This document shows positions 1 to 58,570 of a stretch of 58,570 nt of DNA, piece by piece (position 1 is the stretch's first letter; every line of letters starts with the position of its first letter). Position numbers and translations under genes: made by a program. Source of the stretch: a virus; IMG/VR virus record IMGVR_UViG_3300031963_008020, positions 1 to 58,570 of that record; one strand, given 5' to 3'. The notes beneath the pieces were generated by a model, which worked only from the letters and a program-made list of their open reading frames with translations, made no database searches and had not been told where the DNA came from.

Positions 1-575
1 CTAAAATAAGGTAACAGTTTTTCTAAGTTAGCCCAAAAATCTTCACGCTCAACAAACAAATCAATATGCGGACGCTTATCTAATCCTAGTTTAGCAACAG
101 CATCGACTAGGTAGTTGTTTTCTTCTCGATAAAACTCAACGACACTGCTCCAATCCTTCCACTGTGTGCTGTCGAGAGGATTGCACATTCTGCATTTTAA
201 ATTACAAAGATTGTTAATTTTAATTTCGATAGTAGGAAGTTCAAAAGGCATTGAATAATCGTCATGCAAACTATCAAGTGCAGTTGGATAAAGATTAACT
301 CTACTGTCTGGAAACGTATTTTTAATGTGTCGCTGTCTTAGACTTTCTACACCCTGATCTTCTAAATCAAAACAAGGTACGCAAACAGTAGGACGTTCAT
401 TGTTTAGCACCTGGCGTCTTACTTCTCGCATTTGATCGTTGTTCCATATTTCTTCTAAACTTTCGTTTTGAATCCATCCAACTGGTTGACTGCGACAGCA
501 AACTTTAACAGCACCGTCTTCTCTGGTGGCTAATCCTGTAAACGGATGCATACAAAATGTTTTACTTGAGTGCAT
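1..575 (-). CDS. Radical SAM protein with N-terminal auxiliary-cluster (twitch-like) module, partial
   Basis: Truncated by the window start; 191 codons are visible from an ATG at 575. An N-terminal module has an FCMHPF motif near residue 8, a Cys-Cys pair at 26-27 and CVPC at 65-68, followed by the radical SAM signature CNLKCRMC (Cys 124, 128, 131), which binds the 4Fe-4S cluster that cleaves S-adenosylmethionine. This order, auxiliary Cys module first and radical SAM core second, recurs in eight other genes here. The start overlaps the end of the PP-loop gene by 14 nt, so the two are probably co-transcribed. The substrate is unknown. The C-terminal part of the barrel lies outside the window. 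Confidence 0.88.
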   Translation of the reverse strand, partial: MHSSKTFCMHPFTGLATREDGAVKVCCRSQPVGWIQNESLEEIWNNDQMREVRRQVLNNERPTVCVPCFDLEDQGVESLRQRHIKNTFPDSRVNLYPTALDSLHDDYSMPFELPTIEIKINNLCNLKCRMCNPLDSTQWKDWSSVVEFYREENNYLVDAVAKLGLDKRPHIDLFVEREDFWANLEKLLPYF

Positions 576-1257
576 GTTTTAATCCCCAGGCTCTTTCTAA
601 ACACCAAAAACAATTACCGCAAATAGGAACAGATTGATAGGGTTTATAATTAGTATAATTTAAATCTTCAAACTCGCCTTCGCAACTTCTAGTTATATCA
701 AATAAATCTACTATTCCGTTTTCTGCATATCTTCGAACTATCCAGTCTTTTTGAACATTTATAAATGGATGGTGTACAGGAATACCCATATGTATTAAAA
801 CGGGAGGTATGACTGGAATATTTCTCTCTGGAAGAGCACCGTTGAATATTTCGCTAGGATTTAAATTAACACCAGCATACCATGCATCTAGTTTGTATTT
901 GTGTGCTATGTATTCGTTATATGCTCTAAGTATTATTCTGTTACCTGATTTTAATTTTCCATATTCGTCTGGAATTAATGGACTAACAGGTTCTTCTAAT
1001 TCTGGTGGTACAAAGTTTGTTAAATGTTCAATACGATTGGTATAGCGGCGTTGAAACCAGTGTACTACGTCTCGTGCAATATATTCTTGCCACGGTCTAG
1101 TTTTCCACATTCGTATTTGTGTAGTAAAGTAAATATCAGCAGATGTATTTTCCATTATGAAATAAGCAAGTAGTGCGCTATCTGCACCACCGCTTAAACT
1201 AATACCAATCCTTTGCCAATCTTTATTTAAAGGTATTTCCACACCATCTACGATCAT
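562..1257 (-). CDS. PP-loop ATPase, QueC-like
   Basis: A 231-residue protein with the PP-loop SGGADS at residues 22-27, the ATP-pyrophosphatase motif that adenylates a carboxyl or carbonyl group before amidation or thiolation. The C-terminus carries Cys192 and CGNCFWC (Cys 213, 216, 219), which resembles the zinc site of QueC (7-cyano-7-deazaguanine synthase). Family membership is clear; QueC activity is not, because the rest of the protein is divergent. It is followed by a radical SAM gene with a 14-nt overlap and is divergent from the oxygenase gene at 1303. It could be a 7-deazapurine enzyme or an amide-forming enzyme in the island's pathway. Confidence 0.75.
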   Translation of the reverse strand: MIVDGVEIPLNKDWQRIGISLSGGADSALLAYFIMENTSADIYFTTQIRMWKTRPWQEYIARDVVHWFQRRYTNRIEHLTNFVPPELEEPVSPLIPDEYGKLKSGNRIILRAYNEYIAHKYKLDAWYAGVNLNPSEIFNGALPERNIPVIPPVLIHMGIPVHHPFINVQKDWIVRRYAENGIVDLFDITRSCEGEFEDLNYTNYKPYQSVPICGNCFWCLERAWGLKHALK

Positions 1258-1289
1258 ACTCTATTTAACCTTGCGCTAAAATAGTATAC

Positions 1290-1297
1290 ACTAAATA
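1290..1297 (+). promoter_or_regulatory. Late-type promoter box ACTAAATA, leaderless arrangement
   Basis: ACTAAATA differs from the T4 late consensus TATAAATA at the first two positions. Only 5 nt separate it from the ATG at 1303, so transcription would start at or next to the start codon. No Shine-Dalgarno is visible. The same box and spacing occur at 10573-10580 and 36550-36557. Confidence 0.55.
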
Positions 1298-1302
1298 TCT
1301 TT

Positions 1303-1965
1303 ATGATACAACCAACAAATTTAATTGTAAGACAAGAATTAATAGAAAAGATGGCAAGTTTCGACGGCGATGAAATGAAAGTGGTCATCAATGAGCCAAC
1401 TGGAGATTTTTTTTACGATCCTTGGCGTATTAAACCTGAATTTATTGGAACACCGTTTGAAGCGGCACTAAACTTGTTACCCGACGACATTGGAGAAGCA
1501 CGTATTATTACACTTGAAAGTGGACGTTGCTACTTTTCGCATAGTGATATTGATGACAGGTATCATTTAAACTTAACAGGCGATTGTGCAGCATTAATTA
1601 ACATCGAAACACAACAGTCATATTTTTTAAAACCAGACGGAATTTGGTATGACATGGACGCTGGATCTTTACATTCGGCAGTAAACTTTGGACAACATGA
1701 TCGTAAGCAGTTGGTTGTAAGAAAGTTATTAACAAAAAATAAATTAAAAATACCTATAAATGTTTTTATTAGAGCAACAGGAAAAAATGCAAGATTTGTT
1801 TTTGACAATACAATTAGTCCTTGGCTTAACCGTGCAAATAAAAGAGGTATTATAACCGACTTTGAACATAGTCTATCAAAAGTCTATTTAAAAGTCGAAG
1901 AAGAATTTAGCAGCGAGTTAGAAAAAATAATTCCTGAAGAGTTTGAATATGACTTCGATTATTAA
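1303..1965 (+). CDS. Aspartyl/asparaginyl beta-hydroxylase-like Fe(II)/2OG oxygenase
   Basis: A 220-residue cupin-type protein. The likely iron ligands are His80-x-Asp82 and His124; Arg86/His88 in DDRYHLNL and the Arg cluster after HSAVNFG (Arg134, Arg140) are candidates for 2-oxoglutarate binding. The arrangement resembles the Asp/Asn beta-hydroxylase fold, which hydroxylates side chains of peptides or free amino acids. It is the first gene of a plus-strand operon running to about 5855. The expected mRNA is leaderless from the late-type box just upstream. The substrate cannot be read from the sequence. Confidence 0.7.
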   Translation: MIQPTNLIVRQELIEKMASFDGDEMKVVINEPTGDFFYDPWRIKPEFIGTPFEAALNLLPDDIGEARIITLESGRCYFSHSDIDDRYHLNLTGDCAALINIETQQSYFLKPDGIWYDMDAGSLHSAVNFGQHDRKQLVVRKLLTKNKLKIPINVFIRATGKNARFVFDNTISPWLNRANKRGIITDFEHSLSKVYLKVEEEFSSELEKIIPEEFEYDFDY

Positions 1966-2629
1966 TTGGAGACCGTTTTTAAAATATCACGACGGACAAC
2001 TAGGAATGGCTCAACAAACATACGAACCATTAATAAGTCCAGACGGTAAAACATTTTGTGCAAACTACGATTGGCGTAATCGATATCAACGTATGAATTC
2101 AGAAAGACCATTATATACAAAAGAAGTGTGTGATTATTTTTTTGAACAAGAAGTAAAATATATAAATCTTTTTAGCAGTAAACCATACGCACCAGAGGTT
2201 GTAGACATTGATGAAAAACATAAACGCATTTTTATAAAATGGTATAATAATAATTGTAATCATTCTATATACGGTGATATGCGTTTAGATTTACAATGGT
2301 ATGATATGATAAAAGATATTGTTACGGATCAATACAACACAGGTTATTATAAATTAACAATGTACCCTCACTGTCACTATATTGACAATCACGATAATAT
2401 GAGAGCAATAGACTGGTATGGAGTTGTTCCGATTGATCGTCCATACATAGAAGAACGATACATGCAAGCAATTATTCATGACTCTGCACGTTTTAGACTA
2501 GAGGAAACCGGGGAAACAAAAGATAATCTTATAGATTTATCTATAATGTTTAAACGCAGTTTAGAAACTCATGTACTTTGGGGTAAAAGCAACATGAGTT
2601 ACATATACAAGGAAATTTTTAATGGCTAG
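1949..2629 (+). CDS. Degenerate protein-kinase-like fold protein
   Basis: 226 residues from ATG 1949; a TTG six bases upstream in frame is a weaker alternative start. The segment MYPHCHYIDNHDNMRAIDWYG resembles a kinase catalytic loop plus metal-binding loop of the form HxxN...G.l..IDfg, but with altered residues. A paralogue on the opposite strand (6406-7116) has the same layout, including SPDGKTFC versus SKDRKTFC near the N-terminus. It overlaps the upstream oxygenase by 17 nt. Whether it phosphorylates anything is doubtful given the degenerate loops. The assignment rests on motif shape only. Confidence 0.5.
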   Translation: MTSIINWRPFLKYHDGQLGMAQQTYEPLISPDGKTFCANYDWRNRYQRMNSERPLYTKEVCDYFFEQEVKYINLFSSKPYAPEVVDIDEKHKRIFIKWYNNNCNHSIYGDMRLDLQWYDMIKDIVTDQYNTGYYKLTMYPHCHYIDNHDNMRAIDWYGVVPIDRPYIEERYMQAIIHDSARFRLEETGETKDNLIDLSIMFKRSLETHVLWGKSNMSYIYKEIFNG

Positions 2630-3191
2630 TTATTTTGGAACAACAGAAGGCATTATCGATTGGGACAGTGTTGTTGAACTTTGTATAAACAGCAACGACG
2701 GTGACAGAAATACACCAAGTGCTGTTATTGCTAGAAGCGAGTCCGAAGCAGAAGGATTTTTACTAGACAACTATCACGAAGTATTAGGGGTGTGGATTAA
2801 CGCTGGATACAATTTAGATGAAATTGTTTGGAGTGATTATTATCCAGGACATCATTTTGATATCAGCGTTCAAGATAACTTTGCTGATTTAGTAAATGCA
2901 GATCCGCTTCGTGTTTTTGTAAGTGAGGTACTGCCAGGTCGCAATGTTCCGTATCATTGGGATGTAGAAGATCACGAGCAAGAATGGCTAGAGCAAGGTG
3001 CTATTGAACGTTGGGTCTGTTTTATAGACAAACCACGTTGGGGAAGTGTTCTAATTTTGGAAGATACTGCGTTTCACGATATTCCGCAACATAAAATTTA
3101 TAAATGGGACCATTATAGAAGTTGGCATGCCGGAACTAACTGCGGAATACATCCACAATATCTATTTCATTTTGTAGGAAGACCGAGATGA
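2622..3191 (+). CDS. Fe(II)/2OG oxygenase-like protein, copy 1 of a tandem pair
   Basis: 189 residues. Core: PGRNVPYHWDVEDHE gives a candidate facial triad His112-x-Asp114, and SWHAGTNCG gives the distal His169. It shares the order G(R)..P.HWDV...KP.WG.V.I...YRW/KWD..R.WHAGTNCGI with the next gene, so the two are tandem paralogues. The ATG lies inside the end of the preceding gene (8-nt overlap), which suggests translational coupling. The family resembles Asp/Asn hydroxylases and phytanoyl/prolyl oxygenases. The substrate is unknown. Confidence 0.65.
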   Translation: MASYFGTTEGIIDWDSVVELCINSNDGDRNTPSAVIARSESEAEGFLLDNYHEVLGVWINAGYNLDEIVWSDYYPGHHFDISVQDNFADLVNADPLRVFVSEVLPGRNVPYHWDVEDHEQEWLEQGAIERWVCFIDKPRWGSVLILEDTAFHDIPQHKIYKWDHYRSWHAGTNCGIHPQYLFHFVGRPR

Positions 3192-3724
3192 CTGTAAATT
3201 ACATAGGAAATTGTAAACATATCAATTGGGATGTGGTGATTGAAGATTGTGCAAATACAACTCCTGCATACGTAGGACCTAGCCATAAACGTGGTGACAA
3301 TCTGCCTGACCTTGATGTAATATTAGATATGTGGGATGCAGCAGAGTATAAAACTGTAGCAGAAGGTGGTACTGTTGGGTGGGATATGTTTTTACCTGGG
3401 CAGCAATTTGATCAAAGTGTAATTGATAAGTTTGTTGAATTTTTTGAAATTCCAAATTACAAAACTGCGTGGATTAGCAGAATTAACATTGGAAGGTTTG
3501 CTCCGATACACTGGGATGTACATGACGACGAAGCAACATTAGGCGATACCTGTAGATATCACTGTCATATTGGTAAGCCGGAGTGGGGGCATGTGTTTAT
3601 CGCCGACAAAAAGTGTTTTTATAATGAAGAACAAGGATCAACCTATCGTTGGGATAGCAGGAGATATTGGCATGCCGGAACCAACTGCGGAATAACTCCT
3701 AAGTATCTTTTAAATTTGTGGTGA
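3188..3724 (+). CDS. Fe(II)/2OG oxygenase-like protein, copy 2 of a tandem pair
   Basis: 178 residues with His108-x-Asp110 (PIHWDVHDD) and distal His162 in YWHAGTNCG, matching the gene immediately upstream over its C-terminal two thirds. Start and stop overlap as ATGA. The N-terminal third is less similar, so the copies have probably diverged in substrate recognition. It is co-transcribed with the cold-shock/hydroxylase fusion that follows 4 nt later. Confidence 0.65.
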   Translation: MTVNYIGNCKHINWDVVIEDCANTTPAYVGPSHKRGDNLPDLDVILDMWDAAEYKTVAEGGTVGWDMFLPGQQFDQSVIDKFVEFFEIPNYKTAWISRINIGRFAPIHWDVHDDEATLGDTCRYHCHIGKPEWGHVFIADKKCFYNEEQGSTYRWDSRRYWHAGTNCGITPKYLLNLW

Positions 3725-3728
3725 ACCG

Positions 3729-4604
3729 ATGGAAACAGGTGTAATTAAATGGTATAACGATGCAAAGCGTTATGGGTTTATTGTAGCAGACAATGACAAC
3801 GCTTTAGTTATTGTTGAACAAGATAGCATACAGCACGAACCGCAGGTGTTATTTGAAATGCAAACTGTTGAGTTCAATAGAGAGCAAGACGCCGAGTATG
3901 GTGCAATTGCTAAAGATGTTAAAGTTATTGGAAAAACAGACAGAAACCCAAAAGAGTTCCTTGAAGATTTAGGTACCGATGTAAATGTAGTAACATATCT
4001 TGATATTCCTAGTATTGTGGTTTTTGAAAATGCGTTGCCAGTTGAAATTTGCAATGCGATTATTGCAAAACATGAACGAGATAAAATGAATCCAAACAGT
4101 GGAGCAGAATCACGTCGTGAAAGTTTTGCACAAGTAACTGAATTAGTTGAGCAACGTGGAATTAGTTTAGGCATGGATCCTCGACATTATGATATAGTTG
4201 CAAGTACAATTGTAAAATATGCTGAAATACCTTTTAGCCATATTGAAGCCTGTGATATTTACAATTATGAAACTGGACAGTTTTTGGATCTTCATCACGA
4301 TTATCCGTATGATCCAAGACAGATTAATTATTACAAGCACGGCGGCGATAGAGTAGGATCCGGAGTATTTTATCTCAACGATAACTTTGTTGGCGGAGAA
4401 ACAAACTTTCCTAAATTGGGTGTATCGGTAACACCAAAAGCAGGCTCGTTCTTATATTTTAAACAGTGTTACGATGAAGAAACCAATTGGAGCACAATAC
4501 ACGAAAGTAAAATTATCACAGAAGGAACAAAGTGGGTGTCGGCATGTTTCTTTTCTGATCAGCCTAGAGTAGGTTATAATTCTCGTACGGAGTTAGAAAA
4601 ATGA
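3729..4604 (+). CDS. Cold-shock domain fused to prolyl-4-hydroxylase-type oxygenase
   Basis: 291 residues. Residues 1-67 are a compact cold-shock domain: GVIKWYNDAKRYGFI matches the family's GxVKWFNxxKGFGFI RNP1 region, implying nucleic-acid binding. Residues 85-280 are a prolyl-4-hydroxylase-type double-stranded beta-helix: iron ligands His189-x-Asp191 and His258, the GGET motif at 222-225 and Lys268 for 2-oxoglutarate. The fusion suggests an oxygenase directed to RNA, DNA or a nucleic-acid-bound protein; this is inference from the architecture. It sits between the tandem oxygenases and a small gene, overlapping the latter as ATGA. Confidence 0.85.
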   Translation: METGVIKWYNDAKRYGFIVADNDNALVIVEQDSIQHEPQVLFEMQTVEFNREQDAEYGAIAKDVKVIGKTDRNPKEFLEDLGTDVNVVTYLDIPSIVVFENALPVEICNAIIAKHERDKMNPNSGAESRRESFAQVTELVEQRGISLGMDPRHYDIVASTIVKYAEIPFSHIEACDIYNYETGQFLDLHHDYPYDPRQINYYKHGGDRVGSGVFYLNDNFVGGETNFPKLGVSVTPKAGSFLYFKQCYDEETNWSTIHESKIITEGTKWVSACFFSDQPRVGYNSRTELEK

Positions 4605-4780
4605 GCGAACCGGTTATTACAGACGAGTTTTATTTAAAAAAGTTCATGCAGTTACAACAAGCAAATGTGGTGCTGTGGAGAAAATTACACAATATTAAAG
4701 AAAATGAAGATCTCAGAGCAACTATTGAAACTTATTTAGGCGACGACTTTTTTAATAACTTAGATGACTTAGTAGGATGA
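4601..4780 (+). CDS. Small protein of unknown function
   Basis: 59 residues, ATG at 4601 overlapping the previous stop as ATGA, with its own stop TGA at 4778-4780 overlapping the next ATG (4777). The fit of both overlaps supports a real gene. It is acidic and predicted largely helical, with no recognisable motif. Confidence 0.65.
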   Translation: MSEPVITDEFYLKKFMQLQQANVVLWRKLHNIKENEDLRATIETYLGDDFFNNLDDLVG

Positions 4781-5247
4781 CAGTACACGTTGTAGGACAT
4801 AGTCGAGGCTTAGGTGAATACCTCTATCGTGCATTTACAACAGATATGCACGATGTTAGAGGTTATAGTAGATCCAATGGTTATGATTTAGAAAAAGATA
4901 TTGCTAAGATTTGTTTTCAAGTAGAAGTCGATGATATTGTTATCTTAAATGCATATGCAAACGGAACACAAATTGACTATTTAAAATCGTTAGAAAATTC
5001 TCATGCAAACATTGTAGTTATGGGCAGTATTGCATCTATATACCCCGACCCAGACGATTTAGTTTATAGTCAGCACAAAAACACATTAGAATTGTATTTT
5101 AATAAGATTTCTGCAGAACCTAAACACCCTATGCTATATCTAAGACTCACAGGTACATCCTACAATGATTACAAACTTGTTTACGATAGTATAAAGATTT
5201 GGTTAGCAAATCCTAGAATTACCACAATAGGTTACAGTGCATTATGA
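4777..5247 (+). CDS. Short-chain dehydrogenase/reductase-like protein, copy 1
   Basis: 156 residues, shorter than the usual 230-280 of the family. The NAD(P)-binding glycine motif is GHSRGLG (residues 7-13); the catalytic signature is Ser84/Ser87 with Tyr97-x3-Lys101. It shares SRSNGYDLE at residues 31-39 with the next gene and has its YxxxK at the identical position. The C-terminal substrate-binding lobe is mostly missing. It is probably an oxidoreductase of a small carbonyl or sugar-nucleotide substrate, acting with its neighbour. Confidence 0.7.
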   Translation: MTVHVVGHSRGLGEYLYRAFTTDMHDVRGYSRSNGYDLEKDIAKICFQVEVDDIVILNAYANGTQIDYLKSLENSHANIVVMGSIASIYPDPDDLVYSQHKNTLELYFNKISAEPKHPMLYLRLTGTSYNDYKLVYDSIKIWLANPRITTIGYSAL

Positions 5248-5855
5248 AAGTAGCAATTACTGGACACACCGCAGGCATTGGAAAAGAATTATACAATTAT
5301 TTTAGTAGAAAAAATGCCGAAGTAATTGGCATGAGTCGCAGCAACGGCTACGACTTAGAAACGTCGGTTGACAGCATAATTGAAAACGCAAAAGACTGTG
5401 ATATTTTCATTAACAATGCATATAGAGACGGGAAACAATTAGAACTGCTAAACGGCTTGTACAAGCATGTTCATAGAATAGTTGTTTGCGGATCTGTAAG
5501 TAGATTCTATCCTGAACTTATTTTAACAGATTATGTACATGACAAGCAAGCATTAGCAGAGCGTTGCAAGATGTTAAGTTTAGCACCAGACGGAGTTGCT
5601 AATATTTTACATCTTGATTTAAGTTTTGTTGAATCAACAAATGTTAATCTAAACGATCCGTTAACTTTTACAAGCGACAACTTTATTAAGTATACGGAAA
5701 TAGTTTCTGCCGTTGATTTTTGGTTGCATAATCCTAAAATTAGACAGATGGAATTTGTTTGGAAATTAACGCCATTTGTTTATGACCAATTAAAACGAGC
5801 AAATCCAGATCATACAGAACTTGACAAACTTTATAGAGAAGTTTTAGATCTATAG
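5244..5855 (+). CDS. Short-chain dehydrogenase/reductase-like protein, copy 2
   Basis: 203 residues. Glycine motif GHTAGIG at 7-13, NNAY at 57-60 as in the family's NNAG, catalytic Ser83/Ser85 and Tyr97-x3-Lys101. It is a tandem paralogue of the gene before it, overlapping as ATGA, with a longer C-terminal lobe. The two could form a heterodimer or act on successive steps. The last gene of this plus-strand run, it ends tail-to-tail with the GNAT-like gene (25-nt overlap). Confidence 0.75.
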   Translation: MKVAITGHTAGIGKELYNYFSRKNAEVIGMSRSNGYDLETSVDSIIENAKDCDIFINNAYRDGKQLELLNGLYKHVHRIVVCGSVSRFYPELILTDYVHDKQALAERCKMLSLAPDGVANILHLDLSFVESTNVNLNDPLTFTSDNFIKYTEIVSAVDFWLHNPKIRQMEFVWKLTPFVYDQLKRANPDHTELDKLYREVLDL

Positions 5856-6439
5856 TCGTCTAGTGCTGTTCTTGCTTCGGGCCACCAATGTTCGTCCATC
5901 TGACGATAAAATTCATCAACATTCATACGCCAAAAACTTTGAATAGCACCTCTGTATTCTAAGTCAACGGGTTCTTCTAATACGCCCGCTTTTTTAAGCC
6001 CTGGGCAATACAGTCTATGAACGTACTTTTGTGTTCCTGTATCGTTTTCGTTTGAACTTATGTATAGGTCTTTGTCTTTGCCTGCCCACTCGACGCACAA
6101 TGGTAATAGCAACTGTGCTGTTAAATTTTGATGCCGTGCAATAATAGTATTTGCTGTTCTTAAAGTTTTACGTTGCCCAGTTAAATCGTCAAAGGTACAA
6201 GTTCTAGCAGCAATACGATATGCATCACCTAGTACTCCTAGTTCTTCTAAACTGTGTGCAGCAATTGAGCCTACAACTTGATCGTTGTAGTAAAGGATCC
6301 ATACTTGCCAACGGTCCATATGTAACCAAGTGTCAACTAGTTTTTCTTTACTGTCGTTATTATAAAATCCTCTTTCGCGAGCAAGACTATAATAATCAGT
6401 TAAATCTAAATCGTTGTTGTATGTTTGTATATGGAACAT
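5831..6439 (-). CDS. GNAT-like acetyltransferase family protein
   Basis: 202 residues. WILYYNDQVVGSIAAHS followed by RIAARTCTF resembles beta-strands 2-4 of GNAT acetyltransferases; the acetyl-CoA pyrophosphate loop is not a clean match, so the assignment is tentative. It lies downstream of the kinase-like gene (34-nt overlap, same strand) and is convergent with the dehydrogenase pair. Confidence 0.4.
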   Translation of the reverse strand: MFHIQTYNNDLDLTDYYSLARERGFYNNDSKEKLVDTWLHMDRWQVWILYYNDQVVGSIAAHSLEELGVLGDAYRIAARTCTFDDLTGQRKTLRTANTIIARHQNLTAQLLLPLCVEWAGKDKDLYISSNENDTGTQKYVHRLYCPGLKKAGVLEEPVDLEYRGAIQSFWRMNVDEFYRQMDEHWWPEARTALDDYRSKTSL

Positions 6440-7116
6440 GCTTCATCCATTGCATCGGCAGGAAAGTCTGTTTTAAAACTTTCAAATGCTAACATTTGTA
6501 TATCAAAAAAAGAAGTAGGTTTGTCTACATCAATACCTAACCTAGTCATTTTTGGTAACAGGTCATTTCTTCTATTAATACTAATATGACTCATTACATC
6601 TGTCAAACTAATTGTTTTGTCATTTTTGTCATACGCAAAAAAATAATTAATGCTTTTTAGTTTTCCGTCTACAACAAAGTAACTGCTTGGGTGCATACTG
6701 TATTTGTAAATTCCGAGACTGGCATGTGCTTGAATAATTTCCAACATTTGTTCTTGCCAGTTGGGTAAAACTTTATCATAATTATTTTGAGAACACTGTG
6801 CTTGTTCCCAAAAATCCGTCCCATCTATATCAAAGTATATTTTTTTGTTTATGTGATCTACAGTGTCGATTGTTGGAACATGCTGGGGATAATGTCTGGC
6901 CATAATAGTTAAAAATTTAATTTCTCTGTGCCACTTTTCTTCCATTAACCGTGGATCAACAACTTCATTGTGTCCGCTGTGATAATTCTCGTCGTTGTAA
7001 TACCATTGACAAAAAGTTTTGCGATCTTTTGAAATTAGGCTAGTGTATATAAGATTGTTTCTGCACAATCCTTTTCCTGGTACATTATTATAATAGTACT
7101 CAAACTGTGTATTCAT
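6406..7116 (-). CDS. Degenerate protein-kinase-like fold protein, paralogue
   Basis: 236 residues. SMHPSSYFVVDGKLKSINYF near residue 145 parallels a kinase catalytic loop and metal loop, but the catalytic Asp positions are not conserved (HPSSYF, SINYF). It shares the N-terminal LISKDRKTFC element and overall plan with the plus-strand gene at 1949-2629. It is divergent from the oxygenase at 7137 with only 20 nt between starts. It is probably a pseudokinase-type binding protein or a kinase of unusual chemistry. Confidence 0.48.
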   Translation of the reverse strand: MNTQFEYYYNNVPGKGLCRNNLIYTSLISKDRKTFCQWYYNDENYHSGHNEVVDPRLMEEKWHREIKFLTIMARHYPQHVPTIDTVDHINKKIYFDIDGTDFWEQAQCSQNNYDKVLPNWQEQMLEIIQAHASLGIYKYSMHPSSYFVVDGKLKSINYFFAYDKNDKTISLTDVMSHISINRRNDLLPKMTRLGIDVDKPTSFFDIQMLAFESFKTDFPADAMDEACSIYKHTTTI

Positions 7117-7136
7117 AACAATAATTAGCGATAAGT

Positions 7137-7958
7137 ATGTTTATGATTAGAGGAATTGGCACAAAACCGTATATCGACTTGGATCCTTACTTGGATATAG
7201 AAGGATTTAAAAATCTGCATCCAGAAATTGCCAAGGGTTTTGCACTAGCAAGAGACTATGCAAAAGAAGGCACATGGATGACTCCTGGGTTTGATTGGAA
7301 AGATGCAAGTTATATTGTCAACTGGAAACCAATTTATAGTGCAGTTGAAGAATATCTAGCACTACCAGAAACACATCCTATACGTGTCACAGGCGATCCT
7401 ATGTATTTTACAGATTTAAAAGATTTTAGAAATCGCAACATTTTTACACGTTACTTAAAAACCACAATGGGTGCAAATGACCCTTACACTTATTATTTTT
7501 TATGGGATCAGGGTGATTGGAATGAACGCAATGCTGAACGCCAAAAAACTGTAGAGTCGAAGTACTTTCCGGGTGTTGTTAAATGGGTGGAAGAATTACA
7601 GCACACAGGAATCATCGACAGAATCGGAAGAGTAATATTTTTTCATTGCGATCACAACGGCAGAGCATTTGAGCATAGAGACTTGGACGCACGTAACGGT
7701 GTGTTAGGCGATCATCAATATACTCCACACAACAATGAATTTATTCACATTCGTTATAGAACAAAGCGTGGATTCTATATTTGGGATCCGGATACAGAAA
7801 ACAAATATTATATAAACGCTAATGCTGCATTTTGGAATGATCAAGACTGGCACGGCGGAGAAGAAAGCAAAGAAATTGAGTATGGAATGAGAATTGACTG
7901 TAAGTTTAGCAATTCATTTCGCGAACAATTGGGTATTGATCATTTGGAGCACTATTGA
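7137..7958 (+). CDS. Fe(II)/2OG oxygenase-like protein
   Basis: 273 residues; a second Met two codons in (7143) is an alternative start. Candidate iron ligands are His180-x-Asp182 (FEHRDLDARNG) and His239 (DQDWHGGEE), with Arg252 as a possible 2-oxoglutarate ligand. The region EFIHIRYRTKRGFYIWDPD fits the central strands of an Asp/Asn-hydroxylase-like cupin. It begins a plus-strand run with the next oxygenase and a radical SAM gene. Confidence 0.6.
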   Translation: MFMIRGIGTKPYIDLDPYLDIEGFKNLHPEIAKGFALARDYAKEGTWMTPGFDWKDASYIVNWKPIYSAVEEYLALPETHPIRVTGDPMYFTDLKDFRNRNIFTRYLKTTMGANDPYTYYFLWDQGDWNERNAERQKTVESKYFPGVVKWVEELQHTGIIDRIGRVIFFHCDHNGRAFEHRDLDARNGVLGDHQYTPHNNEFIHIRYRTKRGFYIWDPDTENKYYINANAAFWNDQDWHGGEESKEIEYGMRIDCKFSNSFREQLGIDHLEHY

Positions 7959-8449
7959 TTTATCGAGGTAATTTTGCAAACTGGATCAATCCTACGTGGA
8001 GAGAACTTGTCCTAAACACAGTAGGACAAGCAAGACCCAGAGATTGGCCTCCGGAAACTGCCGTTGAAAGTGCTGAATATTGCAAGGCTCGAGATGCAGG
8101 ATACGATTTAACAGCAACGCACTGGTGGGTATACGAAGAACACGATTTAAATATTAAAATAAGTCCGCCTTGGTGTACTGGAAAAACTGAATGGTGGATC
8201 ACAAAGTTAATGCCTGGTCAATTTATGCCGATGCACACAGACCCATTTACACATTATGAAACTTGTAAACGATATTGGGTGCCATTACAAGACTATCAAC
8301 CCGGGCATTTGTTTGTATACGGAAATTTAGTATTAACAAAGTATTCTGCTGGCGACGTATATGAATACATTAACAGTCAAGATATTCATGGCGCCGCCAA
8401 TATAGGACATATGCCAAGAGTAGTGTTGCAGGTCACTGAATATGAGTAA
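7955..8449 (+). CDS. Fe(II)/2OG oxygenase-like protein with TTG start
   Basis: 164 residues from a TTG start overlapping the previous stop (TTGA). A TTTGGAG Shine-Dalgarno at 7943-7949 is well placed for this start, and no ATG is available near it. LMPGQFMPMHTDP gives His94-x-Asp96; the distal His145 lies in QDIHGAANIG. The motif order matches compact Asp/Asn-hydroxylase-like proteins. It overlaps the radical SAM gene that follows by 8 nt. Confidence 0.62.
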   Translation: MIYRGNFANWINPTWRELVLNTVGQARPRDWPPETAVESAEYCKARDAGYDLTATHWWVYEEHDLNIKISPPWCTGKTEWWITKLMPGQFMPMHTDPFTHYETCKRYWVPLQDYQPGHLFVYGNLVLTKYSAGDVYEYINSQDIHGAANIGHMPRVVLQVTEYE

Positions 8450-9590
8450 AACATATTGTCCGTTGCCATGGGTACACTCGAGTTGGCAAAATGGAAATAC
8501 TATACTTCCTTGTTGTGGATTTATGGACGGCGGAAGGTTCAATAAAACATCCGTATTTGAAAAATTGTATTTTGACAACGAAATGGATCAACTTCGGGCA
8601 GATATGCTTGCTGGTAAAACTATCAAAGGTTGCGAACAATGCTATGATCAAGAAAACAACAATTTAGATAGTATGCGTACTAGAGCGTTAGACAAATACG
8701 GAATTGTAACAACAATAGATTTACAAGATTTGCATATTATGTTTGATAATCTATGCAATTTAAAATGTAGAATGTGTGCAAGTTCAAACAGTCATTTATG
8801 GCACGTAGAAGAAAAAGAGTTATACGGAGAGGCATTTTCTTCTAGCAAATATTTTCAAAATACATTTTATAAAGAAGTAAATTTAAAAAACATTAAAGAA
8901 ATTAATCTTACAGGCGGGGAACCACTTTATAGTCCTCATTTTATTCCTTTCTTAAAAAAATTAAAAGAAGATGCAGATACAAGCCAAATTTATATTGATT
9001 TTTTTACTAATGGAACAATACAGCCCACTGAAGAAATTCTTAGTATATTAAAAGAGTTTAAAAAAGTAACAATTACTATTAGCATAGATGCAATAGGAAA
9101 ATTAAACGACTTTATTAGAAAAAACAGTAATTTTGATGAAATAAAAAATAATTTAGATTTTTATTATAGATTATTGTCAGATAAAATTTCAGTAAATGTT
9201 TTGACTACAGTTGGAATTTACAATGCTATCTATGTCGAAGATATTAAAAACTATTTTAGTTTAAATTATCCAAAGTTTAATTGGGGTTACGATGTAATAC
9301 AGTATCCAGAATATTTAAGTATAAGACACATGCCAACTAACTTAAAAGATATCTACAAAGAGTATATCAAGGAAGAACCGTTGATATCTTATATGTACGA
9401 CAGTGGCAAAGATTTATTTAAACATTTTTTATATTCTCATTATAAACTTAATAAAATAAGAAATGAAGATTTTACTGAGAACAACATTTTGTTAAATTAT
9501 ATTAAAAATAATAATACTGACATTTACGAAGAAGAAACCAAAAAGTATTACAAAAATATGATTAACGAAATTCGTGGATCAAGAGATTAA
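8442..9590 (+). CDS. Radical SAM protein with N-terminal auxiliary-cluster (twitch-like) module
   Basis: 382 residues. N-terminal module: YCPLPW, Cys24-Cys25 and CEQC (64-67). Radical SAM signature CNLKCRMC at Cys 105, 109, 112; the SAM-binding GGEP motif follows near 158. The C-terminal 80 residues lack Cys clusters, so the auxiliary cluster is supplied from the N-terminus. It belongs to the island's nine-member group with this layout. It overlaps the oxygenase upstream and ends 4 nt into the convergent radical SAM gene. Confidence 0.88.
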   Translation: MSKTYCPLPWVHSSWQNGNTILPCCGFMDGGRFNKTSVFEKLYFDNEMDQLRADMLAGKTIKGCEQCYDQENNNLDSMRTRALDKYGIVTTIDLQDLHIMFDNLCNLKCRMCASSNSHLWHVEEKELYGEAFSSSKYFQNTFYKEVNLKNIKEINLTGGEPLYSPHFIPFLKKLKEDADTSQIYIDFFTNGTIQPTEEILSILKEFKKVTITISIDAIGKLNDFIRKNSNFDEIKNNLDFYYRLLSDKISVNVLTTVGIYNAIYVEDIKNYFSLNYPKFNWGYDVIQYPEYLSIRHMPTNLKDIYKEYIKEEPLISYMYDSGKDLFKHFLYSHYKLNKIRNEDFTENNILLNYIKNNNTDIYEEETKKYYKNMINEIRGSRD

Positions 9591-10567
9591 TTTGTATATT
9601 TTTTTAAAACATATTCTGGTGTTTTTAAAAAACTAGTGTCTTTGTCAGAACACATGTCGCATTCTCCTATTTCGCAGTATTTTGTTTCATCAAAAAAATC
9701 AATTTCGTCGTTGTTATAATTTTCTAAATTTATAGGTTTATAATTTAAATATTTTTGCCAATCTGGGTCGTTTAATAAATTATGATGATTTAAAAATCTA
9801 TTTAATGTACCCAAAGAAGAACACTTGTATAATTTTTTATCAATCAAAAAACTACACATATCACTGGTGCAGCCGTTTTGATAAGATTCGGCAGGATTGT
9901 TTGTTTTAAAGGGTTTAGGAATATTATCAATTAATTGATAATTTTGTTTAAATGTGCTTTGCTCTCTGTAATGAACAAACGTTTTATTATAAAATACCTG
10001 TTCAGTATCTTCAATGTAATCATAAAAGTTTTGTCTTTTGTCTAACCACTCTTGATACAAGATATCGTTTTTTTTATTTTCTATATCGAATAGATTTTTA
10101 TAAAAATCGGACACATTTCCACTGGGCAAATTCACAGCATCTGCTAAAAGTTTAAAATTTTGTTTAACTTTATTTGAAAGTGTTTTATCTTCAAATCCTG
10201 AAAAATGGTCACATACAAAAACACTAACATCAAACTGTTTTATTAACGCAACTAGTTCATTGAGTTTTTTATCAATAAGTGTTCCATTGGTTGGTAGTAA
10301 AAGTACAGCATCTGGATCTATGCTTTTTATAAATTTAAATATTTCTGTAATTCGATCTAAATACAGTAACGGTTCACCACCTGAAGTACCATAATAGATT
10401 ATATCAAATTTTTCTTTGACTAATTTAATGCCTGTTAATATGTCATCCAATGTTGGATCATAGTTTTTTGTTTGCAACACATGGCTTCTTGCATCACAAT
10501 GATTGCAGGCTAAGTTACAATAAGCACCGCAGTAAATATCTAAAAATCTCAGGTATGGTTGACTCAT
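9587..10567 (-). CDS. Radical SAM protein, SPASM-like C-terminus
   Basis: 326 residues from ATG 10567; a GTG seven codons upstream overlaps the promoter box and is unlikely. The radical SAM signature CNLACNHC starts at residue 17 (Cys 17, 21, 24), with SGGEP near 66. C-terminal Cys groups (CTSDMC, KCSS, then CEIGECDMC) could bind one or two auxiliary clusters, as in peptide-modifying SPASM proteins. This order, core first and clusters last, differs from the neighbouring gene on the other strand. Confidence 0.85.
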   Translation of the reverse strand: MSQPYLRFLDIYCGAYCNLACNHCDARSHVLQTKNYDPTLDDILTGIKLVKEKFDIIYYGTSGGEPLLYLDRITEIFKFIKSIDPDAVLLLPTNGTLIDKKLNELVALIKQFDVSVFVCDHFSGFEDKTLSNKVKQNFKLLADAVNLPSGNVSDFYKNLFDIENKKNDILYQEWLDKRQNFYDYIEDTEQVFYNKTFVHYREQSTFKQNYQLIDNIPKPFKTNNPAESYQNGCTSDMCSFLIDKKLYKCSSLGTLNRFLNHHNLLNDPDWQKYLNYKPINLENYNNDEIDFFDETKYCEIGECDMCSDKDTSFLKTPEYVLKKYTN

Positions 10568-10572
10568 TGTAA

Positions 10573-10580
10573 TATTTAGT
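10573..10580 (-). promoter_or_regulatory. Late-type promoter box ACTAAATA, leaderless arrangement
   Basis: On the minus strand ACTAAATA is followed by TTACA and then the ATG at 10567, a 5-nt gap, with no Shine-Dalgarno. It matches the boxes at 1290 and 36550 in sequence and spacing. Confidence 0.55.
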
Positions 10581-10648
10581 AGTATCACAATTGAGTAACT
10601 ATGTTTTTGTTTGCAGTAAATATTAGAAATAATACCACAGGAGATAAA

Positions 10649-11719
10649 ATGAAAGTATCAAAAATTCCCGGTTTAGGTTCATATGGACATTATATTGACG
10701 ACTTAGACTTTGATAATATCACAGATGAAGAATGGGCAGAAATTGGAAAATTTCATTTAACTGATTTAGTAACTATTCTAAGAAACGTTAAAATTACTAA
10801 AGATCAGTACTATAACAGAATTCGGCAATGGGGTCCTTTTATCGGTGCAACAATGTCTCGCAAGCACTTTCAAAAAAAATACGGTCAAGATTTTGATGGT
10901 AGAATTCAAGAACATTACAAAAAATTTAATGTATCATCAGAAGACGAACGTTATATTAAAATGAAACAGTTTTATATTGAACATACTGAACATGGTAATA
11001 CATTAACACGAGTTTGTGGCAAAAGAGATGAATACGGTAACCCAATGGGCAACTTTTCATCTGGCGAGTTATATTGGCACAGTAACGAATCGTCTGTAAT
11101 TAACTTTACTCCCGGAGTTGCATTGATGGGCGGAGAGTATATGGTAGGTAGTTCTACAGGATTTCTACAAACTGCTGATTATTATCAGTCAATCTCTGAA
11201 AGTTTTAGAAGCGAACTTAACGAAATGATTTTAGTTCACGCATACATTCCTGGAGGGATTAATGAACTCGAAAAAGATGATCCAAGTTTTGGAGAAAACA
11301 TAAGAAAAGAATTTGCACCAGTTGACGGGGCTGAAGTACCCTTGGTAATTACAAGTCCGGGCGGAATCAAAGGACTGCATTATACACTTAATTCTGTTGT
11401 TGGAATTAAAGGTATGAGTAAATATGATAGCGATAAAGTTTTTGCAGAAATTGACCGAGAATTGTTAACTGAAAAATATATTTACGATCACATGTACTTA
11501 CAAGACAATGAGATTTGTTTATTTGATAATTCGATAACATTACATAGAAGAAAGCATCCTGGAAATCCGAACAGACTTGCATTTAGATTGCAATATTATC
11601 CTGATAGTTTAATAAAACAATCGTGGCATCCATATCATCAACAGCATTTTTACAACTATCATCAAGATGAAATGCTAGAGTTGATGAATATCCTAGAGTT
11701 AGATTTAAAATTTCCATAA
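10649..11719 (+). CDS. TauD/TfdA-like Fe(II)/2OG dioxygenase with altered metal triad
   Basis: 356 residues from ATG 10649, chosen because CAGGAG at 10638-10643 sits 5 nt upstream; an in-frame ATG at 10601 lacks a ribosome site. The region LYWHSNES (His144-x-Asn146) takes the place of the family's WHxD, and the distal pair is His299 and Arg313 (NSITLHRR...NRLAFR). The Asp-to-Asn change at the carboxylate ligand could reduce activity, allow another ligand, or let Glu147 step in. Family relatives hydroxylate taurine, clavaminate-type or amino-acid substrates. Confidence 0.72.
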   Translation: MKVSKIPGLGSYGHYIDDLDFDNITDEEWAEIGKFHLTDLVTILRNVKITKDQYYNRIRQWGPFIGATMSRKHFQKKYGQDFDGRIQEHYKKFNVSSEDERYIKMKQFYIEHTEHGNTLTRVCGKRDEYGNPMGNFSSGELYWHSNESSVINFTPGVALMGGEYMVGSSTGFLQTADYYQSISESFRSELNEMILVHAYIPGGINELEKDDPSFGENIRKEFAPVDGAEVPLVITSPGGIKGLHYTLNSVVGIKGMSKYDSDKVFAEIDRELLTEKYIYDHMYLQDNEICLFDNSITLHRRKHPGNPNRLAFRLQYYPDSLIKQSWHPYHQQHFYNYHQDEMLELMNILELDLKFP

Positions 11720-11726
11720 TTTTAAA

Positions 11727-12869
11727 ATGTCTGATATAAAAACAAAGTTAATCAACATCGAATGGTTATTTGTTGATCAAGATCATTACGATTTGATAAT
11801 GATCGAAATTGATCAAGCAGTGCGAGAAAAATGCAACGTAATTATTTTTCTTGCACTGATGGACGGATTTGTGGCGTGGGATCCTAAATATTGGATCCCA
11901 CTGATTGACAAACTCGACAATGCTTGTAAAAAATTAGGTATACAAGAGATAATTTTTATATCTGGTGCTGGAAAAACATATGAGTATGGTTTAAAACACA
12001 CACACTACTTTTATGACTGGAATATGAGTGTTGTAAAAAATGCATACAAAGATTATGATAATCAAATCAAAGATTATAATAACGATGCTGACAAGTTTTT
12101 ATTTTTAACAGGTCGTTCTGCTCGTCCAAATCGTATTGGACTAATGAGTAAATTTTACGACGAAAATATGTTAAAAAATAGCACTTGGTCATTTTTTCCT
12201 CCTTGGAACGAAATAGATAACAAATGGTGCCGAAACTATTTGTCAAAATATACAGATAAAGAATATAACGAGTTTTTAAAAAACTGTAATAGATCTTTAG
12301 ATAGCGATAACGAATACAACTCTTGTAAAAGTTTTTTAGGAGTTTACGAAGGCGACAACTGGCACGATATTGTAAAAGAACCCTACATACACAATCCGTC
12401 ATTTATAGATTTGCATCACTATAACGATGTAAAGTTAACAGTAATAAGTGAAGGGCCGATATACTGGGAATGGAGTAACGACCGGTATTATCTTACTGAT
12501 AAAACTTATAGAGAATTATTAATGAAGAAGCCAGTAATTTTATCGGGCTATGTAGAACAATACAAAGAATTGAAAAATCTAGGATTTAAGACATTTGACG
12601 AGAATTTCTTAATCAAAGAGTACGGTTTAATCGAAGATGAAGAACAGCGTCTTGAAGCAATAGTACAAAATGTAAAATATTTTTTAAACAACAGCGATTA
12701 TCAAAAAGTCAAACAAGACGTTGACTTTAATACAAAGTTATTGTATTATTATTTTAAAAAGCAAGATGAATTTTTAAAGTATTTAGAAACAAAGTACAAT
12801 GCTAGTAAAGAAGAAATTGAGTTTTTCTTTAATCGTAAAGGTCTTGAGCACCTAATAAGAAAACCCTAA
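11727..12869 (+). CDS. Glycosyltransferase-like protein (GT-B-type C-terminus)
   Basis: 380 residues. The middle and end, LFLTGRSARPNRIG, then LTVISEGP and LTDKTYRELLMKKPVILSG followed by LKNLGFKTF, follow a pattern I know from phage and giant-virus proteins annotated as glycosyltransferase-like, in which a C-terminal Rossmann half carries a conserved Thr-Glu/Asp-Lys helix. The N-terminal 100 residues are unfamiliar. The ATG starts 7 nt after the dioxygenase stop, and the stop overlaps the next radical SAM ATG by 1 nt. Confidence 0.45.
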   Translation: MSDIKTKLINIEWLFVDQDHYDLIMIEIDQAVREKCNVIIFLALMDGFVAWDPKYWIPLIDKLDNACKKLGIQEIIFISGAGKTYEYGLKHTHYFYDWNMSVVKNAYKDYDNQIKDYNNDADKFLFLTGRSARPNRIGLMSKFYDENMLKNSTWSFFPPWNEIDNKWCRNYLSKYTDKEYNEFLKNCNRSLDSDNEYNSCKSFLGVYEGDNWHDIVKEPYIHNPSFIDLHHYNDVKLTVISEGPIYWEWSNDRYYLTDKTYRELLMKKPVILSGYVEQYKELKNLGFKTFDENFLIKEYGLIEDEEQRLEAIVQNVKYFLNNSDYQKVKQDVDFNTKLLYYYFKKQDEFLKYLETKYNASKEEIEFFFNRKGLEHLIRKP

Positions 12870-13966
12870 TGTTTTATCAAAAAATTACTCAACTCGAACT
12901 TGAACTTACAACAAGATGCAACGCATCTTGTCCTCAGTGTGTACGTAATTTTTACGGTGGAAAAACATGGCCAACATTGCCCATGGTCGACATTGACTTG
13001 GAATTAATTAAAACAAAAATACCAGATTCAATTTTAAAAGACTTGATAGAAATTCGTATTTGCGGAACTTATGGTGATCCCTGTATCTATCAAGATTTGA
13101 TAGAGTTAGTCAAATATTTAAATTCAAAAACTTCTGCACAACTTACTATTAATACAAACGGTAGTTTACGTACAACAAAATGGTGGAAAGATCTTGCTAA
13201 CGTTTTAAAAAAAGATGATAGAGTTATTTTCGGAATAGATGGTTTAGATGACACAAACCATTTGTATAGAGTTAACACAAACTTTAAAAAAATAATCAAT
13301 AATGCAAAAGCATTTATATCTGCTGGCGGATCAGCAATATGGAGTTACATTGTTTTTAAACACAACGAACATCAAGTAGATGCTGCAAGACAATTAAGCA
13401 ACAAACTCGGATTTGATGGGTTTTCTTGTAAGTTGACAACTAGATTTATCGATAAACAACATAATCTAGTTGATAAAACTCCAGTGTTTGACAAAAATAA
13501 TAATCTTAATAGATATTTAGAAATGCCTGATGAAAAGAAATATCTAAACAATGGCTATAATAACTACGAAAAAATTATAAAAGAGTTCGGATCTTATGAA
13601 AACTATTTGCAAAAATCTAAAATATTTTGTACTGCACAACACAGTAATTTAATTTATATTTCAGCCGAAGGGTACGTTTTGCCTTGCGGATGGCTTGCTG
13701 ATAGATTTTATGGGTTTGAAACCGAAAAGCACAAAGATAGAAAAAAATTATTTGAGTTGATTGACCTAAACGGCGGTCTAAACACTATTAGTTTGCATCA
13801 TTTTTCATTGGACGAAATTGCAAACAGTAAAGTGTTTCACGCTATACAACAAAACTGGATTAGCGAAAATAGAATAGAGCGTTGTGCAAATCAATGTAGT
13901 AAATACGGTATGCTTAAACAAAATGCTACAAAAGAATTACAACCTTATGTAAAAGGAAATGTATAA
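12869..13966 (+). CDS. Radical SAM/SPASM-type protein
   Basis: 365 residues. TTRCNASCPQC puts Cys at 17, 21 and 24 at the very N-terminus, followed by RNFYGG; the same Cx3CxxC.RN..GG pattern recurs in three genes at 22-25 kb. The C-terminus carries a SPASM-like pattern: FCTAQ, YVLPCGW and CANQC. It sits between the glycosyltransferase-like and aminotransferase-like genes with 0-1 nt spacing, so these act in one transcript. SPASM proteins often modify peptides; the substrate here is unknown. Confidence 0.85.
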   Translation: MFYQKITQLELELTTRCNASCPQCVRNFYGGKTWPTLPMVDIDLELIKTKIPDSILKDLIEIRICGTYGDPCIYQDLIELVKYLNSKTSAQLTINTNGSLRTTKWWKDLANVLKKDDRVIFGIDGLDDTNHLYRVNTNFKKIINNAKAFISAGGSAIWSYIVFKHNEHQVDAARQLSNKLGFDGFSCKLTTRFIDKQHNLVDKTPVFDKNNNLNRYLEMPDEKKYLNNGYNNYEKIIKEFGSYENYLQKSKIFCTAQHSNLIYISAEGYVLPCGWLADRFYGFETEKHKDRKKLFELIDLNGGLNTISLHHFSLDEIANSKVFHAIQQNWISENRIERCANQCSKYGMLKQNATKELQPYVKGNV

Positions 13967-14872
13967 ATGCACAATATTTTTAAAAATTCTTATGCTATAC
14001 AAGATCCTGAAATAGTAGACTTTATAAAACACATTGATTTTTCAGAAGCATTATGGGATAATAGTGTTACTAAAAATTTTTGTAATGCTTACAAAAATTG
14101 GATTTTAAGTTCTGCCGACAATAATTTTATAGGTTTAAATAACTTCACATATGCAATTTATAGCAACGGTGCGTCTCAAGCGTTTGATATGTTTTATATT
14201 AAAAATAAAAATAGACGTTTTAGATGTTTTAAGGGCGAATATGTTTATCACAAACTAGCCTGGAGAAATAATTGGAACGACTGGACATTTATAGAGGATT
14301 CACCTTTAGAATTTAATGATGCAGTAGTAATTAGTTTACCGTTTAGTGACACCGGAAACAAGCATGTTGAGATGGACAGTGTTTTAGAGATATGCGATCG
14401 ATTACAGATTCCAGTGTTAATTGATTGTATATATTTTGGAATTTGTAATAATATAAATTTTGATTTATCTTTTAATTGTATTACTGATGTTGTTTTTAGT
14501 TTAAGTAAAACATTTCCTGTTGCAAATGCAAGAATTGGAATAAGATTTACAAAAACAGATGACGACGACCTTATGTTTGTATATGATAAGATGAATTACA
14601 ATAACAGACTTGGTTCTCACTTAGGATTAAATCTTTTACAAAACTTTTCACCAGATTTTGTATACAATAAATATAAAAGTAAACAACTCGAGTGTTGTAG
14701 TGTTTTAAATATTACGCCAAGTAATACAGTTTTATTTGGCGTAGACAACTTTAAAAAATACAATCAATATAACAGAGGCACTAATACCAATAGACTAAGT
14801 CTTCAAGACTTGCTAATTTTAAACAATTTACAAATGAAAGAGATATTATATGCCAATTCAAACAAACAATGA
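13967..14872 (+). CDS. PLP-dependent aminotransferase-like protein (fold type I)
   Basis: 301 residues, shorter than the typical 380-400. ISLPFSDTGN, then IPVLIDCIYFG (Asp153, pyridine-nitrogen contact) and SLSKTFPVANARIGIRF (Schiff-base Lys181, Arg189/193) match the class I/II aminotransferase order. The N-terminal small-domain arm is reduced and the usual C-terminal carboxylate Arg is not evident. A paralogue on the minus strand (35678-36523) has the same core. It overlaps the amidinotransferase by 23 nt. Confidence 0.68.
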   Translation: MHNIFKNSYAIQDPEIVDFIKHIDFSEALWDNSVTKNFCNAYKNWILSSADNNFIGLNNFTYAIYSNGASQAFDMFYIKNKNRRFRCFKGEYVYHKLAWRNNWNDWTFIEDSPLEFNDAVVISLPFSDTGNKHVEMDSVLEICDRLQIPVLIDCIYFGICNNINFDLSFNCITDVVFSLSKTFPVANARIGIRFTKTDDDDLMFVYDKMNYNNRLGSHLGLNLLQNFSPDFVYNKYKSKQLECCSVLNITPSNTVLFGVDNFKKYNQYNRGTNTNRLSLQDLLILNNLQMKEILYANSNKQ

Positions 14873-15911
14873 TTGGGATCCTTTAGAAGAGATTGTAGTT
14901 GGTATAGCCGATCATGCAATGCTTCCAACTCTTGATAAAAGTACTCATAGTTTTTCTTATGCAGCAAACACATATGACGAAATTAAACATCTTAACGGAA
15001 TTTTACACAATCAACAAGTCATTGACGAAGCAAATGAAGACTTAGATGGATTGTCAGATACTTTAAAAAGTTTAGGTGTTAATGTATTAAGACCTGATGT
15101 AATTGATCATAGACAAAAATTTAGTACGCCCGATTGGGAAACTACAGGGTGGCATACTTATTGTCCCAGAGACTTGTTGTTACCTTTGGACAACATGATT
15201 ATCGAGTGTCCTAGTCCTATGCGGTCTCGATACTTTGAAACTCGTGCATATTACAATCATTTATATAAATGGATGAAGGAAGGTTCGCAATGGATCTGTG
15301 CTCCAAAGCCGATACTATTAGATGAAAGTTATCAACTAGATGATATAAAAGAAGCAACCTTACTAAATCACGAAATTGTATTTGATGCACCAAATATCGT
15401 TAGATTAGGAAGAGATTTACTTTGCCAAGTAAGCAACAGTGGAAATCAACTTGGGTTTGAATGGCTAAAAACTATTCTCGAACCAAAAGGATACAGATTT
15501 CATATTGCAGAAAAGTATTATAGTTTTTCGCATTTTGACAGCACAGTAATTCCTCTTCGTCCTGGATTGGTTTTGTTCAACGGTGACAGATTAAATGAAG
15601 ACTGGTACCCGCCTATTTTTAAAAGTTGGGATAAGATTTTTTGGCCTGGCGAAAAAATTGGTAAAATACCTACAAATTTATCAAACGGTATCTCACCGTG
15701 CTCACCTTATATTGGACTAAACTTGTTAAGTGTAAATCCTGAACTCATTATTGTAGATGAAAATCAACAAGAACTGATGAAAGAATTAGACAAAACATGG
15801 GGAATTGAAAGTATTGGTTTGCCAATGAGACAAGCAAGAACATTAAGCGGTGGCTTTCATTGTGTTACATTAGATACAAAACGTAAAGGAACACTAGAGG
15901 ACTATTTTTAA
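14850..15911 (+). CDS. Amidinotransferase (glycine amidinotransferase family)
   Basis: 353 residues, close to the family length. Catalytic residues are all visible: Asp189 in VRLGRDLLCQ, His228-x-Asp230 in FSHFDSTVIPL and the nucleophile Cys338 in GGFHCVTLD. The family moves an amidino group from arginine to an amine (glycine, lysine, inosamine phosphate), releasing ornithine. That ornithine could feed the ornithine-decarboxylase-like enzyme encoded at 46085 (inference). It lies between an aminotransferase-like and a cobalamin-type radical SAM gene with overlapping ends, which fits a biosynthetic operon. Confidence 0.88.
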   Translation: MPIQTNNDWDPLEEIVVGIADHAMLPTLDKSTHSFSYAANTYDEIKHLNGILHNQQVIDEANEDLDGLSDTLKSLGVNVLRPDVIDHRQKFSTPDWETTGWHTYCPRDLLLPLDNMIIECPSPMRSRYFETRAYYNHLYKWMKEGSQWICAPKPILLDESYQLDDIKEATLLNHEIVFDAPNIVRLGRDLLCQVSNSGNQLGFEWLKTILEPKGYRFHIAEKYYSFSHFDSTVIPLRPGLVLFNGDRLNEDWYPPIFKSWDKIFWPGEKIGKIPTNLSNGISPCSPYIGLNLLSVNPELIIVDENQQELMKELDKTWGIESIGLPMRQARTLSGGFHCVTLDTKRKGTLEDYF

Positions 15912-17758
15912 TGAAAAGTGTGTATTTGTTTCAAGTAAATTATCAAATGGGTTACGGAAACTTTTCTAGTCAAAGTTTACCATATAGTATTGCTGCGGTC
16001 TGGTCATATGCAGAACAGTTTGATATAGTAAAACAAAACTTTGATGTAAAGGATTGTTTTTTTAAACGTGAACCTGTTGATTTGGTTATCACTAAAATAC
16101 ATGATCCAGAAATTTGTCTCTTTAGTAACTATATTTGGAACGAACAATACAATTTTCAATTGGCAAAAAAAATAAAAGATAAATGGCCAAACTGTTTAAT
16201 TGTGTTTGGCGGCCCGCAGGTTGGCGAAAAAGCAGGACACAAACTTTTACAAAAAAAGTTTATAGATAGTATTATAATTAACGAAGGCGAAAAGTCTTTG
16301 TATTCGTTATTAACTGACTACATTACTACTGGAATAGTTAAAGAAACATATCAATTGCATCAACGTGTTGATGTTGAAGAAATGCCAAGTCCTTATATAA
16401 ACAGCAACATTTTAAACAAGTTAGTCCAAGAAAATAAAAATGTAAAATTTTCAACAACCATAGAAACAAATAGAGGCTGTCCTTTTGCTTGTACATTCTG
16501 TGACTGGGGTAGTCTAACTCAAAGTAAAATTAAAAAATTTAATTTAGAAAAAGTATTTGCTGAGTTAGATTGGGTTGCAAAAAATAAAATAGAATACATT
16601 TATATTGCTGATGCTAACTTTGGTGTTTTTTATGAACGTGACAAACTTATTGTAGAATATCTAGCCAAGTTAAAAACAGAAACAGGCTATCCTCACGGAG
16701 TTACTGCTACTTGGTATAAAAACAGTGCTGAAAAAACTATTGAATTAGTTAAAATACTGCACAGTGTAGGACTTAATAGAGGTCTTACATTAAGTGTTCA
16801 AAGTATGAATGACGATACGTTAACAAACATTAAACGTAAAAATATGGAAATATCTCAGTTATCACAGATGTACAAAGAATGTGACAAACAAGGTGTGACA
16901 TATTATACAGAGTTTATTTTGGGTATGCCATACGAAACTAAACAAAGTTGGAGAGAAGGTCTTTGCGAAGCCATACAAGCAGGATGTCATTATTTCTTAG
17001 ATGTGTTTCCCTTAGAAATACTTAAAAACAGTGAGATGGCCACTGAAGTACTTGATCACGAAATGGCAGTGGAAACATATTACACAGTGTTTAATGGTCA
17101 GTTGACTAACATTCCAGAAATTCACAACTACGTAATTGCAACAAAATACATGAACAAATCGGATTACATTGATTCTTGGTTGTGGTATTGGTTAATAATG
17201 AACTTTCATAATTATAACTGGACGCAAGTATTGGCTAAATTTGCAAACAAACATCTTGGTATTGATTATATTGACTTTTATGAAAACTTTTTTAATAATT
17301 GTATTTTAAAAGAAGATTTTTTTCTATCACTGTATAATAAACAAAAAACCGATTTAGAAGAATTCTTTTGGAATAAAAAAATTACAGACGTTTTTGTTAA
17401 TGACAATGTTACAGTTAATTACACTCAAATTGAATGGCATAAAAATAGAAACACGGTTCAAACTAAAATTGAACAGTGGGCTAAAAAATACTTTTCTACA
17501 GTTGACAACAATTTGTTAAACGACCTACTCAATTTTAATAAATCATACACAACAGACATTTCACGAAAACATGCTATAAGTGGTGAGTTTAATTATAATT
17601 TAAACGAGTTTTGTAATTTTAACGACAAGTTAATACAAAATAAAACAACATATAGATTTGATATATCTATACCTTGGGACACAGATATAGACTTTAAAGA
17701 AAAATTGTTCTATAAAAACAGAAGTGGTTTTAGTGTAGCAAAAATAACAAAGTTATGA
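15911..17758 (+). CDS. Cobalamin-binding-type (B12) radical SAM protein
   Basis: 615 residues. Residues 1-125 form a B12-binding-like Rossmann domain (LIVFGGPQVGEKAGH, then IINEGEKSL), without an obvious DxHxxG base-on motif. The radical SAM signature CPFACTFCDWG has Cys at 180, 184 and 187. About 200 C-terminal residues are AT-rich and uncharacterised. Class B radical SAM enzymes typically methylate unactivated carbons or rearrange rings. It overlaps the amidinotransferase by 1 nt and ends convergently with the repeat-rich fibre protein (6-nt overlap). Confidence 0.88.
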   Translation: MKSVYLFQVNYQMGYGNFSSQSLPYSIAAVWSYAEQFDIVKQNFDVKDCFFKREPVDLVITKIHDPEICLFSNYIWNEQYNFQLAKKIKDKWPNCLIVFGGPQVGEKAGHKLLQKKFIDSIIINEGEKSLYSLLTDYITTGIVKETYQLHQRVDVEEMPSPYINSNILNKLVQENKNVKFSTTIETNRGCPFACTFCDWGSLTQSKIKKFNLEKVFAELDWVAKNKIEYIYIADANFGVFYERDKLIVEYLAKLKTETGYPHGVTATWYKNSAEKTIELVKILHSVGLNRGLTLSVQSMNDDTLTNIKRKNMEISQLSQMYKECDKQGVTYYTEFILGMPYETKQSWREGLCEAIQAGCHYFLDVFPLEILKNSEMATEVLDHEMAVETYYTVFNGQLTNIPEIHNYVIATKYMNKSDYIDSWLWYWLIMNFHNYNWTQVLAKFANKHLGIDYIDFYENFFNNCILKEDFFLSLYNKQKTDLEEFFWNKKITDVFVNDNVTVNYTQIEWHKNRNTVQTKIEQWAKKYFSTVDNNLLNDLLNFNKSYTTDISRKHAISGEFNYNLNEFCNFNDKLIQNKTTYRFDISIPWDTDIDFKEKLFYKNRSGFSVAKITKL

Positions 17759-19198
17759 ATACAGCGGAATAAATTTTGTTATTCCGTTGACATTTACTTC
17801 CAACCAACTGTCTGGGTTTGATGTATTAGCAGGAGATTTAGAAGTTTCTCCTACAACAGTAACATCTTTAATTACACTTTTTAAATGCCCATCTGAATTT
17901 ATAGACAATGCTTCGGTTAATTCGCCTGCATTGTTAGAAACTTTTATTGAAAAATGACCCGGTACCTTTCCTGACGAAACAATTGCATTGCTAGAAACAG
18001 ACGTTTCGATTAAAGCAACTGGTACACACGAAATACTATAATTAGTGCCACTTTGAGCACCAAATATAATACTTTGTATTCCGTCTCCGGGTTGTACAGG
18101 CTCTGGGTTAGAAATAGATCCTCTAGTTTTAATAAGAGCAAGAGTTCCTGGGAGATTACTGTCTTTTGACACACAAATAGTCAACGGGCCGTAATCGTCG
18201 TTGATGTCTTTGTCTGAAACAAATAATGCAGTACCGCTACTTCCAACATCTTTATCACCTACTTGAAAGTTATTAAATCTTTGAATATCCGATACAACGT
18301 TTCCGAAAAAATTTCCATAAAACGTATTAGTTTGATAATCGTAACTAATTCCGTTGGTTTCGGATAACAAGTTTGCTTTAATAATCTGTATATCAGTATC
18401 TAAAATAACTTCACCGAGATTGTTATAAACATTTCCTGCAAACGTTCCTACAAACTCGCCGACGATAGAATCAGTTACTACAATATCTTCAGCATTGATT
18501 TTTTTAACAACTAGTTCGTTTAACTCTGCAGAGTTAGTAAAAGAATCGTACATAAGATTCCCATTTGCATTATAAACATTGCCTTTGACATTTCCGTAGA
18601 TGAGGTTATTTACTTCGAGATCATCTAACCGTAAACTGTTGCTATTTGAATCATAAACAGTATCGCCTGCGTGATCAACAATATTGCCTAAAAAATTACC
18701 AATGAATATTTTGTTTTCCGAATCAAGTACCATGGTTCCGTTTTCGTCAGCAACATTTCCAAAAAATATTCTTTGATTTTTATCAACAATTATATTTCCA
18801 AATTCGTCAACTACGTTTCCAACAACATTACCATGGAATAATTTTTCATTCTTGTCGACAACCAAATTTCCAATATCATCAACAATATTTCCAAGAACAT
18901 TACCGTAGAATATTTGTTGTGAGTTGTCGATGACTATATTTCCTGAGTCGTCAAGAACATTACCGGTAACATTACCGTAGAATGTTTTTTCTGAAATATT
19001 AAGAACTACATTTCCTAAGTCGTCGATTACATTTCCAACAAAATTTCCGTGGAAAGTTTTGTTTTCGTAGTCAACTATGATGTAATCGTCAACATCGACT
19101 ATGTTGGCTTTGATAATACCTCTAAAGCTATCTACTATAAGAGTACTGTCCATACCTTCAATATTAATTCTATATGACGCACCATCGTAAAGTTCCAT
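17753..19198 (-). CDS. Repeat-rich tail-fibre/adhesin-like structural protein
   Basis: 481 residues. Residues 50-175 hold about six tandem units of some 24 residues built on FxGNVxGNVxDxxGNxVxD, the beta-helix-type fibre repeats common in marine phage tail proteins. The N-terminal YRINIEGMDST element also occurs twice in the tail fibre at 48855-50483, which supports a virion role. It has a strong TAGGAGAG ribosome site and a late box with a leader (19218-19225), unlike the island genes around it. It is the only fibre-like gene inside the metabolic island. Confidence 0.75.
   Translation of the reverse strand: MELYDGASYRINIEGMDSTLIVDSFRGIIKANIVDVDDYIIVDYENKTFHGNFVGNVIDDLGNVVLNISEKTFYGNVTGNVLDDSGNIVIDNSQQIFYGNVLGNIVDDIGNLVVDKNEKLFHGNVVGNVVDEFGNIIVDKNQRIFFGNVADENGTMVLDSENKIFIGNFLGNIVDHAGDTVYDSNSNSLRLDDLEVNNLIYGNVKGNVYNANGNLMYDSFTNSAELNELVVKKINAEDIVVTDSIVGEFVGTFAGNVYNNLGEVILDTDIQIIKANLLSETNGISYDYQTNTFYGNFFGNVVSDIQRFNNFQVGDKDVGSSGTALFVSDKDINDDYGPLTICVSKDSNLPGTLALIKTRGSISNPEPVQPGDGIQSIIFGAQSGTNYSISCVPVALIETSVSSNAIVSSGKVPGHFSIKVSNNAGELTEALSINSDGHLKSVIKDVTVVGETSKSPANTSNPDSWLEVNVNGITKFIPLYS
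18700..19070 (-). repeat. Tandem coding repeats of about 72 bp
   Basis: Approximately 72-bp units encode the FxGNVxGNVxDxxGN repeats of the fibre protein. On the plus strand the units recur as degenerate TTTCCAA, TCGTCAA, ATTACC and GTAGAA blocks. Copies vary at third positions, so they are diverged rather than freshly amplified. One unit lacks the second GNV, shortening it. Boundaries are approximate. Confidence 0.7.
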
Positions 19199-19217
19199 GT
19201 TTCTCTCCTAGACACTT

Positions 19218-19225
19218 TATTTATT
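19218..19225 (-). promoter_or_regulatory. Late-type promoter AATAAATA with leader and strong Shine-Dalgarno
   Basis: AATAAATA on the minus strand (7 of 8 to TATAAATA) lies 19 nt before the ATG at 19198, with TAGGAGAG between. This is the leadered virion-gene arrangement, in contrast to the leaderless island boxes. Confidence 0.55.
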
Positions 19226-19231
19226 TGATAT

Positions 19232-19260
19232 TTGACATCAATAGTTTTTTATGTTACTAT
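19232..19260 (+). promoter_or_regulatory. Sigma70-type promoter, leaderless
   Basis: TTGACA at 19232-19237, a 17-nt spacer and TACTAT at 19255-19260. The predicted start of transcription coincides with the ATG at 19268. The TTG that opens the longest reading frame here is the -35 box itself, which argues against that longer start. Confidence 0.6.
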
Positions 19261-19267
19261 ATACAAT

Positions 19268-20911
19268 ATGTTTGATATATTCTATGTACAGTCTTCTGAT
19301 AATCTTTCGAATTGGAAAAAACTAAAATCTAGATTTCCTATAGCCAAGCGTGTAACAAGTTTTGCAGATGCTAAAGAATTAGCATTAACAAAATTTTTTT
19401 GGATAGTGTGGGATGACTTAGTTATTTCGGAACAATTTAATTTTGACTACATTCCAGATCAGTGGAGCGAAAATTATGTCCATGTATTTAAAAATGCCGA
19501 ACATCGTGATGGAATAATTCTAGTCTCAAAGAATGTTAGTATTACCAACAACGAAATTAAACATAGATTTTTTATCAAGAAAAAAGAAATAGATTTACAA
19601 GCGTCTAGTCCTAAAAACTTTGACTATTATGAAGTTGAAACATACAGTGATTACTTAACTGCATTAGAAAAATCCACTACAGAACTGTTTTGGGTCAGTT
19701 CTCCTAACATACTAGTAGACAACAACTTAATCCACAATTTTTATATATCGCATCACGAACAAATCGATCGCAAACAAAATCATGCGTTTGTACATTTAGT
19801 TGATGATGTAAAATACTATAATGGGTTATTTTTGTGCAGCAAATATGCCCCACTTACGCAAAAAGAAGTTGACTATAGACATGTAGTTAATAGAAAAGAA
19901 TGGGATATTGTAGGAAGTGGTCCTATAAAGTACGATATTTTTAATGTTAAAAATTATGATGATTATCTAACAGCATTAAATACTTCGCATACTGAAATGT
20001 TTTGGATCGTACCAGACTATGTAAATCCAACAGAAAGATTCAAGTACGATACGTATTTTACACACGATCAAGAATTCGAACGCAAGATAAATCATACATT
20101 TTTAAACGGAAAATATCATGACGGTATTTTACTGTGCAGTAAATATGCAAAATTTAGCAAACGAGAGTTTGATTATAAGTTTATTGCAAATAAAAAAGAA
20201 ATCAACATTATTATATCAACACCTAAGCCTTATGATATTGTGTTTATCAGTTATCAAGAACCTAGTGCTGATGAATACTACCGGTATCTAGCGAATAGAT
20301 TTCCACATGCAAAACGAGTTCACGGTGTAAAAGGAATTCATCAAGCACATATCGAGGCAGCAAAACTATGCGATACTGATATGTTTTGGATTGTGGACGG
20401 AGATGCTTTGATTGACTCGAATTTTAAATTCGACTATCAAGTTGCAAGATGGGACCGCGACACAGTGCATGTATGGAGGTCGGTTAACCCTATCAATGAC
20501 CTAGTATACGGATACGGTGGTGTAAAACTGTTTCCAACAGAATTGACTTTAAATATGGATACAAGCAAGCCCGACATGACAACCAGTATTAGCAGTAAGT
20601 TTAAAGCAGTACAGGAAATATCAAATGTTACCGGTTTTAATACAGATTCATTTAATACTTGGAAAAGTGCATTTAGAGAATGTGTTAAACTAAGTAGTAG
20701 AGTTATTGATCGTCAAAAGGACGACGAAACACAGACTAGATTACAGACGTGGTGTACAAAAGGTGCAGATCGTCCATTTGGCAAATATGCAATTGATGGT
20801 GCTAAGTTGGGTGCAGTATTTGGTGCAAGAAATAAAGGCAATCTCGAAATGTTAAAAAATATCAACGATTTTGATTGGTTAAAGGAACAGTTTGATGCTA
20901 GAAATATATGA
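19268..20911 (+). CDS. Modular glycosyltransferase-like protein with internal repeats
   Basis: 547 residues from ATG 19268. Four modules of about 110-140 residues repeat the order (F/Y)D(I/V)F..., FFWIV/MFWIV, FxFDY..., VH(V)F/W and DGI.L.SK. The last and most complete has WIVDGDALID near residue 385, which resembles a metal-binding DxD motif of GT-A glycosyltransferases; earlier modules lack it, so they may be binding modules. Similar multi-module proteins occur in marine phages. It is probably involved in glycan or virion modification. It overlaps the methyltransferase by 17 nt. Confidence 0.5.
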   Translation: MFDIFYVQSSDNLSNWKKLKSRFPIAKRVTSFADAKELALTKFFWIVWDDLVISEQFNFDYIPDQWSENYVHVFKNAEHRDGIILVSKNVSITNNEIKHRFFIKKKEIDLQASSPKNFDYYEVETYSDYLTALEKSTTELFWVSSPNILVDNNLIHNFYISHHEQIDRKQNHAFVHLVDDVKYYNGLFLCSKYAPLTQKEVDYRHVVNRKEWDIVGSGPIKYDIFNVKNYDDYLTALNTSHTEMFWIVPDYVNPTERFKYDTYFTHDQEFERKINHTFLNGKYHDGILLCSKYAKFSKREFDYKFIANKKEINIIISTPKPYDIVFISYQEPSADEYYRYLANRFPHAKRVHGVKGIHQAHIEAAKLCDTDMFWIVDGDALIDSNFKFDYQVARWDRDTVHVWRSVNPINDLVYGYGGVKLFPTELTLNMDTSKPDMTTSISSKFKAVQEISNVTGFNTDSFNTWKSAFRECVKLSSRVIDRQKDDETQTRLQTWCTKGADRPFGKYAIDGAKLGAVFGARNKGNLEMLKNINDFDWLKEQFDARNI

Positions 20912-21812
20912 ATTACTAGATAGATTTGAATTACTGTATCCATATAATACAAAACTATCTGACTTACGTAGATCTTATATCGATCGTGATTTAACCAGTA
21001 TTTTTAGATTATTGCCTAATACAGTATCTGGTGATATCGACGATTTACGAAAAGCAGTGTTAGAAAAAAATCTACACAGTATCTTTAGACTTGTTGATGA
21101 CGAAGATTTACGTAAATTAGTTATCGAAGACAATGTATGGAAACTATGGCCTATTCTTGAAAGATATGTTGATACACAGTTTGTTGCTGCATTTAAAAAC
21201 TTTTTTGTTAACAATATAAAAATTGACCCCGATTGTTTTAGTAGAGGACAACTTCAAAGTAAATTATGGTTAGTTGAACAACTAAAAAAGTGTGACGTAG
21301 ATTTAGGCACAGTATTTTTATGTGCAGGTTGGTATGGAACACTAGCAGTGATGCTATTTGAAAGCGGTATAAAAGTTGAAAAAATTCGTAGTTTTGACAT
21401 AGATACTACAACTGTTGATATAGCAGAAACATTTAACAAGCCGTGGTTCACAGATCAATGGTGTTATAAAGCCTTAATAAATAATATTCACGATATTGAT
21501 TACAAAGAGCATACATGGCAATATTGGAGTAACACTAATAATAGAATGAGTTATCCTATAACTGATACGCCAAATACTATCATTAATACTAGTTGTGAAC
21601 ATATAGAAAATTATGCAGAATGGTATAATAAAATACCTCTAGGAAAACTAGTTGTGTTACAAGGAAATAATTATTTTGAAATCTTAGAACACGTTAATTG
21701 TTCAAGTAATCTCCAAGAATTTAGTAATAAATCTCCTATGACAAAAACACTCTACGAAGGCGAATTAGAATTGCCTAAATATAAAAGGTTTATGAAAATT
21801 GGATTTAGATAA
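20895..21812 (+). CDS. Class I SAM-dependent methyltransferase-like protein
   Basis: 305 residues from ATG 20895, with AAAGGA upstream; an in-frame TTG just before it is an alternative. Residues 1-115 are helical and unfamiliar. VFLCAGWYGTLAVMLFESG is the SAM-binding motif I and SFDID the acidic motif II. The motif I glycines are looser than usual (CAGWYGT). The acceptor substrate is unknown. It is followed by a small TTG-start gene overlapping by 14 nt. Confidence 0.65.
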   Translation: MLEIYELLDRFELLYPYNTKLSDLRRSYIDRDLTSIFRLLPNTVSGDIDDLRKAVLEKNLHSIFRLVDDEDLRKLVIEDNVWKLWPILERYVDTQFVAAFKNFFVNNIKIDPDCFSRGQLQSKLWLVEQLKKCDVDLGTVFLCAGWYGTLAVMLFESGIKVEKIRSFDIDTTTVDIAETFNKPWFTDQWCYKALINNIHDIDYKEHTWQYWSNTNNRMSYPITDTPNTIINTSCEHIENYAEWYNKIPLGKLVVLQGNNYFEILEHVNCSSNLQEFSNKSPMTKTLYEGELELPKYKRFMKIGFR

Positions 21813-22023
21813 GTTAAGTTTACGAGAACTGCAAACAGAGTGTGCAAGAGCACTAAGTACAATGCAAGCAACAAATAACAATATAACTCAATTTAATAAA
21901 GTAGCACATCACGATAGTCAACGTTGGTATCGAGCAGTTATAACTTGGTATGTCGAACAATATGGCGATTTACCTAGTAAAACAGGACCTGGGAAGGACG
22001 TAACGTTAATACACGATGTATGA
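21799..22023 (+). CDS. Small protein of unknown function, TTG start
   Basis: 74 residues. A TTG at 21799 is the only reasonable start, since the first in-frame ATG is more than 20 codons in; AAAGG at 21784-21788 may serve as ribosome site. Helical with RWYRAVITWYV near the middle. It overlaps the methyltransferase by 14 nt and the radical SAM gene by 8 nt, consistent with a coupled accessory gene. Confidence 0.6.
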   Translation: MDLDKLSLRELQTECARALSTMQATNNNITQFNKVAHHDSQRWYRAVITWYVEQYGDLPSKTGPGKDVTLIHDV

Positions 22024-23095
22024 ATATAAAGATATAAGAACAATACACTTAGAAGTCACACAGAATTGTCAAGCAAGTTGTCCTATGTGCGATCGTAATC
22101 AAAACGGTGGCGCATTAAATCCTCACATTAATTTAGATGAACTTACAATTGGTGATGTCAAACGTATATTTACACCCGAGTTTATTGCACAGTTAAATAC
22201 TATGTATATGTGCGGCAATCTAGGAGATCCTATTGTTGCTCGAGATACTTTAGAAATCTTTACATATTTTAGAGAACACAATCCTAATATGTGGTTGAGC
22301 ATGAATACCAATGCTGGTGCAAAAACTCCTGCATGGTGGCATGCACTTGCTAAAACTCTAGGAACAAATGGTGCAGTTATATTCAGTGTTGACGGATTAA
22401 AAGATACAAATCATATATATCGTCAGGGAGTAAACTGGGACAATGTTTATCGTAGTATGAAAGCATTTATCGCTGCCGGCGGCAGAGCTCGTTGGGACTT
22501 CCTTATATTTGAGCACAATCAGCACCAAGTAGATGAGGCAAAAGAACTTTCGCAAACAATGGGGTTTGAAAAGTTTGTTGCTAAAAAAACTGGAAGATTT
22601 ATAAGTGCTAACAGCGAAAAGAAAGAAACCCATCAAGCAGTAGATCGCAAAGGCAATCAAACAACAGAACTTAAAAAGCCTGAAGAAAAATATGTTAACA
22701 GTGCTTTGAAAAAGCAAACAATGTTAGAAATAAAATACGGTAGCATGGATAATTACTATGAACAAACTCCTATTCGTTGTAAAGTTAAAGACGAAGGTAG
22801 TTTGTTTATTACTGCCGAAGGATTAGCCTTGCCTTGCTGTTGGACTGCCGGGCGTATGTACAAGTGGTGGAACAAAGATCCTAAACAAGAACAGATATGG
22901 AAATTTATAGAGTTTGCAGGTGGCAAGGATGCTATCAATGCTAAAATTCATGGGTTAGAACGTGTATTTAAAACAGAGATATTCACTCTTATAGAAGATT
23001 CGTGGCAAGAAACTAGTTATGAATCGGGCAGACTTAAAGTATGTGCAATGAAATGTGGAATCGAGTTTGACCCATTTGCAGAACAATTTAAATAA
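22016..23095 (+). CDS. Radical SAM/SPASM-type protein
   Basis: 359 residues. TQNCQASCPMCDRNQNGG gives Cys 18, 22 and 25. A conserved FSVDGLKDTNH(I)YR motif is shared with the genes at 12869, 23106 and 24131 and marks one subfamily. The C-terminus has CKVKD, ALPCCW and CAMKC as auxiliary-cluster ligands (SPASM-like). It is closest by eye to the protein at 12869 over the segment FEHNQHQVDEA versus FKHNEHQVDAA. Probably a peptide- or small-molecule-modifying enzyme; the substrate is unknown. Confidence 0.85.
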   Translation: MYEYKDIRTIHLEVTQNCQASCPMCDRNQNGGALNPHINLDELTIGDVKRIFTPEFIAQLNTMYMCGNLGDPIVARDTLEIFTYFREHNPNMWLSMNTNAGAKTPAWWHALAKTLGTNGAVIFSVDGLKDTNHIYRQGVNWDNVYRSMKAFIAAGGRARWDFLIFEHNQHQVDEAKELSQTMGFEKFVAKKTGRFISANSEKKETHQAVDRKGNQTTELKKPEEKYVNSALKKQTMLEIKYGSMDNYYEQTPIRCKVKDEGSLFITAEGLALPCCWTAGRMYKWWNKDPKQEQIWKFIEFAGGKDAINAKIHGLERVFKTEIFTLIEDSWQETSYESGRLKVCAMKCGIEFDPFAEQFK

Positions 23096-23105
23096 GAGAT
23101 GATTG

Positions 23106-24125
23106 ATGACAAAATATTATGAGTATAATGATATAAATTTTATTGATATCGAAATAACAAATTTTTGTAATGCATCTTGCGGAGCATGTGACAGAAATGT
23201 CGATGGCGGTGAAGTACGACAAAATCTTAAATTAATTCATATGACTGATGATACATGGAATTCATTGATTTCTACTGTCAATTTACATAACATTAAAAAA
23301 ATAACACTCGACGGTAATGTCGGCGATGCTAGTATGCATCCGAATTTAATTAACATGCTCAACAAACTTGCAGACGTTAAGCCGGACATGTTTTTAAAAG
23401 TAGCAACAAACGGCGGTGCAAGAAATATACAATTTTGGAAAGAACTTTCTACAGTTTTAAAAAGATTTGATGATCATCAAGTAACATTTGCAATCGATGG
23501 ACTAAAGGATACAAATCATATTTATAGAAGAAATGTAAATTGGGAAAAACTTATAGAAAATGTAACCGCTTTTAACGAAGATCCTCAGAGTATATCTGCT
23601 TGGAGATGCATTATATTTGGTCATAACAAACACCAAATAAATGATATGTTAAACTTAGCGCAAAAATTAGGATTTTCATCATTTAGAACAGAACGAAATA
23701 GAGTAACACCGATAACTCTTCAATCATACAAAAAGCTCCCTGGCGGAATTATTACATCTCCAACCCGTGATGAATTTATAAAAAGATATAAACTATACAA
23801 GCAATTTAAAAACATTTATAATAGAACAGAGATTGATGAAATATATGATAAAACATATAATTGTCCTTTTGGACAACAAAGATTAGTATCTATGGATGTT
23901 GTTGGAAATATATGGCCATGCTGCCACATATATAGTAATTATCTTAATCGATATGCGGCATTTCCATGGGACATATGGAACGATAAAAACAATATAAACA
24001 CTAAAGACTTAAAACAAATTTTACAGTTTATACAACAAACGCTCTACAAAGATTGGAAAAAGAATGAAAATGCAATTTGCAATACATGCTCAAGTAGAAC
24101 AAATTCTGCTATTAGATATAATTAA
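23106..24125 (+). CDS. Radical SAM/SPASM-type protein, tandem copy A
   Basis: 339 residues from ATG 23106; the in-frame TTG one codon earlier is less likely. CNASCGACDRNVDGG gives Cys 21, 25 and 28. The C-terminus has CPFG, GNIWPCC and CNTC. It is a close paralogue of the next gene across the whole length (DGNVGDASMHP versus NGNFGDFSMHP). Tandem duplication is likely. Confidence 0.85.
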   Translation: MTKYYEYNDINFIDIEITNFCNASCGACDRNVDGGEVRQNLKLIHMTDDTWNSLISTVNLHNIKKITLDGNVGDASMHPNLINMLNKLADVKPDMFLKVATNGGARNIQFWKELSTVLKRFDDHQVTFAIDGLKDTNHIYRRNVNWEKLIENVTAFNEDPQSISAWRCIIFGHNKHQINDMLNLAQKLGFSSFRTERNRVTPITLQSYKKLPGGIITSPTRDEFIKRYKLYKQFKNIYNRTEIDEIYDKTYNCPFGQQRLVSMDVVGNIWPCCHIYSNYLNRYAAFPWDIWNDKNNINTKDLKQILQFIQQTLYKDWKKNENAICNTCSSRTNSAIRYN

Positions 24126-24130
24126 GAATT

Positions 24131-25150
24131 ATGATAAATCTTTACAAGTTTGAAACAATAAAAAAGATTGAAATTGACTGTACTTCTTTCTGCAATGCAT
24201 TTTGCGGTGCTTGTGATAGAAATATAAATGGTGGAAAAACTGTAAATAATTTAAATTTAACAAATTTATCTTTAGAAACTTGGCATAAATTAATCACCAA
24301 AGAAAATTTACAATTTGTTAACGAAATAATTTTTAATGGAAATTTTGGTGATTTTAGTATGCATCCAAAATTTATAGAAATGCTAGAACATTTAGTTGAT
24401 ACTAAAAAAGATATCTATGTTAACTTACATACAAATGGAGGTGCAAGAGACAATTCTTTTTGGACTAACTTGGCAATTGTTTTACAAAAATTTTCCAAAC
24501 ACGATGTTAAGTTTGGCATAGATGGATTAGAAGATACTCATGATCTATATCGTAGGGGAATTGATTGGAAAAAGCGGATTGAAAATTTAAAAACATTTAA
24601 TAAACACGGCGGCAATAGTATATGGAAATGTATTGTGTTTGATTATAACATTGATCAATTAGATACTATTAGTAGTTTTGCAAACAGTATAGGATGCATG
24701 GCTTTTCAAACAAACCGTAATAGATCGATTCCGCTTGACATGGACGAATATAAAAGTTTTCCTAAGATGACACTAACTTCCCCTACTCTAAACGAATTTA
24801 ATGAAAATTATAAAAGAAAAGATGTATTTAAGAAACAAGTCAATACACCAACTACTGATGCAGAATTTGTAATTACAGAAAAAATACCATGTCCTTATGC
24901 ATCAGAAGGAATGATACAAGTTGATCCATGGGGAAATCTGTGGCCTTGTTGCTATATAAGTGGCAGACAAGTAGATAAAAAAACTAATTTTAACTATACT
25001 AAATATATTGGAAAAAACAATATATTAACATCGAGTCTTAAAGAGATACTAGATTTCTTCAAAGACGATTTATATAATTCTTGGAGCAAACAGTCGATTG
25101 ACTTGTGTAATAATTGTTCAGGAATTAAAAAACCAACACCGGTATATTAA
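24131..25150 (+). CDS. Radical SAM/SPASM-type protein, tandem copy B
   Basis: 339 residues, Cys 21, 25 and 28 in CNAFCGACDRNINGG; auxiliary Cys in CPYA, GNLWPCC and CNNC. It matches copy A in length and in motif positions, so it is a tandem duplicate. It shares the DGLEDTHDLYRRGIDW variant of the subfamily motif. It starts 5 nt after copy A and is followed 2 nt later by another radical SAM gene. Confidence 0.85.
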   Translation: MINLYKFETIKKIEIDCTSFCNAFCGACDRNINGGKTVNNLNLTNLSLETWHKLITKENLQFVNEIIFNGNFGDFSMHPKFIEMLEHLVDTKKDIYVNLHTNGGARDNSFWTNLAIVLQKFSKHDVKFGIDGLEDTHDLYRRGIDWKKRIENLKTFNKHGGNSIWKCIVFDYNIDQLDTISSFANSIGCMAFQTNRNRSIPLDMDEYKSFPKMTLTSPTLNEFNENYKRKDVFKKQVNTPTTDAEFVITEKIPCPYASEGMIQVDPWGNLWPCCYISGRQVDKKTNFNYTKYIGKNNILTSSLKEILDFFKDDLYNSWSKQSIDLCNNCSGIKKPTPVY

Positions 25151-25152
25151 TA

Positions 25153-26277
25153 ATGAACACATATTGTAATTTAGTAAACACTGGGCTTTATGTTTCTACA
25201 AGAGGAGAAGTAGGGCACTGTTGTATACAAAAAAACAGGCACGATTTAAAATGGAACAACGATAGCGACGTAAATAAATTTTACAAAGAAGATCCGCGTT
25301 TATCAGAAATAAGACAAGATTTAAATCATCAAAATATAAGAAATTTAGCATGTCAACAATGCTGGAATGCTGAGAATTCTGGTATTATAAGCAAAAGGCA
25401 ACGAATAAACAACGGCGAGATAATAAAAGAGCCCGAGTTACAGCACTTGGATTTAAGACTTAGTAACAAATGTAATTTACAATGTCGAATGTGTTCTGCG
25501 TCTGAAAGTAGTCAAATTGAAAAACTGGCATACGAATTAAAGGATCCTATATTGCTAAATTTTTCAAAAACTCGTTTACAAGACCATCATAACTTATCGA
25601 GTTTTTTAAATAGCTTTTTAAATGTTAAAACACTTAAAACAATCCGTTTTGCAGGCGGCGAACCTTTTATAATGGAAGAAGTTGACGAATTTTTGTCAAG
25701 ATTAATTGAAAATGATATGACACATCTTGAAATTGAATTTATAACTAATTGTACAAGTGCAAGAACAAAAGTAATCAACAAGTTAGAAAAATTTAAAAGA
25801 GTGGTGTTGGGTTGCAGTATAGATGGAATAGCCGATGAATTTGAGTATCAACGATATCCTGCAAAGTGGTCATCAGTTGAAAAAAACTTTATAAAATTTT
25901 ATAATAGTAATCTTCATGTGAACATAACCCCGTGTGTTAGTTTTCTTACATATTTAACTTTAGATAAATTTTTTAATTGGGCTAATCAATTTCCTAAATC
26001 AAAGGTTTTTTATAACGAAGTTGACAAACCGTTTATGGATTTTAGATTAATTCCGATTGAGCATAGACAAGACTTTATAAGTAGATTTAAAAATATAAAA
26101 TTTAAAAATGCACAAAGCAATTGGCTACAGTTTCAAGAAACTTTGATGTACGAAGAAAAAACTTTGTCTAAAGAAGATAAACAACTTTTAAAACATTATA
26201 TTGGTATTTGGGATTATCGAACAAACAAACAATTTCTAGAATCATATACATGGGCAGAAAACTTAATAAATGAGTAA
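25153..26277 (+). CDS. Radical SAM protein with N-terminal auxiliary-cluster (twitch-like) module
   Basis: 374 residues. N-terminal YCNL, Cys23-Cys24 and CQQC (67-70) precede the radical SAM signature CNLQCRMC at Cys 107, 111 and 114 and AGGEP near 171. The C-terminal part has no Cys cluster. It overlaps the next gene by 8 nt. It belongs to the nine-member N-terminal-module group. Confidence 0.87.
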   Translation: MNTYCNLVNTGLYVSTRGEVGHCCIQKNRHDLKWNNDSDVNKFYKEDPRLSEIRQDLNHQNIRNLACQQCWNAENSGIISKRQRINNGEIIKEPELQHLDLRLSNKCNLQCRMCSASESSQIEKLAYELKDPILLNFSKTRLQDHHNLSSFLNSFLNVKTLKTIRFAGGEPFIMEEVDEFLSRLIENDMTHLEIEFITNCTSARTKVINKLEKFKRVVLGCSIDGIADEFEYQRYPAKWSSVEKNFIKFYNSNLHVNITPCVSFLTYLTLDKFFNWANQFPKSKVFYNEVDKPFMDFRLIPIEHRQDFISRFKNIKFKNAQSNWLQFQETLMYEEKTLSKEDKQLLKHYIGIWDYRTNKQFLESYTWAENLINE

Positions 26278-27217
26278 ACTTTATAAGATAGAAACAGTAA
26301 ACAATATTTTAGTAGTAGACTGGATATTGTCTAATGTATGTAATTACAAGTGCAGTTATTGCGGCCCCGACAGCAACGGCGGCGATCAATATTGGCCAGA
26401 TATAGAAAATTGCGAAATAGCAATAAAAAAAATAACAGAACAGAGTAAGCACGATCATAGAATTTATACTATATTAGGAGGAGAGCCTACGGTTTGGAAA
26501 AATTTTACTAAATTAGCACAACTAATAAAAGAAAATGATCCAAATAGCATGGTAAACATTTTAACAAATGGATCAAGGACTATGAATTGGTGGAATAAAA
26601 CAAAACCTTTTCTAGATAAAGTATCGATAAGTTTTCATCATGAAAATGCAAATGTTGATCATATTATTGACGTAGTTAATAATATAAAAACTGATTGCCA
26701 AACAAATATTCAAATATTAATGGATATAAATTATTTTGATAAATGTGTTAAAATTTTTGAAACATTTAGAGATAACACAGACGTTCCGATTCAAATAAAA
26801 AAATTACAAATCGAGTTTGGAAAACATCAGTGGATGCTGTATACAGAAGATCAAAAAAAACTAATGATGGAATTGCACTTACAAACCTCCGGAAGACCAG
26901 CATCAAAAAGAAACAAAACCAGCCTAGGAATTAATTGTTTCTATGACGATGGTACTGTGATAAGACAGGGTAATCACGAATTAATACAAAAAGGCTTAAA
27001 TAATTTTTATAATTGGAAATGTAACATTGGTCAGGATTTGCTTGTTATAAAGCCTAACGGAAACATAATACCGGCAAATGCTTGCAATAATAATATAATA
27101 CTAGGAAATATAAAAAATGATCCGGAAAGTATTAAATTACTTACAGAAAGTGTTATTTGCAAATACAAAGAATGCACTTGTGGTAGTGACATTGAGATTA
27201 CTAAAATAGCACACTGA
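26270..27217 (+). CDS. Compact radical SAM protein
   Basis: 315 residues. Signature CNYKCSYCGPDSNGG, Cys 24, 28 and 31, then LGGEPTVW. A C-terminal Cys group (CKYKECTCG) may bind a second cluster. It resembles the gene at 37783 (CNYRCSYC, then SGGEPTFH), making a two-member subfamily whose core is loosely QueE-like in size. It ends 42 nt before a late-type box. Confidence 0.82.
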   Translation: MSKLYKIETVNNILVVDWILSNVCNYKCSYCGPDSNGGDQYWPDIENCEIAIKKITEQSKHDHRIYTILGGEPTVWKNFTKLAQLIKENDPNSMVNILTNGSRTMNWWNKTKPFLDKVSISFHHENANVDHIIDVVNNIKTDCQTNIQILMDINYFDKCVKIFETFRDNTDVPIQIKKLQIEFGKHQWMLYTEDQKKLMMELHLQTSGRPASKRNKTSLGINCFYDDGTVIRQGNHELIQKGLNNFYNWKCNIGQDLLVIKPNGNIIPANACNNNIILGNIKNDPESIKLLTESVICKYKECTCGSDIEITKIAH

Positions 27218-27247
27218 TTCAATAATAAAAAACAAAAATAACCGAGT

Positions 27248-27255
27248 AATAAATA
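27248..27255 (+). promoter_or_regulatory. Late-type promoter box AATAAATA, leaderless arrangement
   Basis: AATAAATA (7 of 8 to TATAAATA) is followed by TTGC and the ATG at 27260, a 4-nt gap, with no Shine-Dalgarno. It begins a new run of radical SAM genes. Confidence 0.55.
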
Positions 27256-27259
27256 TTGC

Positions 27260-28675
27260 ATGACTGATAAATTACCATCTGAAACATTCTGTATATTGCC
27301 GTGGGTTCACCTAAGCACTAGACCTGACGGATCTATGAGAGTGTGCTGTACAGCAAATGCAAGCAGTGTAGGTGCAACAAATGATAAAGAATACGGCGGC
27401 CAGGTTGGAATTTTACGAACTGAAGATGGAAAGCCTAGTAATTTAAATGTAAGTGATTTTTTATCTAGTTGGAACAGTACTTACATGAAAAATGTTCGTA
27501 AGCAAATGTTAAATGGTGAAAAACCTCCTAGTTGTCTTAAATGCTATAAAGAAGAGGCAGCAGGTCATTGTAGTAAACGTCAATGGGAAACATCTTATTG
27601 GAAACAACGTGTTGATTTAGATAAAATTTTATCTGAAACTGCGGACGACGGAAGTGTTCCGCCACAGTTGGCATACATCGATCTTAGATTTGGTACCAAA
27701 TGCCAACTTGCTTGTGTAATGTGCAGTCCACACGATAGCAGTGGTTGGATTAAAGACTACAAAGCAATATTTCCTGCGGTAGAAAATGCTAGTCTTAAAG
27801 AAATTATGCAATGGGATAATAAAGGTAGCACCAACGGAAGTAGTTATAATTGGCATAAGCAAAATCCTAAATTTTGGAAACAATTTTATGAACAAATTCC
27901 AAATATGCAACAAATTTATTTTGCAGGCGGTGAAAGTCTTATTATCGAAGAACATTACGAAATTCTTGAAGAATGTATCAAACAGGGTTATGCAAAAAAT
28001 CTAGAACTACGATATAATTCAAATGGAGTTGAATGGAGAGAAGATCTATTTGATTTATGGAAAGAATTTAAACTTGTACGTTTTCACTATAGCATAGACA
28101 GCATAGAACAAATGAACGATTATATTCGTTATCCTAGTAAGTGGAATAGACAAGAAGAAGTATTTCACATTTTAGACAATGAAACTAGTGATAATGTAGA
28201 AATTACTATTGCTTGTGCAGTGCAAGCACTAAATGTTTATTACTTGCCTGATTTTATACAATGGAAATTAGAAAAAGGTTTTAAAAAAATCAATATGTGG
28301 CCCTTTGGAGCAGGCGGCATAAGTCAACACTTTGTATATTGGCCTGCTCATCTAAATGTAAAAGTTTTGCCCAAATGGTTCAAAGAAGAATGCAGACGCA
28401 AATACGAGTCATGGTATCCGTGGTGGGAAGCAAATTGGGAAAAAGGAATTCCTAGTTGGCATAACGGTAATGTAAACTTTGAGCAATGGCGCAATGCCGA
28501 ATATGGTATTAAAAGACTAAATGGAATACTTAGCTTCATGGAAAGTGAAGACTGGAGTCAACGACTTCCTGAAATGAAAGAATTTTTAAATCTTTGTGAC
28601 AAACAAAGAAATATTAATTTTTCAAATGTATTTCCTGAAATGAAGGGCATCTTTGACAATGAACAAACGTCTTGA
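27260..28675 (+). CDS. Radical SAM protein with N-terminal auxiliary-cluster (twitch-like) module, long form
   Basis: 471 residues, the longest of its group. FCILPW, Cys29-Cys30 and CLKC (92-95) precede CQLACVMC (Cys 148, 152, 155); AGGES takes the place of GGEP near 227. An insertion of roughly 40 residues between the CxxC and the core sets it apart. The W-rich C-terminus (WYPWWEANWEKG) is unusual. It overlaps the following B12-type gene by 17 nt. Confidence 0.86.
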   Translation: MTDKLPSETFCILPWVHLSTRPDGSMRVCCTANASSVGATNDKEYGGQVGILRTEDGKPSNLNVSDFLSSWNSTYMKNVRKQMLNGEKPPSCLKCYKEEAAGHCSKRQWETSYWKQRVDLDKILSETADDGSVPPQLAYIDLRFGTKCQLACVMCSPHDSSGWIKDYKAIFPAVENASLKEIMQWDNKGSTNGSSYNWHKQNPKFWKQFYEQIPNMQQIYFAGGESLIIEEHYEILEECIKQGYAKNLELRYNSNGVEWREDLFDLWKEFKLVRFHYSIDSIEQMNDYIRYPSKWNRQEEVFHILDNETSDNVEITIACAVQALNVYYLPDFIQWKLEKGFKKINMWPFGAGGISQHFVYWPAHLNVKVLPKWFKEECRRKYESWYPWWEANWEKGIPSWHNGNVNFEQWRNAEYGIKRLNGILSFMESEDWSQRLPEMKEFLNLCDKQRNINFSNVFPEMKGIFDNEQTS

Positions 28676-30122
28676 TATATTAATATGCATTGTACCTAAA
28701 ATTTTTCCAGATGCTCCAACAGTTGGTCCAGCAGTATTAAAGTCTCATATAGAATCTGCCGGATTTTCTTGCGAAGTTATAGATTTAAATATTAAATTAT
28801 ATAACGAATTTAAACAACACGGAGATGAAGATCAGTTTTTTGATAAAGATAGTGCATTTAGATGTCGAGATATTGAAAAAGTCGACGAAGTGTTTGGTGA
28901 AAATTATAAAAAATACAAATATGTTTTTGACGAATGGATCAACCTTTTCAAAGAAAAAAATCCTAAGTGGATAGGGTTAAGTTTATTAACAGTAATGAGT
29001 AGTGCAGTTGCAATAAAACTTAGTCAACTTATTAGAGAAAACTTACCAGAAACAAAGATAATATGGGGCGGCGCCGAAGTTACAAGAGGACGTACTAAAA
29101 AATACTTTGAACACGGACTAATTGATCATTGGATCAGCGGTGACGGCGAAGTTCCGATCATTAATTTGTTAAAGGGAGAAATAGATAACGATGGCATTGA
29201 TGATAGACCTCCTTATCAATTAATCGATATAAACAGTGTACTAGTTCCAAACTATAATGACATTACTTGGAACGAATATCCATTTATTAATCAACCCGAA
29301 CCAGTATATATTACCGGAAGCAGAGGGTGTGTTAAACGTTGTGATTTTTGCAATGTTTATGAAATATGGCCAAAATATGTTTTTAGAAGTGGCGAAAGTA
29401 TTGCTAACGAAATTATTCAAGTTAAACAAAAGTATAACAGAACTACTTTTAAATTTACAGATAGTCTTATAAATGGTAGTATGAAAGCGTTTAGAGAAAT
29501 GCTTCATATTTTAGCAGATTTTAACAATACAAGAAATACCGAAGATGAAAAAATTAGATGGCATAGTCAATGGATAGTAAGAAACTTTAGACAAAGTCCA
29601 GAAGAAGACTACTGTCTTATGAAAGAAAGTGGCTGCTATGCACTCGACGTTGGTGTTGAAAGTTTTAGTCAAGCAGTCAGGTTTGAACTAGGAAAAAAGT
29701 TTACAGATGAAGATATGTGGTGGTGCTTTGAAATGTTGCAAAAATACGAAATACACCACACACTGTTAATGTTTGTTGGTCATCCTTTTGAAACCGACAT
29801 AGACCATCAAATAACTTTAGATACTATTAAAAAATTATATGAAAAAGGCTATTCCACAAAAAGAGTTAATGAAAAAAAACTTATGTATGTTAGTATGGCA
29901 AATACTATGATGTTATCTGATGATACTCCAGTATGGAATAAAGTAAAAGATGAACTTGAATATTGGTACAACGACTGGAATTGGAAATTTAGAGATAATA
30001 CACTTGAAGTAAGACTCAAACGTCTTGAAGAAGCAAACGACTTTTTATCTAAATTTGCAGAGCAAGAAAAATCGTGGATGGTGCGTAAAAAAATTGAAAT
30101 GATAAAGAAAAGTTTTGGATAA
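28659..30122 (+). CDS. Cobalamin-binding-type (B12) radical SAM protein
   Basis: 487 residues from ATG 28659; an in-frame TTG two codons earlier is unlikely. The N-terminus has the B12-domain order GPAVLKSHIESAGF, KIIWGGAEVTRG and WISGDGEVP. The radical SAM signature CVKRCDFCNVYE has Cys at 224, 228 and 231. Class B members methylate or rearrange unactivated positions. It overlaps genes on both sides. Confidence 0.88.
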   Translation: MNKRLDILICIVPKIFPDAPTVGPAVLKSHIESAGFSCEVIDLNIKLYNEFKQHGDEDQFFDKDSAFRCRDIEKVDEVFGENYKKYKYVFDEWINLFKEKNPKWIGLSLLTVMSSAVAIKLSQLIRENLPETKIIWGGAEVTRGRTKKYFEHGLIDHWISGDGEVPIINLLKGEIDNDGIDDRPPYQLIDINSVLVPNYNDITWNEYPFINQPEPVYITGSRGCVKRCDFCNVYEIWPKYVFRSGESIANEIIQVKQKYNRTTFKFTDSLINGSMKAFREMLHILADFNNTRNTEDEKIRWHSQWIVRNFRQSPEEDYCLMKESGCYALDVGVESFSQAVRFELGKKFTDEDMWWCFEMLQKYEIHHTLLMFVGHPFETDIDHQITLDTIKKLYEKGYSTKRVNEKKLMYVSMANTMMLSDDTPVWNKVKDELEYWYNDWNWKFRDNTLEVRLKRLEEANDFLSKFAEQEKSWMVRKKIEMIKKSFG

Positions 30123-31186
30123 TGCCATTTTGTAATGCGTTGACAAATCATATGTGTATTACAGTAGCAGCAAGTTGGCGGCCCTGTTGTCGGTTTAATA
30201 ATTTTCCTTTGGTGGATATAAACCAAGTCGATTTTAAATCATATCAAGACAGTGATTTTTATAAATCTATTAAATCAGATATGTTTTCCGGATGGTCGTC
30301 TGGTTGTAAAAAATGCAAAGAAGAAGAAGAGCGAGGACAAACAAGTTTACGAGAAGTGTTAAATAAAACTTTATCAGGTAGTTCGGATATTGAATATGTT
30401 GAGATTAGTTTAAGTAATAACTGCAATCTTGCTTGTAAGATGTGTTCTCCTACTTACAGTACTTTTTGGAATAAATTAGTAACTGACAACCAAGTATTAA
30501 ATGATTATTATACTACAACTATTCAACCAACTATTAGTGTAGAAAAAATATTTTCAACGATTGATTTGTCTAAGTTAAAAAAAATTAAATACCTAGGAGG
30601 AGAACCATTTATAACTCCAGAAATAAAAGAACTGTTTGAATTTTTAGAAATAAAAGGAATAATACAAAACATTGAATTTGAATGTAATACCAACTGTACA
30701 CTTTTTCCTACAAAATGGTTACATTACTTAGATAAATTTAAAAAAGTAACAATAGAACTTAGCATCGACGGTGTTGGATTAGTTAACGATTATATTAGAT
30801 ACGGAAAGATGTGGAATACTATTGAAAAAAATATTATAAAGTGGTCTAAAACAGATTACGATGTAAATGTTTATAGTACTGTACAAGCATATAACTTACA
30901 TGACATGAAAAATGTTAAAGAACTCGCAAATAGTCTATCTTTAAAACATTACAGTAGTTTGCTAGTAGTTCCTGAATTTTTAAGTGTACACACGTTACCG
31001 TTGGACTATTTAGAAATTATCAAAGATAATTACAATCAAAAATATTTTAAAAGTATTAAAAACAATAATAAATTTGCAGAATTGACTAAATTTACAAAGA
31101 CGATAGATAACATTACTGGATTGCATTTAAAAAACGTAGTGCCATTATTGTATAATTTTATGGAGAATAACAATGAGTCGAATTGA
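30122..31186 (+). CDS. Radical SAM protein with N-terminal auxiliary-cluster (twitch-like) module
   Basis: 354 residues. FCNA, Cys22-Cys23 and CKKC (62-65) precede CNLACKMC (Cys 101, 105, 108) and LGGEP. It is similar over the whole length to the gene at 38895: both have the FCNALTNHMC/ICKALHNQVC opening, the PCC and GxYxG patterns, and YLGGEP. The two are dispersed paralogues about 8.7 kb apart. It overlaps the oxygenase gene after it by 14 nt. Confidence 0.87.
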   Translation: MPFCNALTNHMCITVAASWRPCCRFNNFPLVDINQVDFKSYQDSDFYKSIKSDMFSGWSSGCKKCKEEEERGQTSLREVLNKTLSGSSDIEYVEISLSNNCNLACKMCSPTYSTFWNKLVTDNQVLNDYYTTTIQPTISVEKIFSTIDLSKLKKIKYLGGEPFITPEIKELFEFLEIKGIIQNIEFECNTNCTLFPTKWLHYLDKFKKVTIELSIDGVGLVNDYIRYGKMWNTIEKNIIKWSKTDYDVNVYSTVQAYNLHDMKNVKELANSLSLKHYSSLLVVPEFLSVHTLPLDYLEIIKDNYNQKYFKSIKNNNKFAELTKFTKTIDNITGLHLKNVVPLLYNFMENNNESN

Positions 31187-32066
31187 CGAACCGGGATATT
31201 ATCAACTACCGATGGACCATCCTATTGCTATAGAAAATGTTCGTAGACATTCGAGCAAAGCCGCATGTATTGAAAATATGTGGGATGAAAAAGAACTTGA
31301 TTGGCTTTGGAAAAATGCTTTTACAGCAGACTACAATGTTCCTAGATTAAACAAAAATGGGACAGTAATCATTGATGTTGATATGAGCAAAATATATCAG
31401 CGTTATAAAGAAAAGTTTGATGCAGCATTAGGCACAACTGCTGAAAAAACTCCAGTAATTGGCGGCAACTATTTTATTACTCCCCAGCAGTATGGGTTGC
31501 ACCAAGATGCAATGCGTGAAAAAGGTTATAAAAACATGCTAGAGCATGTGCCTTTAAACCATCCTCAAAGAAAATATACCACGTGGAAAAATATTATTAC
31601 ACCATTATGGATAGGAACACATCTTGATACAATAGACGGCGGACAGATAGTCTTCTTCGAAGAACGTGATATAGGATGGGCTAAAGTTTACAACGGCGGT
31701 GCCGAAACTAAAAATATTGCCAGTATTTACGAAATTGTAACCGACTATAAACACCTTCAATTTTATGACAGAGATGGCAACCCTATACCGCAGTCCGACG
31801 AGCCGTTTGACAAAGATTTTTATAACAAGTATATGAATACTCCTTATCGTAGATTACAAGGTTTAAACCCTGAATCAGTATTTGATTGGACCCCGGGATC
31901 TCCGTGTATATTTGATGCTGTGCAATTACACGCAACAAACGAAGGCACCAAAGGCGGCGAACATAAAAAGACATGGAACAGTAAAATGGGTCTACTTATG
32001 ATGTTTATGATCGAATTGGATGAGGATCTATTAATAGAATGGCGCAAAGAACAAGAGAAGATGTAA
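31173..32066 (+). CDS. Fe(II)/2OG oxygenase-like protein
   Basis: 297 residues. GLHQDA (His110-x-Asp112), then DGGQIVFFEERD, and distal His253 in FDAVQLHATN give a clear double-stranded beta-helix order. TATGGAG at 31160-31166 is a good ribosome site for ATG 31173. It sits between a radical SAM gene and a methyltransferase pair in the same transcript. The substrate is unknown. Confidence 0.7.
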   Translation: MSRIDEPGYYQLPMDHPIAIENVRRHSSKAACIENMWDEKELDWLWKNAFTADYNVPRLNKNGTVIIDVDMSKIYQRYKEKFDAALGTTAEKTPVIGGNYFITPQQYGLHQDAMREKGYKNMLEHVPLNHPQRKYTTWKNIITPLWIGTHLDTIDGGQIVFFEERDIGWAKVYNGGAETKNIASIYEIVTDYKHLQFYDRDGNPIPQSDEPFDKDFYNKYMNTPYRRLQGLNPESVFDWTPGSPCIFDAVQLHATNEGTKGGEHKKTWNSKMGLLMMFMIELDEDLLIEWRKEQEKM

Positions 32067-32068
32067 AC

Positions 32069-32668
32069 ATGATAATAACAAAAGCAATGGATATACCCGG
32101 AGAAACAACCGAACTTCAACATGAGTGGTATCAAAAAATTGTTAATTGGTTTTATTATAAACCTAAAATTTTAGAAATTGGATGTGCGTGGGGTAGAGGA
32201 TCGTGGGCATGGTTAGATTGTATAACTGATACCAACGACGGCTCTTTAGAAATTTTAGATAATTGGGCGTACTCAAGGAGATATAGCAAAATTAAAATTT
32301 ATGATGAAAATTATTATAATCACATAGGACAGATTTTTCCCGATTATAATCAAAAAGAAATATTGTTGTATAATTTAAAACAAAACAAAAATTTTAAAAA
32401 ATTAAAACACATTTATACAGGCAAGTATTTAGCCGCACCAAAATCTTATGATATTGTTTATTTAGATGATGATCATAGTCAAGAAAACGTATTAAACGAA
32501 TTAAATTATTTTAATGGAATTCCTGTAATATGTGGAGATGACTTTGCCCAAAGTCAACCCGGAGTTCTAAAAGCAATATGTAAATTTTATTCTAAAAATT
32601 TTAATAATTATAAATTATATACAGATCCTGATGCTAGATTTTGGGTAATGAAACGAATAGACATATGA
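32069..32668 (+). CDS. Class I methyltransferase-like protein, copy 1
   Basis: 199 residues from ATG 32069; an in-frame ATG at 32039 lies inside the preceding gene. ILEIGCAWGRGSWAW is SAM motif I; DIVYLDDDHSQENV and ICGDDF are the acidic motifs, in a Methyltransf_24-like order (sugar or small-molecule methylation). A paralogue of similar plan begins 91 nt after it. Confidence 0.65.
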   Translation: MIITKAMDIPGETTELQHEWYQKIVNWFYYKPKILEIGCAWGRGSWAWLDCITDTNDGSLEILDNWAYSRRYSKIKIYDENYYNHIGQIFPDYNQKEILLYNLKQNKNFKKLKHIYTGKYLAAPKSYDIVYLDDDHSQENVLNELNYFNGIPVICGDDFAQSQPGVLKAICKFYSKNFNNYKLYTDPDARFWVMKRIDI

Positions 32669-32670
32669 CG

Positions 32671-32715
32671 ATATCTATAAACAACAAGTTAAGTATGTAA
32701 TTGTTTTATAGATAT
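32671..32715. repeat. Inverted repeat between methyltransferase genes
   Basis: An 11-bp perfect inverted repeat, ATATCTATAAA and TTTATAGATAT, with a 23-nt loop. It is AT-rich without a U-tract, so it is a weak terminator candidate, an operator, or an mRNA processing site. It occupies the largest plain gap in the plus-strand part of the island (32669-32759). Confidence 0.4.
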
Positions 32716-32759
32716 TGCTTAATTTTCTTAGACAATAACAAAAACGACAGGATTATATT

Positions 32760-33464
32760 ATGCTAGATCTTTCTAAAAATAAAATAAGTTACACTATAAA
32801 CAAGTATAAAATTATGACAGGTAATTGTGATTTTAAAACACATCTTCTATTATTGAATTATCTAAATCCTATGTCTGTTTGGGAATTAGGAGCCGGCCGA
32901 GGGTCGTGGTGCCTTGGATTACATGAATTTTCTAATAATAACACACGTTATAATTTAGTTGAAGATTTTTCTTGGTGCAAACACGGTTACGATAAATTAT
33001 TTGTTGATTATTATTGGCCAAAAAATATTAAGGATTTAGAAAGTTTTATAAAAAGTACAAACAGTAATATAAATTACAAAATATTTGATGGTGACATTTC
33101 AAATTTTAAAGAAAGTCTTAAAAATGTAGAAGTAATTAGAATTGATTGTGATTTATTAAACACACAAGACACTATAGACACAATATTAACTAATAGTTTT
33201 GATAATTTAGTTATTTTAATAGATGACATTAGACCCAATGGTGCCTTTAATAGACTGTTTGATGTACTAAGTTTTATAGAAAAAAATAAATTAAAAATAA
33301 TTTTAACAGCAGACGAGACAGTAGTATTAGCTAAACCACAATTTGATGTTGACAATTTATATCAACACTGTCTTACATATAAAGAAAAATTTAAAAAGAT
33401 TTCTTTTAGAAATGATTACAACATATATAATAAACAAGCAGAATATTTACAATTTAAAGATTAA
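32760..33464 (+). CDS. Class I methyltransferase-like protein, copy 2
   Basis: 234 residues. VWELGAGRGSWCLGL is motif I and VEVIRIDCDLL with LVILIDDIRPNG the later acidic motifs. The segment around motif I (ELGAGRGSW versus EIGCAWGRGSW) shows paralogy with the previous gene. AGGAT 9 nt before ATG is a modest ribosome site. It is followed 2 nt later by a radical SAM gene. Confidence 0.6.
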   Translation: MLDLSKNKISYTINKYKIMTGNCDFKTHLLLLNYLNPMSVWELGAGRGSWCLGLHEFSNNNTRYNLVEDFSWCKHGYDKLFVDYYWPKNIKDLESFIKSTNSNINYKIFDGDISNFKESLKNVEVIRIDCDLLNTQDTIDTILTNSFDNLVILIDDIRPNGAFNRLFDVLSFIEKNKLKIILTADETVVLAKPQFDVDNLYQHCLTYKEKFKKISFRNDYNIYNKQAEYLQFKD

Positions 33465-33466
33465 TC

Positions 33467-34618
33467 ATGTCACACACATTTTGTAGCGAACCTTATAAAC
33501 AAATACATTTCGATAGTAGAGGAAACTTGGGACCGTGTTGTCAATATGTAGGTATTAGACCAGAAATGACAAGTTTTAATGAATACTTAAATAGTGATTG
33601 GTTAAAAAATTTAAAAAACCAGTTAAACAACAATCATAAAACAAGTGGATGCAATTTTTGTTGGAAACAAGAAAACAATGGATCTAAAAGTATGCGTGAA
33701 AAAAGAAATGCATACTATGAAAATAAACCCAACAACGGAATAGAACATATTATGATTACTTACGGCAATCAATGCAATACTGCATGTCGTATATGCAACT
33801 CGAGTAGAAGTAGTTTAATTGAAAAACAGTATAGAGAAATGAAAGATAACGTTACTGATCAAGAACTTTTGAATTTAATAAGTAAAAAACATGTATGGAA
33901 TAAAACAAAGACTTGGTATCGTAATATAAACAATGATATAATTTCAATCGCAGACACTATTCGAAAAATTGAAATCAGTGGTGGCGAACCTTTTATAAAT
34001 GTTCATTTTGATAAACTTATAGATGGTTTAATTGAGTCTGGTAAAAAATTGCCAGGACTTAATATAACAACTAACGGAAGTTTTACAGAGGAACAAATTG
34101 TTAAGCTAAAAGAATTCGAGCATGTACATATAAACTTTAGTATCGACGGAGTAGGAAAAGATTTTTACGAATATTTAAGATGGCCCTTAAAATGGAATGA
34201 CGTCTTATCAAAAATTGATATTCTTAAAAAGTATCCGTGGATAACTTGCGAATTTGTTATAGTTCCTCATAACTTAAACGTTTTAAATTTAAGTGAAAGT
34301 ATCATTTGGTTTAAAGAATATACAAATTACGATACTAGATTTAAGATAGGATTTAGTTGGCTTAACGGAGCACCTTGGTATAGTATTGATAATACTCCGA
34401 AACGGGCAAGAGATAAGGCTATAGCAGATATAGAAAGTACTATATTTGTAGATTACACTGACGTAGAGATAGAACAGATTAACGAATTAATTTTTATTTT
34501 AAAGAACGCAAACAACCCTAAAGAATTAAATTTATTAAAATCTCATGTTGCAATGACTGATTCTTATAGAAATTGTAACACATGGGATGTTGTTGGATGG
34601 AAATTAGAAGAGATATGA
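33467..34618 (+). CDS. Radical SAM protein with N-terminal auxiliary-cluster (twitch-like) module
   Basis: 383 residues. FCSEPY, Cys24-Cys25 and CNFC (62-65) precede CNTACRIC (Cys 103, 107, 110) and SGGEP. The C-terminus lacks Cys clusters. It overlaps the next radical SAM gene by 4 nt (ATGA), so the pair is translationally coupled. Confidence 0.87.
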   Translation: MSHTFCSEPYKQIHFDSRGNLGPCCQYVGIRPEMTSFNEYLNSDWLKNLKNQLNNNHKTSGCNFCWKQENNGSKSMREKRNAYYENKPNNGIEHIMITYGNQCNTACRICNSSRSSLIEKQYREMKDNVTDQELLNLISKKHVWNKTKTWYRNINNDIISIADTIRKIEISGGEPFINVHFDKLIDGLIESGKKLPGLNITTNGSFTEEQIVKLKEFEHVHINFSIDGVGKDFYEYLRWPLKWNDVLSKIDILKKYPWITCEFVIVPHNLNVLNLSESIIWFKEYTNYDTRFKIGFSWLNGAPWYSIDNTPKRARDKAIADIESTIFVDYTDVEIEQINELIFILKNANNPKELNLLKSHVAMTDSYRNCNTWDVVGWKLEEI

Positions 34619-35709
34619 ATAAACCTTTTTGCTATGCACCTTGGACAACAATCCAATACAGTGGAGTATATAGTGGCGGCGGAACGTCTCCGTGTTGTGA
34701 ATGGAGGGGAGAAAAATATAAAGGAAAAGTTAAAGATTACCAAGATAGTGAATATTTGGATAAAATAAAACTTGCAATGGAAACACACGATACAAGTTTT
34801 ATTGCTTTTAGTTGTCAAGAATGTATTAATACTGAGTCACATGGCATCTTGTCGGCTAGAAATTTTATTGATAAAAACGTAAAAAATAATAAGTATGAAA
34901 TAGGAAAAATAAACAAATTAGATTATAGGCCGGATAATTTGTGTAATTTAAAATGTAGAATGTGTAGCCCGAGTAGTAGCAGCCTCATCGAAGAAGAACG
35001 AGTTTTACATAATTTGATAAAGCCTATTGAAAAAAGAGATACCAATGACGTGTTAGACTTTGATTTATCTAGTTTAAGACATCTTGCTATATTAGGTGGC
35101 GAACCAACAGTTAACAAAAATCTCTTTCCTATTTTAGATTATTTTATAGAGACCGGTATGACAGAAACTGTTCGCTTGCAGTATACAACTAATTGTACAA
35201 GTGTTAATAACCCGTGGATGAGTCGAGTGAAACAATTTAAAGAGGTCAACATAAATTTAAGTTTAGACGGCGCTGGAAAATCTTATGAGTATATAAGAAC
35301 AGGTGCAAAATGGTATAATGTTGAAAAAAACATTCATAAAATAATAAAATCTGCAAATAATTACAGTATTAACATGTGTATTCAAATGGTAAATTTTGTG
35401 CTAGTTGAAGACTGGATAGAATACTTTTTTCAGTTTGATTCTGATAAAGTACACATGAATCCTATGTTTGGAGCAGTTCCAGGAAAGGTTGACTGCATAC
35501 CTGACGATATTAGAGAACAAAAAATAGAATATTTGCAATCTTTAAAACATCCTATATCGGATAAATTAGTTGATAGATTTAAAAATTACAAATTTAATAT
35601 AAATGAACTTATACGATACAAAGAATTCAACAGTTGGCATGACAACATAAGAAATACAAATTTATTAGACCTTGATCCTATTTTTTCAAAAATCTTAACA
35701 ATGGTCTAA
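34615..35709 (+). CDS. Radical SAM protein with N-terminal auxiliary-cluster (twitch-like) module
   Basis: 364 residues from ATG 34615, which overlaps the previous stop as ATGA; the longer in-frame extension to 34582 lies inside that gene. FCYAPW, Cys27-Cys28 and CQEC (67-70) precede CNLKCRMC (Cys 110, 114, 117) and LGGEP. It ends tail-to-tail with the aminotransferase-like gene on the other strand, with a 32-nt coding overlap. Confidence 0.86.
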   Translation: MNKPFCYAPWTTIQYSGVYSGGGTSPCCEWRGEKYKGKVKDYQDSEYLDKIKLAMETHDTSFIAFSCQECINTESHGILSARNFIDKNVKNNKYEIGKINKLDYRPDNLCNLKCRMCSPSSSSLIEEERVLHNLIKPIEKRDTNDVLDFDLSSLRHLAILGGEPTVNKNLFPILDYFIETGMTETVRLQYTTNCTSVNNPWMSRVKQFKEVNINLSLDGAGKSYEYIRTGAKWYNVEKNIHKIIKSANNYSINMCIQMVNFVLVEDWIEYFFQFDSDKVHMNPMFGAVPGKVDCIPDDIREQKIEYLQSLKHPISDKLVDRFKNYKFNINELIRYKEFNSWHDNIRNTNLLDLDPIFSKILTMV

Positions 35710-36523
35710 TACCAACAGGTTTGCCAGCGGCAGTTTTGGCTAAATGTATAGATTTAGTCGGCAACAGTTGAAAGTCAGTTATTACTTTTTTATATTCTTC
35801 GTTATATGTTTTCCAAAAATATTCTGGGCCAAATGTTTCCATAAATTTAATACCCATACTAACCAATGCTTGACTATTCATATTAAAGTCGTTCATTATA
35901 GTTACTGCACCTAGTGGAGTATTTCTTGCAAACCGCACCCCTATTCTATTTCCACCTAGCCCTCCCTTGCTTAAACTAATACCAAATGTTTGAATAGCAG
36001 GGTGGTCAAAGTCGAATTCGATATCTCGAATACAACTTATCCAAGCACCATCGATGTGTACAGGTATTTTTAGTTTATAGCAAGTATTTAAAATTTCTGT
36101 CATTTCTGGATGTACATCACCGTAGTACGGAAACGGCATTGAAATTAACAACTCTTTATTTGGATCTAATGTATCAATAGTAGTATAAGTTATATTAGGA
36201 TTTAATCTATAATGATACTTATAGTCGTTTTCAAAAGTTTGTAACGAACCGCAGCGTTGATAAAGATCATCGATATATTGAGTACAGCCGTTTATAATGT
36301 CTAATCTTTTAAAAACATCTACACCTTTAAATTTACTATACTGATGATTTTTAAGCCAATTAACAAATGTTTCTTTAAAAATCGAGTCTAAATCTGCGGT
36401 ATGTACTGGATTTTCTTTATAAAAATTATCGTAAAACTCGTTAATTTTATTACTGTACATAGGTTGCGGCCTGTCAGTTTGTAACCATTCTTTAGTATAC
36501 TCTCTTGTTACGTTATCTCTCAT
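35678..36523 (-). CDS. PLP-dependent aminotransferase-like protein, paralogue
   Basis: 281 residues. ISMPFPYYGDVHPEM, IPVHIDGAW (Asp158) and ISLSKGGLGGNRIGVRF (Schiff-base Lys186) match the order in the protein at 13967. Like that one it is short, with a reduced N-terminal arm. It is the sole minus-strand gene between 19.2 and 39.9 kb and has its own late box. The fold is well supported, the reaction is not. Confidence 0.66.
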   Translation of the reverse strand: MRDNVTREYTKEWLQTDRPQPMYSNKINEFYDNFYKENPVHTADLDSIFKETFVNWLKNHQYSKFKGVDVFKRLDIINGCTQYIDDLYQRCGSLQTFENDYKYHYRLNPNITYTTIDTLDPNKELLISMPFPYYGDVHPEMTEILNTCYKLKIPVHIDGAWISCIRDIEFDFDHPAIQTFGISLSKGGLGGNRIGVRFARNTPLGAVTIMNDFNMNSQALVSMGIKFMETFGPEYFWKTYNEEYKKVITDFQLLPTKSIHLAKTAAGKPVGIRPLLRFLKK

Positions 36524-36528
36524 GAAAA

Positions 36529-36536
36529 TATTTATA
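36529..36536 (-). promoter_or_regulatory. Perfect T4-type late promoter TATAAATA, leaderless arrangement
   Basis: On the minus strand TATAAATA matches the T4 late consensus at all 8 positions and is followed by 5 nt and the ATG at 36523. It is back-to-back with the plus-strand box at 36550-36557, with 13 nt between them. Confidence 0.65.
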
Positions 36537-36549
36537 TGCGTAGTTAACT

Positions 36550-36557
36550 ACTAAATA
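36550..36557 (+). promoter_or_regulatory. Late-type promoter box ACTAAATA, leaderless arrangement
   Basis: ACTAAATA is followed by ACAAT and the ATG at 36563, a 5-nt gap, with no Shine-Dalgarno. It is identical in sequence and spacing to the boxes at 1290 and 10573. Confidence 0.55.
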
Positions 36558-36562
36558 ACAAT

Positions 36563-37753
36563 ATGAAACCTTGCATACTTCCTTGGATAAATTTTAGCAC
36601 CAACACATTCGGTCGTCCTCGAACTTGCGGCTATGCAGATCAGGCAGTTGTAAAAGATGCACAAGTCAAGTTAAAAGGTAGTAGTATAGAAAACGAATGG
36701 AACAATGATTATTTTAAAAAAATACGTATAGATTTTTTAAACGGAAAATGGCCAGAGAACTGTAAGCGTTGCGAGTACGTTGAAAGTTTAAATGGTCATA
36801 GTAAACGATTAGAAGAAAACAAATACCATTACGAAACAAACAAACATCTCATCAATGAAACTAAATCCGATGGCAGTGTTCCGTATTACCCACCTAATAT
36901 TGATATTCGTGTTGGCACAATTTGTAATTTGAAGTGTATACATTGCGGCACCGGCGCTAGCAGCAAATGGAACGAAGACAAGTCCCTATTAAACAAATAT
37001 CCTAATACAGAATCGTATAACATAGATAACAAGTGGATAGAACAAGATAGTTTTATATGGGATAATATAAAAGAAAATCTACATCAAACAAAAAAGTTTA
37101 ACTTTTTAGGTGGAGAGCCATTTGCTAATAAACAACACAATAAATTTATCGAAGAAATTTCAAAAACAGAACACGCAAGTAAAATAACACTTCACTATGT
37201 CAGTAACGGAACATTGTTAACTGAAAAGATACTTAATCAACTATCTAAATTTGAAAGTGTTGTAATTAGATTAAGTGTTGACGCTATTGATATTCCTGGA
37301 GAATATTTTAGATTTCCTATTAAATGGGAAACATTTAAAAAGAAACTCGAATTAATACAACAATATGCAAAACAGTATAGTAACTTTGATGTTGGGGTAC
37401 AGTGGACCTGCTCAAATATAAGTATGTTTTATCTAGTTGAGACGTATGATTACATAAAATTTAATTTTCCAGATATAAAATTTATTCTTTGTAATCATGT
37501 AGAATGGCCGATTCACATGAGTGCTCAAGTGTTACCCGTAGAATTAAAACAAATTATCAAAGAAAAAATAAATCGATACAATTTTGATGACACAGACAAA
37601 ATAGAATTTTATGTTAATCACATGTTTGAAAAAGATTTATGGAACGAATACGGAAAAACATTCATTTCTTATCTAAATGACCTAGACACCGCACGAAACA
37701 TATCATGGAAGCATAGTTTTAAAGAAATGAAAATTGAAAACTACACATATTGA
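36563..37753 (+). CDS. Radical SAM protein with N-terminal auxiliary-cluster (twitch-like) module
   Basis: 396 residues. CILPW, a single Cys22 (RTCGYA, in place of the usual Cys-Cys pair) and CKRC (67-70) precede CNLKCIHC (Cys 121, 125, 128) and LGGEP. The loss of one Cys in the N-terminal pair is the only such case in the group and may change auxiliary-cluster ligation. DGSVPYYPPNIDIRVGT resembles DGSVPPQLAYIDLRFGT of the gene at 27260. Confidence 0.85.
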   Translation: MKPCILPWINFSTNTFGRPRTCGYADQAVVKDAQVKLKGSSIENEWNNDYFKKIRIDFLNGKWPENCKRCEYVESLNGHSKRLEENKYHYETNKHLINETKSDGSVPYYPPNIDIRVGTICNLKCIHCGTGASSKWNEDKSLLNKYPNTESYNIDNKWIEQDSFIWDNIKENLHQTKKFNFLGGEPFANKQHNKFIEEISKTEHASKITLHYVSNGTLLTEKILNQLSKFESVVIRLSVDAIDIPGEYFRFPIKWETFKKKLELIQQYAKQYSNFDVGVQWTCSNISMFYLVETYDYIKFNFPDIKFILCNHVEWPIHMSAQVLPVELKQIIKEKINRYNFDDTDKIEFYVNHMFEKDLWNEYGKTFISYLNDLDTARNISWKHSFKEMKIENYTY

Positions 37754-37777
37754 CTATTTAAAAAAAGACGTTATAAT
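37750..37777 (+). promoter_or_regulatory. Near-consensus sigma70 promoter, leaderless
   Basis: TTGACT at 37750-37755, a 16-nt spacer and TATAAT at 37772-37777; only 5 nt then precede the ATG at 37783, so the predicted transcript begins at or within the start codon. The -35 box overlaps the stop codon of the upstream gene. Confidence 0.65.
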
Positions 37778-37782
37778 AAATT

Positions 37783-38895
37783 ATGAATGAAGATTTAAAA
37801 TGGAGTAATTATGATTTTACCAAGATTCCGTTTGACGACATTATACAAGTCGGCCAGCGGACACTCTTATATAGAGACTTATTTACTGTATCTTGGCTCC
37901 TTGGAAGATACTGCAACTACAGATGCTCATACTGCTGGCCCTATGCAAGATCTGACAGAAAAGATCATAGACCTACAGAGTTATGTCTCAAAACCATCGA
38001 CGAAATAAAGCGTCAGGCTCGTGACAATGGATTTAATAGTTTTCACTTTTCGTTAAGTGGTGGTGAGCCTACATTTCATCCTGGATACTTAGACATACTA
38101 AAACATCTAGCAGATGATGTTGACAATACCAATTATACTAGTGTACATATGACATCGAATTGTAGTAGACCTGTGCGCTGGTTTGAAGATTATGTAGAAA
38201 AAGTCAAGCCGTTTCACAGAGCAAGCATTACAGCAAGTTTGCACACTGAACATTTAGATACAACAGCAAAGATGCAGGATTTTGCAGACAAACTGATATT
38301 ATGTCAAGAACACGATGTTCAAGTTACTATCAACATGGTTATGGTACCCGAATGGTTTGAACGTGATTGGGACAATGCACTATTCTTCCACGAGCAGGGC
38401 ATAAACGTAACGCTAAAGCCTCAAAGCGACCCTACAGCAAGCCGAGTAGTAGATGGATACACAGATGACAATCTAAAACGTTTACACAACGGTATGCCGC
38501 AGCGTGCTTATACAGAAACAAAGCGTAAATGGAACGACCGTCCTAGACCTAATTTTGAACTACCTAAACACGCTTTAGTTAATAATGATTCAAATGTTCC
38601 TAGCCATTTTCAAGTAGAATTTTTAGATTCTACAGGAAAAAAATGGTACATGGATCAAGCCGAAAGATTTAATGCTTTTAATTTTAATAAATTTAAAGGC
38701 TGGAATTGCAATGCTGGGTATCAAGGAATTATTATCAGAGAACCTGACGGAAGTATAAAACGTAGTTACAGTTGTTCAGATGTTCCATTAGGAAACATTG
38801 AAACAGGATTTAAATTGTTTTCTAATCCAATGCCCTGTATAACTGATAGTTGTGTTAGTTCGGCTGACAGTAAAATACCAAAAAGAAAACACTAA
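37783..38895 (+). CDS. Compact radical SAM protein
   Basis: 370 residues. Signature CNYRCSYCWPYARS (Cys 44, 48, 51), SGGEPTFHPGY, then a C-terminal Cys pattern WNCNAG, YSCSD and CITDSC that could bind an auxiliary cluster. It is the partner of the gene at 26270 in a two-member subfamily. It is preceded by a host-type promoter, so it may be expressed early, unlike neighbours with late boxes. It overlaps the next ATG by 1 nt. Confidence 0.84.
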   Translation: MNEDLKWSNYDFTKIPFDDIIQVGQRTLLYRDLFTVSWLLGRYCNYRCSYCWPYARSDRKDHRPTELCLKTIDEIKRQARDNGFNSFHFSLSGGEPTFHPGYLDILKHLADDVDNTNYTSVHMTSNCSRPVRWFEDYVEKVKPFHRASITASLHTEHLDTTAKMQDFADKLILCQEHDVQVTINMVMVPEWFERDWDNALFFHEQGINVTLKPQSDPTASRVVDGYTDDNLKRLHNGMPQRAYTETKRKWNDRPRPNFELPKHALVNNDSNVPSHFQVEFLDSTGKKWYMDQAERFNAFNFNKFKGWNCNAGYQGIIIREPDGSIKRSYSCSDVPLGNIETGFKLFSNPMPCITDSCVSSADSKIPKRKH

Positions 38896-39941
38896 TGCCA
38901 ATCTGTAAAGCCCTTCATAATCAAGTGTGTATAGAACTCAGTGGTTTTTATAAACCATGCTGTTCGTACAAAGGTATAAGTAAAATTTCTGTAAATGATA
39001 TGTCTCCGGATGACTTTTTACATTCCGAATATATAGCAAATATAAGAAAAAATATGGAGGGCAATTCATGGGATCCGGGTTGCTACAACTGTAAAAAACA
39101 CATCGAACTAGGATTACATTCTGTAAAAGATTCTTATGATTTTTATTGTAAATCTGACTTAAACACTTTTGAAATGTTAGAGTTGTCTGTTAGTAATAAA
39201 TGTAATAATCAATGTAGAATGTGTGATTCTAGACATAGTAGTTTGTGGCAAAAAACTTTAGGAGGCAGCAATATACCTGTGTCTTATTATAATTTAGAAA
39301 ACGTTCTATCTAAGATAAAAAGTAAAGATATTAAAATTATAAAATATCTAGGTGGAGAACCATTAATAACTGATGAAGTGTTTCATATATTTGAGTTTAT
39401 CGAAAAAAATAAAGAAAATAAAATTTCTTTTTATGTAAACACAAATTTAACAGTTCCTCCTGAAAAATATTTAAAACATTTTACAAATATAGACAGTTTT
39501 ATAATTGGATATAGTATTGACGGTACTGGATTAACAAACGAATATATTAGAGATGGAAGCAAATGGGAAACTATAAAAAGAAATCTAGATAAGTGGGAAA
39601 ACTATATTAATAAAAGAAACGATAACAGTGAAAGATATGTTCATACAGTTTTGCAAGCCTATAATTATCATGATATAGAAAATATAAACAAATTATGTCA
39701 AGATTACGGATTATACTATAATATTTTTCCTATTACATATCCTTTGGAATTTTCGATAAATGCTTTACCTCAATGGTATATTGAAAAACATATGTGCAAA
39801 GAAACTGAAGAATTTTTAAAAAATTACAATCACGACACTGAGTTACTCTCTAAATTAATTGAAACTACGGCAAGTCAAGACAATGTGCTTCAAAAGTCAA
39901 TAAATGACTTTATACCAGAATTGAGTTTTTTAAAAACTTAA
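38895..39941 (+). CDS. Radical SAM protein with N-terminal auxiliary-cluster (twitch-like) module
   Basis: 348 residues. ICKAL, Cys22-Cys23 and CYNC (63-66) precede CNNQCRMC (Cys 103, 107, 110) and LGGEP. It is a dispersed paralogue of the gene at 30122. The last plus-strand radical SAM gene, it ends 2 nt before the convergent nitroreductase. Confidence 0.87.
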   Translation: MPICKALHNQVCIELSGFYKPCCSYKGISKISVNDMSPDDFLHSEYIANIRKNMEGNSWDPGCYNCKKHIELGLHSVKDSYDFYCKSDLNTFEMLELSVSNKCNNQCRMCDSRHSSLWQKTLGGSNIPVSYYNLENVLSKIKSKDIKIIKYLGGEPLITDEVFHIFEFIEKNKENKISFYVNTNLTVPPEKYLKHFTNIDSFIIGYSIDGTGLTNEYIRDGSKWETIKRNLDKWENYINKRNDNSERYVHTVLQAYNYHDIENINKLCQDYGLYYNIFPITYPLEFSINALPQWYIEKHMCKETEEFLKNYNHDTELLSKLIETTASQDNVLQKSINDFIPELSFLKT

Positions 39942-39943
39942 AT

Positions 39944-40597
39944 TTATTTAATGAATTTTACTTCAATAGGCTGTTTTGTCTTTGTCGGAAAAATATAAGA
40001 GTTATCAACGTGTGATATTCTTCTATTAAGACTTTGATTTTTAAAACCTATACCCATTAAAAGTAAGACATCATTTTCAAGACTAAGATACTCTTTAACT
40101 TTATCTTGATTAAAACAAGAACAACACCCAGTTGAATAGCCTAAAATGCTAGCAGTAAGATTTAAATATCCTGCGGCTACACCTACAGCAAGATTTCTAT
40201 CTCTTTCTAACGTCTTTGTGGCTTGATACGAATCAACGGAATTAGTGGTTATTGCTCTAGTTTGATCATTTCTTGTTGAATCTTTGTCATTGTTTAGATT
40301 TTCGTATTTTTCAAAAACAACTAAAAGATTTGCTAGAGTTTGTGTATTTGTAGTGTACTCGGGTGTTGGTTCTAATGTAACAACAAACCCTTTGGTATTA
40401 TCATGAATCTCTTCGATGATATTTCTGTTGGTTATAAAATGAAGTCGATAAAACGCTACATTTTGTTTGCTTGGACATTGTGTTCCAGCAGTTACTAGAA
40501 GATTTAGATCGTCTTCGGGTATTTCTTTTGAAAGATCCCAATTACGCTGACAATGTTGACTGCGTATAATAGATTGTTTAATATCAATATGATTCAT
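39944..40597 (-). CDS. Nitroreductase-family flavoprotein
   Basis: 217 residues, the normal size. IIRSQHCQRNW near the N-terminus stands for the family's R-R-S-xRxF FMN-phosphate site; AGTQCPSKQN matches AAxxAPSxxN; GYSTGCCSCF fits the GLGxxxxxxF region. It would reduce a flavin-accessible acceptor with NAD(P)H. It has its own late promoter with a GGAG ribosome site and is separated by 33 nt from the polyamine-type operon upstream. Confidence 0.78.
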   Translation of the reverse strand: MNHIDIKQSIIRSQHCQRNWDLSKEIPEDDLNLLVTAGTQCPSKQNVAFYRLHFITNRNIIEEIHDNTKGFVVTLEPTPEYTTNTQTLANLLVVFEKYENLNNDKDSTRNDQTRAITTNSVDSYQATKTLERDRNLAVGVAAGYLNLTASILGYSTGCCSCFNQDKVKEYLSLENDVLLLMGIGFKNQSLNRRISHVDNSYIFPTKTKQPIEVKFIK

Positions 40598-40617
40598 AGT
40601 ATAACTCCAATATAAAA

Positions 40618-40625
40618 TATTTATT
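40618..40625 (-). promoter_or_regulatory. Late-type promoter AATAAATA with leader and GGAG
   Basis: On the minus strand AATAAATA precedes TTTTATATTGGAGTTATACT and the ATG at 40597. GGAG lies 7 nt before the start. This is the leadered arrangement. Confidence 0.5.
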
Positions 40626-40630
40626 CTATT

Positions 40631-42025
40631 TTACATTTTATTTTTGATAAGATAGTGTTTAAACTCCCAAGTTTTTTCTGTTGAACTATTTGGATACCAA
40701 TCTGAATATTCTTTAACATATTTTCCTAAGTATGGTTTTGAATTTTCAATTATAAAGTTATAGGGTAAGTCATCGGGTTCTAAAATTCCGTTATGTGTAT
40801 TATCCATCATCCATAAAATTGCACTACATAATGGAGCAACAACTTGTAAACTAGTTGCATTATTGTTTTCAACTAAATTTCTAGTTTCGTCAATAGACAA
40901 TTGACTACCTACCCAATAAGAGCCAAATTCTCCCATTAACAATACGCCTAATTCGTCCATTCCGCCTACTATGCTATCTGTTATAATTCTAGATTGTGCT
41001 TGACCTTTAAGATTGTTTTGTGTAAGTTCATTTAAACTTTCAACTGCTTGGTCGCAAGGATGGTAGGCATAATGAACTGTAGGTCTGTATAAAGAATGAT
41101 CGTCATTAATTGACAAAAATTCTGCTAAAGTTATAGATTCTTGGTGTGTTATTAAAAATCCTTCAAATTCTTTAGCATTTGGAGCCCAAGATTTTACTTT
41201 TGTTGCACATCCGGGATTGTTTAAAAATATAGATGCTTTACTTCCGTGTATATGAGTCACTCCGTTATCCGGAAGTTCGGGTTCGTGTGACCCCCAACCG
41301 AGTTCAGCAGGAAGGATACCTTCAGCAATAAAACCATCTACGCTCCATGTGTTTACAAATTCGTTTGGTTTTTTCTTATCTAAATCAAATTGTGAATCTC
41401 GTTCGGAAACATGTATAACTTTAAGACCTACTTTTTTAGCAAGATCTGCCCAGTCTAGTTGAGATGTTGGAGTTTCGTTGACATTAAGTTTTTTTGCAAT
41501 ATCAATTAGTGCATCTTTAACTAAATGATTAACTAATCCAGGATTAGCACCGTGTGAAAGAACGGCTGTTGCTTTATTTTTTGATGTTTTTTTATTTTTT
41601 ATCATGTCTTCTCTTAGAGAGTAGTTTGTTCTATCTCTAGGATCCATATCGAAGTTATCAAAAAATCCTGGCCACGGCTGAATACAAGTGTCTATGTACA
41701 TAACATCGTTTTTTTGACATTCTTCAACTAAATCTTTTGATGATACATCTACTGTTAAATTAATAACAATATCGCCTTTTGATGTATATTTTTGTAAAAT
41801 GTTTTTGTAGTTGTCAATGCTAATATTTTCAATTACTCTTTCGACATCATACTTGTTAGTTATACTCCAATTTCGACTGTCGTTGGATATAATTGTTATT
41901 TTATTAGACTTTATATGTTTTTTTAAGAGAGGAAGCAATGCAACACAGATGCTTCCTGCACCTAAAATAGTTATATTATGATTAAATTCTTTAAAAATCG
42001 TAGTAACTTGTGTCATTTTCGTCAA
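40631..42025 (-). CDS. hss: Homospermidine synthase
   Basis: 464 residues, close to the roughly 470-480 of bacterial homospermidine synthases. ILGAGSICVALLPLL (nucleotide-binding loop near 21-30), NLTVDVSS, YIDTCIQPWPGF, HGANPGLVNHLVKDAL, EFVNTWSVDGF, ELGWGSHE and HYAYHPCDQA follow the family order closely. The enzyme makes sym-homospermidine from two putrescines using NAD+. It is the last gene of the six-gene operon that starts with the decarboxylase, overlapping its predecessor by 35 nt. A saccharopine-dehydrogenase relative is the alternative but fits the motifs less well. Confidence 0.9.
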   Translation of the reverse strand: MTKMTQVTTIFKEFNHNITILGAGSICVALLPLLKKHIKSNKITIISNDSRNWSITNKYDVERVIENISIDNYKNILQKYTSKGDIVINLTVDVSSKDLVEECQKNDVMYIDTCIQPWPGFFDNFDMDPRDRTNYSLREDMIKNKKTSKNKATAVLSHGANPGLVNHLVKDALIDIAKKLNVNETPTSQLDWADLAKKVGLKVIHVSERDSQFDLDKKKPNEFVNTWSVDGFIAEGILPAELGWGSHEPELPDNGVTHIHGSKASIFLNNPGCATKVKSWAPNAKEFEGFLITHQESITLAEFLSINDDHSLYRPTVHYAYHPCDQAVESLNELTQNNLKGQAQSRIITDSIVGGMDELGVLLMGEFGSYWVGSQLSIDETRNLVENNNATSLQVVAPLCSAILWMMDNTHNGILEPDDLPYNFIIENSKPYLGKYVKEYSDWYPNSSTEKTWEFKHYLIKNKM

Positions 42026-43262
42026 ATCCTCTAGTTAAAAAGTCGTTTGAAGTGGTTCTAATAATTTGCCAATTGTTAAACGCTTTTTCTGTTAAAATAT
42101 CTTTGATGGGATGAATATATTGTGTCATTGGTTTTAAAGTCCAGTCTATATCATCTATTGTTTGCATAGTAAGTTCATGTAGATCTTTATTAAAATACTC
42201 TTTTAAGTATTCTTTTATAAATTCGTAACCGGTTAATTTGTTATAATAATTTACATTAGGGTTTCCATATTTTTTACTAATTTTAAATTTAAAATCATAG
42301 TCAACTGTAGTGGTGTTTTTAACATCGTTAATATCGAGAAATGAATATATTTGTTCTGGGCTATACATAAAAAAATCATATATACAGGTTTTGTTTGTTA
42401 TATGAGCCCAGGTGGGTGCAGATAATCCGATAGAGTACGAGCAATCGCCTATTACTGGCTCTTTATCTTTGTTAAATTTTATCTCAACTTGGTCTGATGC
42501 CATAACAGGAACAGCACCTATACTGTTTATGTATTCGATCATTAACTGTTGTGTATATAATCCCGGAATTAGAAAATATGTTTCATATACTCCATTAATA
42601 AAATAATCTCTATGACGATTGTTATAAAGATCTTCGAGAATGTTTATTTCTTTTGTAATATGTTTAATATTATATTTTTTACAAAAGTTAATAGCATTAA
42701 TAACATCGTGGTGATTTAATATATGATCTTTATGTTTGTATACTAATGAAAATCCTATAAAGTCTACGTTTGCGTCAACAAATGCAAGACCCATTAATTC
42801 TGAATCGATTCCACCGCTAAAACATAAGAATATATCTCGATATTTGGATTTAATATCGATTGCACTTTTTTTACATTCTTCCCACCAAATTAAATTTTCA
42901 GTATTGTCAGGTATAGCAAATCTTTCAATAAAGGGTAGTTTTGGTAATTTTGGTAATGCAGTTAGTCCATATCCAAAACTTAAATGATTATTTTTTGAAA
43001 ATTTACATTGATTATCTGTTTTATAATCTTTATTAATAATATAGTAATCGTGTTCTTTATGGTCAAGTAACACTTTTATATGTTTATGACTTTCAGTACT
43101 TGAGATGAATCGAGGAAATGAATTTTTATCAACAATATCATAGGGAATAATACCGGAATCAATAGATCCGCAGTTGATATAAATTGCCGGATTTGCAATC
43201 GTAGGCGCTGTTAACTTTGACTTTAAATAGCCCTCAACTTCAGAAATGCTTATAGAACTCAT
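41991..43262 (-). CDS. Asparagine-synthase-like PP-loop amide ligase without a glutaminase domain
   Basis: 423 residues. CFSGGIDSELMGLAF places the PP-loop at residues 149-154, as in the synthetase half of asparagine synthase and beta-lactam synthetase. The first 140 residues do not show an N-terminal Cys or other glutaminase signs, so ammonia or an amine would be the nucleophile. In an operon with a polyamine pathway and an adenylating ligase it is a candidate for amide bond formation to an amine; that is inference. Confidence 0.7.
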   Translation of the reverse strand: MSSISISEVEGYLKSKLTAPTIANPAIYINCGSIDSGIIPYDIVDKNSFPRFISSTESHKHIKVLLDHKEHDYYIINKDYKTDNQCKFSKNNHLSFGYGLTALPKLPKLPFIERFAIPDNTENLIWWEECKKSAIDIKSKYRDIFLCFSGGIDSELMGLAFVDANVDFIGFSLVYKHKDHILNHHDVINAINFCKKYNIKHITKEINILEDLYNNRHRDYFINGVYETYFLIPGLYTQQLMIEYINSIGAVPVMASDQVEIKFNKDKEPVIGDCSYSIGLSAPTWAHITNKTCIYDFFMYSPEQIYSFLDINDVKNTTTVDYDFKFKISKKYGNPNVNYYNKLTGYEFIKEYLKEYFNKDLHELTMQTIDDIDWTLKPMTQYIHPIKDILTEKAFNNWQIIRTTSNDFLTRGFDENDTSYYDF

Positions 43263-44119
43263 TTTACAAAAAGTTTATTTTGTACAATTTCTTTTAACGA
43301 TTTTTTATAATTAGAATTAAATCTCCATTCATCGTTGGATTCATTATAATCTAACCACGGAGTAAGACCTAACACTAAATGTATTCTCGGTTCGGTATCT
43401 GTAGTTTCTTCTTTTACAGTAACTTGATGCGGAATTATTGTATTCCAAATATATGCTTTACCGACTTCGAGATGTTTTTCGATAGATAATTTATTTCCGT
43501 ACTTGTCTTTGCCTTCGGCCTTTAAAATATGATTACTGTTAGTCTTAAGTGGAATATTAACTCTTAGCAGATAAAGTGGCAACTCGTCAACATGAATACC
43601 CGAAGTATCGGGTAATTTGGTTTTATGTGGATAAAAATAACTTACTCTTGATCTAGACAATCCGCAATTAAATTTATTAAACAAATTGTTAAAGTACTTT
43701 CTTACAACCGGATGAACATGTCTAAAACCGAATGTATCATAATAGGTATTTTTTATAACACCCGGTAAACTCTTTTCTCCTCTAATTCCGTAAACTTGAG
43801 TCATTTCTTTGGTACCCATAGTTTGATTATACAGCCCTTGATCGCCTATATAGTCTTTATTATAAGTTAACGAAAATCCTTTGTAATCATCAAATTCGAA
43901 GTTTTTAGTAGTCCAGTTGTACAATCCAACTTCTTTTTCTAATTGTAAAATATTTTCTAACATAGTCTCAGCAGACGGTAGTCCGAGTTCTTCTAGTGTA
44001 AATTCGTAAAACAAAAAATCTTTCATGTAATCAGTATAGTCATTGTTTGTTACAAACAAACAATTATCTTCTATATGAGTTATCATTGACACATCGTTAC
44101 TATAATCATGACCTATCAT
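43259..44119 (-). CDS. Asp/Asn-hydroxylase-like Fe(II)/2OG oxygenase
   Basis: 286 residues. GIHVDELPLYLLRVNIP gives His176-x-Asp178 and the following Arg186; NTIIPHQVTV gives the distal His231 and EPRIHLVLG gives Arg245. All canonical positions are present. It is translationally coupled with both neighbours (4-nt and 1-nt overlaps). It may hydroxylate the amino-acid or polyamine intermediate of the operon. Confidence 0.75.
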   Translation of the reverse strand: MIGHDYSNDVSMITHIEDNCLFVTNNDYTDYMKDFLFYEFTLEELGLPSAETMLENILQLEKEVGLYNWTTKNFEFDDYKGFSLTYNKDYIGDQGLYNQTMGTKEMTQVYGIRGEKSLPGVIKNTYYDTFGFRHVHPVVRKYFNNLFNKFNCGLSRSRVSYFYPHKTKLPDTSGIHVDELPLYLLRVNIPLKTNSNHILKAEGKDKYGNKLSIEKHLEVGKAYIWNTIIPHQVTVKEETTDTEPRIHLVLGLTPWLDYNESNDEWRFNSNYKKSLKEIVQNKLFVK

Positions 44120-45537
44120 TATACAAGTACTTTCTTTAAAAGTTCGTTTCTTTTTATTTTTCCGTTATAAGACATAGGAATTTTTTTTAAATTTAAATAT
44201 ATCAACCTGTCTATATTATACACTAATTTCATATAGTTGTCTATCCGGTATTTATCGCTATCAGAAACACTTTTTACAAACACATAATTGTTTTCTTTGT
44301 TTTGCACTATAATAACTGTCTTGTTAATAATTTTTTGTAGTTCGTTTTCGATGTTAACTGGATTATATGCTACACTGTTATATAGGAATAGATCTTTATA
44401 ACGACCAATTAAAACCAAATCACCGTCAACAAGTTTGCCATAATCGCCAGTATTAAACCATCCGTTATCTGTGTACGGAGTAATGCTAGTATTGGATTCA
44501 TAATATCCTTGTCCTATAGTATCTCCACGAAGATATACTATTCCTTCTGTTGATGTTTGTTTGTTGTCTAACATAAATTTTAATTCTAACCCGTTGATTA
44601 GTTTTCCTACGCCTTTCATAGTTCCGTCGTTAATACTAATGGTAGCAGTAGTTTCTGTCATGCCGTAGCCGTTTACTAGTTTTAGATTGAAGAATTTTTC
44701 TATATAGTTTTTACGTTCTTCGGTTAGTGCATCGCCTCCGTAAGAAATGTATCTTATAGATGATGCAGAAATTTGTTGTTCCTCCATTATAGAAGTGATT
44801 CTCGACAGGCTAATTGGAGTCGATGATAACATGGATATCTTATTTTTTTCAAAAGATTTTACGTGTGATCTTTTAAATTTATTAGCCACAAATACAGAAC
44901 CCGAAGAGTAAAATATACCAAGTGTAAGATTTAATCCAAATACAAAAGTAGCAGGTAAAATTAAATATAAGACGTCTTGTTCAGTAACGGCTCTATTCTT
45001 TTTTGTCTTTATTGCTCCAGAAATTAAATTATCTTCAGACAATGCTACAACTTTAATATTTCCACTTGTTCCTGAAGTATGTAGCATAACACCTGTTTTA
45101 TCTAATGATGTGTCTATGTTGAGGTTTTTTGTTTTAATATAATTAAAAGTTAACACAGTTCCTATTATTTGTTCGTCAAAAAATCTTTCTATTTTTTGAC
45201 TTGCTAAAAACACAAAATTTGGATTTGATTTTTCAACAATTACTGTTAATTCTTTGTTGTTTATTGCAGTACTAATTAATATAGGAATACCTCCAAGTAA
45301 TTTTATAGCAAAAAACAATACAAAAAAGTCAATAGAATTATTGCTTATCATCATAATTTTATGATATTTTTTAACACCAATTGTTTTTAATATATCGGAA
45401 GCAGTTTGAATTTTAATAAAAAACTCGGAATTAGATAACGAAGTTGTTTCATCTAATATTGCAATTTTTGATTTATGATTAACAGCATTATGCTTTAGAA
45501 AATCTACGACAGAATTCATTCTTTTAAGGATTTCCAT
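44119..45537 (-). CDS. AMP-forming acyl/aryl ligase (adenylate-forming superfamily)
   Basis: 472 residues. LHTSGTSGN near 152-160 is the phosphate-binding loop, NGYGMTETTA the A5 motif, GWFNTGDYGK the A7 motif, GRYKDLF the A8 hinge and YNGKIKRNEL near 460 carries the catalytic Lys. All key motifs are intact; the protein is somewhat shorter than typical acyl-CoA ligases. It activates a carboxylic acid as an acyl-adenylate, then transfers it to CoA or an amine. No carrier protein is encoded nearby, so direct transfer to an amine or CoA is possible. Confidence 0.88.
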   Translation of the reverse strand: MEILKRMNSVVDFLKHNAVNHKSKIAILDETTSLSNSEFFIKIQTASDILKTIGVKKYHKIMMISNNSIDFFVLFFAIKLLGGIPILISTAINNKELTVIVEKSNPNFVFLASQKIERFFDEQIIGTVLTFNYIKTKNLNIDTSLDKTGVMLHTSGTSGNIKVVALSEDNLISGAIKTKKNRAVTEQDVLYLILPATFVFGLNLTLGIFYSSGSVFVANKFKRSHVKSFEKNKISMLSSTPISLSRITSIMEEQQISASSIRYISYGGDALTEERKNYIEKFFNLKLVNGYGMTETTATISINDGTMKGVGKLINGLELKFMLDNKQTSTEGIVYLRGDTIGQGYYESNTSITPYTDNGWFNTGDYGKLVDGDLVLIGRYKDLFLYNSVAYNPVNIENELQKIINKTVIIVQNKENNYVFVKSVSDSDKYRIDNYMKLVYNIDRLIYLNLKKIPMSYNGKIKRNELLKKVLV

Positions 45538-46088
45538 TCTTCTGTGCTTATAAAGTTAAATGGTATTTCGCCCTTAAACATTTTATACATTATTTTTTGA
45601 TAAGCAGATTTTTTATTTGACCTTGGTACAACATGTACCATTCCGGGATGTATTATCCAGTCATTATAAAACTCAATCTTTTCTTTTGCTTTTTTAAAAT
45701 ATAACTCTGCTTTGTAGTGTTCTCTTGAATTAAAAACCAAACTAATTTCGTTTTTGTGAAATTCAACTTGCGAAGGTACAATAAATTGTGGATTTAAAAA
45801 ATTATATACTTTGGTTCTGTATTCTGGATTGACAAAGGTTCTATTTGAACTTCTAAATATACCTTCGCCCCATGCTGGTCTATTATAAAGTCCGCTAAAG
45901 CAAACAATCTTTTTGTTATCAACTAGTAAATCGAAAGTCATATGATTTTCAAGGTCAAGAGATCTTAATGAATAATTTTCTTTTCTTTTATCTTCTGACA
46001 ACGACAATTCTTCTAAAAGTAGTAAAAATTTTTTATAAAAATACTGATCAGTTATCTCTCCGTATTTTAAAATATTAACAACCTTCAT
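45516..46088 (-). CDS. GNAT-like protein of the polyamine-type operon
   Basis: 190 residues. LLVDNKKIVCFSGLYNRPAWGEG and RTFVNPEYRTKVY fit GNAT strands 2-4 and the region before the acetyl-CoA loop, but the QxxGxG/A signature is not clear. It overlaps the decarboxylase by 4 nt and the ligase by 22 nt. An N-acyltransferase acting on a polyamine is a plausible role but unproven. Confidence 0.42.
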   Translation of the reverse strand: MKVVNILKYGEITDQYFYKKFLLLLEELSLSEDKRKENYSLRSLDLENHMTFDLLVDNKKIVCFSGLYNRPAWGEGIFRSSNRTFVNPEYRTKVYNFLNPQFIVPSQVEFHKNEISLVFNSREHYKAELYFKKAKEKIEFYNDWIIHPGMVHVVPRSNKKSAYQKIMYKMFKGEIPFNFISTEEWKSLKE

Positions 46089-47209
46089 TTTAACACTTTC
46101 GTTTTAATAGGACTAAATCCGTTAAATCTAGTTGAATAAACACTAGTATATGATCCTGTGTTATATATTAAAATTTTATCTCCGCTTTTAATATCCTTTG
46201 GCAGTAATGGTCGATATTTTTCGTATAAAATGTCAGCACTGTGCAATGTTGGACCAGCAACTATATATGGAACATTTTCGCCACTAGAGTGGGGTGCAGT
46301 TATTTTATATTTAAAAATCTCTCCATCTGTACTATAAAGTCCTCCAAATCTTCCTATGTTAAGATACAGCCATGTATCTGTATCGTTGATATCTTTTTTA
46401 CTCACTAGTATAGATTCTGCAATTACAATACCAGAATTTGCAACTAACGCTCTACCCGGTTCTGCAAAAATATTTTCAACAGCACCAAATTTTTGTTGTA
46501 TTGTGTTTTTAATTACGTTACAATATATAGGCACATTGGTGATATCTTCGTCGTACTTAGAAGGAAATCCACCCCCGATATTAAGGACTGTTAAATTATA
46601 TCCTTTATTTTTTAATTTATTCCAAAGTGTTGATACTATATCTAAACTATCAAACCACATGTGTGGATGTAATGTTTGCGATCCAACATGAAAACTAAGT
46701 CCTACTAAATTAATATTTAAATTTTTTGCTTGTTCGAATAGATGTTCTGCCATGTCGGTACTACAGCCGAATTTTTTATTCAACGGTCTTAGTGCTTCAG
46801 TGTCTCCAAGTAGTACACGAATAAACACATCGCTGCCGGGTGCATAGGTTTCTATTTTTTTTAATTCTTCGATTGAATCCGCAGCAAACAGTGTTACACC
46901 GTTTTTGTAAGAGTATTTTATATCCTTTATACTTTTAATAGTACTACCAAAACTTAATTTTTTAGGATCGGCTCCTGCTTTAAGACATTGTTTAATTTCG
47001 TTGCCACTAGCAACATCAAAATAACTATCTAATTTTACTAACAGTTTTAATACATCGAGGTTTGGGTTAGCTTTAACAGCATAGTGTATTTTATAATCTT
47101 GAAGAGAATTTTTAAAAATATTAAAATTCTCTTCTACAATATTTAAATCAATTACAAGGGTAGGCGAAGATACCGATGTTGCAAGACAATAGTTTTCTAG
47201 TTTATTCAT
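46085..47209 (-). CDS. Fold-III PLP decarboxylase (ornithine/lysine/diaminopimelate family)
   Basis: 374 residues. YAVKANPN contains the Schiff-base Lys46; SFHVGSQT, NIGGGFP and AEPGRALVA (EPGR at 250-253) are the PLP-phosphate motifs; NTGSYTSVY and FNGF close the active site. The family's GPTCDGLD becomes GPTLHSAD (319-326), losing the Cys and first Asp that contact substrate, so the substrate may not be ornithine. As first gene of the operon ending in homospermidine synthase, putrescine production remains the simplest reading. TAGAGG lies upstream. Confidence 0.83.
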   Translation of the reverse strand: MNKLENYCLATSVSSPTLVIDLNIVEENFNIFKNSLQDYKIHYAVKANPNLDVLKLLVKLDSYFDVASGNEIKQCLKAGADPKKLSFGSTIKSIKDIKYSYKNGVTLFAADSIEELKKIETYAPGSDVFIRVLLGDTEALRPLNKKFGCSTDMAEHLFEQAKNLNINLVGLSFHVGSQTLHPHMWFDSLDIVSTLWNKLKNKGYNLTVLNIGGGFPSKYDEDITNVPIYCNVIKNTIQQKFGAVENIFAEPGRALVANSGIVIAESILVSKKDINDTDTWLYLNIGRFGGLYSTDGEIFKYKITAPHSSGENVPYIVAGPTLHSADILYEKYRPLLPKDIKSGDKILIYNTGSYTSVYSTRFNGFSPIKTKVLK

Positions 47210-47225
47210 TAAAACCTCTAAAAGA

Positions 47226-47253
47226 AAGTGTGCTAACTGTAATTAGCACACTT
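47226..47253 (-). terminator. Rho-independent-type terminator after the protease gene
   Basis: Perfect 11-bp arms AAGTGTGCTAA and TTAGCACACTT with a 6-nt loop, followed on the minus strand by TCTTTTAG. It lies between the protease stop (47284) and the decarboxylase ATG (47209). No clear promoter for the operon was found downstream of it, so partial read-through may drive the operon. Confidence 0.75.
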
Positions 47254-47283
47254 ATTGCATAGATATATTTTTTTTGATTAAAT

Positions 47284-48855
47284 TTAGTTTTTATTTTTTA
47301 ATAGTACTGTTGTTGACATTGGTCCGGTAATTCCGCCAACTGTTGCTTGGTTATACTTATTGTATAAGAAAAGATTATTGCCACCTTCGATACTTCGGTC
47401 ATTGGTGTAATCATTGCTTAACCCTGTTGTATAAACAACGTTTTGTTTACTGTCAGCAAGTATTTTTGTTTTGAGTTGTGCAGGAGTCATTTGCGGATTG
47501 ATTTGCAAATAACATGCTGCAACACCAGCAACCTGTGGTGACGCCATACTAGTACCACCGATATTTGTCTGTCTATAATTACTGTCTAAATAGTAATTTT
47601 GAGATCCGCCACCCCATTCGTTGGTTGTACTAGTGCAACTCATAATATTTGTACCGGGTGCCCAAATATCTACGCCAGGTCCACTTTCGCTACTGCTGGC
47701 TTTGTATTCGGTGGTTGCACTAAACACTGTACTATCGATGTTGCCAACCATAAACGCTTGGTCGTCTATGGGTGAACCACCTCTGTGATAATAAACATCG
47801 CCGGTACCTGTTTTAGTATAATAGTTGTTGTAGTCGAGACCGCCGGATACATCAATTTTTTGGTATGTATTTCCAGCAGCAATAAACACATGCACACCTA
47901 CATCAATAAGTTCTTGTAAATCGACATCTACTGAATCTACTCTAACAACGTGTCTATAACCAGAAAGGGTAAAGGAACCGATCATTCCTTTTGATGTATC
48001 TCTACTAGTACCTACCCATGGAGTACCTCGATATGACCCGCCGGTGATATTTGTAAAGGTTGTACCATATCCCCAACTCATATTTACCACAGTTGGTCGT
48101 TTATATCCAGTTGCTGGATCAATGGGTTTGTTTTGGTGCCACCCTTTTACAACATCAAAACAGTCTGTGATAGAAATTCCAGTTCCGCTATCGCCAGCAC
48201 CTTCTAAACCATTAACCTTAAGAGCATAGATTCTTGCATTTTTGGCCCACCCAAATGTTTTGCCAGCAGCAATTCCTCCAACGTGTGTACCGTGTCCGTC
48301 GTAGTCTCTATAATGGTTTACACTTTGTGTTCCTGCCAAGCCACTTTCTGTATACCAATTGATTAGTTGAACTCTACTAATACCATTTGCATCGTTGAAT
48401 TCAGGATGATCAACTTGTAATCCTGAATCGTGTATAACAATGTCAACACCTGAACCATCAGCACTGTAGGAAAATAAGTTATCAATAGTAGTTCCAGATC
48501 CGTAATTATTAGTTTCAGAAATACAACGTTTTAAACCCCAGTTGATAAAACTCCCCGAGTCCGAACTTGTTTTAGTAAAATTGCCAGTTTGCACAGCATT
48601 GTGACCAATAGAAATATCATCACGTTGATTTGGCGGAATTTCTACAGAATAAATTCTAGGATCGTTGCGTAATGCTTCTGCTTCGGCATCAGTTAAATGA
48701 TAATGAGTCTGTCTAGTACTTAATGGTCTACTATTGCAGATTTCACAACTTCTATTTGGAATAGTACTACTACCAGTTGACGCAGTCATCTCTGTATCGA
48801 CATCTGCAATATCTATACCACGTATTGTGCTAACGATATATTCTTTGGTTTCCAT
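47284..48855 (-). CDS. Subtilisin-like serine protease
   Basis: 523 residues. Catalytic triad Asp143 (VIHDSGLQVDHPEF), His188 (DGHGTHVGG) and Ser436 (GGTSMASPQVAG). The N-terminus (IVSTIRGIDIADVD onward) is about 130 residues of unknown fold, possibly an intramolecular propeptide; no convincing signal peptide. Directly downstream of the tail fibre gene with a 1-nt overlap, it is probably a virion-associated or maturation protease. Confidence 0.9.
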   Translation of the reverse strand: METKEYIVSTIRGIDIADVDTEMTASTGSSTIPNRSCEICNSRPLSTRQTHYHLTDAEAEALRNDPRIYSVEIPPNQRDDISIGHNAVQTGNFTKTSSDSGSFINWGLKRCISETNNYGSGTTIDNLFSYSADGSGVDIVIHDSGLQVDHPEFNDANGISRVQLINWYTESGLAGTQSVNHYRDYDGHGTHVGGIAAGKTFGWAKNARIYALKVNGLEGAGDSGTGISITDCFDVVKGWHQNKPIDPATGYKRPTVVNMSWGYGTTFTNITGGSYRGTPWVGTSRDTSKGMIGSFTLSGYRHVVRVDSVDVDLQELIDVGVHVFIAAGNTYQKIDVSGGLDYNNYYTKTGTGDVYYHRGGSPIDDQAFMVGNIDSTVFSATTEYKASSSESGPGVDIWAPGTNIMSCTSTTNEWGGGSQNYYLDSNYRQTNIGGTSMASPQVAGVAACYLQINPQMTPAQLKTKILADSKQNVVYTTGLSNDYTNDRSIEGGNNLFLYNKYNQATVGGITGPMSTTVLLKNKN

Positions 48856-50483
48856 TATGCAGAAGTTCCGTCGTCTAGATTAATCCAAGCACCGTTTTGA
48901 TATGCCTGAATTCTGTTTGCAGTTGAGTTGTATATCATATCGCCATTTGCAGCAGTTAATGCATTTCGTTGAGTTGTTGTAAGATTTGCTAATCTAAATG
49001 GAGCACCTATTACTCTAACAGCGTTACCTGCTTGTAGATCGAGGTTTGTAGCACTTTCTAGTGTAGGAGTTCCTGCTCCGGTACTAATGAAACTATCGGC
49101 AGTAACACTTGCAAAACGTACATCAGATGTTTCTTCGAGTTCTTGATTTGCAAGCGGGATCCATGAACCGGATTGGAAAAATTCAAATCTGTCGCTATCT
49201 GAATTATAAACTATAGAACCGGTAATGTTTGCACTGTCAAGTCCAAAAGAATTTATAGTGGCTTGATCATATGCTCCAATAAATAAACCTCCAGGTAACA
49301 CTGTTTCAAGTGCTGTGCTTCCGGATGCTACAATATTTCTCCATTCAACACCGTCATAGAACGCTAGTGTGTTGTTATTGATATCAACAGTTAGTTCGTA
49401 AAGTGAAGCCGGAGAGATGTCTAAAAGATTTCTTGATTCGTTGAATCTTAAACTGCCGTCTTTAATTTCAAGTTTTGTTTGCGGATCAAAAACTCCTATT
49501 CCAAAATTATTATCTGCAGAAAAAACAACGTACTCAGGTTCGTTAGAAGTAATTCCTGTTGGGTTAATAGCAAAAAATAATCCTAGGTTATCAGCACCAA
49601 CAGTTGCAGTAGTGACAAGTCCGCCAGGATCGTTTTTTACAAAATCTAATCTACCATAAACCATACTATCGTTAATTGTTGAGTTTGACTCTCTTGATAT
49701 TGTTACTCTAGAAAGTTCGTCAACACTATTAACATTAAGAGTAGTTCTAACCCCAACAGTAGCGTTTTCTACTTTTAGAGCACCGCCTGTATGTTTTATA
49801 CTATCAGAATATATTGTTCCGTCAATGCCGTCAATAATTATTGACGAGTTGTCTGTAAATACAGAACCAGAAAGTTCTCCAACAAACTGTCCACTTATTG
49901 TATTTGTATTAGTATCAATTATTCTAGTGCTATCGGTTCCGATAATATTGATTCGATAGTCGCCACCTGCAACTATACCTTCGCCACCGGTTGCGGGTGC
50001 GTTAACCCAGAAGCCATCAGTGTAAGTTAGCACTTCTCCGTTGCTAGGAAATGATATAAATGCATCGTCGAGTTGGTCTAGTAAGATGTTGGTAATATTG
50101 CTACCGTCGCCTACAAACAAACCGGTTAATGTATTTGTAGCAGAATTTACAATAGTACTACTATCGTTTCCAACAATATTAATTCTGTAATTTACACCCT
50201 CGACTACACCGCCTGCACCGATAGGTAAGTTAGTAAGTCCGCTGCCGTCGCCTACAAAGGCAGTTGCAGTAACAGTACCACTTCCGAGAATGTTGAATCC
50301 GTCTAAGTCTAAGTTTTGTGTAAGTGCATCTGGAGATCCAACATTAGAAACTTTAATACCTCCAGGTGTTACCCCGTCTCCGGCATAAAGGTCTTTGGTG
50401 TCAGTTACATAAACTAATTCGCCTTCTTGAAAGATGACAGAACCTCTTTCTGCCTCAGTCCCGCGTCTTAATCGCAATGCCAT
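48855..50483 (-). CDS. Tail-fibre-like structural protein
   Basis: 542 residues. The N-terminus, LRRGTEAERGSVIFQEGELVY and then TDTKDLYAGDG, matches the N-terminal domain of phage tropism-determinant-like fibres. The body has GDGSGLTNLP and two YRINI(V/I)G(N/T)DS modules, and the C-terminus NGDMIYNSTANRIQAYQNG. The YRINI module is shared with the fibre at 17753. Its ribosome site is inside the 50490-50538 hairpin, pointing to late-only translation. Confidence 0.85.
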   Translation of the reverse strand: MALRLRRGTEAERGSVIFQEGELVYVTDTKDLYAGDGVTPGGIKVSNVGSPDALTQNLDLDGFNILGSGTVTATAFVGDGSGLTNLPIGAGGVVEGVNYRINIVGNDSSTIVNSATNTLTGLFVGDGSNITNILLDQLDDAFISFPSNGEVLTYTDGFWVNAPATGGEGIVAGGDYRINIIGTDSTRIIDTNTNTISGQFVGELSGSVFTDNSSIIIDGIDGTIYSDSIKHTGGALKVENATVGVRTTLNVNSVDELSRVTISRESNSTINDSMVYGRLDFVKNDPGGLVTTATVGADNLGLFFAINPTGITSNEPEYVVFSADNNFGIGVFDPQTKLEIKDGSLRFNESRNLLDISPASLYELTVDINNNTLAFYDGVEWRNIVASGSTALETVLPGGLFIGAYDQATINSFGLDSANITGSIVYNSDSDRFEFFQSGSWIPLANQELEETSDVRFASVTADSFISTGAGTPTLESATNLDLQAGNAVRVIGAPFRLANLTTTQRNALTAANGDMIYNSTANRIQAYQNGAWINLDDGTSA

Positions 50484-50489
50484 ATTGAA

Positions 50490-50538
50490 AATCTCCTAGA
50501 GTGATAATACTTTTATATATTTATCACTCTAGGAGATT
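50490..50538 (-). promoter_or_regulatory. 18-bp hairpin sequestering the ribosome site, with late promoter reaching the loop
   Basis: Perfect inverted repeat of 18 bp (AATCTCCTAGAGTGATAA and its complement) with a 13-nt loop. On the minus strand the 3' arm contains TAGGAG, the Shine-Dalgarno of the fibre gene. GATAAATA (50518-50525) lies across the 5' arm and loop, so a late transcript starts near 50511 in the loop and lacks the 5' arm, leaving the ribosome site open. Read-through transcripts would fold it shut, or terminate. Confidence 0.7.
50518..50525 (-). promoter_or_regulatory. Late-type promoter box GATAAATA
   Basis: 7 of 8 to TATAAATA on the minus strand, with transcription predicted to start 6-7 nt later in the loop of the hairpin at 50490-50538. 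Confidence 0.6.
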
Positions 50539-50540
50539 TA

Positions 50541-50858
50541 TTATCTGTTTAATTTTAAGAACTTATAAACACGCTTACTAACGTCTGTCTGAACACGTTT
50601 TAAGTCAAGTCTAAAATCAATAGATTCGATGTTGTCGTCATATTCTTCAAAAAGTTGATCTAACGAATCTTCTATTTGTTCGATAGGTTGCTTTTTTTTA
50701 CTATCTTTTATATCAATGTCCCATACACTACCGTCTTGAAAAGTAATTAGTATGCGGTCAATATATTCTAGAGGAAGATAGTCCATCTCGACAGAATCAA
50801 AAATTTCTTGCCAGTGTTCTTCTGTTTCAGGATCGGGATGAACTTTTCTTTTAGGCAC
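50541..50858 (-). CDS. Small conserved phage protein of unknown function
   Basis: 105 residues, acidic; opens with MPKRKVHPDPETEEHW. It resembles small proteins next to structural genes in marine T4-like phages (from memory, not a search). It overlaps the gene upstream by 8 nt and ends at the fibre hairpin. Confidence 0.6.
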   Translation of the reverse strand: MPKRKVHPDPETEEHWQEIFDSVEMDYLPLEYIDRILITFQDGSVWDIDIKDSKKKQPIEQIEDSLDQLFEEYDDNIESIDFRLDLKRVQTDVSKRVYKFLKLNR

Positions 50859-51474
50859 TTTTTTCTGCTTTGACTTTCTTTACAGTTGGAACAAGTGTTT
50901 CTGCAACTTCTCGCATTTTCTTTGCTTCCTTGAACATAGCATCTGCTTGACTACGCAATTGTGCTGCCATTTCTTCTGCGGTAGGCGGCATTGTAGTTAC
51001 AGCATCTGTAATCTGTGAGTTAACAGTTTCAGCAGCCATTAGAGGCATTTCGTTGATAACCTGTGGGGTTTCGGCAGATTGACCCGAAGGTTTAAGAGCC
51101 AAATCTTCTAACGAAATTCCACGTTGCTGAGCAATGGCTTCATTTAACTTGTCAAGACTGATAACAGTTTTGCTATCAGGAGTCATTTCAATTTCGTTGG
51201 TTGGAACTTTTCTTAATTTTCCAGTAGTATGAAATCCAGAAAGCATGTTACGCCCGTCAGGAAGATATGACCTAGCCATTACTTCTGCTAACTCGTATGC
51301 ATCTTGACCTGCAGGCGACTCAACTACTTTGATTAGTACATCGTGTTCATCTGACGGAAGTGATTCGGTTAGAACTACTAAACAATTATACGGATCACCT
51401 GGCAGTGTACGATATGCAACAATTGCTCTCCGTTTATTGTTTTTGATTCTGCCTACGTGTTTAATATTAGGCAT
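50851..51474 (-). CDS. Conserved phage protein of unknown function
   Basis: 207 residues from ATG 51474, chosen because AGAGGA precedes it and the longer in-frame start at 51543 lies inside the next gene. The N-terminal half (HVGRIKNNKRRAIVAYRTLPG) is beta-rich, the C-terminal third charged and coiled-coil-prone (MFKEAKKMREVAETLV). It has 8-nt overlaps on both sides. Possibly a virion-assembly or scaffold-associated factor, by position only. Confidence 0.6.
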   Translation of the reverse strand: MPNIKHVGRIKNNKRRAIVAYRTLPGDPYNCLVVLTESLPSDEHDVLIKVVESPAGQDAYELAEVMARSYLPDGRNMLSGFHTTGKLRKVPTNEIEMTPDSKTVISLDKLNEAIAQQRGISLEDLALKPSGQSAETPQVINEMPLMAAETVNSQITDAVTTMPPTAEEMAAQLRSQADAMFKEAKKMREVAETLVPTVKKVKAEKSA

Positions 51475-51706
51475 TGGTGTTTTCCTCTGTTGCAGCAGGT
51501 GTTGCAGCCTGTGCGGCTTTTGCTGCCTTTTGTTGTTCTTCAACAGTTTTTAGAAAATGTTCTAACTTTGTGTACACTGTTCCAACAGCGGCCATTTCTG
51601 CTGGTTTAAAAGCACTACGTTCGCTAGCAATGTCGATGATTTGTTTCATAATTGCTAAATCTTGAATAGTTAGATCCATTGGGTTTGGTTGAGTTTGTTC
51701 AGACAT
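51467..51706 (-). CDS. Small helical phage protein of unknown function
   Basis: 79 residues with a strong AAGGAG ribosome site. An Ala- and Gln-rich C-terminus (EEQQKAAKAAQAAT) follows an amphipathic helix around LTIQDLAIMKQIIDIASERS. Marine T4-like phages carry comparable small proteins in this region (from memory). Confidence 0.65.
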   Translation of the reverse strand: MSEQTQPNPMDLTIQDLAIMKQIIDIASERSAFKPAEMAAVGTVYTKLEHFLKTVEEQQKAAKAAQAATPAATEENTNA

Positions 51707-51739
51707 AGTAATCTCCTTGTATTAATATATATTATAGAT

Positions 51740-52024
51740 TTATCTGTTGTATTTCAAAAGTGGACAAGCTATCATAAAATAACTTAGTTCCGAGGGATTT
51801 TCAAAACCAATTTTAATTTTTTGTTTAAATGGTGTTGATTCGCCTAATTCGATAGTGTTACCAACGTAGAATCGGCTGGAACAGTTTTCGTAGATCCACT
51901 CTTCTAATGCCTTGGAAAGATTGTATGTAGGATTAATAACAATCGTTTCGAAATAAGGAGGGCAGAATTCTACCCTCCTTACCTCAAGCACGTTGAGTGG
52001 ATTAATTTTATTCTTCTTAACCAC
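51740..52024 (-). CDS. Small conserved phage protein of unknown function
   Basis: 94 residues. It overlaps the VWA protein by 8 nt. A 9-bp hairpin with a 10-nt loop lies within its codons 15-24. No functional motif was recognised. Confidence 0.6.
   Translation of the reverse strand: MVKKNKINPLNVLEVRRVEFCPPYFETIVINPTYNLSKALEEWIYENCSSRFYVGNTIELGESTPFKQKIKIGFENPSELSYFMIACPLLKYNR
51954..51981 (-). repeat. Hairpin inside the start of the small gene after the VWA gene
   Basis: Arms TAAGGAGGG and CCCTCCTTA, loop of 10 nt, followed on the minus strand by TTTCG. It has the GC arms of an attenuator but lacks a proper U-tract and lies in coding sequence. It may modulate coupling from the VWA gene. Confidence 0.4.
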
Positions 52025-53306
52025 GTGACTCCTCGTAGTGGGCAGTTACGCCAAACGGTGCTTGCAAAGATTTGTTGTGGTTACTGTGGATAATAAAAAT
52101 AGTATCACAGTAAGACTCGTCTCCCCAACTACCGAACGGATATCCATCAGTAAACATAACAAACTTCTTAGGCTGGACATCATTTGATTTCATGTATTTC
52201 CAGTTACAGTCGAAGTCTGTACCGCCGCCGCCCATGATTTCATAATCCATAAGCGATTCGCCGCCGTCTGCACTAAAGTCCTGTTCGTTGTAAACCTTAG
52301 TGTCAAAACACCACAGTTTAATACGATAGTCCTTGTATTCGTCCATAATGCCTTTGATCTCACTCAAAAAGTCACGAGCCTGATCGTTACCAATAGAACC
52401 TGACATATCGATAGCAACAGTAATATCGATAGTTTCGTCAAAGTTCATACCAGGAAGAATAGCACCAGTGTGCCAGCCTTTACGACTAGGACGAGCAAAA
52501 GTGTAATCGTTACGAATAGTGCTTTGGATTTGCTGACGCAGAAGTTCGCGCCAGTTCATCTTAGGCTCAGTTAGTTCTTTGATCATACGCTGGATCTCAC
52601 CAGGAGTGTTGCCAGCACCTGCACTCTGTGCAGCATTGATCATTGCTTCTTTGATTTCGTCCTTGATTGCATCAAGTTCGGCCTTGGTCAGTCTAGGACG
52701 ACCTTTGCCCGAGCCATTGCCTTCTTTGCCATCACCTTCTTCATCGCCTGCTTCCCAGTCAATGTGTTCGTCAAGCAGTTCGCCAAGAGCATCAAAGTCG
52801 ATCTTATGAGCGTTCTTGAACAGATCGTCATAGACTTCTTCTGAAGTCCACTTATCATACTTGAAGTCTTGATAGCAATCAACTACACGAGGCTTTTGAC
52901 CAATCTTGTCACGAACAAGAAGGTTGTTAACAATGTAGTCTGCAGAGATGTTGTAAAGCATTGGATCACGATCTTCACGACGAGTAAGGTGATCGTAAAC
53001 ACAGTGAAGGATTTCGTGTGCAATAACAAACTCAATTTCTTTATTGTTCATTGCATTAAAGAACTGAGTGTTAAAGTAAAGATGACGACCGTCTGTTGCC
53101 GCAGTCATGCACCATTCGTCGGCACTTTCAACACGCAGACGAGTAGCCATACTACCGAAAAAAGGATGCTTTAGAAGCAAGCCTACACGAGCAACAATAA
53201 TGCGATCGAGGACGTCTACACGCATACGATCAAGTGCTTCGGGAGTAATGTTAGGATCTGGAGCCCAGTTCTTTTTACGCTTGGATTGAGTCTTTTTGAC
53301 AGACAT
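52017..53306 (-). CDS. VWA-like protein with metallopeptidase-like motif
   Basis: 429 residues. HEILH at 97-101 is an HExxH zinc-type motif; a long linker (GDEEGDGKEGNGSGKG) precedes a VWA domain with the MIDAS DxSxS at 300-304 (AIDMSGSIG). It resembles bacterial DUF2201-type proteins paired with MoxR ATPases. MoxR/VWA pairs act as chaperone-like systems for protein assembly or metal insertion. The gene is clearly GC-richer than the island. It has its own sigma70 promoter. Confidence 0.82.
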   Translation of the reverse strand: MSVKKTQSKRKKNWAPDPNITPEALDRMRVDVLDRIIVARVGLLLKHPFFGSMATRLRVESADEWCMTAATDGRHLYFNTQFFNAMNNKEIEFVIAHEILHCVYDHLTRREDRDPMLYNISADYIVNNLLVRDKIGQKPRVVDCYQDFKYDKWTSEEVYDDLFKNAHKIDFDALGELLDEHIDWEAGDEEGDGKEGNGSGKGRPRLTKAELDAIKDEIKEAMINAAQSAGAGNTPGEIQRMIKELTEPKMNWRELLRQQIQSTIRNDYTFARPSRKGWHTGAILPGMNFDETIDITVAIDMSGSIGNDQARDFLSEIKGIMDEYKDYRIKLWCFDTKVYNEQDFSADGGESLMDYEIMGGGGTDFDCNWKYMKSNDVQPKKFVMFTDGYPFGSWGDESYCDTIFIIHSNHNKSLQAPFGVTAHYEESRG

Positions 53307-53336
53307 AGTTAACCTCTTGTTCAGTGCCTATAATGT

Positions 53337-53364
53337 AATATAACATATTTACTTGCTTTGTCAA
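53337..53364 (-). promoter_or_regulatory. Sigma70-type early promoter of the VWA gene
   Basis: TTGACA (53359-53364), a 16-nt spacer and TATATT (53337-53342) on the minus strand. The predicted +1 at 53331 opens the motif ATAGGCACTGAA (53320-53331), identical to that of the MoxR promoter. Confidence 0.7.
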
Positions 53365-53377
53365 GCATTAGATAGAA

Positions 53378-53405
53378 AGAGTGGGCAGTTTGACCTGCCC
53401 ACTCT
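53378..53405 (-). terminator. Rho-independent-type terminator after the MoxR gene
   Basis: Perfect 11-bp arms AGAGTGGGCAG and CTGCCCACTCT with a 6-nt loop, followed on the minus strand by TTCTATC. It lies 13 nt after the MoxR stop and ends that transcript before the VWA promoter. Confidence 0.8.
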
Positions 53406-53417
53406 AGTGTCACCGTA

Positions 53418-54497
53418 TTAGGCCGAAGCAGCACTAATATACTTGCCATAACGAGCGTGGAACTCGTCAAAGCAATCAATTGCTTCGGGATCAATCGGAA
53501 GATTATACTGAGTCAGTGCGAGTTTAATACCCATAACAACCAATTCAGTATCGAAGTTATCCATCGAGAACCGCATGAAGTTATTGACCATAAAGTCGAA
53601 CTTCTTGTCGTTCTTGTCAGATGCTTCTTTAAGTTCGTAGCAGAGCGAGACAGTCAAGGAATACATGGCACTGATTTCACGAGTCTTCATCTCTTTAACC
53701 TTACCAGCGAGGATTTCGGTTGGATCGGGCATAGAACTTGCAATCTTACGGTGAGCCATAAACTTGACAGCAAGACCTTCGCCAACTGCACCTGCAACCA
53801 GGTCAGTAGTAGTGCCATCGTCAAGGTTATCTTCGAGCAATTCGCTAACAAACGACCACGAACGTGGAGTAGCAAACGAACGGCTAGGAGACTTAGGATC
53901 AAAGTCGTAAAGGTCCTTCTTCGAGAAGTTAAGGAAACCTACAACGTCTTTGTTGATTTTGTTGTTAACTGCCCACTGGAACCAATCGTCGAAGTCGACT
54001 TTCATTTCAAGGTGGACAAAGCGGTTAGCAAGCGGAGCAGGCATACGATAAGTAACACCTTTATCTGCTTCACGGTTACCAGCAGCAACAATCATAACGT
54101 TATCAGGCAGTCGATAAGTACCAACCTTACGGTTAAGAATAAGTTGGTATGCAGCAGCCTGCACAGCCGGAGCAGCACTGTTCATTTCGTCGAGGAAAAG
54201 AACAACGTTCTTATGCTTGGCTGCAAACTCTGCGTCGGGCAGTTCGCCTGGAGGAGCCCAAACCATTTTGCTGGTATTGGAATCAAAGTACGGAATACCC
54301 TTAATATCAGTGGGTTCCCAAAGGCTAAGACGAACGTCGATAACAGGAGCATTAAATTGCTCTGCAATCTGGTGAACAATGTCCGACTTACCAATACCCG
54401 GGGGACCCCAGAGGAAGATCGGACGCTTTTTAAGCATTGCATGACGAATGCTTGCTTTAGCCTTGTTCGGGCTAACAGTACGAGTAAGTTCTGACAT
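53418..54497 (-). CDS. MoxR-type AAA+ ATPase
   Basis: 359 residues. Walker A GPPGIGKS (31-38), Walker B VVLFLDEMNSA near 95-105, sensor 1 MIVAAGN. MoxR ATPases work with VWA partners, here encoded just downstream after a terminator. The two genes are therefore a pair with separate transcripts and identical +1 sequence. Likely role: remodelling a phage or host protein complex. The GC content is visibly higher than in the island. Confidence 0.88.
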   Translation of the reverse strand: MSELTRTVSPNKAKASIRHAMLKKRPIFLWGPPGIGKSDIVHQIAEQFNAPVIDVRLSLWEPTDIKGIPYFDSNTSKMVWAPPGELPDAEFAAKHKNVVLFLDEMNSAAPAVQAAAYQLILNRKVGTYRLPDNVMIVAAGNREADKGVTYRMPAPLANRFVHLEMKVDFDDWFQWAVNNKINKDVVGFLNFSKKDLYDFDPKSPSRSFATPRSWSFVSELLEDNLDDGTTTDLVAGAVGEGLAVKFMAHRKIASSMPDPTEILAGKVKEMKTREISAMYSLTVSLCYELKEASDKNDKKFDFMVNNFMRFSMDNFDTELVVMGIKLALTQYNLPIDPEAIDCFDEFHARYGKYISAASA

Positions 54498-54508
54498 GGA
54501 GTATTCCT

Positions 54509-54557
54509 TTCTGTGTTTCAGTGCCTATGTGTTAGTTATACAGCACGAAACACAGAA
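54509..54557. repeat. Inverted repeat around the MoxR promoter
   Basis: TTCTGTGTTTCAGTGC and GCACGAAACACAGAA form near-perfect arms (one bulged base) that flank the -10 box and +1. It could be an operator for a phage repressor or a leader hairpin in read-through transcripts. The VWA promoter lacks it. Confidence 0.55.
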
Positions 54558-54563
54558 GGTCAA
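54535..54563 (-). promoter_or_regulatory. Sigma70-type early promoter of the MoxR gene
   Basis: TTGACC (54558-54563), a 17-nt spacer and TATAAC (54535-54540) on the minus strand. The predicted +1 at 54528 opens ATAGGCACTGAA (54517-54528). The -35 box lies within the end of the sulfotransferase gene. Confidence 0.7.
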
Positions 54564-55111
54564 CTACTTTTTTCCCATATGTTGAGATTTTTCATCCAAA
54601 TGTAATCAGGCTTGTATAATTTGGGTATAGCGTGTTTAAAGTATTCAAGTACATCAAGAGGTGTTTCGTCCATTCTTGCAAAATGTTGAACAAATGACGG
54701 ATGACGTTGATTGGTGAATCCAAAATACATATCCACATATTCCATTCTAACATAACAAGTGTTGTTGCAAATGTATTCATTATTAAAATTATATAACATT
54801 GACTGCAACGCAGTGTGTTCGTCATAATGGTGTCTTACGCGAAAATTTTCTAACCACTGTTTGGCATCAGCAACAGTCCAGTTTTTTATAGGTGGGATAT
54901 CGTCCCACTCAAAAGAATAAAACCAACTTACCCATCTTTCGTACGGATCTCTAACAATTTTTATAATTGTGTAATCTTCAAAAGACTCTTTAGTAACTCT
55001 TCTTCTTTCCACCCATCCTACTGTTTTTAAAACACTTCTTACATGGTTGCTTCCGCATCTTGGCAGAACACAACACACCATCTTTTTTTCGTTATTTACT
55101 AATACATCCAT
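54560..55111 (-). CDS. Sulfotransferase-like protein
   Basis: 183 residues. VLPRCGSNHVRSVL near residue 16 is the 5'-phosphosulfate-binding loop and IVRDPYERWVSWF the 3'-phosphate-binding motif of PAPS sulfotransferases. It is shorter than the typical 250-300, so part of the acceptor-binding region is absent. It would transfer sulfate to a glycan or small molecule. A good family match, with an unknown acceptor. Confidence 0.75.
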   Translation of the reverse strand: MDVLVNNEKKMVCCVLPRCGSNHVRSVLKTVGWVERRRVTKESFEDYTIIKIVRDPYERWVSWFYSFEWDDIPPIKNWTVADAKQWLENFRVRHHYDEHTALQSMLYNFNNEYICNNTCYVRMEYVDMYFGFTNQRHPSFVQHFARMDETPLDVLEYFKHAIPKLYKPDYIWMKNLNIWEKSS

Positions 55112-55124
55112 TTGATAATTCGTT

Positions 55125-55505
55125 CTATAATGTTCTAGAACGTGTTAATGCTTTGTTTAATCCGTACTTGCGTACATCGCCACTAAACAATGCAAGTTCT
55201 ACTGCTTTCTTTTCATTTGTTACAAGTATGCCATCTTTTGTTAAGTAATAAGGGCAATCAATAAATTTGTCTAAAAAAATAATTATTTGAGTTGTTAGTG
55301 GCATATCTTTTGGAAAAGGTATGTCATAAACTTTTAAATCAATTTTTTGTATAACTTCAAATCCGTCGTCTGTTAATCTTAAACCACTGTTGTCTTTTTG
55401 ACGAGTGTTTTGCCACCACAGAGGTAAATGTTCAGTTATCGAATTATCAGAAGTACTTTTTCCAAGTTCTTGTAAAAATAACTTGGTGTAGACTTTTTTA
55501 TTCAT
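55125..55505 (-). CDS. Conserved marine-phage protein of unknown function
   Basis: 126 residues. The string LPLWWQNTRQKDNSGLRLTD and FLDKFIDCPYY match a protein I remember from cyanophage genomes, without assigned function. It overlaps the next upstream gene by 8 nt. Confidence 0.68.
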   Translation of the reverse strand: MNKKVYTKLFLQELGKSTSDNSITEHLPLWWQNTRQKDNSGLRLTDDGFEVIQKIDLKVYDIPFPKDMPLTTQIIIFLDKFIDCPYYLTKDGILVTNEKKAVELALFSGDVRKYGLNKALTRSRTL

Positions 55506-55788
55506 CTTCTACTTCTTCGCCTGTGGTTAATTTATAAACTGCAAAATCTGCGGTCTTAAACATCAAATTTAACTTACTTGCTAAATTAAATGCATGTCCA
55601 GGATTAGAAAAACTTGTTTTTTTATATTTTGGACCAGGATAACTTGTTAGACTATTAGAGCTTTTGAGATTAAAAGGCTTGCCTTTATAAAAGACAGCCC
55701 ATACTGCTTCAGCATCTAGAACTTGTTCACACTTGTAAGTTCTACTATTTGTATACTCTAAAAGAACATTCGGTTTAGGTCTGCTCAT
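55498..55788 (-). CDS. Small conserved phage protein of unknown function
   Basis: 96 residues from ATG 55788; TTGGAG lies 7-12 nt upstream, so the in-frame TTG at 55800 belongs to the ribosome site. The central segment (SYPGPKYKKTSFSNPGHAF) is Lys-rich and may bind nucleic acid, which is a guess. Confidence 0.62.
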   Translation of the reverse strand: MSRPKPNVLLEYTNSRTYKCEQVLDAEAVWAVFYKGKPFNLKSSNSLTSYPGPKYKKTSFSNPGHAFNLASKLNLMFKTADFAVYKLTTGEEVEDE

Positions 55789-55813
55789 TGCGTACTCCAA
55801 TTATATACGCATA

Positions 55814-55821
55814 TATTTATG
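55814..55821 (-). promoter_or_regulatory. Late-type promoter CATAAATA with leader and GGAG
   Basis: 7 of 8 to TATAAATA on the minus strand, 25 nt before ATG 55788, with TTGGAG between. Leadered arrangement. Confidence 0.5.
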
Positions 55822-55823
55822 AC

Positions 55824-56069
55824 TTATGACCAGTTACCGCCGGCGTCCATTGATATTGTAATAGTTTCGTCGGAGGTTTTAGTGGAATATTCTTTTACAA
55901 ATTTTTCCAGATCGCCGTTCATTCTACTCATAACAATACCCAAAGTAAATGCAAGGCTTTTTGCAACAGCAATATCTAATCGAACTTCTCTTGCATTGCT
56001 GGATTCTGCACCTTTAACCTGTTGTATAAATTGTGTTATAGGTGTTGTGTTAATTGGTTCTGTTGACAT
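55824..56069 (-). CDS. Small conserved phage protein of unknown function
   Basis: 81 residues, beginning with MSTEPINTTPITQF. Predicted helical with a beta-strand C-terminus (ETITISMDAGG). It overlaps the next gene upstream by 20 nt, supporting co-translation. Confidence 0.6.
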   Translation of the reverse strand: MSTEPINTTPITQFIQQVKGAESSNAREVRLDIAVAKSLAFTLGIVMSRMNGDLEKFVKEYSTKTSDETITISMDAGGNWS

Positions 56070-56532
56070 TGCTCAATGCAGCCTTCATTTCTAGTTCGGT
56101 CTTGAAAGGTCCGAGGTATTCGTTTCTTTCAATAGTAATCAGTTTTGGACAAAAACTTTTAAGCCAGTTAACATTAAATTTGATCAAGTAATAGCCAGCA
56201 CAATAAACGCTTTTTGACTTTTCACTTTTTGTAAAAAGAGGTAATCTATGCACAATGTCGTACATACTGTTGTACGGTATACTGCGAGTAGGATATCCGT
56301 GTACACTAGTATCAGTTTTTGAATTTTCGTTTTGTGTAATTTTGGCAGTAAGAAAGTTTTTACCAAACTGTTTTTTTAATTGCTTCTCATCTTTGTAAAA
56401 ACTAATCTCACCTTTGCGTGACAGGATAAAAGAATTTTCATCCTTTGTAAGTGTTCCTACACGCATACCTTGATCTTCGACTATCCAAAATCTATTCTCA
56501 AGAACTTCTTTTGCTGTAATTTGTTGTTTCAC
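56050..56532 (-). CDS. Conserved phage protein of unknown function
   Basis: 160 residues. VYCAGYYLIKF and FCPKLITIERNEYLGPF are the kind of segment seen in unnamed marine-phage proteins (from memory). It starts 2 nt after the exonuclease stop. Confidence 0.65.
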   Translation of the reverse strand: MKQQITAKEVLENRFWIVEDQGMRVGTLTKDENSFILSRKGEISFYKDEKQLKKQFGKNFLTAKITQNENSKTDTSVHGYPTRSIPYNSMYDIVHRLPLFTKSEKSKSVYCAGYYLIKFNVNWLKSFCPKLITIERNEYLGPFKTELEMKAALSNVNRTN

Positions 56533-56534
56533 TT

Positions 56535-57521
56535 TTATTCCTTGGTGTATCTAGCGTTTAATGGCTCTGCATAGAGTGTGGCCTGATCTGCAATTTTTTG
56601 CATGTTCCATTTAGCACAAAACTTCATAAGTTTCATACCGACTTGACCGATGTCCTTGGGTTCAACACTATGAATACTAGTGTTTATAACTTCTCTAATA
56701 TGTGTTGGCTGTGCCGATAGATCACAAAGTATAACGTTACGTTGATAGTCATCGATAACACGGTGTTCGACACCGTTGTGATCTACCCAACGCTGCAACA
56801 TAAGATTATTCCAAGCAAAGCCTTTGCTTTTTTTATCAGCAAATGCTTCGGTAAGGCCTACTTTGTTTTTTGTACCTTTGACACGTACACCGGGATATGC
56901 GGAGAATACGTTGTCGCTGGTGTCGCCGCGCATACACTTTTCAAACAGCATCCATTCTGGGTCGGATGCAGTTTTAACAATGCCAGTCTTTTTATCTTTA
57001 ATTGGCTTACCTTTGTCGTCAAAAAAGCCTTCGTGCGTGATAATCATATTTTGAACGCCATTGTACTGTTTCACTTTAGGTGAAATCAACTGTGCAAAGT
57101 CGCCATCTGTACTAATAATCACGTGACTGTCATTGGGATGATTTTGGATCCATCCAGCAATAAGGTCGTCTGCTTCAAGCACAGGATTCTGAAGTACAGT
57201 ACAGTTGGTTTTATTAGTAACAAAGTCTTTAAACTCGTCAAAGATTTCCCAAAACACTTTGTCTTCTTCTGCTTCTCTCGGACTCATAGCATTACGAGTT
57301 TCTTGACGATTACGCTTGTATGGCTGATAAAAGTCTTTGCGCCAACTACGACCTTCAAGACAAAAGACAACGTGGTCGGCTTTAAAGTCTGTCCACGCTT
57401 TCTTAATGCTGTTAAATGTAATGTGTAGAGCCATGCCTACTTTTGTATCGATGTCGCCACGAACAACGTGTCGGGCACGAAAAAAAGTGTTAGCAGTGTC
57501 TACAAGAATGTAAGTTGTCAT
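56535..57521 (-). CDS. 5'-3' exonuclease (FEN/T4 RNase H-like)
   Basis: 328 residues. DTANTFFRARH carries the first acidic metal ligand, then VVFCLEGRSWRKDFYQPYK, EADDLIAGWI, ISTDGDFAQLIS and RGDTSDNV supply the remaining Asp ligands in FEN-family order. In T4 this enzyme removes RNA primers and 5' flaps during lagging-strand replication. Its place next to small phage genes fits a replication module. Confidence 0.9.
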   Translation of the reverse strand: MTTYILVDTANTFFRARHVVRGDIDTKVGMALHITFNSIKKAWTDFKADHVVFCLEGRSWRKDFYQPYKRNRQETRNAMSPREAEEDKVFWEIFDEFKDFVTNKTNCTVLQNPVLEADDLIAGWIQNHPNDSHVIISTDGDFAQLISPKVKQYNGVQNMIITHEGFFDDKGKPIKDKKTGIVKTASDPEWMLFEKCMRGDTSDNVFSAYPGVRVKGTKNKVGLTEAFADKKSKGFAWNNLMLQRWVDHNGVEHRVIDDYQRNVILCDLSAQPTHIREVINTSIHSVEPKDIGQVGMKLMKFCAKWNMQKIADQATLYAEPLNARYTKE

Positions 57522-57970
57522 GATACTTCTGATTTGCCTTTTGCAATGGGTACTACATTAATATAGCCGGAACCGCGCTGTGTGTCAAGTCCTTCTGCAT
57601 TCAACATTTGAAAAACAATGTCTCTAAACCAACGATCTACAATTTCTTCTTCAGGATCTGCTTCTGTACCATACCCATACAACATTAATTCTTTAATAAA
57701 GTATTCATTCCAGTCTAGTTCAAAAAACCCGTTGCGAATATTTTCTGGATTGATCTTGGTTTCAAGAACAGAAACGTAAGGCTCTTCTTTGCGAGTTGCA
57801 CGATCTTTAGGAGAAAGACGTGCTAATTCTGCTTCTTCTTCGGCTTTTATTCTTTCAACTGTAAGTCGTTGTAATTCTTCTTCTTCTTTTATTCGTTTTG
57901 TTTCTGCTTCGATAGCAGCGGCTTCAATGGCTGCAACACCTGTTATTTTTTTGAGCCAATTTTTTACCAT
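57518..57970 (-). CDS. Conserved phage protein with coiled-coil N-terminus
   Basis: 150 residues from ATG 57970, which overlaps the metK stop; a longer reading frame to 58021 would extend into metK. Residues 15-60 are a Glu/Lys/Arg-rich coiled coil, followed by FFELDWNEYFIKEL and EEEIVDRWF, motifs I recall from cyanophage proteins of unknown function. Stop overlaps the exonuclease ATG by 4 nt. Confidence 0.68.
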   Translation of the reverse strand: MVKNWLKKITGVAAIEAAAIEAETKRIKEEEELQRLTVERIKAEEEAELARLSPKDRATRKEEPYVSVLETKINPENIRNGFFELDWNEYFIKELMLYGYGTEADPEEEIVDRWFRDIVFQMLNAEGLDTQRGSGYINVVPIAKGKSEVS

Positions 57971-58570
57971 CCGATTTTCTCCCAAGGTACATCTTTGTCT
58001 CCAAAGTGTCCATATACACAATTTTTGCTATACTCGTGAAAGTTAAACAAATCAAATCTATCAATAATGCCTTTTGGACTTAGATCGATTTCGTTGCGAA
58101 TAAAGCGTTCAATACTACGATTATGACCATTGCTGTCAATAAGAATACTAGTTGGCTGTTTAACACCGATAGCATAACTCAATTGAATGTTACACCAATC
58201 TGCCATTTCATCTGCTACTACGTTTTTAGCAAGCCAGCGAGCCATATATGCAGCACTGCGGTCTACTTTGGTAGGATCCTTGCCACTAAACGCACCACCA
58301 CCGTGGGGAGCAAATCCACCGTAGGTATCAACAATAATCTTACGTCCAGTTACACCAGCATCGCCGTCTGGTCCACCGATAACAAAATTTCCAGTAGGAT
58401 TGATGTGCCAAACAGTGCGTTCATCGATTAAATCTCCCAATACCTGTTTTACTGCATCACGAATTGGTGCCTTAACACTGTGATTAAACCCATCACGGTG
58501 CTGTTGACTAACAACAATTTGATCGATGCGTTTAATAATGCCTTCGCGTCTAGCACCATTATACTCAACA
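57964..58570 (-). CDS. metK: S-adenosylmethionine synthetase, partial
   Basis: Runs off the window end; 201 codons are visible. IIKRIDQIVVSQQH, NPTGNFVIGGP, DAGVTGRKIIVDTYGG, GGGAFSGKDPTKVDRSAAYMAR and YAIGVKQP match the central and C-terminal domains of MetK, including the glycine-rich GGGAFSGKD loop. The enzyme makes SAM from ATP and methionine. Reading continues in frame from 58569 without a stop, so no frameshift is implied. With 18 radical SAM proteins in the same genome it probably supplies their cofactor. Confidence 0.92.
   Translation of the reverse strand, partial: VEYNGARREGIIKRIDQIVVSQQHRDGFNHSVKAPIRDAVKQVLGDLIDERTVWHINPTGNFVIGGPDGDAGVTGRKIIVDTYGGFAPHGGGAFSGKDPTKVDRSAAYMARWLAKNVVADEMADWCNIQLSYAIGVKQPTSILIDSNGHNRSIERFIRNEIDLSPKGIIDRFDLFNFHEYSKNCVYGHFGDKDVPWEKIGW

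Follow-up and report, generated by a model that had tools for sequence, protein, structure and literature searches.

A 58,570-nt stretch of DNA from a large uncultivated phage (IMG/VR record IMGVR_UViG_3300031963_008020, positions 1 to 58,570; hereafter the window) was found to carry eighteen radical-SAM (rSAM) genes in a 40-kb segment, as first read from the sequence. All eighteen are real, seventeen being complete and one cut by the window edge. We give an even chance to the reading that the window is most of a host-recognition island, which would make radical-tailored, glycan-type decorations in a large tailed phage. Radical-SAM enzymes are demanding, oxygen-sensitive catalysts, and phage records of more than 100 kb encode 5 to 23 of them each, for the most part within a single island; the product would therefore be worth much coding space.

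Identity and architecture of the radical-SAM genes

In a DNA search, PF04055 matched all 17 complete genes above its curated cut-off, which bears out the radical-SAM classification of each (Table 1); in a per-protein hmmscan, the gene at 22016..23095 scored 28.0 against the cut-off of 29.5 (1.5 bits below). Eighteen full-length family matches cannot be attained by chance. The cut gene, entered as "575-" in the initial annotation, is the minus-strand ORF 1-575; as it runs past the left window edge, it was not listed among the closed ORFs. Its 191 residues contain N-terminal cysteines and the motif CNLKCRMC, and a complete copy is present at 60370-61620 of the sister record G001 (NF033640, 318.9 bits; cut-off 170). 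The neighbouring gene at 562-1257, which encodes a QueC-like PP-loop protein without Cx3CxxC, is not the one meant by this entry. Four start codons differ immaterially from those first given (23103 for 23106, 28653 for 28659, 34582 for 34615, and 10588 for 10567).

Four architectures were distinguished by our own grouping, where at least four had been claimed: an N-terminal twitch/SPASM-like domain in nine rSAMs (1-575, 8442, 25153, 27260, 30122, 33467, 34582, 36563, and 38895), extra downstream cysteines in four (12869, 22016, 23103, and 24131), a short type in three (9587-, 26270, and 37783), and a B12-binding type in two (15911 and 28653). The family NF033640 (N_Twi_rSAM; cut-off 170 bits) is named after a domain, not a function; eight of the 17 complete proteins belong to it (205-422.8 bits), as does the copy of the cut one, and the other nine fall short. 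The protein at 15911-17758 scored 205.6 bits, below the cut-off of 700, against the KedN5 B12-rSAM methyltransferases (NF033712), and no window rSAM reached the cut-off of 180 for the viperin family NF038283 (best 47.1 bits, 26270).

Two observations bear on the possibility of a chimeric assembly. The sister record (76,348 bases; IMG 3300031784) contains all 58,570 window bases at 99.99% identity, in an assembly that may not be independent of the first. The neighbourhood is also repeated elsewhere: in G041, G042, and G047, as in the window, ~9-14 kb separate the rSAM run from a MoxR ATPase, a phage marker.

Table 1. Features of the window, with the matches on which each assignment is based.
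Feature	Position	Strand	Evidence
rSAM 1, N-terminal-twitch type, edge-cut	1..575	-	CNLKCRMC; G001 copy NF033640 318.9 bits
QueC-like PP-loop protein	562..1257	-	PF06508 21.4 bits, under cut-off 22; phrog_1550
rSAM 2, N_Twi	8442..9590	+	NF033640 248.4 bits
rSAM 3, short type	9587..10588	-	PF04055 E 3.4e-12
TauD-type 2OG dioxygenase	10601..11719	+	PF02668 E 1.4e-14
rSAM 4, C-terminal SPASM-like	12869..13966	+	PF04055 E 1.6e-11; SPASM E 0.0017, below cut-off
Probable PLP aminotransferase-like	13967..14872	+	clusters with 35678-36523; typed by eye, no Pfam match
Amidinotransferase, inosamine-phosphate/SxtG type (StrB1-like)	14850..15911	+	1bwd E 1.6e-86
rSAM 5, B12-binding	15911..17758	+	PF04055 E 1.1e-12; PF02310 E 0.0055, below cut-off; NF033712 205.6 bits
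Tail-fibre-like repeat protein, divergent from core module	17753..19198	-	fibre role by eye; PHROGs: one unknown family, E 0.0074
Core GT-A-like protein	19232..20911	+	degenerate repeats (by eye) and one DxD domain
Core class I methyltransferase-like	20892..21812	+	judged from motifs in alignment
Core 74-aa protein	21799..22023	+	found in 63/80 loci
rSAM 6, core module, C-terminal SPASM-like	22016..23095	+	PF04055; follows 74-aa gene
rSAM 7	23103..24125	+	PF04055 E 1.5e-7
rSAM 8	24131..25150	+	PF04055 E 1.1e-9; SPASM E 8.4e-4, below cut-off
rSAM 9, N_Twi	25153..26277	+	NF033640 219.9 bits
rSAM 10, short type	26270..27217	+	PF04055 E 9.5e-13
rSAM 11, N_Twi, core module	27260..28675	+	NF033640 422.8 bits
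rSAM 12, B12-binding	28653..30122	+	PF04055 E 1.2e-15; PF02310 31.4 of 32.1 bits
rSAM 13, N_Twi	30122..31186	+	NF033640 227.3 bits
Methyltransferase-like	32039..32668	+	PF13578 E 3.5e-4, below cut-off
rSAM 14, N_Twi	33467..34618	+	NF033640 215.2 bits
rSAM 15, N_Twi	34582..35709	+	NF033640 217 bits
Second probable PLP aminotransferase-like	35678..36523	-	clusters with 13967-14872; typed by eye, no Pfam match
rSAM 16, N_Twi	36563..37753	+	NF033640 294.4 bits
rSAM 17, short type	37783..38895	+	PF04055 E 9.8e-15; G004 counterpart 88.9% identical
rSAM 18, N_Twi	38895..39941	+	NF033640 205 bits
Nitroreductase	39944..40597	-	PF00881 E 5.1e-11
Mtd N-terminal domain protein, probable fibre	48855..50483	-	PF18454 E 3.3e-8
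MoxR-type AAA ATPase	53418..54497	-	phrog_1297; 51.2% to phage PA5oct

Spread and history of the repertoire

The rSAM-rich islands belong to the lineage and are not an oddity of a single genome. All 40 records chosen via the core rSAM carry 4-24 rSAMs, and so do 19 of the 21 records sampled via the MoxR ATPase, a probe independent of rSAM, with 13-23 in each of the eight exceeding 100 kb. Related contigs were drawn from many metagenome accessions, and up to 22 NF033640 matches per phage record were obtained at E 0.001, not all of them above the cut-off. Seven isolated large phages (141-498 kb), two of which were selected because they possess rSAMs, have 0, 4, 4, 0, 6, 2, and 1. The proposal of an expanded, diversified repertoire was upheld by this comparison (18 versus 0-6), whereas the argument from paralogue pairs failed, the best pair within the window (23103/24131) reaching 40% and the median ~22%. 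When 117 rSAM cores drawn from seven records were placed in one tree, the nearest tip lay in the same genome for only 5, compared with 17.1 expected with shuffled labels; recent tandem duplication is therefore not the origin. Judged from these sequences, the repertoire is old and consists largely of groups common to the lineage. Eight orthologue pairs are under purifying selection (pN 0.10-0.26, pS 0.67-0.88).

Recognition clusters bearing rSAMs and a phage genome with 12 rSAMs are already in print. The latter, TARA_ERS488813_N000010, is a T4-like 183-kb marine phage genome reported in 2017, which we liken to the present records by its published description, where the rSAMs were read as iron-sulphur metabolism (PMC5332604). 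Auxiliary metabolism of this kind is a highly improbable account of the islands: the A-type carrier PF01521 is found in G010 and G047, but in only these 2 of 22 records, and the rSAMs form diverse groups amid sugar and fibre genes. For the scale and spread of the islands and for their core module, no precedent was found in the literature searched.

A conserved core module

The core genes occur in the order GT-A-like protein, methyltransferase, 74-aa protein, SPASM-type rSAM, and N-terminal-twitch rSAM. The first two are neighbours in 50 of 81 loci and fused in 15. D-x-D is invariant among 10 aligned sequences of the 19232 family, and the AlphaFold model of one relative (pLDDT 85.5) is best matched by GT-A glycosyltransferases. 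Since nucleotidyltransferases (MobA, IspD, HddC) rank close behind and TM-scores are low, only the GT-A-like fold is secure from the model, and glycosyltransferase activity is predicted. A divergent repeat-type, fibre-like gene adjoins the core in only 12 of the 44 loci whose upstream gene could be read, the window included. Relatives of rSAM 27260 were found in 210 viral stretches, the best 80 viral loci being 79-100% identical; GenBank phages and species genomes yielded no close relatives of the tested core genes. Because close relatives of these genes were not found there and related contigs come from many metagenomes, the islands would represent a reservoir of uncharted radical chemistry.

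The 74-aa gene and the SPASM-type rSAM gene share a strand in 63 of 80 loci, the former lying upstream; the two overlap in 36 of the 63 and are within 6 bases in 5 more. The structures closest to the core rSAM model are peptide-modifying SPASM enzymes (sactipeptide maturases, anSME) and the top Foldseek matches of the GT-A-like model are peptide S-glycosyltransferases; a peptide may therefore be the substrate, contrary to the glycan reading. The gene arrangement and the peptide maturases nearest in structure to the core rSAM, together with several NCBIfam peptide-maturase models that match far under their cut-offs, are consistent with a RiPP-like product or modified phage protein, with the 74-aa protein as substrate or carrier of SPASM-type rSAMs, glycosyltransferase, and methyltransferase. 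We regard this as improbable, given that the two genes are 300-1,900 bases apart in 22 of 63 loci, that the 74-aa protein, the candidate for a short precursor peptide, is conserved over its full length with no evident division into leader and variable core, and that the RRE/PqqD domain PF05402 was matched in 0 of 22 records (control matched in 3 of 14 genomes). The 74-aa protein had no match in PHROG, GenBank phages, or GTDB. A broader but unlikely possibility is a modular radical workshop, in which a fixed core and changing rSAM groups would give variable modification of virion proteins and the 74-aa protein would be a new modified carrier; if true, it would be a chemical counterpart of antigenic variation.

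Island content and its predicted product

In the 256-kb record G006, the island measures ~48 kb and holds most of the rSAMs. A Pfam survey of the island regions in seven records, covering 144 non-rSAM proteins (25 of 48 families listed), recovered NAD-dependent epimerase/dehydratase (5), DegT/DnrJ/EryC1 aminotransferase (5), UDP-glucose/GDP-mannose dehydrogenase (4), Asp/Arg hydroxylase (6), and tryptophan halogenase (2). The epimerase is present in 20 of 22 records, with none inside the window itself and one in the extension of the sister record. Tail-fibre genes lie within the islands of several records, and fibre genes are near glycosyltransferase and nucleotide-sugar genes in the window with its sister's extension, G004, and G034. 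In G004, PHROGs annotated one protein as tail fibre/collar and another as nucleotide-sugar epimerase; in G028, it annotated a carbamoyltransferase. The window's amidinotransferase aligns with StrB1/SxtG over its whole length; unlike these, it is encoded in a phage island and not in a recognised aminoglycoside or saxitoxin pathway.

Under the favoured glycan reading, nucleotide-sugar enzymes, aminotransferases, and the amidinotransferase would supply building blocks, which the 18 rSAM enzymes would tailor by radical chemistry. Such reactions include epimerisation, dehydrogenation, and deoxygenation, as well as C-methylation for B12 types. Cytosolic GT-A-like glycosyltransferases and the methyltransferase would then join the decorations to their acceptor, which would most likely be a virion protein such as a tail fibre. 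The decoration would vary between relatives, because these retain the core module but differ in the remaining rSAM genes. Possible benefits are evasion of surface defences, altered receptor contact, or the shutting out of rivals.

Glycans might instead be placed on the host surface, the phage altering O-antigen or capsule during infection and thereby excluding rival phages. The nucleotide-sugar enzymes would fit this scheme, and pelagimyophage host-recognition clusters, described as holding tail fibres, glycosyltransferases, and rSAM cassettes, were argued to change the O-chain (PMC7029224). We consider it unlikely, though the most credible of the alternatives. Neither the flippase PF01943 (control matched in 13 of 14 genomes) nor the initiating sugar transferase PF02397 (9 of 14) was matched in any of 22 records, which makes virion proteins the more likely site, and a crude scan found a strongly hydrophobic segment in just 6 of 356 island proteins; together, these results point to a probably cytosolic acceptor. 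Host enzymes could provide the flippase or otherwise compensate.

Hypermodification of DNA or nucleotides, whereby rSAMs would tailor a base as protection from restriction, is very unlikely: the QueC-like family was found in 10 of 10 records compared (window and sister among them), a 2OG oxygenase gene is present, and ornithine decarboxylase and homospermidine synthase lie beside the island, but the rSAM genes are located among sugar-enzyme and fibre genes. HMUDK_hel (PF18723), the hydroxymethyl-dU DNA kinase of thymidine hypermodification systems, was matched in 0 of 22 records and likewise in none of the control genomes.

Compared by published description, the islands resemble the pelagimyophage cluster, which is likewise large and hypervariable and combines tail fibres, glycosyltransferases, and sugar genes with rSAM cassettes (PMC7029224). 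They differ in belonging to other, larger phages, in holding as many as 24 rSAMs, and in their conserved GT-methyltransferase-74aa-rSAM-rSAM core. The cultured SAR11 phage Mosig EXVC030M (Pelagibacter; MT647606) has a smaller, similar island between tail-fibre and baseplate genes. It has just 2 rSAMs by PF04055, against 18 in the window. The 74-aa protein, the GT-A-like protein, and rSAM 27260 drew no match in it, and rSAM 22016 is matched weakly (21.8% over 53%). Shared are MoaA-like rSAMs, DegT-type aminotransferase, carbamoyltransferase, nitroreductases, epimerase, and TauD and Asp/Arg hydroxylases. With this small island as a starting point, the decoration of virions or host surfaces becomes accessible to experiment.

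Radical-SAM genes of the window

The window is a virus record of 58,570 bases. The initial annotation had counted 18 radical-SAM (rSAM) genes in it, and all 18 were borne out. Seventeen are complete, every one scoring above the Pfam PF04055 cut-off in the DNA-level search. The eighteenth, a minus-strand ORF (1-575) cut by the window edge, contains CNLKCRMC and the N-terminal cysteines, and its complete copy in the sister record G001 scores 318.9 bits against NF033640 (cut-off, 170 bits). Its identification with gene 562-1257 was rejected, since the entry at 575 refers to the ORF that the window edge truncates. The abundance of rSAM genes is real, and striking.

Nine of the rSAMs are of an N-terminal twitch/SPASM-like type. 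Those that are complete, eight in number, score 205 to 422.8 bits against NF033640 and so pass it, and the ninth, cut gene passes via its G001 copy. An alignment of the eight shows no variation at four N-terminal cysteines, at the three rSAM cysteines or at GGE, a pattern that fits intact enzymes with an auxiliary iron-sulphur cluster. The remaining rSAMs comprise four with extra cysteines downstream, three short ones and two putatively B12-binding ones, an assignment with weak support for 15911 (PF02310, E 0.0055) and a score just short of the cut-off for 28653 (31.4 vs 32.1 bits).

G001 (76,348 bases; 24 rSAMs in total) holds the entire window at 99.99% identity. The right-hand part of the window carries phage genes: a MoxR-type ATPase and DUF2201/VWA pair, together with a 5'-3' exonuclease. 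PA5oct-type jumbo phages have ATPases with 51% identity to this one. Records found through this ATPase alone also contain rSAM islands, and it lies about 9-14 kb from the island in the window and in three such genomes (G041, G042 and G047). From the G001 match and the ATPase-found records, an assembly artefact was rejected; as far as assemblies can tell, the window does not appear chimeric, though the G001 and window samples may not be independent.

Distribution and origin of the repertoire

A search with the core rSAM 27260 returned 210 viral stretches, the best 80 of which (79-100% identity) were made into loci. All 40 records examined from these 80, picked for long contigs, contain rSAMs (4 to 24 each); the 14 longer than 100 kb carry 5 to 21, so long records are not uniformly rich. 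To avoid choosing records by their rSAMs, the MoxR ATPase was used for sampling. rSAMs were present in 19 of 21 ATPase-sampled records of at least 30 kb (21 of 22 such records, with G001 omitted and G013 shared with the 40-record set). The eight of at least 100 kb hold 13 to 23 rSAMs, three of them (G041-G043) appearing to be near duplicates of a single phage. No rSAM occurs in two records (46 and 31 kb), and a single one in each of two others (48 and 32 kb), all four being possible fragments. Isolated large phages (seven genomes, 141-498 kb), five chosen via the ATPase and two via weak rSAM matches, gave counts of 0, 4, 4, 0, 6, 2 and 1. rSAM richness characterises a lineage of large uncultivated phages.

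Local paralogy, from which the initial annotation had argued for an expanded repertoire, was not supported. The best pair of window rSAMs shares 40% identity (median about 22%), and in a tree built with 117 rSAM cores of seven records (clusters 0 and 1, B12 types excluded; some branches are long and deep relations unsure), the nearest tip belonged to the same genome for only 5, compared with an average of 17.1 under shuffled labels. Recent in-place expansion was rejected on this evidence. With G001 excluded, 14 of the 18 window rSAMs have a better match in another genome, two inside the window, and two are tied; for ten, the eight other records compared contain a relative at 48% identity or more, and for the other eight only distant relatives (at most 38%). 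The repertoire consists of old, largely shared groups that were kept, lost or exchanged among relatives. Eight orthologue pairs are under purifying selection, with pN of 0.10-0.26 against pS of 0.67-0.88, the latter near saturation. Scans of the contigs of species genomes found no bacterial source of 27260 or of the 74-aa protein described below; these scans rest on short peptide patterns, which distant relatives could escape.

A recurrent core module

Five window genes recur as a set: a GT-A-like protein (19232), a methyltransferase-like protein (20892), a 74-aa protein (21799) and two rSAMs (22016 and 27260). The loci span 10 kb on each side of 27260 and are silent on window genes past about 39 kb. 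In the 19232 family, D-x-D is invariant. An AlphaFold model of a relative (pLDDT 85.5) matched GT-A glycosyltransferases best, with B4GALNT1 at Z 10.4 in VIA (rmsd 3.0, 138 residues) and SunS as the best Foldseek match (E 2.1e-5). Nucleotidyltransferases such as MobA were next at Z 9.3, and TM-scores were low; for this reason only a predicted GT-A-like fold is claimed, activity being no part of the claim. By eye, 19232-20911 comprises several degenerate repeats followed by one DxD domain, and in a fused relative (locus L060, 2823-6206) a run of DLRK..HSLFRL repeats joins the GT-A-like and methyltransferase halves. From its motifs, 20892 looks like a class I methyltransferase.

Genes of the 19232 and 20892 types are adjacent in 50 of 81 loci (the window counted among the 81), one gene apart in three and fused in 15, where a single product of 819-1127 residues results; in 13 loci one of the three genes sought is missing. 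The 74-aa gene occurs in 63 of 80 loci, on the strand of both neighbours, and in 61 of the 63 it ends 200-250 bases past the methyltransferase-like gene. It overlaps the SPASM-type rSAM gene in 36, lies at most 6 bases from it in 5, and 300-1,900 bases away in 22. Alignment of the window's sequence with 17 of the 63 locus sequences revealed 32 invariant positions. PHROGs, GenBank phages and the species genomes searched yielded no match to the protein, and the PDB matches of its profile (designed repeat proteins, antibody chains, one lipoprotein) were taken as chance. Profiles of the GT-A-like, methyltransferase, PP-loop and fam2 families likewise found no firm PDB relative by sequence.

In a viral structure library, the core rSAM model matched rSAM proteins of uncultured Caudovirales phages best (E 4e-25 downwards) and also Vibrio phage KVP40 (E 3e-10), indicating that its fold is widespread in phage proteins.

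Island context and possible function

Tail-fibre/collar family genes lie at the island edge in G004 and G034, and PHROGs names include a nucleotide-sugar epimerase (G004) and a carbamoyltransferase (G028). Pfam matches of 144 non-rSAM island-region proteins from seven records (25 of 48 families listed) include NAD-dependent epimerase/dehydratases (5, with a similar number for overlapping models), DegT aminotransferases (5), UDP-glucose/GDP-mannose dehydrogenases (4), Asp/Arg hydroxylases (6), tryptophan halogenases (2) and a TylF methyltransferase, among others. The window encodes an inosamine-phosphate-type amidinotransferase (E 1.6e-86) alongside a TauD dioxygenase, a nitroreductase and an Mtd N-terminal-domain protein. 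Its run of polyamine genes would, from their predicted products, constitute a phage polyamine pathway. Families were clustered across records from the output of a simple purpose-made ORF caller; one, fam2, has 31 members in nine records and none in the window. It is perhaps a GT10-like fucosyltransferase, which is not claimed (single match, E 0.17).

Coordinates of further window genes
Feature	Position	Strand	Remarks
QueC-like PP-loop protein	562-1257		SCE and CxxCxxC site invariant throughout an alignment of nine sequences; family shared by the ten records compared
Cold-shock domain fused to 2OG-Fe(II) oxygenase domain	3729-4604		
Homospermidine synthase, lysine/ornithine decarboxylase, AMP-ligase, PP-loop protein	40631-47209	-	One run; synthase E 4.8e-118, decarboxylase E 2.3e-52
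Subtilase-family peptidase	47284-48855		PF00082 E 1.4e-28; between Mtd-domain gene and polyamine genes
MoxR-type ATPase	53418..54497	-	

The GT-A-like protein, which some relatives carry as a fusion with a methyltransferase, together with sugar-nucleotide enzymes, aminotransferases and numerous rSAMs in the neighbourhood of fibre genes, suggests from context that the island makes unusual glycan-type decorations for host recognition. Markers were sought in 22 records hand-picked from both sets (window and G001 included), some of them similar, e.g. G002/G006/G007 and G034/G014; the tests covered RRE, A-type carrier, epimerase, flippase, initiating transferase and the DNA-modification marker HMUDK_hel (PF18723). 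Twenty of the 22 contain an epimerase; the window does not. Flippase and initiating-transferase families were found in 0 of 22, controls for both being detected, and a crude scan found a strongly hydrophobic segment in only 6 of 356 island proteins. These results point to an acceptor in the cytosol, a virion protein for example, rather than to a complete envelope pathway, although host enzymes could supply the missing steps. The core rSAM might instead act on a peptide: the structures closest to its model are peptide-modifying SPASM enzymes (Foldseek E 1.8e-6, low TM), but an RRE domain occurs in 0 of 22 records. DNA modification would be a less likely role; PF18723 occurs in 0 of 22 records, and its control gave no signal in any genome either. 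A role in iron-sulphur metabolism is a further idea, but its marker occurs in only 2 of 22.

Islands of this kind are already known, given a T4-like marine genome of 183 kb whose 12 rSAM genes were interpreted in 2017 as iron-sulphur metabolism (PMC5332604), the host-recognition clusters of pelagimyophages, reported in 2020 to combine fibres, glycosyltransferases and rSAM cassettes (PMC7029224), and the small island of the cultured Pelagibacter phage Mosig EXVC030M, which is similar in make-up to those of the window's lineage. PMC12619734 concerns a different jumbo lineage, and the word 'radical' is absent from its main text. The rSAM number, the lineage-wide spread, the conserved core with its 74-aa protein, the GT-methyltransferase fusion and a test of rSAM origin were not found in searches of an open-access library. 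The isolated 255-kb Vibrio phage K566 (locus L233, 8019-12421) has six PF04055 matches, four above the cut-off and three of the six in rSAM-annotated genes within 5 kb, and is a possible laboratory model.
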